From Iphinoe sp. HA4291-MV1 (GTDB lineage: Bacteria > Cyanobacteriota > Cyanobacteriia > Cyanobacteriales > Nostocaceae), in the NCBI GenBank assembly GCA_019359415.1, contig JAHHHH010000061.1, positions 1-45,559 on the forward strand: a stretch of 45,559 bases of DNA. Direction: 5' to 3'. The notes beneath the pieces were generated by a model. That model had not been told where the DNA came from and ran no database searches. It worked only from the letters and a program-made list of their open reading frames with translations. This document shows, piece by piece, positions 1 to 45,559 of the stretch. Position 1 is the stretch's first letter. The number at the start of each line of letters is the position of its first letter. The position numbers and the translations under genes were made by a program.

Positions 1-163
1 ATCATTGAACGCTTTGTTAATTAGCGTACTATCTAACACATTTCATGCTCAAATTCGATACACCGCTCTATACTTTAGCAAATTAGTCTGTATTCTTAAG
101 CACAAAATTAGATGCGCTTACCCTGGTTGTAGCCTTAATGCAGAAGGTAAAAGAACTAGTCAA

Positions 164-277
164 TCTACCATATTTTAAATATTCTACCATATTTTAAATA
201 TTCTACCATATTTTAAATATTCTACCATATTTTAAATATTCTACCATATTTTAAATATTCTACCATATTTTAAATAT
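164..277. repeat. six perfect tandem copies of a 19-bp unit
   Basis: The unit TCTACCATATTTTAAATAT is repeated six times without a mismatch. Each unit contains the inverted repeat ATATTT-T-AAATAT. There are no spacers between units, so this is a simple tandem array, not a CRISPR. It lies in the gene-free leader upstream of crtO. Nothing else was recognised between 1 and 510. Confidence 0.95.
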
Positions 278-510
278 GAAGATGTGGTCTTCCGTATCAG
301 AAATATGGAAGTTCAAAAGGGTAGTATGACACTTTTTGTAGATGCTTGCCTCAAGCAAATTCCCTCATTGTGATTTCCCTAAAATCTCAAGTATAAAATT
401 TTAGCTCAATGTCTTATCCTAAACCCGGATTTCTATAACTGCCGAATGATGGAATCTTTTGTAAGAATTTGTAATCTCAGAAAGAAGATATTAAGTGCAA
501 AACTTTATTT

Positions 511-2205
511 ATGCAAGAGTATGATGTTGTTATTATTGGAGCAGGACACAACGGCTTAGTTTGTGCTGCTTATTTACTGAAAGCTGGCTATAGCGTCCTG
601 CTATTGGAAAAGCGTTCTGTTCCTGGTGGTGCAGCGACAACAGAAGAATGTTTGCCACAGGAAGCTCCCGGATTTAAGTTTAACTTGTGTGCTATTGACC
701 ACGAGTTTATTCACTTAGGACCAGTCGTACAAGAATTAGAACTGGAAAAGTACGGCTTGGAATATCTGGAGTGTGATCCAGTTGTTTTCTGTCCCCATCC
801 TGATGGAAAGTATTTCTTAGCTCATAAATCAGTCGAAAAAACGTGTGCAGGAATCGCCCGTTACAATGAACGTGATGCCAGAAAATATGCAGAATTTACA
901 GACTACTGGCAACGAGCAATTGGTGCAATGATTCCTATATTTAACGCACCACCCAAGTCTGTTTTAGATATTGTTGGCAACTACGATATTGCAAAACTGA
1001 AAGATTTATTTTCAGTTATTGGTTCACCTTCCAAGACGCTGGACTTTATTCGCAATATGCTAACCAGCGCGGAGGATATTCTTAATGAGTGGTTTGATTC
1101 AGAATTTCTGAAAGCACCCCTGTCTAGACTTGCATCAGAACTCGGTGCGCCTCCTTCCCAAAAAACTCTTGCGATTGGTGCAATTATGATGGCGATGCGC
1201 CATAACCCAGGGATGGCTAGACCACGTGGCGGTACTGGTGCATTGGTGCAAGCTTTGGTAAACTTGGTGACAAGTAAAGGCGGCGTTATCCTGACAGATC
1301 AGCAGGTTAAGAAAGTTTTGGTTGATAATGGTAGTGCTGTTGGTGTGCAGGTGGCAAACGGCATAGAATATCGTGCTAGGTACGGAGTCATCTCAAACAT
1401 TGATGCCAAGCGGCTATTTTTGCAATTCATGGATACCAGCGATGTGGATGCTGCTGATCCAAATTTACGGGAAAGATTAGAACGCCGCATTGTCAATAAT
1501 AACGAAACCATCCTCAAGATAGACTTGGCTTTAAACGAACCACTACGCTTTGAACATCACGAACACAAGGATGAATACCTGATTGGATCTGTGTTAATTG
1601 CAGATTCTGTTGCTCATGTAGAACAAGCACATAGTAAATGTACTTTAGGAGAAATTCCAGATTCCGACCCCTCAATGTATGTGGTTGTGCCAACAATGTT
1701 AGATCCGTCAATGGCACCACCTGGTAAGCATACCGTATGGATTGAGTTTTTCTCTCCGTATCAAATTGCTGGTGCAGAAGGTACGGGTTTAAATGGTACA
1801 GGGTGGACAGATGAATTAAAGCACAAAGTCGCAGACAAGGTCATTGATAAGCTAGCAGACTACGCACCAAATGTGAAAAACGCAATCATTGCCCGTCGTG
1901 TAGAAAGTCCGGCGGAACTGGGAGAAAGATTAGGTGCGTATAGAGGAAACTACTACCATATTGATATGACCTTGGATCAGATGGTATTTTTCCGTCCCTT
2001 GCCAGAGATAGCAAATTACAAAACCCCAATTGAAGGTTTATTCCTCACAGGTGCAGGAACTCATCCAGGTGGTTCAATTTCAGGAATGCCAGGACGCAAC
2101 TGTGCGCGAATCTTTTTGCAGAATAAGCAGCCAATAGCACAGACACTCAAGAACGCACGCGATTCGATTAAAGCAACAGTTGAGTCCGTGTTTAAGATTA
2201 ACTAA
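511..2205 (+). CDS. crtO: beta-carotene ketolase CrtO (FAD-dependent, phytoene-desaturase-like)
   Basis: This 564-residue flavoprotein is predicted to introduce 4-keto groups into beta-carotene, giving echinenone or canthaxanthin, and probably acts at a membrane. The N-terminus has the Rossmann FAD-binding motif VVIIGAGHNGLVCAAYLL (about residues 6-23) followed by LLEKRSVPGGAATTE. The C-terminus has the second family signature LTGAGTHPGGSISGMPGRN. Both, and much of the middle (for example the stretch around EWFDSEFLKAPLSRL), match what I recall of Synechocystis CrtO, which has a similar length of about 540 residues. The ATG at 511 is the only start placing the FAD motif near the N-terminus; no clear Shine-Dalgarno is seen. 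An internally deleted paralogue lies at 20128-20601. The alternative, another CrtI-like amine-oxidase-fold desaturase, is less likely given the CrtO-specific similarity. Confidence 0.93.
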   Translation: MQEYDVVIIGAGHNGLVCAAYLLKAGYSVLLLEKRSVPGGAATTEECLPQEAPGFKFNLCAIDHEFIHLGPVVQELELEKYGLEYLECDPVVFCPHPDGKYFLAHKSVEKTCAGIARYNERDARKYAEFTDYWQRAIGAMIPIFNAPPKSVLDIVGNYDIAKLKDLFSVIGSPSKTLDFIRNMLTSAEDILNEWFDSEFLKAPLSRLASELGAPPSQKTLAIGAIMMAMRHNPGMARPRGGTGALVQALVNLVTSKGGVILTDQQVKKVLVDNGSAVGVQVANGIEYRARYGVISNIDAKRLFLQFMDTSDVDAADPNLRERLERRIVNNNETILKIDLALNEPLRFEHHEHKDEYLIGSVLIADSVAHVEQAHSKCTLGEIPDSDPSMYVVVPTMLDPSMAPPGKHTVWIEFFSPYQIAGAEGTGLNGTGWTDELKHKVADKVIDKLADYAPNVKNAIIARRVESPAELGERLGAYRGNYYHIDMTLDQMVFFRPLPEIANYKTPIEGLFLTGAGTHPGGSISGMPGRNCARIFLQNKQPIAQTLKNARDSIKATVESVFKIN

Positions 2206-2655
2206 GCGTAATATTAATCCGCTATTACACGCAGCTAGCTTGCCAAGTGATGCCGATAGATGTGACTATTCAAGGGAAGCAGGGGAGAGCGACGAATTAA
2301 CTGAAAAAGAAAAAACTCCTTTATTAATGTCTGTCAAAAAGAAAGGCAGAAGTACGTTGTCCCGATTTGTGGCGGCAAGGCAGAGAACAGAGGGAAAAAA
2401 ATATAAAAAAATACGTATTTTTCTGCCCTCTGCCCTCAGCATAGCTGCCTTGCCCGTTCGCGCAGCGTCCCGGAGGGAAGGGCAGGTCAAAGCCAGCAGA
2501 AAACATTTTCTCTAAATGTTTGCACTTTATGCTCCCTCCAATGCCCGCGAATTGCGCTCTATTGGGGGGTTCTGATTTGTGGCAACGACAAAGACAATTA
2601 GTATCAGACTAGATTGAAAACCTACGGCTATGCAATTTCAAAATTAAGATGTATG
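2206..2655. other. gene-free spacer with GC-rich palindromic repeat
   Basis: No convincing gene is seen here. The stretch around 2440-2485 (TTGCCCGTTCGCGCAGCGTC then CCGGAGGGAAGGGCA) can fold on itself and resembles the GCG-rich interspersed repeats common in filamentous cyanobacteria. A similar GC-rich stretch lies around 22170-22215. Open frames here are low-complexity or antisense readings of this repeat. Confidence 0.5.
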
Positions 2656-2959
2656 GGCGTTGCATAATAGAGGGATGAATAGAGGTACTATACTGTGCAT
2701 TGTCCATACTGCAAGTCTACTGAGATTAGAAAAAACGATAAGCGAAGAGGTAAACAAAACCACATATGTGTAAGTTGTGGTCGTCAATTTATAGACATCT
2801 ATAGTCCACCAAGAGGGTACTCAGATGAGGTCAAACAAGAGTGTTTAAGGCATACGTTAATGGCATGGGATGAAACATTCCGTTCGATTGTTACTTCATT
2901 ATTTGAGGTATAGAGAAATACCTGTAATTGACTAATTCATCCCGCATTTATGCAACGCC
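2656..2959 (+). mobile_element. short IS1-like element with terminal inverted repeats and target duplication
   Basis: The ends are 25-bp inverted repeats (2656-2680 and 2935-2959) that match at 22 of 25 positions; the outer 12 bases, GGCGTTGCATAA, are identical. The flanks carry the same GATGTAT (2648-2654 and 2960-2966), consistent with the 7-9 bp target duplications of IS1-family elements. At about 304 bp it is too short for a full transposase and holds only the fragment at 2695-2913, so it is a non-autonomous relic. Confidence 0.8.
2695..2913 (+). pseudogene. IS1-family InsA-like zinc-finger transposase fragment, frameshifted
   Basis: The reading begins HCPYCKSTEIRKNDKRRGKQ and continues with HICVSCGRQFIDIY. 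This is the CxxC...CxxC zinc ribbon and DNA-binding N-terminus typical of IS1-type InsA/transposase proteins in cyanobacteria. After about residue 52 the frame changes: the expected YVNGMG is readable in another frame just where this frame gives HTLMAWD, and FRSI then returns in the first frame. At least two frameshifts and loss of the catalytic DDE portion make it non-functional. It is enclosed by the inverted repeats at 2656 and 2959. Confidence 0.8.
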
Positions 2960-3107
2960 GATGTATCCAGTTTTGGAGACATATCTCCTTTAATTGTGTC
3001 AGAAAAATCAACTGAAAAAGCTTGATTTTTAACATAATTAACGAAAGTATAAAAAAAGATTAAAAAAAAATTAAAGCGAACAGAGCTTTATTCCAAATTA
3101 CTTAATG

Positions 3108-4232
3108 ACTCCCGGTTCGCCCATTTTTTTCTGAGTTAGCCAAAAAAGTATACCTAAAGACATATTCCAAAAGGAACTAAGTAGGTATCAGTTGCTGTAC
3201 CTCATAAACATCGAATCTGCTGTATCTTCAACCAGTTTGGGATGGTCAACAAGAACTAACAACTATAGATTACGAGTATGCAGATGGAAAAACAAAAAAC
3301 ATAGCTGATGGCTTTGAAAGAGAGATTATCCATGAAAGAGAGATTGATGGGCAAGAAATATCTTGGTCGGAACGACAATTAATTGTGCGCTCATTCGCGA
3401 TTCAAAAAACAGCAGAAAAACATCTACGTGAACGAATACAGAAAACAGTAGATGCTCTAGAACAACTTAAAGTGCCTCGACGTGGCAAGAAAAAGCTCAC
3501 TTCACACTTTGAATGGTTAGAAACATGTGAAGCTATTCTCAACAGATATAAAACCAGTGGATTATTTCAAGTTGACATTCAAACAAAAAGAGTTAAGAAA
3601 GTTCAAAAAAGATACCGAGACCGCAAAGCTAGAATAGTAGAATAAGTATCGTTTGACCTGAGTTTTAAGATTGACGAATCCGCAGTTAAACACCAAATTC
3701 AAATGTTAGGCTGGCGGGTTTACGTTACAAATAAAAATCCAACTGAATTTAGTTTAAAACAAGCAGTTCGTGCCTATAGAGATGAGTACTTAATGGAACG
3801 AGGATTTGCGAGGCTGAAAAACTTTCCTATGAAGGTTGACTCCGATGTATTTACAACGTGAAGACCATATTACTGGTTTAATAAGACTACTCTCTATTGG
3901 TTTGCGAGTTTTAAACCTTTTAGAATTCCAGGTTCGCCACAATCTAGAAAAAGAGAAAGAAAAACTTGCTGGTCTTTATGTTGGCAATCCGAAGCGAGAA
4001 ACTGCACGACCTAGCGCAGAAATAATTCTTGCTGCATTTAAAGAGATTACACTGCTATTGATTGAGGTTAAAAACGAAATTTACGCTCATTTGATGGCTC
4101 TTTCACCTTTGCAGAAGCGTATTCTTGCTTTACTGGGTTTTCCAATCAGTATTTACACTCAACTTGATGGTCAATCTTTTACTCCTGAGTAGTCTTTCTT
4201 CTAACTCCCAAAAAAATGGGCGAACTGGGAGT
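3108..4232 (+). mobile_element. decayed insertion sequence with 32-bp terminal inverted repeats
   Basis: The ends 3108-3139 and 4201-4232 are inverted repeats matching at 29 of 32 bases, both containing GTTCGCCCATTTTTTT or its complement. AATG occurs directly outside both ends (3104-3107 and 4233-4236), a possible 4-bp target duplication. The interior carries a degraded transposase. At 1125 bp the element is shorter than expected for the family, because the transposase N-terminal half is missing. Confidence 0.8.
3208..4192 (+). pseudogene. IS4/IS1634-like transposase, C-terminal half with stop and frameshift
   Basis: One frame is open from 3208 to a TAA at 3643-3645 (including PVWDGQQELTTIDYEYADG and the basic helix around EKHLRERIQKTVDALEQL). 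It continues past the stop with protein-like sequence (ESAVKHQIQMLGWRVYVTN and LMERGFARLKNFPM). The reading then shifts by one base near 3830 into a frame containing PMYLQREDHITGLIRLLS and ending at 4192. The ERGF motif and the hydrophobic tail fit the C-terminal part of DDE transposases of the IS1634/IS4 superfamily. One stop, one frameshift and a missing N-terminus make it inactive. The exact family is uncertain. Confidence 0.75.
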
Positions 4233-4344
4233 AATGAGTTTGAAGTAAGAGCATAGCATATTTGAAATGCATTAATCTTAAATTCAAAAATAGTAAATTC
4301 ATTAATTTTTTTGGGATGTTTCAAGCAGTCTAATTTTACTTACT

Positions 4345-4953
4345 ATGTCTCATGACCGAACAAAACCTGACACTCAAGCAATAGACAATGCAACAGGTAA
4401 ATTTTTAACACCGTTTCAGCGCAAAATGCTGCAAAAAAGTTTGCATAAGGATTTACCTGAGTCTTATCGCCAACGCATTGAAATTATGTTGCTGGCAGAT
4501 TCGGGGAAATCTCAAACCGAAATTTGTCAAACCTTGGGGTGTTGTCCAGCAACAGCACGGCATTGGATGCACATAGCACGTACTGGAATGGCGCACCAAT
4601 GGCAAGAGTTTCCAATTGGTCGTCCGAAGGCAGTTAATGAGAAATATTTGCAGCGTTTGAAAAAACTGGTTACCCATAGTCCCCGTGATTATGGATATTC
4701 GTTTCAGACTTGGACAGCCCATTGGTTGAGCAAGCACCTGGCAAAAGAGTTGGGGATTTCGGTCAGCGATCGCAACATTAACCTTTTGCTGAAAAAAATG
4801 GGGCTTTCGACTCGAGGAACCCAGACAGTAGAGAAAGTAACGTCCAAGGAAAGCACCCGCATCACAATTGACGACCTGCAATTTTCCTCTGAGCCTAATG
4901 TCCCATGTTCTCTCAACATCAACATCAGTAAAGATAGCGATTTAAAAGTATAA
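4345..4953 (+). CDS. helix-turn-helix protein (IS630-type HTH, probable RiPP-cluster regulator)
   Basis: This 202-residue protein has an N-terminal helix-turn-helix around residues 40-80 (RQRIEIMLLADSGKSQTEIC then a second helix ending in HWMHIA). A winged-helix-like part follows, around 95-155 (GRPKAVNEKYLQRLKKLVTH, WLSKHLAKELGISVSDRNI). This looks like the DNA-binding half of an IS630-type transposase with no DDE catalytic domain, so a domesticated regulator is the best reading. Its stop overlaps the K1 start by one base (TAATG at 4951), so the two genes are probably co-transcribed and translationally coupled. A close paralogue (roughly 60% by eye over the core) sits at 18441-19025 on the opposite strand at the far end of the cluster. 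The C-terminal 40 residues are low-complexity and not shared. Confidence 0.75.
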   Translation: MSHDRTKPDTQAIDNATGKFLTPFQRKMLQKSLHKDLPESYRQRIEIMLLADSGKSQTEICQTLGCCPATARHWMHIARTGMAHQWQEFPIGRPKAVNEKYLQRLKKLVTHSPRDYGYSFQTWTAHWLSKHLAKELGISVSDRNINLLLKKMGLSTRGTQTVEKVTSKESTRITIDDLQFSSEPNVPCSLNINISKDSDLKV

Positions 4954-6113
4954 TGACACTACTGTTAAGCTCCCAAAACGTTGGCAATTATTTATTTAGG
5001 CAGGGTCTTTGTACCACCAAACAACAAACCCAGCTCCAGATTGAATTAGTAGCTGCCAAGAATTTTAACTTGAGAGTGAGTTTACCAGATGGTTCTAAAC
5101 TCCTTGTCAAGCAAGAGCGGCACTATCAGGATGGGAAAACATTTGGTGAGTTTTTGGGAGAATGGCGAGTTCAAGAGTTCTTAAACCAATTTCCAGAACT
5201 GGATCACCTTCGCCCATTGCTGCCGGTGGTGCTCAATTTTGACCCGGAGAATTCGATTATTGTCTTCAGGTATCTGGATGACTATCAAGATTTGACTGAT
5301 TTCTACGCTCAGGAAAAGAACTTCCCAAGCCAAATCGCCTCTGCAATTGGCACTGTTTTAGCTACTATCCATCGTGCCACCTTCAATCGTCAGAACTATC
5401 GGGAATTCCTCCATCAAAATCAAAAGGACGCCCTCACTGGTCAAGTACTTAACTTGATTCGGGGGCTGGAACGAATTGGACCGGAAATTTTTGGAGGAGT
5501 GCCCGCAGATGCGCTAAAATTCTTTTCGCTCTATCAGCGCTACGACAGCTTGGGGCAAGCGATAAGAGAACTGGGCAGCGCTTTCGCTCCTTGTTGCCTG
5601 ACGCATCATGACCTGAAGTTGAACAATATTCTCCTGCACACCAATTGGCAGCAATCCGGTGACAGCATTGTGCGCTTCATTGACTGGGAGCGCTGTAATT
5701 GGGGAGACCCTGCTTTTGATTTGGGAACACTTATCGCCAGCTATCTGGAAATTTGGTTAAATAGCTTGGTCATCAGCAATGCACTCAGTATTGAAGAATC
5801 TCTACGCCTAGCGGCGACTCCCCTTGAGGTGCTTCAGCCTTCGATCGCTGTTCTGACTCTGGCTTATTTCGACACCTTCCCAGAAATCTTACAACAGCGC
5901 CCTGATTTCTTGCGACGTGTGGTGCAATTTGCCGGTCTTGTATTGATTCAACAGATTTTGGCGATGATTCAGTTTCAGAAAACTTTCGGCAATATCGCAA
6001 TAATCATGCTTCAGGTAGCTAAGACATTGTTATGCCGTCCAGAACAATCCATGTCAACGACTTTTGGCACTGCTGCTGCTGAATCTGGACGTTTGAGCTG
6101 TACTGCTGCTTAA
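4953..6113 (+). CDS. APH-like Ser/Thr kinase K1 of the RiPP cluster
   Basis: This 386-residue protein has an aminoglycoside-phosphotransferase/kinase fold. The N-lobe is present: strand with VSLPDGSKLLVKQE (candidate ATP Lys near residue 53) and a helix with GEWRVQEFL. The catalytic loop is THHDLKLNN, with D220 as catalytic base and N225 as metal ligand. The metal-binding IDWE has D244, and GDPAFDLGT follows. All key kinase residues are therefore intact. In thioamitide (TvaC) and class V lanthipeptide (LxmK) pathways such kinases phosphorylate precursor Ser/Thr before elimination by a HopA1-like lyase. The HopA1-like gene Y1 follows here, which supports that role by inference. A MITE at 6118-6288 separates K1 from Y1. 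K2 at 8684-9628 is a degenerate paralogue. Confidence 0.85.
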   Translation: MTLLLSSQNVGNYLFRQGLCTTKQQTQLQIELVAAKNFNLRVSLPDGSKLLVKQERHYQDGKTFGEFLGEWRVQEFLNQFPELDHLRPLLPVVLNFDPENSIIVFRYLDDYQDLTDFYAQEKNFPSQIASAIGTVLATIHRATFNRQNYREFLHQNQKDALTGQVLNLIRGLERIGPEIFGGVPADALKFFSLYQRYDSLGQAIRELGSAFAPCCLTHHDLKLNNILLHTNWQQSGDSIVRFIDWERCNWGDPAFDLGTLIASYLEIWLNSLVISNALSIEESLRLAATPLEVLQPSIAVLTLAYFDTFPEILQQRPDFLRRVVQFAGLVLIQQILAMIQFQKTFGNIAIIMLQVAKTLLCRPEQSMSTTFGTAAAESGRLSCTAA

Positions 6114-6117
6114 GATC

Positions 6118-6288
6118 AGGACTTACGCAACTGGCACACATATTTTCTGGTATAAGAGTCAACACTCAAGAGCGGAGCGCTGGATAGCTCCGCCTCCGGT
6201 CAAGGGTCAAAAATCAAGATTTTTGGACTTTTGACAAGTGAGATCTGGACAACCTCCACGAAAAAAATATGACACTTGCGTAAGTCCT
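6118..6288. mobile_element. MITE with 13-bp perfect terminal inverted repeats
   Basis: AGGACTTACGCAA at 6118-6130 is exactly inverted at 6276-6288, and partial complementarity continues inward (CTGGCACACATATTTTC against GTGTCATATTTTTTT). The 171-bp interior has no gene. The element sits between the K1 stop and the first ATG of Y1, so it interrupts what would otherwise be a tight operon junction and may have displaced the original ribosome binding site of Y1. Confidence 0.8.
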
Positions 6289-6292
6289 AAAG

Positions 6293-7429
6293 ATGTTTAG
6301 TCGCAACTCAACCATGACACAATTACTAGATTCTCTAATTCAACAGCCAGATGTAGCAACTAAGCGAGTGCTGGATGCTCTGCAAGAAATTGCGAGCAAG
6401 GTTCAGATCGAGTCTGACTTCAGCATTCGTCATCCAGATTACAAACCCTTTGAACTGCCAGCAGAGGCGATCGCTCGCTTTCAGCAAATCCCTGTAGAGA
6501 TTCAGCGCAAATATGTGAGCCTGCAACTGCGCTCTTTTCTCTACGGCATCTATTACAACGGTGGTATGCGAACTACCCACGCACGCCTAACAGATTCCAA
6601 TCCTCTACCACTGGACTTAGAGAACAATACTTTTTTGGGAGTAGACTTGGGTTTTTACAATCGCTTGCACGAAAGTAATAGCGGCACTGGCTACTTTGAC
6701 TCTTGTTGGTATGTTCTCTGGGAAGAAAGTGATGGCAGCGTAGCCGTGACTAAGAATGGTCTAAGGTTGCATATTGAGCGCGAGCGGCATCTGCAATCAG
6801 CACAAGCTACTGTTGTGGTGGGTGAAGAGGTGGCTATCCGCATGCCGAAAAATCTGCTCCAAAGCGGTTTTTATGTGGCGGTGGGCAATGCAGGACCAAT
6901 TCGTCTCGATTTAGAGGGTCATCAGCAGACTGTGCGAATCTACTTCAATTTGACTTCAGAAGGTGCAGTTGCGGTTATGAGTGCTCTCACGCAGCATCTG
7001 AACGAAATGGCTATTCCTTTTAACTTCAAGGTTTTGTACAACCCAGCTGATTACAAGCGCTACGACTCAGGAGTTTTGTACTTTGACAAGAGCGACTATG
7101 AAGTGATCGCCTCTGTGATTGAGACAGTTTACCAATTGCGATCGCATTTTCAGCCAGAAGTTCCCCTATTCACCAAGCTGCTTGCACCAGGGTTGGGGTT
7201 AGCAGAAGAACCAGACCACAAGTTTACTGACCGAGAAAGCTTTGGGATGAATCGGTGTCAGATTGTCGCTAATGGATTGCTGGAAGCTTGCGACAAAGGG
7301 GATGACTCACCAGAGAGGAGGTTGACCTCTATTTTTGAGCAATTCTCCCGACTGGGAATTGACTGGCAGCGTGCCTACCTCAATGCCAACTCTGAAGACA
7401 TCTATGCACCAGTCAAGCTATGTGATTGA
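6293..7429 (+). CDS. HopA1-family lyase-like protein Y1
   Basis: This 378-residue protein resembles the T3SS-effector HopA1 family, whose bacterial RiPP members (TvaD in thioamitides, LxmY in class V lanthipeptides) are thought to eliminate phosphate from phospho-Ser/Thr to give dehydroalanine or dehydrobutyrine. Features shared with Y2 (9646-10710) include LR-F-Y-IYYNG (about residues 76-87), SPEGAVAV/SEGAVAV, RYDSGVL, VPLFTK-LAPGLGLAE, R-CQ-ANGL and the end motif NSEDIY. The annotated ATG lies 5 bases beyond the MITE and has no good Shine-Dalgarno. The ATG at 6314 (MTQLLDSL) aligns better with the Y2 start and is an equally good candidate. Family assignment is by motif memory and gene pairing; the catalytic residues were not verified. 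Confidence 0.8.
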   Translation: MFSRNSTMTQLLDSLIQQPDVATKRVLDALQEIASKVQIESDFSIRHPDYKPFELPAEAIARFQQIPVEIQRKYVSLQLRSFLYGIYYNGGMRTTHARLTDSNPLPLDLENNTFLGVDLGFYNRLHESNSGTGYFDSCWYVLWEESDGSVAVTKNGLRLHIERERHLQSAQATVVVGEEVAIRMPKNLLQSGFYVAVGNAGPIRLDLEGHQQTVRIYFNLTSEGAVAVMSALTQHLNEMAIPFNFKVLYNPADYKRYDSGVLYFDKSDYEVIASVIETVYQLRSHFQPEVPLFTKLLAPGLGLAEEPDHKFTDRESFGMNRCQIVANGLLEACDKGDDSPERRLTSIFEQFSRLGIDWQRAYLNANSEDIYAPVKLCD

Positions 7430-7458
7430 TACTTCCAAATCTCTAAAATAGGTCGTTT

Positions 7459-7492
7459 GTAGGGGCACGATATATCGTGCCCCTACTTTTTT
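7459..7492 (+). terminator. 28-bp perfect palindrome followed by T-tract after Y1
   Basis: The arm GTAGGGGCACGATA is followed directly by its exact complement to 7486, then by TTTTTT. This is a strong intrinsic terminator 29 bases after the Y1 stop. It would separate K1/Y1 transcription from the precursor genes. A relaxed copy of the same repeat lies at 43081-43109. Confidence 0.85.
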
Positions 7493-7756
7493 AGTTCAGT
7501 GAGGATTATTAAGAGAAATAATTGCTTTAGTTATTTCTATTACTAGCAGTAGATACATTTATGATTACTTTAATTTTTTCTCTTCCTTTCGGGTTAGGTA
7601 CTTTTGAAAGTCATCTAACTGGAAAAATATTTTTCACCAGTAATCCTCGTTATCAGGAATATCTAACCAGGTAGCTTATGGCTTAATCAAGCTGTTACTA
7701 ACTAGAATTTCTACAATAAATATAGATATTTTTTCCTAAGAGTCAGTCAAAAATGC

Positions 7757-7785
7757 TTGAAGTTTATAAGGTAAATTCTTAGTAT
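7757..7785 (+). promoter_or_regulatory. candidate sigma-70 promoter for the precursor genes
   Basis: TTGAAG (7757-7762) and TAGTAT (7780-7785) are separated by 17 bases, about 70 bases before the first precursor ATG. It lies in the AT-rich gap 7493-7852, downstream of the terminator, where a promoter is required. Only four of six bases match the -10 consensus, so this is tentative. Confidence 0.3.
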
Positions 7786-7852
7786 TTAATTAAGCAATCA
7801 AACAGAAGTGTTTGAGCCAAAACTAAAAAAAATAATCTCAAGGAGAACACAA

Positions 7853-8044
7853 ATGGCTGATATTACTGTTAAGGATTTAAAACCCGCAGGAACTGAATTG
7901 TTTTTCAATGATCCGGAAAGTTTCATTACTGAAATCGGTTCTGAGGATATTGCTAATATTCAAGGTGGTAGCATCGTTTGTGTAGGTGGCAGCGTAGCTT
8001 GCAGTGTTATTATCATTGCCAACTCTTGCAGCCCTAGAACCTAA
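7853..8044 (+). CDS. RiPP precursor peptide A1, double-glycine leader
   Basis: This 63-residue precursor starts at ATG 7853, preceded by AAGGAG (7840-7845) at a good distance; the longer frame from 7808 has no supporting start. Residues 1-39 form the leader (MADITVKDLKPAGTELFF at the start, SEDIANIQGG at the end). The GG at 38-39 is the expected cleavage site for the C39 peptidase encoded at 15201-18275. The 24-residue core begins SIVCVGGSVACS, has a hydrophobic VIII stretch, and ends NSCSPRT. The core holds three Cys and five Ser/Thr, with Ser three residues before Cys twice (S1/C4 and S8/C11), a spacing suited to lanthionine rings. A1 differs from A2 and A3 at the C-terminal end (ANSCSPRT against GNTCSRT). 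The function of the mature peptide is unknown. Confidence 0.9.
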   Translation: MADITVKDLKPAGTELFFNDPESFITEIGSEDIANIQGGSIVCVGGSVACSVIIIANSCSPRT

Positions 8045-8111
8045 AGATTTCGCAATCAAACAGAAGCGTTTGTCCAAATACTAAAAAACATTGATTTCAA
8101 GGAGAACACAA

Positions 8112-8300
8112 ATGGCTGATATTACTGTTAAGGATTTAAAACCCGCAGGGACTGAATTGTTTTTCAATGATCCGGAAAGTTTCATAACTGAAATCGGTTC
8201 TGAGGATATTGCTAATATCCAAGGTGGTAGCGTCGTTTGTGTAGGTGGCAGCGTAGCTTGCAGTGTGATCATCATTGGCAACACTTGCAGCCGAACCTAA
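8112..8300 (+). CDS. RiPP precursor peptide A2, double-glycine leader
   Basis: This 62-residue peptide starts at ATG 8112 after CAAGGAGAACACAA; an in-frame extension to 8091 is not needed. The 39-residue leader is identical to that of A1 and A3 and ends at IQGG. The 23-residue core begins SVVCVGGSVACS and ends GNTCSRT. The second core residue is Val where A1 and A3 have Ile. The S-x-x-C pairs are kept. It should be cut after GG by the exporter's C39 domain and modified by the kinase/lyase enzymes of the cluster (inference). Confidence 0.9.
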   Translation: MADITVKDLKPAGTELFFNDPESFITEIGSEDIANIQGGSVVCVGGSVACSVIIIGNTCSRT

Positions 8301-8367
8301 AAATTGAGCAATCAAACAGAAGCGTTTGTCTAAATACTAAAAAACATTGATTTCAAGGAGAACTCAA

Positions 8368-8556
8368 ATGGCTGATATTACTGTTAAGGATTTAAAACCC
8401 GCAGGGACTGAATTGTTTTTCAACGATCCGGAAAGTTTCATTACTGAAATCGGTTCTGAGGATATTGCTAATATTCAAGGTGGTAGCATCGTTTGTGCAG
8501 GTGGCAGCGTAGCTTGCAGTGTGATCATTATTGGCAACACTTGCAGCCGAACCTAA
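8368..8556 (+). CDS. RiPP precursor peptide A3, double-glycine leader
   Basis: This 62-residue peptide starts at ATG 8368, preceded by CAAGGAGAACTCAA. The leader is identical to A1 and A2. The 23-residue core begins SIVCAGGSVACS, with Ala at core position 5 where A1 and A2 have Val, and ends GNTCSRT. It is the last gene before an intercistronic hairpin at 8608-8651 and the K2 gene. Confidence 0.9.
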   Translation: MADITVKDLKPAGTELFFNDPESFITEIGSEDIANIQGGSIVCAGGSVACSVIIIGNTCSRT

Positions 8557-8607
8557 AGATTGTATCTAATGCTCACTTGCTTGTTAGTCGCAATCGAGCT
8601 TTTATCT

Positions 8608-8651
8608 AAAGTGGGAGTAAGATTTATAATTTTTATCTTTACTCTCACTTT
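8608..8651 (+). terminator. hairpin downstream of the precursor genes (attenuator or RNA end)
   Basis: AAAGTGGGAGTAAGAT (8608-8623) pairs with ATCTTTACTCTCACTTT (8635-8651) with one mismatch and one bulge, over an AT-rich loop. It lies 51 bases after A3 and 33 bases before the K2 ATG. Such a hairpin would protect or terminate the short precursor mRNA and let only part of transcription continue into the enzyme genes, a common arrangement in RiPP operons. Confidence 0.6.
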
Positions 8652-8683
8652 TCGCTTAGACGCGATCTAAAGAGGATACACTT

Positions 8684-9628
8684 ATGAAAACCATACTAAA
8701 CTATAAAAATATCTATCAGTACTTGCTTAATAGTTGTATTTGCCCAGAAGAAATAAAAACTATTTCACTAGAATATATAAAGCTAGATAATTTTTACAGG
8801 CAAGAGAAAGCTTTTCCCTCTGCCATTGCTGCCCAATTGGGGACTACTTTAGCAAGGCTGCATCGTGATAGCCTGAATCATCAGGAATTATACGAATTCA
8901 TTGCTAAAACAGATCCTGGTAAATTAGGCTATCAAAATCCTAATTATTCTGCTCAACTCCTAAACAGAATTGAGCCAGAAGATTTCAGTCATTTTACTCA
9001 CGAAAGCATTATTTTTTTCAAAAATTATCATCGCCATGAAAGTTTTACATCAGCAGTAGCAGAGCTTACTCTCAATCAGCACCACTGCTGCCTGACACAT
9101 AATACCCTCAAGTTAAATAACATTTTAATATCCAGGGATTGGGAAAAACTAATTTCTCAAACAGAACAGTCAAATCAAGGCATTATTAAGTTGATTAACT
9201 GGGAAAACTGGAGTTGGGGCGATCCAGCGTTTGATCTGGGAACAGTGATTTCTAGCTATTTACTAATATGGCTTAACAGTTTAATTGTGCATCCTGTTAT
9301 TGAACTGCAAAAATCTCTGCAAATGGCCACAATACCTTTAGAGGTACTTCAACCCTCAATTGTAGCTCTTACCCAGGCGTATCTCAGCAGTTTTCCCATT
9401 CTAGATTACTATCCTAACTTTATGGCGCGAGTTATTCAGTTTGTTGGTCTTGGCTTGCTGTATGAAATTGTAGAAATAAGTCAGTGGCAAAAAAACTTTA
9501 ATAATAGGGGTCTTTGCATACTTCAAGTTGCTAAGAGCTTATTGTGTCGTCCAGAACAATCATTTAACGCTGTTTTTGGGATGGCAGAATCAGAAATAAC
9601 TAATTTAGAGCCATCCTCTATTAAATAG
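8684..9628 (+). CDS. degenerate APH-like kinase K2 (probable pseudokinase)
   Basis: This 314-residue paralogue of K1 starts at ATG 8684 after AGAGG. The first 20 residues resemble the K1 N-terminus, but about 75 residues that form the N-lobe in K1, including the candidate ATP Lys and the Glu helix, are absent. The K1 catalytic loop THHDLKLNN reads THNTLKLNN here, so the catalytic Asp is T141. The K1 metal motif IDWE reads INWE, with Asp replaced by N172. GDPAFDLGT and the helical C-lobe are well conserved, and the frame is open throughout. Selection therefore seems to keep the fold but not kinase chemistry, which suggests a substrate-binding or scaffolding role with Y2. It could also be a recently broken gene, but the absence of stops over 314 codons argues against that. 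Confidence 0.85.
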   Translation: MKTILNYKNIYQYLLNSCICPEEIKTISLEYIKLDNFYRQEKAFPSAIAAQLGTTLARLHRDSLNHQELYEFIAKTDPGKLGYQNPNYSAQLLNRIEPEDFSHFTHESIIFFKNYHRHESFTSAVAELTLNQHHCCLTHNTLKLNNILISRDWEKLISQTEQSNQGIIKLINWENWSWGDPAFDLGTVISSYLLIWLNSLIVHPVIELQKSLQMATIPLEVLQPSIVALTQAYLSSFPILDYYPNFMARVIQFVGLGLLYEIVEISQWQKNFNNRGLCILQVAKSLLCRPEQSFNAVFGMAESEITNLEPSSIK

Positions 9629-9645
9629 CTTCAGGAGTAACTTTT

Positions 9646-10710
9646 ATGCAACTGCTACAGTCCCTTCAAGACATTGCTACTCAGGTTCAAATTAAATCTG
9701 ACTTTTGTGTCAGTCATCCTAATTACAAAGTAGAGCATCCAGCCGAGGTAGTAGCCCAGTTGCAACAATTACCTCAAGAAACTCAGGCTAAGATCCTGAG
9801 TTCAATGCTGCGAGACTTTATATATGACATTTACTACAACGGTTCACTTGTGGGAGAAGCAAGTGAAGCAGTGATGGCTGATTACTCTGTCTTAGGGGAT
9901 AAAACTGTTGCAGGAATAGATTGGGAATTTTGCGAACAACTAGATAAAAGTAATAAAGGGAAAGGTTTCTTTGAGTCGGGATATCGCGTGTTAAAACAAG
10001 AACCAGATGGTAGTCTCTTAGTAGAAAAGCAAGGCATGGGTACGAGGATACATATCCAGCCAAACCGCCATCTCCAATTAGTAGATCAAGCAGCAGTTGT
10101 AGGGGACTTGGTTGTAGTCAACGTGCCCCATAATTTATTTCAACTTCGATGCTATCTGGCAGTTGGAGATGTAGTTGGTAATAGCAAAAAAGAATACTCT
10201 AAAGTCATAATATTCTTCAACTTCAGCCCTGAAGGTGCAGTTGCCGTCATGGAAAGTTTAACGTTGCAACTGAACAAATTTAAAGTACCCTTCGGCTTCT
10301 ATGTTTTAGACAACCCTTTGCATTTTGGACGCTATGATTCAGGAATTCTCCGAGTTCCTGTAGATAACTACGAATTAGTTCGGACAGTTCTACAGACTGT
10401 TTACGCAGAAAACAAATCGCACTTTCAGCCGCAGGTTCCTTTGTTTACTAAGGTACTTGCACCGGGGCTGGCTTTAGCAGAAATGCCTAAATCTAGAGAA
10501 GATTTTGGTAGCATCCGTTGCCAACTTATTGCCAATGGCTTAATGGAAGCGAGGCTCAAGGGTGATGAATCAAAAGAAGCTAGGATGACACATATACTCC
10601 AACAGTTCGAGCTTCAAGGAATAGACTTAAAACATCCCTACCTCGATCCTAACTCTGAAGATATTTACACACCATTCGACGAGTCAAATATAAATTTGCT
10701 AACCATATGA
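9646..10710 (+). CDS. HopA1-family lyase-like protein Y2
   Basis: This 354-residue paralogue of Y1 has a good ribosome binding site (AGGAGTAAC, with ATG at 9646), only 17 bases after K2. It keeps the blocks shared with Y1: LRDFIYDIYYNG (about residues 62-73), FSPEGAVAVMESL, FGRYDSGIL, FQPQVPLFTKVLAPGLALAE, IRCQLIANGLMEA and NSEDIY. Predicted role is phosphate elimination from Ser/Thr of the precursor, by analogy to TvaD/LxmY. Its C-terminal ATGA overlaps the start of the E1-like gene at 10707. Whether Y1 or Y2 acts on the three precursors, or each on different sites, cannot be told from sequence. Confidence 0.8.
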   Translation: MQLLQSLQDIATQVQIKSDFCVSHPNYKVEHPAEVVAQLQQLPQETQAKILSSMLRDFIYDIYYNGSLVGEASEAVMADYSVLGDKTVAGIDWEFCEQLDKSNKGKGFFESGYRVLKQEPDGSLLVEKQGMGTRIHIQPNRHLQLVDQAAVVGDLVVVNVPHNLFQLRCYLAVGDVVGNSKKEYSKVIIFFNFSPEGAVAVMESLTLQLNKFKVPFGFYVLDNPLHFGRYDSGILRVPVDNYELVRTVLQTVYAENKSHFQPQVPLFTKVLAPGLALAEMPKSREDFGSIRCQLIANGLMEARLKGDESKEARMTHILQQFELQGIDLKHPYLDPNSEDIYTPFDESNINLLTI

Positions 10711-11726
10711 ATATATTGAATAAATTCCAAACAGGAATTGTTTTAAAACATAGCACATCTTTATCATTCATTTCTGAGGAACAAAAAACCATACTGAGCA
10801 ATGGTCTGCGACATTTCATACTATCGAATATCCCTGAACAGGTAGTGCAAGCTTTGAAGCAAATGGTCGCAGGAACACAACTTGACAAATTAGCCACTTT
10901 ACTGCCGGGGGATAGGCTGGAGAAACTTATTTCACTTCTGGATTCAAAGGGTGTGGTACGACCTTTGTATGAAAATGACTTTAAGGAGACGCGGTTTGAG
11001 AAGCAGGTGGAGTTTTTCTCAGATTTCGTTGAAGACCCCAATACTCCACAAGAGAAGCTTTTAAAACAGTTAGTATGTATCATCGGTTGCGGTGGAACCG
11101 GAAATATCGCAGTTCAACATTTAGTAGCTGCTGGCGTTAAAAACTTTATATTGATTGACGATGATCTTGTGAACATAACAAACTTTAATCGCCAGTTTTG
11201 TTTTAGCCAAGCTGACCTCAATACGCCGAAGGTTGAAGCACTGCGTAACTACATTTTAGCGAGAGACCCTGAGATAAAAATTCATACTCGTAAACAAAAA
11301 ATTAATTCTCTGGAAAGTTTATACCAAGCTTTAGAGGGTTTAAAAAAGCCGGATTTTATTGTGTGTTGTGCTGATACCCCACCGATTACCATTCAGACAT
11401 TGATCGTACAGTATTGCCTACAGGAAAATGTAGCGTGTACGTTCTCAGGAGTGAGAGTTTATGATGGCTTAGTAGGTCCACTATTGACTGAGAAGAGCCA
11501 TATGGAAAAATTTATTCAGCACAATCAACAGATAGAAAAGCAGCAATATGAAAATTCTCCAACAGTCATATCGTCGTCGATTTCATACCTCAATACAATG
11601 ATCGCAACCTTAATGATAGCGGATGCGATCAATCTGCTAGCTGGTATTAAAAAGCCGCTCTCTCTGAACACGACCTTACAGTACAATGCTGACCAGGCGA
11701 AGATGGTCACGGTTTCTGAGTGGTAG
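10707..11726 (+). CDS. E1/ThiF-family adenylating enzyme, MccB-like, in the RiPP cluster
   Basis: This 339-residue protein begins with about 110 residues resembling the leader-binding/winged-helix region found in RiPP E1-like proteins (GVVRPLYENDFKETRFEKQV). A ThiF/E1 Rossmann domain follows: the nucleotide loop CIIGCGGTGN (G127-x-GGTG) and LIDDDLVNITNFNRQ around residues 148-163, the typical Asp/Asn/Arg/Gln adenylation motif. VCCADTPP matches the position of the family's SADHP-like loop. The two CxxC zinc pairs usual in ThiF, MoeB and MccB are not seen. By family it should adenylate a carboxylate, as MccB does on the MccA C-terminus, or use a degenerate fold for precursor binding. The start overlaps the Y2 stop (ATGA). 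The frame stays open for 19 codons past the TAG at 11724-11726 (see findings). Confidence 0.8.
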   Translation: MNILNKFQTGIVLKHSTSLSFISEEQKTILSNGLRHFILSNIPEQVVQALKQMVAGTQLDKLATLLPGDRLEKLISLLDSKGVVRPLYENDFKETRFEKQVEFFSDFVEDPNTPQEKLLKQLVCIIGCGGTGNIAVQHLVAAGVKNFILIDDDLVNITNFNRQFCFSQADLNTPKVEALRNYILARDPEIKIHTRKQKINSLESLYQALEGLKKPDFIVCCADTPPITIQTLIVQYCLQENVACTFSGVRVYDGLVGPLLTEKSHMEKFIQHNQQIEKQQYENSPTVISSSISYLNTMIATLMIADAINLLAGIKKPLSLNTTLQYNADQAKMVTVSEW

Positions 11727-11789
11727 GAGTTGATTTACCAGGTCTGTGACAAAAACAATCCGGACTACTACTATCAGGTTACTTAATTT

Positions 11790-12719
11790 ATGAGTGAAAA
11801 ACTTAGTCTTGGCGTTCTCGATTTCTGCGATTCAATCACTACGACAATTAGACTTGCTCCCCGAATTGAAGCTTTTGGATATTCCCGCTATTGGTTAGCA
11901 GAGCATCATGGTGATGGTCTTGCCAGTCCGGAACTGTTAATTCCTATTCTTGCGGGACTAACTAAGAGGATTCGCGTGGGAATGGCTGGAGTTCTTCTCT
12001 CCTTCTATAGTCCCTTAAAGGTAGCCGATAATTTTAAGTTGCTCGAATTATTATTTCCCCAGCGCATTGACTTAGGGATTGGTCGTGGTGGGGCAGATCC
12101 ATTGACAACTCAAGCTCTTCTTGACGGCAGAACTAGGGAACTGGATCTCGACCTTTACAAAGAGAAAATAGAGTACCTGATAGACTACTTGCACGGAAAT
12201 TCACAGGTGCGGACGACACCTGCTATCTCGACCTACCCGGAAGTTTGGGTTCTCGGTACCGGGTTCAATAGCATGCACGTAGCTGCACACAAAGGTCTTG
12301 CTTACAGCCATTCGCTCTTTCATCGAGGATGTTTAGATGACCCCAGTATCCTCAAACAATATCGAGAAACTTTCCAGCCCCACGGTGAAAAAGTCCTAAC
12401 CCCCCGATGTAACATAGCCGTGGCAGGCATTTGCGCGGACACTGAAGCTCGGGCATACCAATTACAACAACAGCACGCCAACAATTTTGTTATGCTCAAC
12501 ATAGTAGGCACTGCCAATCACTGTAAAGAGAAGTTGCTGGCGTTGCAAGAGCGTTATGACGTTAACGAAATCATCTTCTTTGATGTCTGCCGGGAATTTA
12601 ATGACCGCTTACGTTCTTACGAATTGCTTGCTGCTGAGCTTAGATTAACAAATGTGTCTGCCCAAACCAAACAGTTGGCAGTACATGCTTCTAACAACTC
12701 CTATGGACGTGCCACTTAA
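11790..12719 (+). CDS. luciferase-like (LLM-class) flavin-dependent oxidoreductase
   Basis: This 309-residue TIM-barrel flavoenzyme belongs to the bacterial luciferase-like family. Recognisable features are the N-terminal LGVLDFCDS, the YWLAEHHGDGLASPELL segment (about residues 34-50), the IRVGMAGVLLSFYSPLKVAD strand-helix unit, and RIDLGIGRGGADPLT, a typical MsnO8-like pattern. The cofactor could be FMN or F420. It is the last gene of the plus-strand biosynthetic series, 63 bases after the E1-like gene. In lexapeptide-type clusters an LLM-family F420H2-dependent reductase (LxmJ, LanJ_C class) reduces dehydroalanine to D-Ala, so a similar role on dehydrated core residues is a reasonable inference. 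Its stop overlaps the convergent PPIase stop in a CTTAAG palindrome (12715-12720). Confidence 0.82.
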   Translation: MSEKLSLGVLDFCDSITTTIRLAPRIEAFGYSRYWLAEHHGDGLASPELLIPILAGLTKRIRVGMAGVLLSFYSPLKVADNFKLLELLFPQRIDLGIGRGGADPLTTQALLDGRTRELDLDLYKEKIEYLIDYLHGNSQVRTTPAISTYPEVWVLGTGFNSMHVAAHKGLAYSHSLFHRGCLDDPSILKQYRETFQPHGEKVLTPRCNIAVAGICADTEARAYQLQQQHANNFVMLNIVGTANHCKEKLLALQERYDVNEIIFFDVCREFNDRLRSYELLAAELRLTNVSAQTKQLAVHASNNSYGRAT

Positions 12720-13465
12720 GTGCGATCGCAATTAAGCTGCGTCACGATTTCTAATTCCGCGATTTGTTGCTTTAACCAAGCTGCAAACAAATCTCCCAAA
12801 ATCTTAACACGCAGCTGCTCGTTTAATTTGGCTTCAATAATTTCCTCAACTGAAATTAGATGCACTCCTTTTGGCGTAATTATCGGCTTAAGGATCTGTG
12901 GCGGCGTAGCAGCAAAGACCAGTGCTGCAATTTCCGGTCGGAAATCTCTGCGGCGTTGTATGCCGCGATATCCCCCGGCGCGGCGGATTTCTGGTTCTTC
13001 AATGTATTGGTGGGCGATTTCTTGAAAACTAATTTCGCCTTCTTGCAATGCACAAAACAGTTCCATAACCAAGTCTTCATCATCGAAAATGACTTCATAG
13101 GTTACCGCTGCGGCATAATCGAGTTCGTGTTGATAAAAGAACGGTTCAACTTGCTGTCCAAATAAATGTGTCGCCAATTTGTTAGATATCTGGTTTGTGT
13201 ATGCCAATGCTTCAAACTCATCTATGGAAAGATGATGTTTTTCCAGCCATGCCCAGGTATCTTCAGCTTTGAGGAGTTTATTGGCTAACCGCAGATTATT
13301 TGCTGCCTGCTGAAGTTCTTCTAGCTCGACTTTTATGCCTGCTTCCTTGGCAGTATCGGCAATAATTTGGCGAGTGGCGATCGCTTCCACTAAACCAGGA
13401 ACTTGACAGGAAATTTTGATTTGATAAAAGATGTCTTCCTTGGATACATTTAGAAATTTTGACAT
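12716..13465 (-). CDS. parvulin-like peptidylprolyl isomerase (SurA/PpiC type) of the export operon
   Basis: This 249-residue protein has a helical N-terminal part (about residues 1-125) and a PpiC-like rotamase region (about 125-225) with GEISFQEIAHQYIEEPEIRR, GGYRGIQRRRDFRPEIAALV and KPIITPKGVHLISVEE. No signal peptide is seen, so it probably acts in the cytoplasm. It is the last gene of the minus-strand series HTH - ABC exporter - HlyD - PPIase, 77 bases after HlyD. PPIase/HlyD/peptidase-ABC trios of this kind are common next to GG-leader peptide genes in cyanobacteria, where the PPIase may keep or fold the precursor for export (inference). Confidence 0.8.
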   Translation of the reverse strand: MSKFLNVSKEDIFYQIKISCQVPGLVEAIATRQIIADTAKEAGIKVELEELQQAANNLRLANKLLKAEDTWAWLEKHHLSIDEFEALAYTNQISNKLATHLFGQQVEPFFYQHELDYAAAVTYEVIFDDEDLVMELFCALQEGEISFQEIAHQYIEEPEIRRAGGYRGIQRRRDFRPEIAALVFAATPPQILKPIITPKGVHLISVEEIIEAKLNEQLRVKILGDLFAAWLKQQIAELEIVTQLNCDRT

Positions 13466-13516
13466 AGTGCAATTTCTCTCACAATCACTGGATTTTAAAT
13501 TTTGGATTTTGGATTT

Positions 13517-13546
13517 TGTAGAGACGCAAGGATATCGCGTTTCTAC
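13517..13546 (-). terminator. palindromic repeat spanning the HlyD stop codon
   Basis: TGTAGAGACGC (13517-13527) and GCGTTTCTACA (13536-13546) are complementary with one wobble. The HlyD stop (13543-13545) lies in one arm. The arm resembles the GTAGAGACGC repeat scattered in Nostoc-type genomes, and GTAGAGACGCAAGG occurs again at 15108-15121. It may lower transcription from hlyD into the PPIase gene. Confidence 0.5.
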
Positions 13547-15072
13547 AGTTCTAAACCGCCTTTTTGCAACTTCTTAAACGGATCTAAGATCAAGTCGATC
13601 ACACGATGCTGCCGGATAATCACCTCAGCAGTCGCTGTCTGACCTGGTGTTATCAGAATACGTTTGTTGCCATTTTGGATATAAGGCTGCTGTAGGGCAA
13701 TATCCAACTCAAAAGTTTCTATCTTGCCAGAGTTAGTTTCTTTAACTTTCGAGTCTGGTGAAATCCGACTGATGCGCCCAAGCATTATTCCATAATCTTG
13801 GAAGGGATAGGCATCAAACTTGATTTTGACGCTCGCTCCCACCTTCAAGAAACCACTTTGTTGACTAGGCATCTCAGCTCTTAGTACAAAAGGAGATTCC
13901 TTGGGGGAAATTTGAGCAATCATCTGACCGGGTTGTAGCACAGACCCAGGCTTGTCGATGGGCAATGCAAAAATTATGCCATCAATAGGCGATCGCACCA
14001 CTCGTTGCTGTAACTGGAAATTTAAGGATGCGATCTGGCTTTTGATTTGAGCAATCTCTGATTGCAGCGCTGCAATTTGTGATTGCACGTTTTTGAACTG
14101 TTCGGTCGTTTTAAGCACAGCCAGTTCGCCTGTATGAATCAGGCTATCTTTGTTACGTTGCTGCTCTTGCAAGCGGAGTTGCGCTTGCTGAATATCCGCC
14201 TCTGCTTGATGAATAACCCTCTGATAACTGTTTTGTTGCTCTTGCAAGCCCGACTGAGCCTGATCTATCTCCGACTTTGCTTGTACCAGGTTTTGGTAGT
14301 TTTCTTTGACCGACTGTTGCACTTCTAAAAACCGATCTTGTGCAATTGCACCGTCTTGAAAAACTTTTTTATATCGTGGTATTTTTTCCTTGGCACCCTG
14401 GAAACGAACTTGTGCCAACTCGTGGGCTGCCTTGCTTGAATCAACCGCTTGCCGCGTCTGATTGACTTTAGCAAGTTTTTCCTCTTTTTGTAAGTTGTAG
14501 GCACTCTTGAGAGTATCAAGATTCTGTTGCGCCTGCTGCACCTGCGCACTTTTTTCTGATTGTTGCGCTTGGTTTTGTTGCTGCTGGGTACGGATAGTGA
14601 GCTGCAATTGATTTTTGAGCAGTTCGAGTTGCGCCTGCTGATTTAATTGCCCAGAAAGCTTTGCCTGCGCTTGCTGCAAATCCGTTCGCAGTAAATTAGA
14701 CTCCAGCTCGAGCAGAGTTTGCCCTGCTTTAACAGTTTCGCCTTCTCTTACTCTCACACTGATGACGCTTCCTGGCGCTGGAGAGTCTATTCTTTGCGTT
14801 GCGCCTAATGGTTCAATACGTCCTCTGGCGCTGCCTGTTTCATCCACCTGAGAGAGCATCGCCCAAGGTAAGCTGATCGCTGTAAAGCTTACCAGCAAAT
14901 ACAGCATTGAACGCGTCCAAAGCCGAGGCAAAGCATCCAGCAGTTCCTCGGTGCCGTAAAACCAATCGCTGGTTTGAGTTTGTGCTGGCGATCGCTGTTT
15001 AACCTCACTAGAATCTTCAACCGAGTCAGGCGCATTGACCAGGGATGATGAATTACGAGATGGGTTTGGCAT
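13543..15072 (-). CDS. HlyD-family membrane fusion protein of the peptide exporter
   Basis: This 509-residue periplasmic adaptor links the ABC exporter at 15201-18275 to the outer membrane. It has a short cytoplasmic N-terminus, one transmembrane helix near residues 52-75 (MLYLLVSFTAISLPWAML), and a biotinyl-lipoyl half-motif (RIDSPAPGSVISVRVREGET and VKAGQTLLELES). A long Gln-rich coiled-coil hairpin spans roughly residues 130-350, followed by the second lipoyl half (VVRSPIDGIIFALP) and beta-barrel segments (GASVKIKFDAYPFQDYG). The length is typical of large cyanobacterial HlyD proteins. It sits between exporter and PPIase on the same strand, so the three should form one operon. Confidence 0.9.
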   Translation of the reverse strand: MPNPSRNSSSLVNAPDSVEDSSEVKQRSPAQTQTSDWFYGTEELLDALPRLWTRSMLYLLVSFTAISLPWAMLSQVDETGSARGRIEPLGATQRIDSPAPGSVISVRVREGETVKAGQTLLELESNLLRTDLQQAQAKLSGQLNQQAQLELLKNQLQLTIRTQQQQNQAQQSEKSAQVQQAQQNLDTLKSAYNLQKEEKLAKVNQTRQAVDSSKAAHELAQVRFQGAKEKIPRYKKVFQDGAIAQDRFLEVQQSVKENYQNLVQAKSEIDQAQSGLQEQQNSYQRVIHQAEADIQQAQLRLQEQQRNKDSLIHTGELAVLKTTEQFKNVQSQIAALQSEIAQIKSQIASLNFQLQQRVVRSPIDGIIFALPIDKPGSVLQPGQMIAQISPKESPFVLRAEMPSQQSGFLKVGASVKIKFDAYPFQDYGIMLGRISRISPDSKVKETNSGKIETFELDIALQQPYIQNGNKRILITPGQTATAEVIIRQHRVIDLILDPFKKLQKGGLEL

Positions 15073-15200
15073 AGTTTTTACCTAAGGAGGGTTAGGAGGA
15101 GCAAAGTAGAGACGCAAGGAACCGGAGCGTCTGTACAGAGTTAGGAATTAGAAGTGAAAAATTTAAAAACTCATAGTTCATGGCTCATAACTCACAACTT

Positions 15201-18200
15201 TTAGTAAGCTTGAGCCAACTGTTGCTGATTGAGGTAGTAGTAATGACCTTTTTTGGTAATTAATTGGTTGTGAGTACCGCTTTCGATTAATACGCCGCGA
15301 TCTAAAACCAGGATCAAGTCAGCATTACGCACGGTGGAAAGACGATGGGCGATTATTAGGGTTGTCCGCCCTTTGAGAATGGTGTTGAGGTTGTTTTGAA
15401 TGATACGTTCGGATTCAGCGTCGAGGTGACTAGTGGCTTCATCGAAAATTAATAAGCGGGGATTCCCAAGCAAAGCACGGGCGATCGCTAACCTCTGGCG
15501 TTGTCCCCCAGATAACATCCCGCCACCTTCACCGATTTGGGTTTCATAACCCATTGGCAATTGCTTAATAAATTCGTCTGCTCCAGCTAGACGTGCTGCC
15601 TCAATAATCTCCTCGAGAGTAGCTTGTGAATGAGCGATGCTTAAGTTTTCCCGAATCGTACCGCCAAACAAAAAGGTATCTTGATCGACAACACCAATTT
15701 GAGAACGGAGCGAGTTCAGGGAAATGCCTGCCACATCTTGACCATCGATCAACACATTGCCACCTGTCGGCGGATATAAACCCAAAATCAACTTGGAGAG
15801 GGTTGTTTTCCCAGAACCGCTACGTCCCACCACCGCCACAGTTTGCTCTGGCAGTACCTCAAAACTGAGATTTTCCAGCACGTTAATATCGCTTTCTGGG
15901 TGATAGCGGAAAGTGACATTATCAAAGCGAATTCTCCCTTGAAGTCTGGGTAAGTACTGGCGGGGTTGATATTGTAAGTCTTCTTCTGGCTCTGCCTCTA
16001 GGACATCATTAATCCGCTCACTAGAAACAATCACTTCCTGCAATTGATTCCACAGCACTGCCAGCCGCTGGAAAGGATGAATGATGTTGCCCAACAACAT
16101 ATTGAAAGCAACTAATTGTCCAATGGTGAGTTGGTTTTGAATCACAAGCCATGCCCCAAACCACAGCAATGCTGTAGTGGCAACCGATTCGATAGAGGAA
16201 CTGAAAATTTGCAGGCGGTTAGTAATCACCTGCCCACCAAAGCTTCTTTTAATCAAACGATGGAGCTTTTCCTCCCAATGCCAGCGCACTGTCTGCTCAA
16301 CTGCCATTGAGCGGACAGAGCGAATCCCTGTGAGGGCTTCAATCAGATAACTGTTCTCGTTGGCTGCGGCATTAAAAATCTCTTTGGCGATGCGACGCAA
16401 GAAAGGCGTTGCAAAGAGCGCCAGTAGAAAAAATGGCGGCACAATCAGCAGCACCAGCAATGCCATCTGCCAGCTGTACCAAAACATCAATCCCACATAG
16501 ATAAACACTGTCAGCAAATCGAGAATGATTGACAGTGCTTCTCCGGTGAGGAAGCGCTGAATTTTCTGATTTTCTTGAACGCGAGAAACAATATCGCCAA
16601 CGAAACGTGACTCGAAGAACGCCAGTGGCAGTCGGAAGGTATGTTTAATAAAACCCACCATCAGCGCTACTCCGATGCGGTTCGCAGTGTGATCCAGCAT
16701 ATATTGCCGCAGTCCGTTCGTGGCGACGCGGAACAAACCAAAAATTAGCAACCCTAACCCGACGGCGTTTAAAGAGAGGATGCTGCCTTGGACAATCACT
16801 CGATCCAACAGCAGTTGGGTGAATAGTGGCGTTACCAGTCCAAACACCTGAATAAACACACTAGCCATGAACACTTCTAGCAGCACTAGCCAGTGGGGTT
16901 TGATTAACTCAAAAAACTGCCAGAATGGTTGAGTTGCTTCCTGGCTTTCTTTGAGTAGGGCTGTGGGTTGCAATAACAATGCATAGCCAGTCCAACCTGC
17001 ATTGAATTCTCTGTTTGTGAGGGTGAGTTGACCGATCGCTGGGTCGCCAACAATTACCTGCTTTTTGGTAATTTCATAGACGACGATGTAATGTTTGCCT
17101 TCCCAGTGAGCGATCGCAGGTAAGGGTTGTTGTGCCAATTTATCAAGGCTGGCTTTTACTGGACGAGTAGAAAAACCGATGGTTTCTGCCGCAGCGGCTA
17201 GACTTTTTAGTGATGCCCCGTTCCGACTCGTGTTAGTTAAATCCCGCAGGCGATTTACCGACAAGTGCTTGCCCCAATAGCGACTTATCATCACAAGAGT
17301 TGCTGCACCACAGTCAGAGGAGCTTTGTTGTGCAAAGAACGGATAGTGCTTGGCGATCCTTCCCCACCAATGCCCCACCCTCACCTTGGGATTGGGAAAG
17401 TAGGCTCTGAGCTTCTTTTGCTTTTGTTTTGGCTCTGAAGCTGGCTGCGGAAATAGAATAACATTACCCCCATTCTTCAATCTTTCTGGGAAAGACTTGC
17501 TATGAGGCGTCTGTTGGTCATCCGAGGCAACAACTTTTGAGTCAGAGTCAACCAATGCCAACTCAGACCAGTGCTGGAGTGCTGTTTGCCAATCAGCATT
17601 GCTTAGACTGTACAGAATTGTTGGTTGTATTGCCTGCCAAGTACCTTGTTTTCCAACGGCGCAGATATTCGCAGGTGTCAAGGACTGACCGGATGAATGT
17701 TGCAGTTCTCCCCGGCGCAGCAGCCACAGTTTGCAATCTTTGGATAATGTTGCACTCAGGGTGCCAGTATCCAGATTGTGCTGCGAGAAATAAGATAAGG
17801 CTCGGAGCATTTCCTCAACTGAAGTGTTGCGAGGAAGTTGATTCTCGCGGCAACATAACAGTAGCAAGTCCCAAAGTTCTGCTTTGCTGTATAGGCGATC
17901 GCTCAAACTGGCATATTTGCTCATCAAAGCTTGCAACGTTTCATCCTTGAGATAGCAAAGCTTTAAGTTTGTAGAAGCTCTAGCGGTGTAAGGTTGAAAG
18001 ACATCTTCTGGAAACAGAGTCATTTCACCGAATGATGCCCCGCTTGTTAGAGTGGTGATTAAGTTATTAGAGCTATCCATTAATCTGACTTTACCCGCAA
18101 GGATTATGTAGATGCCGCCCTTTGCGGTTTCTGCTTGCCAAAACTGTTTTGCTACTGATGGCTCGACGATTTCTACTGCTTTGACGCAGTTTGCTAGTTC

Positions 18201-18275
18201 GTTTGCTGAAAGCGAATCACCCAAGCTAGCGGTAATTTTTTCACCAAGCTGTTCCTGGGAAAATACTGATGGCAT
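15201..18275 (-). CDS. C39-peptidase ABC exporter (PCAT) with N-terminal cyclic-nucleotide-binding domain
   Basis: This 1024-residue protein cuts GG leaders and exports the peptide. Residues about 30-130 resemble a cNMP-binding domain (YIILAGKVRLMDS, GASFGEMTLFP), with a second weaker copy to about 240. The C39 peptidase is at 310-440: FFAQQSSSDCGAA with catalytic Cys322, the His in KHYIVVYE, and Asp in GDPAIG. The transmembrane part spans about 465-750. The ATPase spans about 785-1015, with Walker A GRSGSGKTT, signature LSGGQRQRLAIARALL, Walker B LLIFDEAT and switch His in IAHRLST. All catalytic residues are intact. The start ATG follows GAGGTAAG. The GG leaders of the three precursors at 7853-8556 are the obvious substrates. 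The sensor-like N-terminus suggests control of export by a small ligand (inference). Confidence 0.93.
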   Translation of the reverse strand: MPSVFSQEQLGEKITASLGDSLSANELANCVKAVEIVEPSVAKQFWQAETAKGGIYIILAGKVRLMDSSNNLITTLTSGASFGEMTLFPEDVFQPYTARASTNLKLCYLKDETLQALMSKYASLSDRLYSKAELWDLLLLCCRENQLPRNTSVEEMLRALSYFSQHNLDTGTLSATLSKDCKLWLLRRGELQHSSGQSLTPANICAVGKQGTWQAIQPTILYSLSNADWQTALQHWSELALVDSDSKVVASDDQQTPHSKSFPERLKNGGNVILFPQPASEPKQKQKKLRAYFPNPKVRVGHWWGRIAKHYPFFAQQSSSDCGAATLVMISRYWGKHLSVNRLRDLTNTSRNGASLKSLAAAAETIGFSTRPVKASLDKLAQQPLPAIAHWEGKHYIVVYEITKKQVIVGDPAIGQLTLTNREFNAGWTGYALLLQPTALLKESQEATQPFWQFFELIKPHWLVLLEVFMASVFIQVFGLVTPLFTQLLLDRVIVQGSILSLNAVGLGLLIFGLFRVATNGLRQYMLDHTANRIGVALMVGFIKHTFRLPLAFFESRFVGDIVSRVQENQKIQRFLTGEALSIILDLLTVFIYVGLMFWYSWQMALLVLLIVPPFFLLALFATPFLRRIAKEIFNAAANENSYLIEALTGIRSVRSMAVEQTVRWHWEEKLHRLIKRSFGGQVITNRLQIFSSSIESVATTALLWFGAWLVIQNQLTIGQLVAFNMLLGNIIHPFQRLAVLWNQLQEVIVSSERINDVLEAEPEEDLQYQPRQYLPRLQGRIRFDNVTFRYHPESDINVLENLSFEVLPEQTVAVVGRSGSGKTTLSKLILGLYPPTGGNVLIDGQDVAGISLNSLRSQIGVVDQDTFLFGGTIRENLSIAHSQATLEEIIEAARLAGADEFIKQLPMGYETQIGEGGGMLSGGQRQRLAIARALLGNPRLLIFDEATSHLDAESERIIQNNLNTILKGRTTLIIAHRLSTVRNADLILVLDRGVLIESGTHNQLITKKGHYYYLNQQQLAQAY

Positions 18276-18330
18276 TTACTTACCTCTAACAGAGAATTAG
18301 TTCTTGGTCTAAATCACATTGAATGACCAA

Positions 18331-18443
18331 TAGACTTCTTGCAGAAGTCGGGAATAGGGAATAGGGAACAGGGAACAGGGAACAGGGAACAGGGAACAAA
18401 GGAGAACAGAACCTCATAAAATCTCACTTTTGCAAGAGGTCTA
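18331..18443. mobile_element. MITE of the TAGAC(C/T)TCTTGCA family, copy 1
   Basis: The ends TAGACTTCTTGCAGAAGT and (inverted) TAGACCTCTTGCAAAAGT match at 16 of 18 positions, and TA lies at both ends, as in IS630/Tc1-type elements. It sits between the exporter gene and the HTH gene. The HTH stop codon (18441-18443) falls in its outer end, so insertion has set the C-terminus of that protein. A second copy is at 22130-22244. Confidence 0.8.
18350..18398. repeat. heptanucleotide repeat GGGAA(T/C)A, seven copies
   Basis: Two GGGAATA units are followed by five GGGAACA units with no gaps. This matches the short tandemly repeated repetitive (STRR) heptamers known from heterocystous cyanobacteria. 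The array fills the loop of the MITE at 18331-18443. Confidence 0.9.
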
Positions 18444-19025
18444 ATGGAAACTAGCCTCATTGGATTGCAAGTCTGTGATCGTAATGTGAGTATTCTTGGT
18501 ATGGCTTGTTGCCCCTTTAGCAAAAGAGCGTATTTGTTTTGTGGAAAGCCCCATTTGTTTCAGCAACCGATTGATGTGGCGATCGCTAATTTCAATGCCA
18601 AATTCAGTCGCTAGATGTTTGCTCAACCATTGGGCTGTCCAGCACCCAAATGCATAGCCATACTCACTAGGGCTATGGCTTACTAATTCCTTCAAGCGTT
18701 CGATATATTGGTCGTTTACAGTTTTAGGTCTTCCTATCGGTCGCTCCTGCCATGTATGCGCCAGACCTGCTTGTGCTACAGCACGCCAGTAGCGTACCAT
18801 CTCCTGAGAACAACCTAACATTTGACAGATTTGGGTTTGAGATTTCCCTTGCTCTGCCAGCAACATGATTTCCAATCTGCGCCGATATTCTGGTTGCAAA
18901 TCTGCTTGCAAATTCTTCAGCAGCAGATTCCGCTGAAAAGGCGTTAAAAACTTACTGTCAGCATACTTACTATCAGTAAAGTCGAGGTGGTCAAAAACAA
19001 GTTTTTGACTGTAATGCTGTGTCAT
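18441..19025 (-). CDS. helix-turn-helix protein, paralogue of the 4345-4953 gene
   Basis: This 194-residue protein shares the blocks FLTPFQR, YRRRLEIMLLAEQGKSQTQI, the recognition helix region, GRPKTVNDQY and WLSKHLATEFGIEISDRHIN with the HTH gene at the other end of the cluster. It looks like an IS630-type HTH without a catalytic domain. It is the first gene of the minus-strand export series, 165 bases upstream of the exporter. A role as regulator of one or both transcription units is inferred from its position only. The last residues derive from the adjoining MITE end. Confidence 0.75.
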   Translation of the reverse strand: MTQHYSQKLVFDHLDFTDSKYADSKFLTPFQRNLLLKNLQADLQPEYRRRLEIMLLAEQGKSQTQICQMLGCSQEMVRYWRAVAQAGLAHTWQERPIGRPKTVNDQYIERLKELVSHSPSEYGYAFGCWTAQWLSKHLATEFGIEISDRHINRLLKQMGLSTKQIRSFAKGATSHTKNTHITITDLQSNEASFH

Positions 19026-19121
19026 AATTTCTACAAGTTGCCGTCAACTGTAAAACTGGGCAAATGCGTCTGGAGCAGGTGTTAACTAAATCTTGGCAGA
19101 AATGGTTTAACATCTGCACAA

Positions 19122-19147
19122 TTAATTAGCCATATTGGGCTAATTAA
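19122..19147. promoter_or_regulatory. perfect 10-bp inverted repeat upstream of the HTH gene
   Basis: TTAATTAGCC - ATATTG - GGCTAATTAA is a perfect inverted repeat about 100 bases upstream of the HTH start at 19025. Its symmetry suits an operator for a dimeric regulator, possibly the HTH protein itself, but it could equally be a terminator-like hairpin or transposon debris. Confidence 0.35.
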
Positions 19148-19266
19148 ACAGTTACGTGATGTGCAACTAACCTTGGGAAGTTCCCCCCTGGTGCTTTGGG
19201 AGTCTAGGGGGGTTGTCCCTGGGTTAAGCGATCTCTAGTTCCTAACTTCAGCTTAATTAGCTGTGC

Positions 19267-19524
19267 TTGAAAGGAAGAACCAAGCACTTTACGTTACTAT
19301 ATTTATTTTCTCATCAAAGTAAAATTTGGCAACAAATCCATGAGAGACTACGGTTGTGGGTGCGTGTTTCCTGTAACCGAGAAGCGTCCCCCTCTGAAGC
19401 AATCATAGACAGTCAAACGGTTGAAACTGCAACGATGGTATCCCAAGAAGTTGACTACGACTCTGGCAAAAAGATATTTTCTGAGGTAATTGTCAAAAAC
19501 AAATTAACAAAACCTCCCGATTAA
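19267..19524 (+). pseudogene. IS5-family transposase fragment
   Basis: The 85-residue reading contains IWQQIHERLRLWVRV, REASPSEAIIDSQTVETA and VDYDSGKKI. These correspond to the central part of IS5/IS427-type transposases (the IIDSQS-V-T motif holding the first catalytic Asp, then YDAGKK). The N-terminal HTH and everything after GKK are missing, so it is a remnant. It runs into the 187-bp direct duplication that follows. Confidence 0.75.
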
Positions 19525-19867
19525 AGCTGATACAACTCATTTATTTATTCATCGTAATTTTGTGTACATTTTGTCAAGAACTACTTCAAAAAAATTCCAT
19601 TTTTCCCGAATATTTACAGAAATTCCCATTAAGATTTCAGTGAAAATTTCTATCTTTAAAAGATATTCTCAAAACAAATTCATTAGCAAATTAACAAAAC
19701 CTCTCGATTAAGGCTGATACAACTCATTTATTTATTCATAGTAATTTTGTGTACATCTTGTCAAGAACTATTTAAAAAAGTTTTCATTTTCCCGAATATT
19801 TACAGAAATTCCCATTAAGATTTCAGTGAAAATTTCTATCTTTAAAAGATATTCTCAAAACAAATTC
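19500..19867. repeat. direct duplication of ~182 bp, period 187
   Basis: The segment starting CAAATTAACAAAACCTC at 19500 recurs from 19687. Both copies contain GATACAACTCATTTATTTAT and CATTAAGATTTCAGTGAAAA and end in AAGATATTCTCAAAACAAAT. A few substitutions and small indels separate them. No gene is present in either copy. They may be the tail of the adjacent transposon remnant, duplicated in tandem. Confidence 0.88.
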
Positions 19868-19952
19868 CTTCAAAAAACTGTATTGTAATTAAAAAAAAAC
19901 AGTAAAATTACATAAAATATTAACTTCTAAAGACCATAAATCGATACCAAAT

Positions 19953-20120
19953 ATGTTAAAAAAATCACGATTTAATCGGCGATTACACACGATATCAATG
20001 CTAATTAACGATTTGTTTCATCAAATGGGGATGATACTTAAAGAAGTTAGTGATTGTACGGAATATCTTTTAGACTCCTTTCCAGTGCCAATGTGCGAAA
20101 TATTCGCATATTTAATGTGA
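19953..20120 (+). pseudogene. IS982-family transposase fragment
   Basis: This is a 55-residue open reading with KKSRFNRRLHTISMLINDLF and YLLDSFPVPMCEI. These blocks correspond to the IS982 transposase segment that includes the first catalytic Asp (IDSFPV). Both ends of the transposase are missing. It abuts the crtO-like remnant 7 bases downstream, so this insertion probably removed the 5' part of that gene. Confidence 0.75.
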
Positions 20121-20127
20121 AATTAAT

Positions 20128-20601
20128 AAGTCAGTAGAAAAGACTTGTGCGGAGATTGCTCGTTACAGTGAAAGAGATGCCCAAAAATACGCCGAATATA
20201 TCGACTTTTGGCAACGGTTTGTGAAAGCAGTGACGCCCTTTTTCAACGCTGCACCAAAGTCAATTGTTGATATTGCTGGTAACTACGGTCTGAAACATCT
20301 ACAAGATATATTCTCAATTGTAGGTGGTCCCAACACGACCCTCGATTTAGTTGATATAGATATGACCTTAGAACAGATGCTGTGTTTCCGTCCTCTGCCA
20401 GAATTGGCTAATTATAAAACTCCGATTGAAAATTTATATCTCACTGGCGCGGGAACTCATCCAGGTGGTTCTATTTCTGGGTTACCGGGACGCAACTGTG
20501 CAAAAGTCTTTTTGCATGCTCACCAACCACTGAGACAAACATTCAAAGATGCAGGAGATTCGATAAAATCCACAGTTGCATCAGTTTTTGGTCGTGAATG
20601 A
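20128..20601 (+). pseudogene. crtO-like paralogue, 5'-truncated and internally deleted
   Basis: From the AAG at 20128 the frame reads KSVEKTCAEIARYSERDAQK and continues to residues equivalent to about 173 of CrtO. It then jumps to the equivalent of about residue 487 (IDMTLEQMLCFRPLPE) and runs to a normal C-terminus with LTGAGTHPGGSISGLPGRN. About 315 internal residues and the first 108, including the FAD-binding loop, are gone. The frame is kept across the deletion. Without the FAD site it cannot be a ketolase. An intact crtO is at 511-2205. Confidence 0.88.
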
Positions 20602-20754
20602 TGATGAGTTTGTAGTAAGTGCTTAAGCGCTTATTACAAGCTTAAGTGTTATTAAACATCTTCCTTTATGAGCAAGTAAACGTCATACTCCTTACTGATG
20701 ACAAACATAATCAAAAATTGATGTAATAAGACTGCTGTTGTCAATGCTGGAGCG

Positions 20755-21846
20755 ATGACTGAGCGGGTTTTAATTCTTGGAGGGCGTGGGCGAATTGGTG
20801 GTAGTGTTGCCCAAGACCTTCTCACCCATACACAAGCAGAAATGACTATCACGGGACGCACGCCAGAGAGCAGAACGAGTGATCCGCGAGTGCAATTTTT
20901 GTTGTTGGACTTAGCAGATGTGGAGAAACTGAGGAAGGCGATCGCCTCTACCGACTTGGTGGTTCACTGTGCTGGTCCTTTTCACTACCGAGATACCAAT
21001 GTTCTGGAAATTTGTATTCAACATGGTGTGAACTACGTAGACGTCAGTGACCACCGTTCTTATACTAGTAAGGCTTTGGGCTACAATGATGCAGCTGTAT
21101 CAGCGGATGTTACTGCAATAATTAACACTGGCATCTTCCCTGGCATTTCTAACAGTATGGTACGTCAGGGTGTTGAGCAATTCGATACACCTCAAAAGAT
21201 TCATTTAAGTTATTTAGTATCTGGTTCTGGCGGCGCTGGTGTCACCGTCATGCGAACAACTTTTTTAGGTTTGCAACAACCTTTTGAAGCTTGGATAGAT
21301 AGTAAATGGCAGACAGTTAAACCTTACAGCCAGCGGGAAAATATTGACTTTCCATCTCCATATAGACGCAGTGGAGTTTACTGGTTTGATATGCCAGAAA
21401 CCATCACACTGCCTCATGCTTTTCCCTCGGTGAAAACAGTCATTACCAAATTTGGCTCAGTTCCTGATTTTTACAATCACCTAACTTGGATAGCTGCCCA
21501 TATTTTTCCTAAGCAACTCATACAGCAAAAAGGCACAATTGAATTTTTGTCTCATGTCAGTCATTTTATGACCGATGTTACCAATCGTTTTAGTGGTATT
21601 GGAGTTGCTGTTCGTTCAGAAATTACAGGTTACAAAGATGATAAAATAGCAACTTTTTGCTCTACTTTAGTGCATGAAAATACTGCAGTGGCTTCTGGTT
21701 GTGGCACGGGTAGTATTGCTCAGTTGTTATTAGATGGCAAGCTGAAAAAACCTGGTGTGTCACCTGTTGAAGAAGCACTACCTACTGATTTATTTGAGCA
21801 AACAATGCAAAGCCGAGGTATTAAGATTAGTCACAATTTGTTGTAA
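20755..21846 (+). CDS. saccharopine-dehydrogenase-like NAD(P)-binding oxidoreductase
   Basis: This 363-residue protein has an N-terminal Rossmann fold (RVLILGGRGRIGGSVAQDLL, residues 4-23) and the family pattern VVHCAGPFHYRDTNVLEICI then GVNYVDVSDHRSY around residues 70-105. IINTGIFPGISNSMVRQGVE follows. This is the saccharopine dehydrogenase NADP-binding family, which includes trans-acting enoyl reductases; the true substrate in cyanobacteria is unknown. It lies 150 bases after the crtO-like remnant. A link to carotenoid or lipid metabolism is only a guess from position. Confidence 0.8.
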   Translation: MTERVLILGGRGRIGGSVAQDLLTHTQAEMTITGRTPESRTSDPRVQFLLLDLADVEKLRKAIASTDLVVHCAGPFHYRDTNVLEICIQHGVNYVDVSDHRSYTSKALGYNDAAVSADVTAIINTGIFPGISNSMVRQGVEQFDTPQKIHLSYLVSGSGGAGVTVMRTTFLGLQQPFEAWIDSKWQTVKPYSQRENIDFPSPYRRSGVYWFDMPETITLPHAFPSVKTVITKFGSVPDFYNHLTWIAAHIFPKQLIQQKGTIEFLSHVSHFMTDVTNRFSGIGVAVRSEITGYKDDKIATFCSTLVHENTAVASGCGTGSIAQLLLDGKLKKPGVSPVEEALPTDLFEQTMQSRGIKISHNLL

Positions 21847-21872
21847 AAATGGCAAAATTCACATAATAGTAA

Positions 21873-22073
21873 ACGAGTATCTACGTAGAAAAACTTAACC
21901 GAACTGCTGGTGTTCGAGAAGAAGATAGAGAAGAGGCTTATGAGCAAGCAGTAAAAGATTCTAAAAATCTACAAACTGTAGAAAAAGCTTACGAAAGGAA
22001 TGTGAAGCCAAATTCACAGGCGAGTTTGATAGAGAAGGCTGAAGGACTCGTTGACAAAGTCACAGGAAAGTAG
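21873..22073 (+). pseudogene. small charged protein or remnant lacking a start codon
   Basis: The frame between the stop at 21870 and TAG at 22071 reads KLNRTAGVREEDREEAYEQA, AYERNVKPNSQASLIEKAEG and LVDKVTGK. It is rich in Glu, Lys and Ala and looks protein-like, but there is no ATG, GTG or TTG near its front. I do not recognise the family. It may be the 3' end of a small stress-type protein whose start was lost. Confidence 0.4.
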
Positions 22074-22129
22074 AAGTAGGGGAAGATGAGGAGGATGAGG
22101 AAGTCATCTTCCCAATACTGCTTAGTTAA

Positions 22130-22244
22130 TAGACTTCTTGCAAAAGTCGTATTTTTTGCGTTCTTCTTTGCGCCAGGTGCGTCTACTCTGCGAGAACGGC
22201 TCCGCCGAATGCGCGAAACAAAAAATATTTATGCAAGAGGTCTA
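22130..22244. mobile_element. MITE of the TAGAC(C/T)TCTTGCA family, copy 2
   Basis: The ends TAGACTTCTTGCAAAAGT and (inverted) TAGACCTCTTGCAT match the copy at 18331-18443. TA flanks both ends. The interior holds a GC-rich imperfect palindrome (GCGTCTACTCTGCGAGAACG and beyond) in place of the heptamer array of copy 1. Confidence 0.8.
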
Positions 22245-22344
22245 ATGAAGACTAAAAATGACTTACAGCGCTTATTCTTATGATTAGACCACAAATCGTA
22301 GGATAAGCATTGCCTATAAAAGCCTAATAAACATTTGAGAATAG

Positions 22345-22470
22345 GTTCGCAGTCCGTTGCGCAGAGCAACACCGTGCGGAGGTTCCCCGTTGTAGGCGGA
22401 ACGCCTTCCCGCAGGGTAGGAACTGCGAACTCGGAGACTGAGCAATCCCGACTTTACAGAAAGTCGCTCT
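22345..22470. repeat. GC-rich palindromic stretch in the spacer before the acetyltransferase
   Basis: TTCGCAGTCCGTTGCGCAGA starts a region of nested inverted repeats, including GGTTCGCAGT against ACTGCGAAC and CGACTTTACAGAAAGTCG. No gene is seen between 22245 and 22553. It resembles interspersed palindromic repeats of filamentous cyanobacteria. Confidence 0.5.
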
Positions 22471-22553
22471 CGTTGTAAGTGTTCAAGGTAATTGACAGCG
22501 AGTGATTAACAAGGTTAGGCTTACCGATGTGACCACAACAGCTAGCTGTACTT

Positions 22554-23015
22554 GTGACCGAGATTTCTATCCATCACTTATTTAATCATCCAGATTGCAT
22601 TCAGCAGGTTGCAACCTGGATTTATACAGAGTTTTGGGTAGACAAGACTGGATACAGCGTAGAAACCTTCGAGCGACTTTTACGCCAAGCAAGCGATGCA
22701 GCCCAGATACCTCTCTCTCTACTGGCTTTCGTAGAAGGACAGCCTGCCGGAACCATTAACCTGATCGCAAACGATGATGAACACCGTCCTCACCTATACC
22801 CCTGGCTGGCAGCACTGTTTGTCTTACCTCAGTACCGAGGGTGTGGGGTTGGAACCAGTCTCGTTCGAGCACTTTTGCATGAAGCAAAACGACTAGGCTT
22901 GTGCGAAATGTTTCTTGGCACAGATCAACCGGGTTTCTACTGCCAATTCGGAGCAGAATTCTACGAGCAAGCAAATGAAACGCTCTGTATCATGCGACTT
23001 CCCGTTCCTAAGTAG
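22554..23015 (+). CDS. GNAT-family N-acetyltransferase
   Basis: This 153-residue protein starts at GTG. It carries the GNAT acetyl-CoA loop LPQYRGCGVGTSLVRALLHE (about residues 91-110, R/Q-x-x-G-x-G/A), preceded by the core strand PWLAALFVL. It ends with FYCQFGAEFYEQ, the usual beta6-beta7 region of small GNATs. The acceptor substrate cannot be told. No ATG lies at a suitable place upstream. It is convergent with the beta-propeller gene. Confidence 0.8.
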   Translation: MTEISIHHLFNHPDCIQQVATWIYTEFWVDKTGYSVETFERLLRQASDAAQIPLSLLAFVEGQPAGTINLIANDDEHRPHLYPWLAALFVLPQYRGCGVGTSLVRALLHEAKRLGLCEMFLGTDQPGFYCQFGAEFYEQANETLCIMRLPVPK

Positions 23016-23058
23016 GGTTTGGAATCCTTGTGAGGCGGACAAAGAAATAAATTGTAGG

Positions 23059-24060
23059 TCACATAAGGTTTAGACGGCAGATTGGAGCCAAATCCCCTGC
23101 AATCTGCCTCCACGTCAAGCCAGCATCATTCGAGAGGAAGATCTGACCGTCACTTGTTCCGAAAGCAGCTAAATTAAGAGAAGTAGCAAGGGTTCCTGTG
23201 TTGATATTGTCATTAAACCACTCCGGCAGCCCTTGCTCACACTTCTCGAACGCCCCCGGCTTGTCAAGTGGATGTCGGTAGATGGCAGCCTTACCGCCAT
23301 GGGGACCTGTAGAAGCAGTCATCAAGATGGTTTCTCCACACACTGCTACGGCTCGTGCGTAGGCAGCATGTAGATTCGTGCGATCAAAGCTCCAAGAATT
23401 TCCTCTATCTTTACTGATAGCCAGCCCTTGAGCCGTAGCCGCCAGCACGAGATCAGGACGACCTGGAACGGTCCGTACCTCGTGGACGTCTGCATGAAAG
23501 TCAATGGTGGGTTGCCATGACTGTCCTTGGTCGTCGGAGCGCAGAATGCCTCCGACATGTACATTCACGTAGAGTTCACCTGATTGACCCACTGCCATCG
23601 AACGAACATCTGGAGGACCACCCCACGGTGTATACCACTCATCTCGTCCCTCAACCGTCTCAAAGCAATTGATGCGATTCGTGCTTCCGTCTGCAATGCG
23701 GATGAGACAAGCTCCAGATGTTCCGACCAGAACCGCGCCATTATAAGGCAGGATACAATTCAATTGCAAATCATTAATTGAAGCTACTTTATGCCACTCG
23801 CCGTTAGAGTTGCGATGCCATACCGAGTTGCGATCACTAATCGCCCACAGCTCATCAGGACTTGAGGCTAGAGCAGTGATGGAATAGCCTTCAAGTTCAA
23901 CATGCTGCCTGGTATCGAGAAATAGCAAGCCATCAGATGTTCCTGCTATCACTAAGGGTTTCTGCGTCGCCTGCTGAGCATTATTGGCAAAATCCGTATC
24001 TGCTTGCTTGTGCTCAATCGGCTCAACCTGCTCCACTATTTGCTGTGCACTATCGTTCAT
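23059..24060 (-). CDS. Asp-box (BNR) beta-propeller protein
   Basis: The start at 24060 (MNDSAQQIVEQ) is preferred over the ATG at 24084 because AAGGAGG lies 8 bases before it (24069-24075). The 333-residue protein contains three clear Asp-box motifs of the form S-x-D-x-G-x-x-W: SDDQGQSW, SKDRGNSW and SNDAGLTW, spaced along a repeated beta-strand pattern. Such propellers occur in sialidases, sortilin-like and YCF48-like assembly proteins. No signal peptide is seen and the acidic N-terminus is low-complexity. The function is unknown; a cytoplasmic binding scaffold is likely. Confidence 0.8.
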   Translation of the reverse strand: MNDSAQQIVEQVEPIEHKQADTDFANNAQQATQKPLVIAGTSDGLLFLDTRQHVELEGYSITALASSPDELWAISDRNSVWHRNSNGEWHKVASINDLQLNCILPYNGAVLVGTSGACLIRIADGSTNRINCFETVEGRDEWYTPWGGPPDVRSMAVGQSGELYVNVHVGGILRSDDQGQSWQPTIDFHADVHEVRTVPGRPDLVLAATAQGLAISKDRGNSWSFDRTNLHAAYARAVAVCGETILMTASTGPHGGKAAIYRHPLDKPGAFEKCEQGLPEWFNDNINTGTLATSLNLAAFGTSDGQIFLSNDAGLTWRQIAGDLAPICRLNLM

Positions 24061-24263
24061 GGTTTGAACCTCCTTACTCATCAATGCTGCTACCGTGGGT
24101 TAGCATCTGTCCTTACCAAAGTGGATCAGTCCCGCAGCACTGGTTCTAGATCCAGTGTACTGAATTAGTTCAATCAAGAACTCAGCCATAAGCATGAGGA
24201 TAAATTGATGCATTTTGTAATGATAAACAAGTTGCACAAGAAATTCGATGTCATTCTTCTGCT

Positions 24264-25598
24264 TCATTCAAATTCATCAATAGTAGCTGGAGGAGAAGCA
24301 TTTTGGTAACGGGAAAGATTGCGCTCATACCAATTCATTAATGGAGTGGCACTAATTCCATGCACAATAACAGAAACAACAATAGTGGTGTAAGTTATCC
24401 AGCTAATTTGTTCACCTATTTCACCTTCTAAACCTTTACCAAAAGCATATGAAAGATAATATAAAGAGCCAACACCACGAATACCAAACCAACCGAATAA
24501 CAAACGAGTTCCTGGATACCAAGTTCGGCGGCGATATGTTTTTTGTAAATGTCCACCAATTGTGCTAATCCACGCTCCTACAGGTCGGATGATTAAGAAT
24601 AACAATACTATCACCAATAAAGATTGAGTAGCATAATTTAGCATCGGCTGGACTAATAAAATTGTCCCTAATATTAAAATTGTCCCAATTTCTAAAAGTT
24701 TTTCCAGTCTTTCTATAAATTCTAACTGCATCAGTGGTCTTTCTGGGTTTATATAACTTCGCTGAATAACTAACCCTGCAATAAAGACAGCAATAAATCC
24801 GTAGCCGTTAACAATTTCTGTTAGAGAGTAAGTAATAAAAATCGTACCAAGAGCTATAAAATCTTCCATGATTTCATCAGCACGACGCATTGTTTGGATT
24901 TTTTTATCAATCCAAACAATGGCTTTGGCAACGACAAACCCTATGACAATACCGACGACAATAGCCCAAATTAAATCAACTAAAACCCATTGTTGAAACC
25001 AGTTTTTCCAGTTATTATCTTTTAAGGCATAAATACCAAAATAAACAAAAGGAAAAGCTAAGGCATCATTTAAACCACCTTCGGACGTTAAACCAAAGCG
25101 TAATTCATCTCGGTCATTTGTATCAGTCAATTGAACTTCTGAGGCTAAAACTGGGTCAGTTGGTGCAAGAATAGCTCCTAATAAAATAGCCTCTCCCCAA
25201 TCCATACCTAAAAACAGTTTGCCCGCTACTGCTAGCCCCAAAATTGAGATTGGCATCAAAAAAACAATGAGTCGCGTCGTAATATTCCAAGCTTGAAATT
25301 TTAGCGGACGCACAATTTTTAAACCGCAGCTAAACACAGATATAATCACTACAAATTCTGTGAGCCGTTTTAACACCTCGGCGTTAAATACTTCAGCACG
25401 GCGTAATTGAATCAGCCCAAAGCCATAGGGACCTAATAAAATACCAACTATCAGGTAGATAATGGCAAAGGACAGAGGTAAACGCGAAATCCAACCAGAT
25501 AATAAGGTGACAAATAGCAGCAATGACCCAATGACAAATAGGTCAATAATATAGAGATCAACCATAACAAATGATTTTTTTATTGGGAGATGCACCAA
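24264..25598 (-). CDS. Na+/H+ antiporter, CPA1 (NhaP) type
   Basis: This 444-residue integral membrane protein has about 12 hydrophobic segments. The CPA1 signature is seen at ILAPTDPVLASEVQ and SEGGLNDALAFPF (residues about 140-180), which hold the ion-binding Asp residues of the unwound helices. A conserved basic GWFGIRGVGSLYYL lies near residue 385. The C-terminal hydrophilic tail is short. An internal start (MVDLYIIDLF, ATG ending at 25565) gives a more usual N-terminus and may be the real one. The expected role is exchange of Na+ or K+ for protons at the plasma membrane. Confidence 0.88.
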   Translation of the reverse strand: MVHLPIKKSFVMVDLYIIDLFVIGSLLLFVTLLSGWISRLPLSFAIIYLIVGILLGPYGFGLIQLRRAEVFNAEVLKRLTEFVVIISVFSCGLKIVRPLKFQAWNITTRLIVFLMPISILGLAVAGKLFLGMDWGEAILLGAILAPTDPVLASEVQLTDTNDRDELRFGLTSEGGLNDALAFPFVYFGIYALKDNNWKNWFQQWVLVDLIWAIVVGIVIGFVVAKAIVWIDKKIQTMRRADEIMEDFIALGTIFITYSLTEIVNGYGFIAVFIAGLVIQRSYINPERPLMQLEFIERLEKLLEIGTILILGTILLVQPMLNYATQSLLVIVLLFLIIRPVGAWISTIGGHLQKTYRRRTWYPGTRLLFGWFGIRGVGSLYYLSYAFGKGLEGEIGEQISWITYTTIVVSVIVHGISATPLMNWYERNLSRYQNASPPATIDEFE

Positions 25599-25676
25599 GA
25601 GTTTACTTGCGATAACTTTTGGTCTAAATCACCTTACGATAGATTTGTTTAAAACACGTCACATGATTTTTAACTG

Positions 25677-25928
25677 ATGATTCGCGTAGTCGCCTACACC
25701 GATTCTGCTGGTATTGGGGGCGCAGAAACTAGCCTCAAACATTTAGTTACTCATGTATCTAAAGATATAGATATTACTGTAGTTGGTACTAATCATTTGG
25801 TAGTAGATACAATTGCACAACATAGACCACAAGCATCCCGATTTGTATTACAAGCATTAGGAATTCACTCACTAACAGCACACATTCAAGTACTGCATCG
25901 CCTGTGGATTCCACAACCTCAAGAATAA
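25677..25928 (+). pseudogene. glycosyltransferase (GT4-like) N-terminal fragment
   Basis: The 83-residue reading starts MIRVVAYTDSAGIGGAETSL, the typical first strand and Gly-rich loop of GT-B glycosyltransferases, and goes on through ITVVGTN. It stops after what would be the second helix, and nothing resembling the rest of the enzyme follows. It is a truncated remnant. Confidence 0.7.
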
Positions 25929-25939
25929 GCGCTCATACA

Positions 25940-26024
25940 TGGGAGTATAGAGGTGTAGGAAACAAATCAACTCAAAATTCTTTTTTGTTTTTATTTTTTA
26001 AGTTTGACTTTCTCTACACTCCCA
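25940..26024. repeat. inverted repeat, 13-bp arms, between two gene ends
   Basis: TGGGAGTATAGAG (25940-25952) is inverted at 26012-26024 with one mismatch. The 85-bp unit is AT-rich inside and may be a small palindromic element or a bidirectional terminator between the glycosyltransferase remnant and the convergent gene at 26047. Confidence 0.5.
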
Positions 26025-26046
26025 ACCTGTTTGTAAAAGGTTCAAC

Positions 26047-26754
26047 TTAAGGGACTGGGGAAGAACCTAAATTCTGAGGCGAGTTGATGTTAATCGTGAT
26101 TGCTGTACCCTTAAGTTGTCCTCCTGTGACGGTGTTGTATATAATGAACCCTCGGCTTGGTTGGTCAAAAAGATATCCACGTCCTGAAGATGGAACTTTC
26201 CCTTGCTTAACTAAAGTAATGAAAGATTCAAAATACCTGCGTATACTCTGACGGTTCCCTTGATTTGTCTTTGTATGATTCTCTATGAGTGTCATGAACA
26301 AATCCAAAGTGCGAGTGTCTTGTCCTTCAATAAGATTGCCATTATTCAAGAAAGAACTGGCTACGAGCTTTCCATCAATTTGTTGAACTTTAAAAAGGGT
26401 ATAATAAAACTCCTGTTTCTGGTTATCTCTCACGTAACAGACCCAAGAACCATCTGGTTTCTGTGTAAAACCTTGCTGCCCCAGGTAGGAAAGCGCAGAA
26501 CGACTTTGCTCACCTGTTGGTGGAGGTAGCAAATTCTCTACTGCATCAAAAGAGCAAAGCTTCTGCGTTGTTCCTGGTTGGGGAGTTGTTGGAATTTCTT
26601 GCGTTGTTCCTGGTTGGGGAGTCTTTGGAATTTCTTGCGTTGTTCCCGGTTGGGGAGTTGTTGGCACCTCCTGCGCTATTGCAAAGCAAGACACAGCAGC
26701 ACAGGTAGACAGCGAAAGAGCAAATGCGCCAAGCAAACGACCAATGATATTCAT
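26047..26754 (-). CDS. secreted protein with TTPQPGTTQ repeats, unknown function
   Basis: This 235-residue protein has an N-terminal signal peptide (about residues 1-28, hydrophobic core LLGAFALSLSTCAAVSCFAI). Three near-identical 12-residue repeats follow (EIPTTPQPGTTQ type), probably a Pro/Thr-rich linker. A globular part of about 165 residues includes GSWVCYVRDNQKQEFYYTLF and QSIRRYFESFITLVKQGK. The 36-bp DNA repeats are nearly perfect, so the copy number may vary between strains. I do not recognise the globular domain. Confidence 0.75.
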   Translation of the reverse strand: MNIIGRLLGAFALSLSTCAAVSCFAIAQEVPTTPQPGTTQEIPKTPQPGTTQEIPTTPQPGTTQKLCSFDAVENLLPPPTGEQSRSALSYLGQQGFTQKPDGSWVCYVRDNQKQEFYYTLFKVQQIDGKLVASSFLNNGNLIEGQDTRTLDLFMTLIENHTKTNQGNRQSIRRYFESFITLVKQGKVPSSGRGYLFDQPSRGFIIYNTVTGGQLKGTAITININSPQNLGSSPVP

Positions 26755-27800
26755 ATACAGTGTTGGCGAGTAGTGAGTAGCGACAAATACTGTTGGCGAA
26801 GTTAATAAATACCCATACTGAATGGGTTAGCAATGAAGGAATTTCAGTCCTGAAACATCAATGTACGCTGAGCTTCAAAACTTTGAAAAAGAAGGTGTTT
26901 TAGCAACTAACAATACCTACTAATTTGTAAGCAAAGTGTAGGCATCGTTACACGACTTGAATCAAAGTTATAGCCTATTTAAAAGGTTATAACTTAGTTT
27001 TGTTTCATGGAAAGTGCTTTAGGTAAAAGTTTACCTAGTACGTACATTTTTGTTCTACAGCTACTTAAATTTTGATAAGAAGTGGTGATATACACTACTA
27101 AAGCCATGGAGATACTATCCTTCGTGAAGATATGTGGAAGGTACTGCCTTGGGCAAAGTCATACCTCTAGCCAGGTAATTTCAGCCGCCAATATTGTTAA
27201 ATGTTAATTAGTTAATGATTGCACATAAATGTTAGCGATTGAAGGCTTTTCCCTCCCAATTTCCTGTGATGTCATTAACTAGGAACACAAACAAAATAAT
27301 TTATACTGAGATTGATGCACCGTTGATAACAATTCTAAAAAAGCTAGAGTTGTTATATTGTGCGATCGCTAGTTAGAAAAGTCAATTACCAAAGTGCTGT
27401 TGTTTACTTATTATTGTAAGATTTTTTTTAGCTATACAAATTTAAAATCAGCAACCTAAGTTGAGTAAGTTTTGTGATATTATTTTGTATTCATAGAATT
27501 ATACCAGTCGGAGCGGCTCAGATCCTTCTTTATTTTTGAATTTTGAGAGAAGTCTGATCCGAGGTTTTCTCGGATCAGAACTTCGGTGATGCGTGAATTT
27601 GAGCGTAAGCGAGGGTCATTAGCCTTGTTATTTTCAGCCGGTGGCATCATTTTTTACTGTAATGTTGCATTGTTAAGTTGATGTGCAGCTAGATTGTATA
27701 AGACGAAAACGTAAAATCATTGTAGTGCGGACCGGACAGCCCGCGTCCCATATACAAATTAAATACGCAACAGCTTATCTGCATTCATAGTGTGCATTTC
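26755..27800. other. gene-free stretch of about 1 kb with one strong hairpin
   Basis: No convincing gene was found. The clearest structure is TCTGATCCGAG-GTTTT-CTCGGATCAGA (27553-27579), a perfect 11-bp stem. A run of palindromic or transposon-like debris leads into the TnpB remnant. A non-coding RNA cannot be excluded. Confidence 0.5.
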
Positions 27801-28021
27801 TCTCATTTTAGGGACTTCCAAAATCTAAAGAAAATCTGAAATTACTGGAGTTTAGACTAAAAATTAGCGAGCGCCACCGAAAGAGTACAAATATACTAAA
27901 ATGAGGGAACTTAGATACAGGTATAAAAATGGAGGAGAGTTTATACCCCGTGATAATCCTCTGCCTTCTCCCAAAGGGAGAGGCTAGCGCCAAGGCACAA
28001 GCCAATGGATAAACGGTAGGG

Positions 28022-28594
28022 AATCCTAGACTACTACGCAAATCTGAGAAATCTTTAAAACGTAAACAACGCAAAGCTTCTAAATGTAAAAAAGGTTCTT
28101 CTAATCGTCGTAAAGCTGTTAAGAAATTAGCTAAAAAACACCTCAAGGTAAGTAGACAGCGTAAAGATTTTGTTGTTAAGACAGCAAGAACGCTTGTCCA
28201 GTCTAGCGACTTGGTAGTCTATGAGGACTTGCAGGTAAAGAATATGGTTAAGAATCACCACTTAGCTAAATCTATCAGCGATGCATCATGGTCATTGTTC
28301 ACTGACTGGGTGGACTACTATGCCAAAGTCTTTGATACTTGGTCTATAGCTGTTGCACCCCACTACACATCGCAAGACTGTTCTGTTTGTGGCACACGAG
28401 TTAAAAAATCTTTGTCTACTCGTACCCACAAATGCCATTGTTGTGGAACAGTTATGCACCGTGACCACAATGCAGCGATTATGATTTTGAACAAAGGAAT
28501 TAAAAGTACCGTAGGGCATACGGAATCTAAAGCTTCTGGACAGAACGACCTCTATCTAGGTGGGAAAACTCCTCTAGACAAGTTGGCTGGTTGA
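28022..28594 (+). pseudogene. IS200/IS605-type TnpB (OrfB), N-terminally truncated
   Basis: From 28022 the frame reads NPRLLRKSEKSLKRKQRKAS with the basic helix region. VVYEDLQVKNMVKNHHLAKS (RuvC-II Glu) follows, then the zinc ribbon CSVCG...CHCCG and HRDHNAAIMILNKG (RuvC-III Asp). The first RuvC Asp and the N-terminal half are missing and no proper start exists, so the nuclease is inactive. It ends just before an IS605-type right end. Confidence 0.88.
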
Positions 28595-28598
28595 AAGA

Positions 28599-28632
28599 AG
28601 AATCCCGTCGCCTTCAGGCACGGGAGTGTCAA
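28599..28632 (+). mobile_element. IS605-type right-end hairpin
   Basis: GAATCCCGTCGCCTTCAGGC followed by ACGGGAGTGTCAA forms the imperfect hairpin (CCCGT...ACGGG) seen at the right ends of cyanobacterial IS200/IS605 elements. It lies 5 bases after the TnpB stop. In active copies this is the 3' end of the TnpB guide RNA. The left end was not found. Confidence 0.7.
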
Positions 28633-28783
28633 ATGGGTACAAATATTTGATTGATGAACCCTGTATTTATTTCATTGCAAGCCTTTGAGGCTCATTTAGT
28701 ACATTTGCATAGGGGTAAGTTCAGTTTAGCGATTCATACGCGTTTAAAGTAGCGTATTCGTTCGGCATTCAAAGCAGCGTGTG

Positions 28784-28811
28784 CGTTGGCTCACCTGGTC
28801 CGACAGGAGAA
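28784..28811 (+). repeat. 28-bp dispersed repeat, copy 1
   Basis: CGTTGGCTCACCTGGTCCGA and the next 8 bases recur in inverse orientation at 40486-40513 with one mismatch. It is part of a GC-rich stretch (28770-28870) in the gap before the spermidine synthase gene; no gene is seen between 28633 and 28966. Confidence 0.85.
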
Positions 28812-28966
28812 GCACTCAGCCGTGCCGCACCGCGAGGGACGACGAGAGCGTTAAGCCTCCGGCTGATCGCTTATCTTATTAGTGGGATAAATTCAATTAA
28901 GAATTGAAATCAAAGCTACGAATGCTCTCAAGGTGCTTGGCTTATTCTCAACGGGGTATCACTCTC

Positions 28967-30247
28967 TCATTCATTCAACATTAATTTTATATAGTTTGGC
29001 AAAGCAAAGGCGCTTTTGTGGATGCTCTGATTGTAGTAATGCAGCACATTGTTTTTCTCAAAGTCAGTCACCTTTTCGGAGTTTATCTTACTAGGATCGA
29101 TTTGTCCTTTAGAAGCGATTTGGAAACTCCAAACACCAGAAGGATAGGTAGCAATTTGGAAGAGCAGAGCGTACACTTTGTCTTTGCCGAAAATATCTTT
29201 TAGGCAGGTATTTAACTCAACAAAGACACGCTGATTAAAGGCTGGTGATTCACCTTGAGTGACCAATAACCCGTTAGGTTTTAATGCTTTCAAGCAGTTG
29301 CGGTAAAATTTTGCTGAAAATAGTCCTTCCGCTGGCCCGACTGGATCAGAGCCATCTACTATAATCAAATCGTAGTTTTCAGCAGGTGTATTGGCAACAA
29401 ATTCGATACCGTCTCCAATCTTGAGGTCGAGCTTGGGATGGTCAAAACTTTGCGAAAGGGTTGGCAGATGTAGCTTGGAAGCTTCAATTACGTTTTCGTC
29501 AATCTCCACCTGGGTAACTCGTTCTACATCAAGATGTTTTAAGACTTCCCTGAGCGTACCACCATCTCCACCGCCAATTACCAAGACTTCTTTAACCTTG
29601 CCATGAGCAAGGATCGCAGGGTGGGCAATCATTTCATGGTAATGAGATTCATCTTTTTCAGTACACATTACCATGTTGTCGATAGTGAGGGTCTTGCCAT
29701 GAGCATAGGTGTCAATCACCCTTACCCTTTGGTATTGTGAGGTTTTGTCGTAGAGTATCTCCCCAGTGTAACGCAGAGAAAGGGCTTGGTTTGCATCCTT
29801 ATCAGTAAACCAAACATTGCGGGTAAATTTCTCTGGCTTGATGTACTTTTTGGCTACCTCTCGCATGTTGCTGGGGTCGAAATCCACCCGTTGTAGATGG
29901 TATAATACTCCTCTACGCATTTCCATGGCGGAATAATTGCTAACCTGGAAAATTTCTTTGAGGTGGTCAAAGCAAATCCAAGGTTGGACTGTATCCCCAC
30001 AAGTAAATAAATCCACTGCCGAGTATTGGTATTCGGGCCAAGTGTGGATGGCTAAGTGGCTTTCTTGAATGACCACCACACCAGATACACCATATGGAGA
30101 AAAATGGTGGAAAGTAGAGTTGATGACGGTCGCTCCACCTTTAGATGCCGCCTCGACCATACCAGTTTCGATGACTGATACGTCGTTGAGAATGTTAGGC
30201 TCGCATCCGAAAAACTCTACTAGAATATGTTTTCCCAAAGCTGTCAT
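28967..30247 (-). CDS. speD-speE: fused S-adenosylmethionine decarboxylase - spermidine synthase
   Basis: This 426-residue fusion carries two successive polyamine enzymes. Residues 1-125 match the small bacterial AdoMet decarboxylase proenzyme: [34 protein letters not shown] and [20 protein letters not shown]. The Ser in [12 protein letters not shown] is the expected self-cleavage site that becomes the pyruvoyl group. Residues about 145-420 match spermidine synthase, with [18 protein letters not shown] (decarboxylated-AdoMet binding) and [17 protein letters not shown]. Both parts look complete. The product of the first domain is the aminopropyl donor of the second, giving spermidine from putrescine. 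Self-cleavage would leave the N-terminal fragment separate from the synthase half. A 14-bp palindrome lies 51 bases upstream of the start. Confidence 0.92.
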
Positions 30248-30298
30248 ATCTCAATTTGAAGATAGAGGGTAAAAGCGATTATTTAACGCTCTTGAATC

Positions 30299-30312
30299 AC
30301 TATCATGATAGT
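30299..30312. promoter_or_regulatory. 14-bp perfect palindrome upstream of the polyamine gene
   Basis: ACTATCATGATAGT is a perfect palindrome in the 5' region of the minus-strand fusion gene starting at 30247. It may be an operator for a dimeric repressor or a small hairpin. No matching site was found elsewhere in the window. Confidence 0.3.
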
Positions 30313-30576
30313 AAAAAGCGAAACCCTTGTTGTGCAAGTTTTTTGGCGATTGACTCATGTTTTTGAGTTTTTATGAAAAATAAAGTGCCCAAACCTTGAA
30401 CAAATCTGGATTTTAAAACTATCCTACAATTTTTCTCGCCCCAAAGTGATACAGGGTAAGTGCATCTTAATCTGAACTTATCTGTGTGCAAATGTCAGTA
30501 AATCGAAAACTTTTACGAAGTTCAGTTTTAACTGTTTCGCGCCCTCATCCCCCAAATTAAATGTTTGTTAGCTTAA

Positions 30577-33500
30577 TCATCGCATATTATCGCAGAGATG
30601 GCGAGCCTCCTGCGGAGGAGATCCGCTAACGCTCTCACTCATGTTGGGGTTAGTTGTCAGATAGGCATGTAGCCACTGACAGCCGCGCACAAGAAGAGCA
30701 TCTAGCTCCATAGGAGAATCTAATTGGTTAAGTTTCCAAATCCTCACAGTTTTGCCATCACTAGCAGAAGCAATCGTTTTACCATCCGGACTGAAACTCA
30801 CACTGTTGACGCAGTGATTATGTCCATGAAAAGTTTGAGCTTCCTTGCCTTCTAAGTTCCAAAGTTTGACAGTCTTGTCATCACTTGCTGAGGCTATCAT
30901 TTTACCATCCGGACTGAAACTCACGCTGTTGACAGCATCTGTGTGTCCTTGAAAGGTTTGCAGTTCTCTACCATCAAGAATACTCCAGAGTTTGACTGTC
31001 TTATCATCGCTGGCAGAAGCGATCATTTTACCATCCGGACTGAAACTCACGCTCCTAACCCAATTGTTATGCCCTTGGAAAGTACACAGTTCTAAACCTT
31101 CCAGGTTCCAGAGTTTTACTGTTTTGTCATCGCTAGCAGAAGCAATCATTTGCCCATCTGGACTGAAACTCACGCCCCAAATCCAATTGTTATGTCCTTG
31201 GAAAGTACACAGTTCTGTGCCTTCTAGGTTCCAAAGTTTGACTGTGCTGTCATCACTGGTTGAGGCTATTATTTTACCATCCGGACTGAAACTCACGCTC
31301 TTGACTCTATCGCTATGCCCCTTTAAAGTTTTGAGTAAAGTTCCATCCAGACTCCACAGTTTCACAGTTTTATCTTCGCTGGCAGAAGCAATCATTTGCC
31401 CATTGGGACTGAAACTCACACTCCTAACCCAGTCGGTATGTCCAAGTAAAGTTTGCAGTTCTTTGCCGTCGAGATCCCAAAGTTTTACTGTTTTGTCCTC
31501 ACTAGCTGAGACAAGCATTTGCCCATTGGAGCTGAAACTCACGCAACTGACTCTAGCACTATGTCCTTGGTGGGTTGGCTTTTCTATACCATTGAGGCTC
31601 CAGAGTTTGACTGTGCTGTCATCACTGGCGGAAGCAAGCATCTGACTATCTGGACTAAAACTAACACTCCTGCTTCTAGCTCTATGTCCCTTCAAGGTTT
31701 TGAGTAAAGTTCCATCAAGACTCCAGAGTTTGACTGTGCTATCATCACTGGCAGAAGCTATCATCTGAGCATCTGAACTAAAACTCACGCTTCTGACTCT
31801 AGCGCAATGCCCGAGTATAGTTTGCACTTGGGTGCCGTCGAGATTCCAGAGTTTGACTGTGCTGTCATCACTGGCGGAAGCTATCATTTTACCATCTGGA
31901 CTAAAACTCACGCTTCTGACCTTATCGCAATGCCCGAGTATAGTTTGCACTTGGGTGCCGTCGAGATTCCAGAGTTTGACTGTGCTGTCATCACTAGCGG
32001 AAGCTATCATCTGACCATCTGGACTAAAACTCACACTCCTAACCCAGTTCCCATGTCCCCGGAAGGTTTGTACTTCTGTACCGTCGAGATTCCAGAGTTT
32101 GACTGTGTTGTCATTACTGGCGGAGACTATCATTTTACCATCCGGACTGAAACTCACGCCTAAAACCCAATCCTTATGTCCCTGAAAGGTTTGCACTTGT
32201 GTACCATCCAGTTGCCAAAGTTTCACAGTTCTGTCAGTACTTGCTGAAACCAGCATCTGTCCATTGGGACTGAAACTTACACTATTCACACCAAGGCTAT
32301 GCCCCTGGAGGGTGTTAACTAGAGTACCGTCGTACTTCCAAAGTTTAATTGTGCTGTCATCACTGGCAGAGGCAATCATTTTACCATCCGGACTGAAACT
32401 CACGCTCAAAATCCTGGCGCTATGCCCTTGAAGGCGATTTCTCTCTTGAATTCCGTAGACTGCTTGCTGTAAATTAGCCACAGTTTTATGCTTAAGTTTA
32501 GCATAAAACTGTGATTGCATTTCCTGTAATTTTCTACCTGCCTTAACAGCGGCGACTAATGCCCCAAGCTCATCGTGCGATAAAAGCAAAGCTTGAGATA
32601 GGGAACTCAGTGCTTCAATTTCAGCAATCTCTGCTCGTTGGCGTTCCTGCTTTTCTTGGAGCAGTGACTGCTTGAGTTTTTCCTTAGTCAGCTTCAATTC
32701 TTCTAGTAGTTCAGGTTCCTGTTGTTGACGGATAAATGTCAGCAAATAATCGTGAACCAGCTGATAACGATCAGCTGGTGTTCCTCGCACCCGAAATACA
32801 AACCCTGCACCGACTAAAATTTCTAAAACTAAATCCAATTGCTCGGCTTCTAATTGCAAACCTGCTGTTTCTATCTTCTCTATTAGCTCAGCACAAGTTT
32901 TGAGGGGGCGGGTACCGATTTCATCTGTTAGCAGAAACAAAATGAGTTGAGCAATACTTTTGTTCTTAGGACCACAGTCTCTGATGACTTGTTCTAAATA
33001 TTGTTCAACCAGTTTTTCTTTCGGGTTAGAACCAAGTTGTTGATATTGTTTTAGGGTGGTTATGTTGTCTTCTTCGAGTTGTGCACCGACAATTTGTAAC
33101 TCGATTGGACGTACTACCCCTAACTCTCCGGCTAAATCCTGTACTAAGGCATCAATTAGCGCAGGCTCAAAGTGAAAATGAGATTGCGCTGTTAAATTCT
33201 GGATATTTAATTTGGCATCTTCTGATGAAAACTCTTTTAAAGAGTAGCGAATATTTTTGCTCAGAATATCATTATTGATGATATCTAAATTTGTGACATG
33301 CTCCCACTCCAACAAATAGTGCAAATAATCTTCCCGTAATAATAGGATGATTTTTACACAAGGAATATTCAAGCAAGTATGCAAAAACTCATAAAATGGT
33401 CGTCTTTGAGTTTGCCCAGTGCAGACAAAGAAAAACTCTTCAAACTGATCGAAAATTAAAACTGTTAGTAAATTGTGATTTTTATGGTTTCGCAATTGTT

Positions 33501-35325
33501 CAATAATGTTTTCCACTGAATCTAGAGCTACAGGCACGCTAATGCTTTTTTTCTCTAGAGCATCGGCTAAAGCATTACCAAATTCCTGCACCCAATTCGT
33601 GTAAACCTTCTGCATCACGGGCAAAGTCTTATGTTGACTGATTGGATATTCTAGCGCTGGGAGTAACTCCTTATTCACCATGGAACTCTTGCCCACTCCT
33701 GATTGACCGTGGATCACCATTAGTTTATGATCAGGGCGACAAATCCTTTCTTTGATCAAGTAATCAACTTCTTGCTGCCGACGAGCGGAAGTGGTAATTT
33801 CTTGGTTAAAGGTTGTTAGCTGAGCAGATGGCAGCAATACCGAGTTAATGATCTGTTGCTTTAGCTGCAGTGGTTCTGCACCAATGAAGGCTCGGAAGCC
33901 ATACTGCTGTTCAATTTTACGTTTTTCTTGTTTAATTTTAAAGGCTTTGGAATATTCACGTTGAGTGAAGTAAAGCGATCGCAACTCCTCCAAAATCCGA
34001 ATGTAAATTGGCGGATTATGCTTAGGTTTACTTTCTGCTCTAGCAGTTTCTAAGTTTTCAATCGCTTCTGGAATTTGCCCGAGATGCTGTTGCGCCTGAG
34101 CCAATAATAATAAGTACCAACCTTGATGAGATTGCCAAGCCTGAGCTAAGCTAGTGCTCTGCTCCAGGTAACAATAATTCAGGGCTGCCTCTCCAGCACT
34201 ATATAGAATTTGCCGTGCTTTTTCAGTATATTGCTGTGCTTGAGTCCAAGCCCCCACAGCCAGTGCAACCTCGGCTAGCAACCCATAACTATAAGCAAGT
34301 CTGATGGGGTTGGAATAGCTCTGATGCAGAGCTTGTGCTCTTTTAGCAACATTTTTCAACTCATCCCACTCGCGTAACTTTTGTAAAACTTCTCCTAGAG
34401 CATTGATAAATTTAGCTTCTAGATCGGGGCGGTTAGCTTGCTGGAAGACTTCAATACATCGCTGATAATAGTCTTTTGCTGTACTACAAGCTTGCTCATA
34501 CTGTGAGCGATGTAACACAGCGTATGTGCGCCACCACAAACCAAGGCAAAATAGTAAACACCCTCGCCACTCTGGGTTATCACTTTTTTCCCAAAATGCT
34601 AGACTCCGTTTATAGTGTTCTAGAGATTGTTCCATTGAGTTGCAAGCATCTCGTCCTAGAACAAACTCCAGACTAGCTTCTAGCTCTGGCTGCAAATTTA
34701 CACTACGACGTTGTAAATCTTTCCTGGCTGACTCAAGTTCAAATCTACAAAGTGAACCAATCCCTAAGTTGAGGGCTGCATTGTCCAGAAAAGTGTCTGC
34801 ACCCACCTCTAAAACTTTGGAAAAAACCTCATTTGTTGTTTGTTGTAAGAACGTGATTAACTCATCACTAGTGAGTTCAAATTCAATAGTTGTTGCCCAA
34901 CTCTCCAAATCTGGCGTTAGCCGAATCAGCTTTTGTGCTACTTTATCATTAATCCACACCAATATTGGAAACCGAAAATTTTTCCGAAATTCTTCCCTAA
35001 CTTGATTGGTAGAAGTTAGCAAAGTATCAATCTCACTCACCGAATCTAAACCAAACACCATTAATGCTGGTGGCTGTTGTGAACACAGTTTTCCTTCGAT
35101 AGTGGTGTAGAGTGTCTTGACAGACTCAGGTAGAACTAGCTTTTGAATGTAGACATTCGTTAGTTCCCGCAGTCGTTGCACCATGCGCTTTCGTAAAATT
35201 GCGTAGTTACAGCGTAGCAAAATGAGCGAAAAGTGTTCTTGAGAACGTGCGATCGCCCGCGTCAGCGCCTGCAATGAACTTTCATTATCGGCGGCGAAAT
35301 TTTCCGTTTGGTGTGAATTTGTCAT
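30577..35325 (-). CDS. STAND-type NTPase with 14 WD40 repeats
   Basis: This 1582-residue signalling protein has four parts. Residues 1-160 resemble a P-loop-like region without an obvious Walker A. Residues about 190-470 are helical and TPR-like. The STAND NTPase core spans about 500-880, with Walker A HGQSGVGKSSMVN near residue 540 and Walker B LLTVLIFDQFEEFF near 625. A coiled coil lies near 895-925. Fourteen WD40 repeats of 41 residues fill about 964-1535 (pattern GH...V-SVSFSPDGKMIASASDD then KLW). Fourteen blades suit two seven-bladed propellers. Such proteins are ligand sensors in signalling or defence, but the effector domain here is not clear. The ATG overlaps the stop of an ATPase remnant (ATGA at 35322-35325), so both once formed one operon. 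Confidence 0.85.
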   Translation of the reverse strand: MTNSHQTENFAADNESSLQALTRAIARSQEHFSLILLRCNYAILRKRMVQRLRELTNVYIQKLVLPESVKTLYTTIEGKLCSQQPPALMVFGLDSVSEIDTLLTSTNQVREEFRKNFRFPILVWINDKVAQKLIRLTPDLESWATTIEFELTSDELITFLQQTTNEVFSKVLEVGADTFLDNAALNLGIGSLCRFELESARKDLQRRSVNLQPELEASLEFVLGRDACNSMEQSLEHYKRSLAFWEKSDNPEWRGCLLFCLGLWWRTYAVLHRSQYEQACSTAKDYYQRCIEVFQQANRPDLEAKFINALGEVLQKLREWDELKNVAKRAQALHQSYSNPIRLAYSYGLLAEVALAVGAWTQAQQYTEKARQILYSAGEAALNYCYLEQSTSLAQAWQSHQGWYLLLLAQAQQHLGQIPEAIENLETARAESKPKHNPPIYIRILEELRSLYFTQREYSKAFKIKQEKRKIEQQYGFRAFIGAEPLQLKQQIINSVLLPSAQLTTFNQEITTSARRQQEVDYLIKERICRPDHKLMVIHGQSGVGKSSMVNKELLPALEYPISQHKTLPVMQKVYTNWVQEFGNALADALEKKSISVPVALDSVENIIEQLRNHKNHNLLTVLIFDQFEEFFFVCTGQTQRRPFYEFLHTCLNIPCVKIILLLREDYLHYLLEWEHVTNLDIINNDILSKNIRYSLKEFSSEDAKLNIQNLTAQSHFHFEPALIDALVQDLAGELGVVRPIELQIVGAQLEEDNITTLKQYQQLGSNPKEKLVEQYLEQVIRDCGPKNKSIAQLILFLLTDEIGTRPLKTCAELIEKIETAGLQLEAEQLDLVLEILVGAGFVFRVRGTPADRYQLVHDYLLTFIRQQQEPELLEELKLTKEKLKQSLLQEKQERQRAEIAEIEALSSLSQALLLSHDELGALVAAVKAGRKLQEMQSQFYAKLKHKTVANLQQAVYGIQERNRLQGHSARILSVSFSPDGKMIASASDDSTIKLWKYDGTLVNTLQGHSLGVNSVSFSPNGQMLVSASTDRTVKLWQLDGTQVQTFQGHKDWVLGVSFSPDGKMIVSASNDNTVKLWNLDGTEVQTFRGHGNWVRSVSFSPDGQMIASASDDSTVKLWNLDGTQVQTILGHCDKVRSVSFSPDGKMIASASDDSTVKLWNLDGTQVQTILGHCARVRSVSFSSDAQMIASASDDSTVKLWSLDGTLLKTLKGHRARSRSVSFSPDSQMLASASDDSTVKLWSLNGIEKPTHQGHSARVSCVSFSSNGQMLVSASEDKTVKLWDLDGKELQTLLGHTDWVRSVSFSPNGQMIASASEDKTVKLWSLDGTLLKTLKGHSDRVKSVSFSPDGKIIASTSDDSTVKLWNLEGTELCTFQGHNNWIWGVSFSPDGQMIASASDDKTVKLWNLEGLELCTFQGHNNWVRSVSFSPDGKMIASASDDKTVKLWSILDGRELQTFQGHTDAVNSVSFSPDGKMIASASDDKTVKLWNLEGKEAQTFHGHNHCVNSVSFSPDGKTIASASDGKTVRIWKLNQLDSPMELDALLVRGCQWLHAYLTTNPNMSESVSGSPPQEARHLCDNMR

Positions 35326-35633
35326 CGCTGCAACTCTTTTGCTGATGCCAAAATTGGATTGATATCAAACCACAACTCATCCTGATATCGATATTCAAAG
35401 ACAAACATACTGTGTATTAGAGATTGGTATCTTTAGCCGACATGCCCTGTAAACAATTGGCAGGTTGGCTCATCAGGTGAGAGGCGTGTGATGGTTCGCT
35501 CTAATTCCCCAATAATCTTGCCACCACGCACTGAGGAAAAATCGATATAGTACTGCCGATCCTGGGCATTCCCTACAACTAGGGTTTTGCTGGGGTCACA
35601 TGCCTGATAAAATTTTGTTAAATCAAGTTTCAT
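35322..35633 (-). pseudogene. remnant of an AAA-like ATPase, cut inside the P-loop
   Basis: The front part (35433-35633, 66 residues) starts MKLDLTKFYQACDPSKTLVV and ends CQLFTGHVG. This is the N-terminus of a cyanobacterial ATPase family in which GH-G is followed by CGKST. A stop follows at once, so the Walker A loop is lost. Shortly downstream another reading, MFVFEYRYQDELWFDINPIL then ASAKELQR and TGA (35322-35402), resembles the end of the same family. The middle of the gene, about 300 residues by memory of the family, has been deleted. The TGA overlaps the start of the WD40 NTPase gene. Confidence 0.7.
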
Positions 35634-35774
35634 TATAGTTTGTTAAAAAAATAGCCCGACCGTACCTTTTATATACACAGCAAAAAACTACTATTCCGGG
35701 TTGGATTACTCTCTCATTGAACAACTAGAGACAAGTTCTGTGTCAATATGTTAGCCTGCACCGAAGTTTGAAGT

Positions 35775-36452
35775 ATGTTTCAAGACCTGCTGTTAAACTT
35801 GTTCACTGAGTTTGTAGGTATACTGATCACGGTTTTCGTCATTGATCGCTTGATGAAATGGCGGGAAGAAAGACGATGGCTTCCATTGAAGCATTTCGTC
35901 TATGCTCAGTTGCTGGAAATGGCAGGAAGATTACTACATTGCATCCTCTCTGCTAAACTCATCAAGATAACGAACATCATCTACGAATTTGGTCTTGTCA
36001 GTTCATGTCCTCTAGTGGAAATTGAGCTAGGGCTAGATGAAGTGACAATAACCGATTTGTTATCAGAAATCGAACAAAAGATTCAACTTGAAAAACAATT
36101 TGACATTGAGCTTTTATCTAAATCTAAGCAGCAGCTTGATAACATTCTTGATAAATATGCTTTTCTGGTAGAACCTGAACTTTTAGCTCTCCTATTAGAA
36201 TTGGAGCGCGCATTAACATCATCATTAAAATTAGAAGCGAACTGCGAGGACAAAACCTCTAGGTGGAGTCTTGTACTTGGCTTGACTCAAATTGCTTTAA
36301 CGGTGCTCGAATTAAAAGCTTGGCTGGAGCAGAAAGCAAGTCGAAGAGTCGTCACTGAAATTTCAACTGAAGAAATGCTGAAAGCAACGAATAAACTCAA
36401 TTCAAAACTAAAACGCAGTGTTTTTCATTCTCGACGAAGGGTTAAGTTTTAA
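35775..36452 (+). CDS. membrane-anchored hypothetical protein
   Basis: This 225-residue protein has a single N-terminal transmembrane segment (about residues 4-24, LLLNLFTEFVGILITVFVID) followed by a basic stretch (RLMKWREERRWLPLKH), the topology of a cytoplasmic-facing anchored protein. The rest is helical, with Leu/Glu-rich stretches (residues 95-150) suited to a coiled coil, and a very basic tail (SRRRVKF). I do not recognise the family. It is divergent from the ATPase remnant, and a terminator follows at 36607. Confidence 0.65.
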   Translation: MFQDLLLNLFTEFVGILITVFVIDRLMKWREERRWLPLKHFVYAQLLEMAGRLLHCILSAKLIKITNIIYEFGLVSSCPLVEIELGLDEVTITDLLSEIEQKIQLEKQFDIELLSKSKQQLDNILDKYAFLVEPELLALLLELERALTSSLKLEANCEDKTSRWSLVLGLTQIALTVLELKAWLEQKASRRVVTEISTEEMLKATNKLNSKLKRSVFHSRRRVKF

Positions 36453-36606
36453 GAACATGAGTAAGAGTGATATTTAAAATCAGCAACGCTGTAGAAATCT
36501 GCTTACCTTGCAACTGCATATGCTTGCTCACCTGAAACCTATAGCTAGATACTAGGGTGCACTTCGCGGCTCTAGTCCGCACAGGCATAGCTCTTTGCTT
36601 ACAATA

Positions 36607-36638
36607 GCCCCAGGCTCCTTTTAGCCTGTGGGCTTTTT
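36607..36638 (+). terminator. intrinsic terminator
   Basis: GCCC-CAGGCT-ccttttt-AGCCTG-t-GGGC followed by TTTTT forms a stable hairpin with a T-tract on the plus strand, about 155 bases after the hypothetical gene ending at 36452. It lies next to the convergent glcF stop at 36639. Confidence 0.75.
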
Positions 36639-37994
36639 CTAAACCTCCAACTTCACCCCCCTTATTGAATAATCCAACAACTCCATCGGGTGCATGATAG
36701 AAATCTGTTTACTCTGCAACGGCAAATGCTTGCGAATTTGCAAAGTACAACCCGGATTAGCAGATGCAATGAAATCAGCACCAGTATTCAGCAAATTCTG
36801 CACTTTTTGCCTACCCAACTCTTCAGCCACCTCTGGTTGCAGTAGATTGTAAACTCCCGCACTACCACAACATATAGCCGCATCAACTGGTTCGAGCAAC
36901 TTCACCCCTGGAATTTGCTGCAACAACTGACGCGGTTGCACACTAATCTTTTGTCCGTGCAACAAATGACATGCATCTTGATAAACTAAAGTCAAGGGTT
37001 CATCAGTAAGAGGTGATAATTCTGCTGTTAAACCAACACCGACCAAAAACTCTTGCGCATCTCTAACCTTAGAAGCAAATTCTTTCGCTTCTTCCCGATA
37101 TTCTGGGTCATCTTCTAAAATATGACCGTACTCTTTTAACGTATGACCGCAACCGGCAGCATTGATAATTACAAAATCTACACCAGTATTAGCAAAACTA
37201 TTAATCATCTGCCTTGCCAAAGCTTTAGCTTGTTCTGTTTGTCCTTGGTGTTCGGGAAGTGCTGCACAACATCCTTGAGTTTTGGGGATGACAACCTCAC
37301 AGCCATTCGCCGTTAAAACCCGCACAGTCGCTTCATTTACCGACGAGAAAAATAGCCTTTGCACACATCCCAAAATCACTCCAACTCGGTAGCGTTTCTT
37401 ACCCTGTGCTGGAATGATGTCTGGCAAATTATCTTGAAAAGATTTCAAAGTGATTTCTGGTAACATTGATTCCATTGCTGCTAAGCGAGGAGACAAACGC
37501 CTCAACAACCCAGTTCCACGCACCAATTTCCGCAAACCTAACTTTTGATAAAAAAACAATGGAATCAGCAGAACTCTTAAAACATCGGGATTCGGAAACA
37601 GGGAAAATATCAGTTGACGAAGCAATTTATCTGGCAGACTACGCGGATAATTTCGTTCAACTTGGTGACGAGTTGCAGAAATCAATTTGTCATATTGCAC
37701 ACCAGAAGGACAAGCCGTCACACAAGCAAGACACCCCAAACAAGTATCAAAATGTTGTGCTGTTGCTTCATTCAGCGGAATCTCACCCTCATTGATCGCA
37801 TCCATTATATAGATACGCCCTCGTGGAGAATCCATCTCCTTACCAATCACCCGATAGCTAGGACAAGTCGAGAGACAAAACCCACAATGAACACAACTAT
37901 CAATCAACTTTGGGTTAGGCGGATGATTTTCATCAAACCCAGTCAAATTTTCCAAACTAGCTTTTTTCTTCTCAGAATATTCCGAAACTTGCAT
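36639..37994 (-). CDS. glcF: glycolate dehydrogenase iron-sulfur subunit GlcF
   Basis: This 451-residue electron-transfer subunit serves the photorespiratory oxidation of glycolate to glyoxylate. Two 4Fe-4S motifs are present near the N-terminus, CVHCGFCLSTCP (about residues 34-45) and CLGCLACVTACPSG (about 85-98). Two CCG-type domains follow (GCCAALPEHQG and AICCGSAGVYN). The length is usual for the family. It follows glcE on the same strand with a gap of 52 bases, so the two are probably co-transcribed. The catalytic GlcD subunit is not in the window. Confidence 0.92.
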   Translation of the reverse strand: MQVSEYSEKKKASLENLTGFDENHPPNPKLIDSCVHCGFCLSTCPSYRVIGKEMDSPRGRIYIMDAINEGEIPLNEATAQHFDTCLGCLACVTACPSGVQYDKLISATRHQVERNYPRSLPDKLLRQLIFSLFPNPDVLRVLLIPLFFYQKLGLRKLVRGTGLLRRLSPRLAAMESMLPEITLKSFQDNLPDIIPAQGKKRYRVGVILGCVQRLFFSSVNEATVRVLTANGCEVVIPKTQGCCAALPEHQGQTEQAKALARQMINSFANTGVDFVIINAAGCGHTLKEYGHILEDDPEYREEAKEFASKVRDAQEFLVGVGLTAELSPLTDEPLTLVYQDACHLLHGQKISVQPRQLLQQIPGVKLLEPVDAAICCGSAGVYNLLQPEVAEELGRQKVQNLLNTGADFIASANPGCTLQIRKHLPLQSKQISIMHPMELLDYSIRGVKLEV

Positions 37995-38046
37995 ATTATC
38001 TCTTCTCCCCTCTCTTTGCGTCCTCTGCGCCTTTGCGGTTCATTTC

Positions 38047-39366
38047 CTAAATCCCACCCACAAAACGACCCGGACTTAATATATATTCCTTATCAAACTG
38101 CTCTTTTATCAAACGCATCAACTCCACAGCATTACCAGTATAGCCCCACACATCCAACTGTTGCTTGAGCTTCACTGGTGCTTCCAAAATCGTCAGGAAA
38201 CCGCCATTGGTTTGACAAAGATTTCGCATCCCCAATACTTTATCAATCCCGTTGTCACCTTCAAACTGCAACACTCCCAAACCACTAGCGATGTGAATCC
38301 AACCCATATCTGCTTGAGTCAAAACTTCAACAGCAGAAGTAGGTAACACTCCTATTTTGCAAATTATTGCCGACTCATTGCCAGAAGAATGCATTTGTTC
38401 TCGCAATATGCGCCATAAATCAGCTTCATCCGCCGCTGAATATATCGTTCCTTTTAACCCAAGTTGTTCCCCGACTTCCAAAAGTCGGTTTGACTGTTCC
38501 TTCACACTCTCAACTATACTTTGGAAGCGAGCAATTAATCCCAATCCTTGAGGTAACCCCAAGCTAGACACCAGTTGTGTTGATAGCAAATCAGCTTGGG
38601 TTGGTGTTAACGCAGAACCTCTAAGGACTCCAGCACTTTGAGAGACAGCCTTTGCATCACCAGTCAGCACCACCGTCCCTGATATCTCCTGCATAGGATA
38701 AACGCGAAACGTCACTTGACTAATAACCCCCAATGTGCCATAAGACCCAGTAAACAACTTCATCAAGTCGTATCCAGCAACATTTTTCACTACTCTCCCG
38801 CCAGCTTTGGCGATTTGTCCATCAGCACGTACAAAAGTAATTCCCAAAAGTTGATCTCGTACACTACCATAACGTTGCCGTAGGGAACCTGTATCAGCAG
38901 TTGCAACAATACCGCCAAGTGTTGCTTTATCTTGTGTCATAGGGTCAATGGCGAGAAATTGCCTAGAGTCTGCTAACATTTCTTGGAGACGAGAAAACTT
39001 CATTCCCGCTTCGGCTGTAATCGTCAAATCACCAACGGCGTGTTCAATCAGTCGATTGAGGCGTTCTGTACTCACTACGACATCAACATCTTTGACTAAC
39101 CCACCCCAATTAAGTTTACTACCACTACCGCATGGCAAAACGCGCCACTTGTTGCGATGTGCTGCTGTCATGACTGCGGCTAGTTGTTCTGTGGTGTGAG
39201 GATAGACGATACAACCGGGAGGACTTAGAGAAGCGATCGCCTGTAATATGGATTTTTGCTGGCTGAGTGGTATATCTTCCCAACAGACAGCATTTTCTGT
39301 GCCGACAATAGATGCAAAACAAGAGGTGTAGACACGCACTGGCTTGTCGTCAGACATCGCTTTCAT
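38047..39366 (-). CDS. glcE: glycolate dehydrogenase FAD-binding subunit GlcE
   Basis: This 439-residue protein has the PCMH-type FAD-binding domain: CIVYPHTTEQLAAVMTAAHR, VLPCGSGSKLNWGG (about residues 70-84), DPMTQDKATLGGIVAT and GRVVKNVAGYDLMKLFTGSYG. It is longer than the about 350 residues of E. coli GlcE but normal for cyanobacteria. It is the upstream gene of the glcE-glcF pair. The start could be the second Met (MSDDKPVRVY), 9 bases further in. It should work with GlcD and GlcF at the membrane. Confidence 0.88.
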   Translation of the reverse strand: MKAMSDDKPVRVYTSCFASIVGTENAVCWEDIPLSQQKSILQAIASLSPPGCIVYPHTTEQLAAVMTAAHRNKWRVLPCGSGSKLNWGGLVKDVDVVVSTERLNRLIEHAVGDLTITAEAGMKFSRLQEMLADSRQFLAIDPMTQDKATLGGIVATADTGSLRQRYGSVRDQLLGITFVRADGQIAKAGGRVVKNVAGYDLMKLFTGSYGTLGVISQVTFRVYPMQEISGTVVLTGDAKAVSQSAGVLRGSALTPTQADLLSTQLVSSLGLPQGLGLIARFQSIVESVKEQSNRLLEVGEQLGLKGTIYSAADEADLWRILREQMHSSGNESAIICKIGVLPTSAVEVLTQADMGWIHIASGLGVLQFEGDNGIDKVLGMRNLCQTNGGFLTILEAPVKLKQQLDVWGYTGNAVELMRLIKEQFDKEYILSPGRFVGGI

Positions 39367-39502
39367 TTGTTAGTTTGGTACTCCCTATATATAACTTACT
39401 GGCTTAACAGCTAAAACTAAGAGCGTTTTCAAAATTTCAGTACTGGTGTGTGGCTTTGTTTAAAAATTTATGAAGTTTCATATTTGTCTTGCGCCAAAAC
39501 CG

Positions 39503-39527
39503 CCCCTCCCCTTACTAACGGGAGGGG
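39503..39527. repeat. GC-rich hairpin in the glcE upstream spacer
   Basis: CCCCTCCC-cttactaac-GGGAGGGG is an 8-bp GC stem in the 383-base gap between the divergent glcE and the gene at 39750. GGGGTGGGG follows. It looks like an interspersed repeat common in Nostoc-like genomes. No gene is seen in the gap. Confidence 0.6.
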
Positions 39528-39749
39528 ATTAAGGGGTGGGGTGCAGATATTGCGGGAATCACAACTAATCAACCGGACATGATATGACAAATGTGTAGGA
39601 AGAAAATTTAGCTTGTTTTCTACTATCTCAGAAAAGTTAACTGGGTAAAAAGAATATGAAAAATTTTTAGCATTCCTGATAAAAGTCTCTTGACCTGTAA
39701 CAGGTAATTAGATTATCTTAGCGGTCAGCAAAACTTGCTCAGGAAACCC

Positions 39750-40121
39750 ATGAACAGAAAACTTATACTTAACTTACTGTCTAGCTCCTCTATTTTTGTA
39801 TCGCTGATGTCTACGCTAGCAGCCATCAATCCTGCTCATGCTGGTACAACCCAGCAACTAATCCACACAAAGGGTCAAACTTGTCTATCTAGTCCTCATG
39901 CTGTCAACACTTTAGTGTGCATCCGAGATTCACAGAGAAAGCAACAATCTCGTTCTACACCTTCATCAACTGTTACTACAGGACAGTCTGCCCAGAATAT
40001 TGCTTCGCTAGCATTTACAGAAGAAGAAAGTGATGCTGCGATTCAGTTATTTGGCTGTGACTGTCCAGCTTGTATAAACTCTTTACGCCAGTTACGTGGA
40101 ACTGGAAACTTGGTATACTAG
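39750..40121 (+). CDS. small secreted Cys-containing protein, unknown
   Basis: The start ATG 39750, preceded by CAGGAA, is preferred over the TTG at 39735. The 123-residue protein has a signal peptide (MNRKLILNLLSSSSIFVSLM and a cleavage-like NPAHAG near residue 32). The mature part has two Cys in the middle (QTCLSS and LVCIRD) and a CDCPAC cluster near the C-terminus (FGCDCPACINSL), five Cys in all. It is probably periplasmic or extracellular, with disulfides or a metal site. The family is not recognised. Confidence 0.65.
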   Translation: MNRKLILNLLSSSSIFVSLMSTLAAINPAHAGTTQQLIHTKGQTCLSSPHAVNTLVCIRDSQRKQQSRSTPSSTVTTGQSAQNIASLAFTEEESDAAIQLFGCDCPACINSLRQLRGTGNLVY

Positions 40122-40712
40122 GATCATTACCTGATCGCAATAACTGCGACTTTTGACTGAAAATTTTAGTATTAAGGAATTAGGAAAGCCAGTCGCCACC
40201 TTTGCCTCAAGCTGTTGCACGTCTACAAGTTGGGGAACTCGACGCCAACCGCTACAATGGATGAGCTAAGGTTCTTGATAGGGGAACTACGGCGCTGGCT
40301 CTTGGAGACTCAAAACTCTCAACTCCCAACTCCTTACAAAACATTATGGAAAATATGAAAATTTACCAACCACAACCGGATTTTTATCGAAAATCCGGTT
40401 GTTTGCTTTGTTGGGGTGCTACAGGGAGAGCCACAAGGCTACCAAGAGAATTTACTTGACGCTCCCACGGTTATGAAAACTTGTTTTCTCCTGTCGGACC
40501 AGGTGGGCCAACGGTACGCTACGCGAACACTGTCGCTCATTTTCACATCAGGTACGTGGGACTCTTGGTTCATTGAGTCCACTTACCATAGCAGTATAAA
40601 ACCACAAATAGCAGAATTAAAAATCAAAATCAAGATAGATGCAGGTATCACTAGAATGAATTGAAGATAGAAGCAAATATCTGTTCTTCGCTCTTCATTC
40701 TTCCCGAAAGTC
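40122..40712. other. gene-free spacer with terminator hairpin and dispersed repeat
   Basis: CAACCGGATTTT-tatcg-AAAATCCGGTTG (40373-40401) is a perfect 12-bp stem and a likely terminator. The 28-bp repeat of 28784-28811 recurs inverted at 40486-40513. An open frame at 40416-40664 crosses this repeat and is not gene-like. Confidence 0.6.
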
Positions 40713-41401
40713 ATGACATTCGATTATGATCTGTTTGTGATTGGTGCTGGTCCGGGAGGACTGGCTGCAGCTAAAAAAGCAGCAAGCTATGGTGTCCGTG
40801 TCGCTATTGCCGAACAAGAAGCCCTAGGTGGTACTTGTGTCAATAACGGCTGCATACCAAAAAAATTGATTGTCTATGCTGCTGATTTCGCTCTACAAAA
40901 TCAGATGGCGCACAGCTACGGTTGGAGTGACTGCCAAAGGCACTTCGACTGGACACAATTTATCCAGTCCGTACACCAGCACATTGAAAGCATTCACCAT
41001 TCTTATTCCCAGCAGTTGCAACAGTTTTTGGCAAAAAACCACAAAAAGTTGATTATGAACACACTCCATCTGCTGTCTTTGCCCGTCCAGAAGCAGCAGG
41101 TGTAGGTATGACCGAGGCAAAAGCCCGCTCAAAATTTGGTGAAGCTGTAAAATGTTACCGCGATCGCTTTCAACCTTTGCGGTCTCAACTGACCCAAAAG
41201 GACGAACAAGCTACGATTAAAATAGTAGTTGAAGGGGAATCTGAACGCGTCTTAGGCGCTCACATGGTTGGCGAACACGCCGCAGATATCATTCAAAGTC
41301 TCGCTGTTGCTATTCGCAAAGGTATTACCAAGCAAGACCTAGATGAGACTATTGGCATTCATCCCACAACGGGTGAGGAATTTCTTTTTCATTCTTTGTA
41401 A
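40713..41401 (+). pseudogene. glutathione-reductase paralogue with internal deletion and frameshift
   Basis: The first part reads MTFDYDLFVIGAGPGGLAAA and GGTCVNNGCIPKKL, which include the FAD loop and redox Cys pair. It keeps close similarity to gor (41651-43030) for about 104 residues, to QQLQQFL. The sequence then jumps to the equivalent of about residue 350 in another frame (KVDYEHTPSAVFARPEAAGV from about 41050). It continues through MTEAKARSKFG to a normal C-terminus, HPTTGEEFLF. About 250 internal residues, including the NADPH domain, are gone and the frame is shifted at the junction. It is therefore not a working reductase. Confidence 0.88.
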
Positions 41402-41650
41402 GGAAATCACCAAGTAAAGAACTCAGCAACTTAGTAGTGAGACTTTAGAACTTTCTGGGATAAAAAGAGTGCGAGTTAATGGTAGAAACACCAAAGCGGA
41501 ACGAATCGAGTAAGCGTTATCTGAGCGTTCTGCCTCAAGACCTTTTCAAAAGGATACCATCTCACCCTGCAAGATGTTAACTTCGTTGGTGAAGTGGTAT
41601 CAAATTTTTTTAATGGTTCTCAATCGGTTAATTAACGGAAGCTTAAAACT

Positions 41651-43030
41651 ATGACGTATGATTACGACTTATTTGTGATTGGTGCTGGTTCTGGGGGTTT
41701 GGCTGCTTCCAAACGCGCTGCAAGCTACGGAGCAAAAGTCGCCATTGCCGAAAATGACTTGGTGGGTGGAACCTGTGTCATTCGTGGCTGTGTTCCCAAA
41801 AAACTCATGGTGTATGGTTCCCATTTTCCCGCTTTGTTTCATGACGCGGCTGGTTATGGTTGGAAGGTGGGTGAAGCACAACTGGACTGGGAATATTTCA
41901 TCACTGCAATAGATAAGGAAGTTCGCCGACTGTCACAACTACACATTAACTTCCTAGAAAAAGCAGGAGTCCAACTCACACAAAGTCGTGCTAGATTAAT
42001 AGACCCGCACACTGTAGAAGTTGACGGACGTAAAGTCACAGCAGACAAAATTTTGATTGCTGTTGGAGGACGTCCTATCAAACCCGATTTACCAGGGATG
42101 GAATATGGCATAACTTCCAACGAAATCTTTCACCTCAAGGAACAACCAAAACATATCGCCATCATTGGTTCAGGTTATATCGGTACAGAATTTGCCTGTA
42201 TTATGCGCGGATTAGGCTCCCAAGTGACGCAAATTATCCGCAAAGACTTGATTTTGAATGGTTTTGATGAAGACATCCAGCTTGAGATATACGAAGGAAT
42301 GAGCAACCACGGAGTGCGAATTATCAAGAATACTGTGGTAGAAGCCGTGGAACAAGTTTCAGAAGGCTTCAAGCTAACATTTTCAGGAGAACATACAGAA
42401 CCAATAATAGCCGATGTGTTTTTAGTAGCAACAGGTCGTTCACCTAATGTAGAAGGACTAGGTTTAGAAAACGTTGGAGTTGACATCGCTGCAACTTCCA
42501 TGGAAGGAGCTGCTTACAACACGATGAATGCGATCGCTGTCAACGAATACAGTCAAACTTCTCAACCCAATATTTTCGCTGTAGGTGATGTCACTGATAG
42601 AATTAATCTCACTCCCGTAGCGATCGGCGAAGGTCGTGCTTTTGCAGATAGTGAATTTGGTGGTAATCGCCGTGTATTCAGTCATCAAGATGTTCCCACA
42701 GCGGTATTTTCTACACCTGAAGCAGCTACAGTTGGTTTGACTGAAGCTGAAGCACGCTCTCAATTGGGAGAAGACGCAGTGAAAATTTACCGCACTCGCT
42801 TCCGCCCATTATTCCACAGTTTGACAGGTGCATCAGACAAGACAATGATGAAGTTGGTTGTGGATGGCAATACAGATAAAGTACTAGGCGCTCATATGGT
42901 GGGTGAAAGCGCAGGTGAGATTATTCAAGGTGTGGCGATCGCTGTTAAAATGGGCGCAACCAAAAAAGACTTTGACGCTACTGTTGGTATCCATCCTACA
43001 TCAGCAGAGGAATTTGTCACCATGCGCTGA
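41651..43030 (+). CDS. gor: glutathione reductase
   Basis: This 459-residue, complete member of the pyridine nucleotide-disulfide oxidoreductase family reduces glutathione disulfide with NADPH in the cytoplasm. The FAD loop is VIGAGSGGLAASKRAASYGA. The redox-active pair is in GGTCVIRGCVPKKL (about residues 39-52). The NADPH loop is AIIGSGYIGTEFACIMRGLG, the second FAD motif is NIFAVGDVTDRINLTPVA, and the interface motif HPTSAEEF carries the catalytic His. A degenerate paralogue lies directly upstream, suggesting a tandem duplication with loss of the first copy. Confidence 0.93.
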   Translation: MTYDYDLFVIGAGSGGLAASKRAASYGAKVAIAENDLVGGTCVIRGCVPKKLMVYGSHFPALFHDAAGYGWKVGEAQLDWEYFITAIDKEVRRLSQLHINFLEKAGVQLTQSRARLIDPHTVEVDGRKVTADKILIAVGGRPIKPDLPGMEYGITSNEIFHLKEQPKHIAIIGSGYIGTEFACIMRGLGSQVTQIIRKDLILNGFDEDIQLEIYEGMSNHGVRIIKNTVVEAVEQVSEGFKLTFSGEHTEPIIADVFLVATGRSPNVEGLGLENVGVDIAATSMEGAAYNTMNAIAVNEYSQTSQPNIFAVGDVTDRINLTPVAIGEGRAFADSEFGGNRRVFSHQDVPTAVFSTPEAATVGLTEAEARSQLGEDAVKIYRTRFRPLFHSLTGASDKTMMKLVVDGNTDKVLGAHMVGESAGEIIQGVAIAVKMGATKKDFDATVGIHPTSAEEFVTMR

Positions 43031-43080
43031 AGAAGTTATTTGTTATAGCGGTTTTCAATTGGGTAGAATACAGGTTGATT

Positions 43081-43109
43081 GTAGGGGTACAGGTAGCTCG
43101 TGCCCCTAC
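43081..43109 (+). terminator. palindromic GTAGGGG repeat downstream of gor
   Basis: GTAGGGGTAC ... GTGCCCCTAC pairs with one wobble across a 9-base middle. It is related to the perfect 28-bp palindrome at 7459-7486 (arm GTAGGGGCAC). It sits 50 bases after the gor stop and can serve as a terminator, though without a long T-tract. Confidence 0.6.
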
Positions 43110-43194
43110 TATATGGTTTGTAGTTTATGCAAATGAAAATAGCTGTAAAAGCAAATGACAAATGACCAAAGACAACTTGGAAGAGTAAAACTTC

Positions 43195-43836
43195 ATGTCT
43201 TGCGAGTTTATTTATCTTCACGGCTTTGCATCCAGCCCCAATTCTGCAAAAGCAGAGTACATATGCACTTGCTTTGCACAAGCTAATATCAAGCTAAAAA
43301 TCCCTGATTTGAATGCTGGCAATTTTTCTCACCTGACAATCACTCGCCAGCTTTCTCAAATTGCGTCAAAATTTAATCATAATTCTACGTCAGTGACGCT
43401 CATTGGTTCCAGTTTGGGTGGTTTGAGTGCTGCCCATCTGGGACAGCAATATCCACAAGTACAACGTCTCGTCCTATTGGCACCAGCTTTCGGGTTTTTA
43501 TCCCATTGGTTGCCTAAGTTAGGAGATGAGGCGGTACAGCGCTGGCAAAAAGAAAAATATCTCATGGTTTACCACTATGGGGAGGAGGAAGAACTTCCTC
43601 TGGGTTACGATTTCGTTACAGATGCTAGTCAATACAAAGAGGAAGCGTTGCAACGTCCCATCTCCACCCTTATCCTGCACGGACGACATGATGAGGTGAT
43701 TCCCATTCAAGCCAGTCGCGACTTTGCCCAAAAGCGTCCTTGGGTGGAACTGATAGAACTTGACAGCGATCACAGTTTAGGCAATGTTATGACAGAAATT
43801 TGGCAAGCAATTCGAGTGTTCTGCCAGTTAGCGTAA
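43195..43836 (+). CDS. YqiA/UPF0227-family alpha/beta-hydrolase (esterase)
   Basis: This 213-residue serine hydrolase has the N-terminal YLHGFASSPNSAKA (oxyanion region), the nucleophile elbow LIGSSLGGLSAAHLGQQYPQ (Ser near residue 69), the acid in LHGRHDEVIPI and the catalytic His in DSDHSL. The length and motif spacing match the YqiA family. The natural substrate is unknown. The gene is followed after 38 bases by a heptamer repeat. Confidence 0.88.
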   Translation: MSCEFIYLHGFASSPNSAKAEYICTCFAQANIKLKIPDLNAGNFSHLTITRQLSQIASKFNHNSTSVTLIGSSLGGLSAAHLGQQYPQVQRLVLLAPAFGFLSHWLPKLGDEAVQRWQKEKYLMVYHYGEEEELPLGYDFVTDASQYKEEALQRPISTLILHGRHDEVIPIQASRDFAQKRPWVELIELDSDHSLGNVMTEIWQAIRVFCQLA

Positions 43837-43877
43837 AGTTGTATAATCAACGATCCTTAGTCATTCATTATTTTTTG

Positions 43878-43912
43878 CTAATGACTAATGACTAATGACT
43901 AATGACTAATGA
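43878..43912 (+). repeat. heptanucleotide repeat CTAATGA, five copies
   Basis: Five perfect CTAATGA units run from 43878 to 43912, followed by a partial CTAAACA. This is another STRR-type array typical of heterocystous cyanobacteria. The fifth unit supplies the ATG (43909) of the following hisC fragment. Confidence 0.92.
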
Positions 43913-44139
43913 CTAAACAAGTTTGGGAAAGTGCGACGAACTTTGTTTACGTGCGTCTCAAACCAAATGGTTCTCACTTCCCAGACGCTGCTGTCAAAAA
44001 TCTTCACCAAAATCTTAAAGCTGCTGGTACTTTAGTGCGGGAAATTAACGGAGGATTGCGAATTACTGTAGGGACTCCAGAGGAAAATGCTCAAACACTT
44101 AATCGATTACAAGCTACTTTACTTGATTTCAATAGATAA
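43909..44139 (+). pseudogene. hisC (histidinol-phosphate aminotransferase) 3' fragment
   Basis: The 76-residue reading has SATNFVYVRLKPNG, LKAAGTLVREINGGLRITVG and TPEENAQTLNRLQ. This is the C-terminal small-domain part of HisC, including the conserved phosphate-binding Arg of GGLRIT. The PLP-binding domain with its Lys is absent and nothing like it lies upstream, where the esterase gene ends. The ATG comes from a heptamer repeat, so it is a remnant joined to repeat DNA. Confidence 0.85.
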
Positions 44140-44279
44140 ATTTTAAATTTTGACTAATTTTTGACTGGCATTAACACAAAAGCACTCTATTGCGACTTAT
44201 TAAGTTCTTGTAATTGTTAGATATAATATAGAATTTGCCTCTACTCAAATGTGTCTTATCTAAGCAAAACAGCTAAAAC

Positions 44280-44834
44280 TTAATCATCAAACCCACCATC
44301 CACATCACTGCCCAAACGACGTAATATTCCCACTGTTTGTGGTAGCACGCCTACTAAAAGGGCAAATGCTTCATCTGGTAATTGAGCAACCATTTCTGGT
44401 GGAAAGTATTGTTCAAATTGGTCTAGTATCTTCTGGATTCGCTGCCCAGGTACTGGGTTTTCTGTAATTTGTTTGATTAACCTAATCCACTGTCGCCTAA
44501 TCAAGTAGGCTTTCTGGCGTTCCTCATGAGATTCAGGATTTAACAACGACAGATTGCCTATGGGCAATGCTCCTCGACAATCACGGTCGTAATCGCCACC
44601 TACAGCTGCTCCAGGACCAGCAAACTCAGCATGGTAACGTTTAAACAGTATTAAACCATTCCGCCTACGACTGTTGACGATGAAAACTTTTCCACTGAGC
44701 AGCATCGTTAGGAGATCTGAGCTATAGGATTGCTCAGTTCCATCTGGCATGACAAGATAGTCAAGGAAACTCGTGTCAGGATAATAAGCAGATACCATAG
44801 CAGTCTGATAGCGTCGGTGCTTTTCGCTATCCAT
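44280..44834 (-). CDS. conserved hypothetical protein
   Basis: This 184-residue soluble protein has no signal peptide or membrane segment. Visible parts are SAYYPDTSFLDYLVMPDGTE, FIVNSRRRNGLILFKRYHAE (residues about 50-70), GPGAAVGGDYDRDCRGALPI, and an acidic helical C-terminus ending DVDGGFDD. I do not recognise the family. The frame is clean with a plausible start. Its neighbours give no functional clue. Confidence 0.55.
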   Translation of the reverse strand: MDSEKHRRYQTAMVSAYYPDTSFLDYLVMPDGTEQSYSSDLLTMLLSGKVFIVNSRRRNGLILFKRYHAEFAGPGAAVGGDYDRDCRGALPIGNLSLLNPESHEERQKAYLIRRQWIRLIKQITENPVPGQRIQKILDQFEQYFPPEMVAQLPDEAFALLVGVLPQTVGILRRLGSDVDGGFDD

Positions 44835-45435
44835 TTTTTCTCGAAATTTGAATGAACTTGGTAGTTGTTTGCACTTTAGAGAAAGAATGAACTTATAGTA
44901 AAATCAGAGTTTTGACTTTTCCTTACTATCAAGAATTGGCTTGCCTTATGTAAAAGAATAAATAGACCTTGTTTAGTAATTGAGTAATCATATTTTATGA
45001 GATTTAACTGAATTTGTCTTCAACTAAAGGAGTCTTTTTTTAAAGTTTTTATAAAGATAGATACTTTAATACAAAGTTCTTGTAAGGGATGGAACATCTT
45101 TAGCGCAATTTTTCTAATATCAAAATTGTCTATTTTAGGGAAGACATATTTGCTATTTAGCTTGTTATTCAAATAGTAGATGAATTATTCAGATATATAT
45201 CGATATAATATATCGACTGAATACATAAAAATTCCAAAAAAGAAATATATATCTTTTTATTTTGATGTATTAATAAATGTATTTGCAGATAAACTTTAAA
45301 TTATTTCAAATTAGGAGAAATATATCAGAAAAACTATATTATTTAACATTTGTTATAAATTTTTATAAATAGCTACGTATTGATACAAAAATTATAGTAT
45401 TTTTTTATTATGACAAAGCAGGTGTACTTGCTTAA
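44835..45435. other. AT-rich gene-free stretch
   Basis: Very AT-rich sequence without a supported gene. The palindromic ATATATATCGATATAATATA and ATATCGACT near 45195-45220 are the only structure noticed. It may carry the promoter of the minus-strand hypothetical gene, but no clear elements are seen. Confidence 0.5.
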
Positions 45436-45559
45436 GAGGCTGTTTGAAAAGTCGGAGAAATAGTAAAAAAGCTCTCTCAGTATACGCTGTTAATAGATAA
45501 TAGACAGCACTGAGAGAGCAACATGAGTAAAGCATACCCTAGCAATCTGACCCGTGTTC
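45436..45559 (+). mobile_element. left end of an IS5-type insertion sequence, cut by the window edge
   Basis: The element seems to begin GAGGCTGTTTGAAAAGTCGG, a typical IS5-group end. A transposase ORF starts at ATG 45523 (MSKAYPSNLTRV, open to the window edge), as in IS5/IS1031-like transposases. Between them, GCTCTCTCAGT (45471-45481) pairs with ACTGAGAGAGC (45509-45519). This strong hairpin just before the start codon may block expression from outside promoters. Whether the element is intact cannot be seen. Confidence 0.75.

Follow-up and report, generated by a model that had tools for sequence, protein, structure and literature searches.

What would a second kinase/lyase pair do in a peptide-maturation locus that already possesses an intact one? 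The question is raised by a locus of Iphinoe sp. HA4291-MV1, whose genome is Brasilonema-type, found at positions 4345-19025 of the 45,559-nucleotide stretch of DNA analysed here (the window). It combines three tandem GG-leader precursors, two kinase/HopA1 pairs (K1Y1 and K2Y2), a ThiF/E1 enzyme, a luciferase-like flavoenzyme and a PPIase-HlyD-PCAT operon. Two other Brasilonema genomes carry the same gene set, CT11 in complete form and B. angustatum divided between two contigs, so the locus is not a chance assembly. Its features are as follows.

4345..4953, plus strand: HTH protein with a C-terminal leader-like box, ITIDDL (Pfam HTH_32/HTH_23; tail box)
4953..6113, plus strand: K1, APH-fold LanK-type Ser/Thr kinase with intact catalytic residues (Pfam APH; NCBIfam LxmK; HHD/DWE motifs)
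6293..7429, plus strand: Y1, HopA1/LanY-type phospho-Ser/Thr lyase with R/K/R/Y kept (Pfam HopA1; alignment to solved LxmY 9dk1_B)
7778..8548, plus strand: three tandem 256-nt direct repeats bearing the precursors
7853..8044, plus strand: precursor 1, post-GG core SIVCVGGSVACSVIIIANSCSPRT
8112..8300, plus strand: precursor 2, core SVVCVGGSVACSVIIIGNTCSRT
8368..8556, plus strand: precursor 3, core SIVCAGGSVACSVIIIGNTCSRT
8684..9628, plus strand: K2, putative pseudokinase, HxD changed to HNT and DWE to NWE, ATP-binding N-lobe deleted (sequence; model nearest LxmK of LxmKY)
9646..10710, plus strand: Y2, putative pseudolyase, R187 changed to I, K219 to Y and Y236 to R in CaoY numbering (Pfam HopA1; alignment)
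10707..11726, plus strand: MccB-like E1/ThiF adenylyltransferase (Pfam ThiF; PDB profile search; Foldseek)
11790..12719, plus strand: LLM-class flavoenzyme, MsnO8 family, TIGR03558 (Pfam Bac_luciferase; NCBIfam)
12716..13465, minus strand: PPIC-type peptidyl-prolyl isomerase (Pfam)
13543..15072, minus strand: HlyD-type membrane fusion protein (Pfam)
15201..18275, minus strand: PCAT with cNMP domain, C39 peptidase and ABC transporter (Pfam)
18441..19025, minus strand: second HTH protein, leader-like box ITITDL, upstream of the PCAT (homologue of the HTH protein at 4345)

Most of this inventory had been anticipated by a sequence-only reading of the window, and profile searches upheld it. The three GG-leader precursors are there, carried by a 256-nt unit present three times in tandem (82% and 96% identity to the reference copy). 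The proteins at 6293 and 9646, on whose HopA1 identity that reading had staked itself, both belong to the family (Pfam, 9.1e-60 and 1.3e-46). The E1-like protein matches ThiF (1.8e-41), and the LLM enzyme matches Bac_luciferase (3.7e-23) and lies above the NCBIfam cut-off for the MsnO8 family TIGR03558; an LLM flavoenzyme also adjoins K2Y2 at locus L011. The predicted export operon was recovered as Pfam matches to PPIase, HlyD and a C39 peptidase fused to an ABC transporter with an N-terminal cNMP domain, which makes the exporter a PCAT; one occurs in the stretch at 39 of the 71 K/Y loci read. The HTH proteins beside the exporters end in a leader-like box (ITIDDL, ITITDL). No YcaO/TfuA pair of the thioamitide kind was detected by Pfam among the 10 cluster proteins scanned.

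The first pair keeps the residues expected of a class V dehydratase. K1 is an APH kinase (Pfam E-value 1.1e-13; 95 bits to NCBIfam LxmK, whose cut-off is 315) that keeps HHD, DWE and the ATP-binding Lys, the residues by which a class V LanK is recognised. In Y1 the R/K/R/Y set of a class V LanY aligns with the solved LxmY structure 9dk1_B. The precursors most probably start at 7853, 8112 and 8368, each preceded by AAGGAG; GTG and TTG starts further upstream were set aside in their favour. Behind the leader the unmodified cores have calculated masses of 2335.17, 2224.10 and 2210.09 Da, from which every dehydration would subtract 18.011 Da; each core holds three Cys and six Ser/Thr and ends in CSRT or CSPRT. 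An AviCys end, as in class Va (LanX plus LanD), was ruled out for the product, as the cores end in this way and the cluster lacks the LanD flavoprotein decarboxylase (PF02441), which has genome matches on contigs C53 and C90 only.

The second pair is of another kind. K2 gives a weak APH match below the Pfam cut-off (2e-4), and its ATP-binding N-lobe is deleted in the Iphinoe locus while the C-lobe is kept. We compared loci covering, with the Iphinoe locus, the 68 HopA1 rows listed in 40 of 148 genomes; kinase matches from the top of the list and E1 loci were also taken, so that the sample is not random. Kinases and lyases were typed 1 or 2 by their best phmmer score to the Iphinoe copies and then checked on trees. 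The catalytic Asp is present in 66/66 K1-type kinases and missing in 8/8 K2. Among Y1-type lyases the K219-equivalent Lys is kept in 57/69, R187 in 53/69 and Y236 in 50/69, some copies at other loci lacking the Arg or the Lys. In the Y2 proteins the same positions, whose mapping is supported by alignment to solved LxmY, are kept in 1/7 (L014), 0/7 and 0/7. The claim of two kinase/HopA1-lyase pairs thus stands as to their presence, but only the first retains its catalytic residues, and two intact dehydratases serving different Ser/Thr sites are ruled out.

These losses leave much of the scaffold in place. Among the 92 alignment columns that are conserved in K1, 40 are retained throughout K2 and six are lost throughout, one of them the catalytic Asp; the other 46 are mixed. 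In phylogenies of 73 K and 74 Y sequences, from which rows of 300 aa or less had been excluded, K2 and Y2 each form one clade (support 100/99). As judged from sequence, K2Y2 is a conserved, co-inherited pseudokinase and pseudolyase pair. Its K1Y1 partners form no clade of their own (3 and 4 changes), all falling inside a single larger clade (21 rows for K, 22 for Y); K2 is missing from most loci of this lineage, and so is Y2. Rather than a mobile module, K2Y2 may be a long-standing associate of one K1Y1 lineage, within which it was lost several times.

The presence of K2Y2 goes with the Cys content of the core. Cores with at least two Cys occur at 6/6 K2Y2 loci and 12/39 others (Fisher, 0.0023), a threshold set after the cores were seen; with any Cys, the figures are 6/6 and 20/39 (0.032). 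Within the shared K1Y1 lineage, at least two Cys are found at 6/6 loci with K2Y2 and 3/11 without (0.009), and two of those three carry a LanM instead. The six K2Y2 loci are not independent, C99, G020 and G355 being close kin; L030 and L031 were left out as near copies of the Iphinoe locus, as were loci without a recognised precursor. As to conventional cyclases, the sequence-only reading had recognised no LxmX-like protein, and we likewise recognised no LanX gene in the cluster. A LanC (the cyclase of class Vb) or LanM acting from elsewhere was sought and no LANC_like (PF05147) match was found in the host genome, a draft of 95% completeness; LANC_like proteins do occur elsewhere in 4/7 K2Y2 genomes, four relatives of this host. 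A LanX identity of K2 itself is unsupported: its structure model is nearer LxmK than the LanX-type TvaE, which came at rank 41 in the fold search and through which the comparison with LanX was made.

On this basis we propose that K2Y2 is a ring-forming or leader-holding unit in a composite class V-like RiPP pathway, a scheme that we regard as evenly balanced between right and wrong. K1Y1 would phosphorylate core Ser/Thr and then eliminate the phosphate to give Dha/Dhb. K2Y2, which shares this scaffold and retains the C-lobe, would hold the leader and aid addition of core Cys to Dha/Dhb. It would serve as a cyclase or as a chaperone of cyclisation, the draft genome of the host having yielded no LanC-like domain. 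The E1 would adenylate the C-terminal carboxylate beside a conserved Arg, so that the peptide would end in a nucleotide, thiolactone, ester or amide, and the flavoenzyme may reduce or oxidise one residue. The C39 domain would cleave after GG, and the product would leave through the HlyD channel. The K2Y2 step is the least certain part: ring formation is a plausible role, somewhat short of an even prospect, and is proposed by analogy, K2 being nearer LxmK than TvaE and so probably not a LanX. RosX, a kinase-fold protein without kinase residues, closes rings (PMC12291118). By itself RosKY already speeds up lanthionine formation (PMC12291118), so a separate cyclase may be unnecessary. More tentatively still, K2Y2 could represent a novel type of lanthionine cyclase, a dead dehydratase heterodimer re-used for ring closure in a cyanobacterial class V branch independently of LanX; in Brasilonema it would be coupled with an MccB-like enzyme for closing or capping the C-terminus as well.

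The place of the E1 in this scheme can be questioned. The enzyme is MccB-like by profile and fold matching (PDB profile of MccB 1.5e-33, aligned over positions 65-323; the top 24 Foldseek rows all MccB). Its structure model is poor (pLDDT 59) and too weak for active-site geometry; within it the N-terminal 90 residues form strands and then three helices (pLDDT about 80). Microcin C synthesis was ruled out, the precursors lacking a C-terminal Asn: they end in RT, RW, RC or RY, and the penultimate Arg is found in 11/11 Brasilonema/Scytonema frames read. A more distant E1 (102 bits) does lie beside an S66 carboxypeptidase in G657, a microcin C-like setting unlike that of the Iphinoe locus. The E1 might instead work alone on its own precursor family, its K1Y1/K2Y2 neighbourhood being a recent fusion of unrelated pathways that share an exporter. 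In four related genomes an E1 accompanies a similarly led precursor and PCAT-HlyD-PPIase, K/Y pairs being absent from the stretches of 20-21 kb that were read, and among the 25 best matches listed the leaders nearest to those of the Iphinoe locus are these E1-only ones (24, 21, 21 and 21 of 39 positions, the others at most 20). The sequence-only reading would have been undermined had the precursors occurred elsewhere without these enzymes; this holds in part, for the leader type, which with the E1 does occur at the four loci without K/Y, but not for the Cys-rich core, which is absent there. The Iphinoe locus, however, has Cys-type precursors only, so that the E1 and the K/Y enzymes probably act on a common substrate, and in Chamaesiphon a 45% identical E1 also adjoins a HopA1 protein and a GG precursor. 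We consider such a fusion possible rather than probable.

For K2Y2 itself the main competitor to ring formation is pure leader docking or assembly: a non-catalytic docking or regulatory unit that would associate with K1Y1, bind the leader and control how many dehydrations take place, or in which sequence, without closing rings. K2 keeps scaffold columns while losing the catalytic Asp, the accessible text of PMC12141560 predicts the leader on the C-lobe of LxmK, the lobe retained by the Iphinoe K2, from an AlphaFold model, and RosK forms a dimer that binds RosY at 2:1 stoichiometry (PMC12291118), which makes K1/K2 hetero-dimers conceivable. Docking alone, however, leaves unexplained both the link to Cys-rich cores and the co-duplication of the lyase partner, and we judge it rather unlikely. 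It is improbable that K2Y2 retains other chemistry, such as a different phosphate transfer or elimination through non-canonical residues. At other loci, full-length K2 proteins retain the ATP-binding Lys (5/8) and the metal Asp (4/8), and the Y236 position of Y2 is R, K or Q in 7/7, but the Iphinoe K2 has neither N-lobe nor DWE Asp. A decaying duplicate, its function lost and on its way out, is already disfavoured and very improbable. In its favour, the N-lobe of the Iphinoe K2 is gone, K2Y2 is missing at most loci of its lineage, G084:C8 (sister locus of G042) has a stop-containing piece of a HopA1 gene 12 kb away from its K1Y1 pair, and K2 is less constrained than K1 (dN/dS 0.24-0.47 over six pairs, Brasilonema included, against 0.11-0.18), but these values and those of Y2 (0.23-0.35 over all pairs, Brasilonema included; 0.25-0.26 over three) point to constraint, the frames are open in five genus codes, and K2 and Y2 are co-inherited as clades.

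The combination of enzymes, which the sequence-only reading did not know together, is novel only in part. The cyanobacterial HopA1/kinase framework is already published, as Family 1A (570 peptides in 183 BGCs; PMC8153245) and type-B LanA (PMC9486802), and in the accessible parts of these papers its loci share with ours the GG leader, the kinase/HopA1 pair and several precursors, with no mention of a degenerate second pair or an E1. In the literature consulted we found no prior description of the K2Y2 pair, of an MccB-like E1 with and without K/Y, or of a leader-like box on HTH proteins, and searches of open PMC papers yielded neither a named product of this locus type nor a pseudokinase in one. 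CaoKY, LxmKY and RosKY of class V resemble the Iphinoe locus in their leader-dependent APH kinase and HopA1 lyase; K1 and Y1 keep their key residues, and the K2 model matches LxmK best. The locus departs from them in the absence of LanD, the lack of a recognised LanX, the extra, apparently dead K/Y pair, and its cyanobacterial GG leader with a C39 exporter. Among ThiF-like RiPP enzymes (MccB, PaaA, GrcB, IndF), the E1 profile aligns with MccB, and IndF likewise belongs to a small precursor-E1-exporter cluster; the Iphinoe precursor differs in lacking a C-terminal Asn, in its penultimate Arg (Brasilonema/Scytonema) and in the K/Y pairs alongside. In Abiotrophia, a ThiF beside a lanthipeptide dehydratase is noted in the accessible part of PMC12250964, and the loci described here show an MccB-like RiPP module used both with and without the dehydratase. 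K2 shares with LanX/RosX and TvaE, which close rings (PMC12291118), a kinase fold stripped of catalytic residues; unlike them, it branches within the LanK-type kinases of cyanobacteria and is accompanied by a lyase. K2Y2 is a conserved candidate for ring closure in class V lanthipeptides without LanC or LanX, and would be a further example of paired enzymes whose chemistry was lost while the scaffold was kept for another task. With an apparently dead kinase and lyase beside the working pair and a Cys-containing peptide, in loci of which some, such as C99 and G020, are compact, the question of ring closure becomes directly approachable.

The kinase/HopA1 pairs, E1-like protein, LLM enzyme and exporter that the sequence-only reading had grouped into one RiPP locus are all present, and that observation is sound. 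The source genome of the window is a 7.36 Mb draft, and the locus is arranged as follows.

4345-4953: HTH gene, bracketing the locus with the one at 18441
plus strand: K1, APH kinase
plus strand: Y1, HopA1 lyase
starts 7853, 8112 and 8368, plus strand: three precursors carried by three tandem 256-nt repeats, AAGGAG ahead of each
plus strand: K2, weak APH kinase match
plus strand: Y2, HopA1
10707, plus strand: ThiF/E1 (hereafter E1), in a four-base overlap with the Y2 gene
plus strand: LLM flavoenzyme
minus strand: PPIase, HlyD and PCAT (C39 peptidase-ABC exporter)
18441-19025: HTH gene

Brasilonema sp. CT11 carries the identical gene set in the identical order. The locus of B. angustatum is split, one contig starting inside the precursors and another holding the HTH gene, K1 and part of Y1.

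HopA1 was found in 40 of 148 genomes sampled from the order, and PCAT and HlyD in 39 and 30, respectively, of 71 kinase/HopA1 loci, within stretches some of which are short. Two pairs occurred at six loci, near copies aside: the window, a second locus in its genome (C99), and one each in genomes G042, G020, G355 and G347. C99, G020 and G355 are close kin; Y2 of G355 is interrupted by the contig end, and the G042 contig, also cut, holds no K1. Four such loci, in three genomes, stood among the 68 HopA1 rows of the order sample, and the arrangement is therefore rare. The catalytic Asp was kept in 66/66 K1-type kinases, but Asn or Thr took its place in all eight K2 (the six loci plus two Brasilonema copies). 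The metal Asp and the loop Asn were each lost in four of these eight, and the ATP-binding lobe is missing from three, those of the window, CT11 and B. angustatum. Spacing was used to place the four lyase positions R187, K219, R229 and Y236 (CaoY numbering, PMC9486802), and the solved LxmY agreed with this placement. The window's Y1 has all four, while its Y2, aligned with LxmY, has Tyr for the Lys and Arg for the Tyr. Among type 1 and type 2 lyases, respectively, R187 was present in 53/69 and 0/7, K219 in 57/69 and 1/7, R229 in 63/69 and 5/7, and Y236 in 50/69 and 0/7. The R187, K219 and Y236 counts indicate that Y2 is degenerate, although some Y1 elsewhere are degenerate as well. Judged from sequence, the second pair is dead yet kept.

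K2 and Y2 each formed a single clade (support 100/99 for both). Their partner K1 and Y1 formed none (3 and 4 changes, respectively), yet all fell inside a single clade, which holds 21 of the 73 kinase rows in one tree and 22 of the 74 lyase rows in the other, so that K2Y2 would be either an early companion of one K1Y1 lineage, often lost, or a mover within that lineage. The dN/dS of K2 was 0.24-0.29 among C99, G020 and G355 and 0.41-0.47 against G347, compared to 0.17-0.18 and 0.11-0.14 for K1. Y2 gave 0.25-0.26, and Y1 0.24-0.32 among the three kin and 0.07-0.10 against G347, where dS was saturated and one pair was not computable. The Brasilonema values were 0.29-0.32 (K2) and 0.23-0.35 (Y2). 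These figures indicate that K2 is constrained, less so than K1. The second pair is co-inherited and under selection. K1 has 92 conserved columns, of which all K2 keep 40 and lack 6, including the catalytic Asp, while 46 were mixed; Y2 kept 32 of 61 Y1-conserved columns, lost 3 and was mixed at 26. The best of five K2 models (pLDDT 79; the rest 53-74) matched LxmK of the LxmKY complex best (TM 0.59), with the LanX-type cyclase TvaE at rank 41.

At least two core Cys were found at 6/6 K2Y2 loci versus 12/39 of the other kinase/HopA1 loci in which a precursor was recognised (Fisher 0.0023), and any core Cys at 6/6 versus 20/39 (Fisher 0.032). Inside the single K1Y1 lineage the two-Cys figures were 6/6 versus 3/11 (0.009), two of these three adjoining a LanM gene. 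These counts are loose, as the sample is non-random, kin are among the six and the two-Cys threshold was picked afterwards. No LanM was seen in the stretches examined for eight K2Y2 loci (4.8-45.6 kb), as against four K1Y1 loci with one. A domain search of the window's genome returned no LANC_like domain; the domain was absent from three of seven K2Y2 genomes and present elsewhere in the genome in four. The 20 kb around K1-Y1-precursor-K2-Y2 at C99 and G020 showed none of the window's other enzymes except a 40-bit PCAT match at C99 (the G355 contig spans only 4.8 kb), and the C99, G020 and G355 precursors have an S-x-x-x-C ending with at most one residue beyond. The main rival reading is that K2Y2 serves for docking only. 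We favour K2Y2 as a unit that would both hold the leader and form rings, because of the Cys counts, the absence of a LANC_like hit from the window's genome and three precedents: the leader is predicted on the kinase C-lobe in known systems (PMC12141560), AviMeCys rings are closed by a kinase-fold protein lacking the kinase residues, and RosKY accelerates lanthionine formation (both PMC12291118).

The E1 is a separate module. Its nearest PDB entry was MccB by sequence (1.5e-33, profile positions 65-323) and also by fold, from a weak structure model. Close relatives are few: counting the window's own genome each time, 2/388 genomes in the order sample, 5/8 in the genus and 2/386 in the phylum sample, one of them distant. 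A scan of genome contigs gave eight loci, six at least 45% identical. An E1 of 71-73% identity accompanies a single GG precursor and PCAT-HlyD-PPIase in four genomes, those of Scytonema tolypothrichoides, CT11, B. angustatum and G390, and the 20-21 kb read at each of these loci contain no kinase/HopA1 pair. Their leaders are the closest to the window's (24, 21, 21 and 21 of 39; the next at most 20 among 25 rows listed). These precursors end in RW, RC, RC and RY. At the window and the matching loci of CT11 and B. angustatum the ending is RT; the penultimate Arg occurred in 11/11 precursor open frames read, one partly masked. In Chamaesiphon, a 45% identical E1 has a HopA1 gene as neighbour, together with a Gly-rich precursor whose C-terminus is TAD and in which the penultimate Arg is absent. 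ThiF-like RiPP enzymes are described as activating a carboxylate for nucleophile attack (PMC12150305), and the C-terminal carboxylate is the likely E1 target since the window's cores contain neither Asp nor Glu. The Chamaesiphon locus (L010 8874-11984 and L017) combines HopA1, a Gly/His-rich GG precursor and E1, with no kinase found on the contig, and G073 has a similar Gly-rich precursor. In another cyanobacterium (L134 8689-10712, G657), a distant MccB-like gene adjoins an S66 LD-carboxypeptidase in a microcin C-like setting.

HTH proteins beside PCAT (both of the window's, L097-L132 and others) carry a terminal box similar to the beginning of the precursor leaders, with the pattern [ILVFM]x[ILVFM]x[DN][LI]. 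Among 60 distinct proteins, many close kin and 49 within 1.5 kb of PCAT, 7 were set aside; the box was in 53/53 with a recognisable tail (shuffled tails 4%) and in 63/116 precursor leaders (shuffled 4%). By eye, a like box was visible in three of the seven and none in two distant homologues, for which the 3.4 kb examined contained no PCAT; the other two were short frames. The tail is perhaps a leader-mimic, through which a regulator could sense exporter or enzyme occupancy.

The flavoenzyme belongs to the MsnO8 family, and its G042 homologue (64% identical) also adjoins K2Y2. In Streptomyces, the F420-dependent LanJ reduces Dha (PMC12291118). A reductive role is plausible for the flavoenzyme. 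An aldo/keto reductase was present in 19 of 71 kinase/HopA1 loci read, G347 being the sole K2Y2 locus with one. This protein of about 338 residues lies at Y1 in L014, L020, L023, L024, L029, L047, L051 and others, is fused to Y1 in L051 (709 aa), and is a candidate dehydroamino-acid reductase. LanM-type genes adjoin K1Y1 pairs in L015/L135 (G084:C8), L060, L062 and L023, lying between Y and K in L060 and, in L135, near precursors of the same leader type with Cys-containing cores. At six loci (L042, L043, L045, L050, L055, L058) the kinase is intact and a near relative of the K2 clade, the Lys of the lyase is replaced by Gln or Glu, and neither a PCAT nor a recognised precursor was found nearby. 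The G042 locus (L011 2230-4359) holds two TENA/PQQC- or haem-oxygenase-like genes near further precursors.

The kinase/HopA1 pair is a described RiPP signature, and peptide Family 1A comprises 570 GG-leader peptides in 183 BGCs, exclusively cyanobacterial (PMC8153245). CaoK phosphorylates and CaoY eliminates, and cyanobacterial precursors are termed type B (PMC9486802). The class is thus already known; the novelty of this locus is its dead second pair and its MccB-like module.
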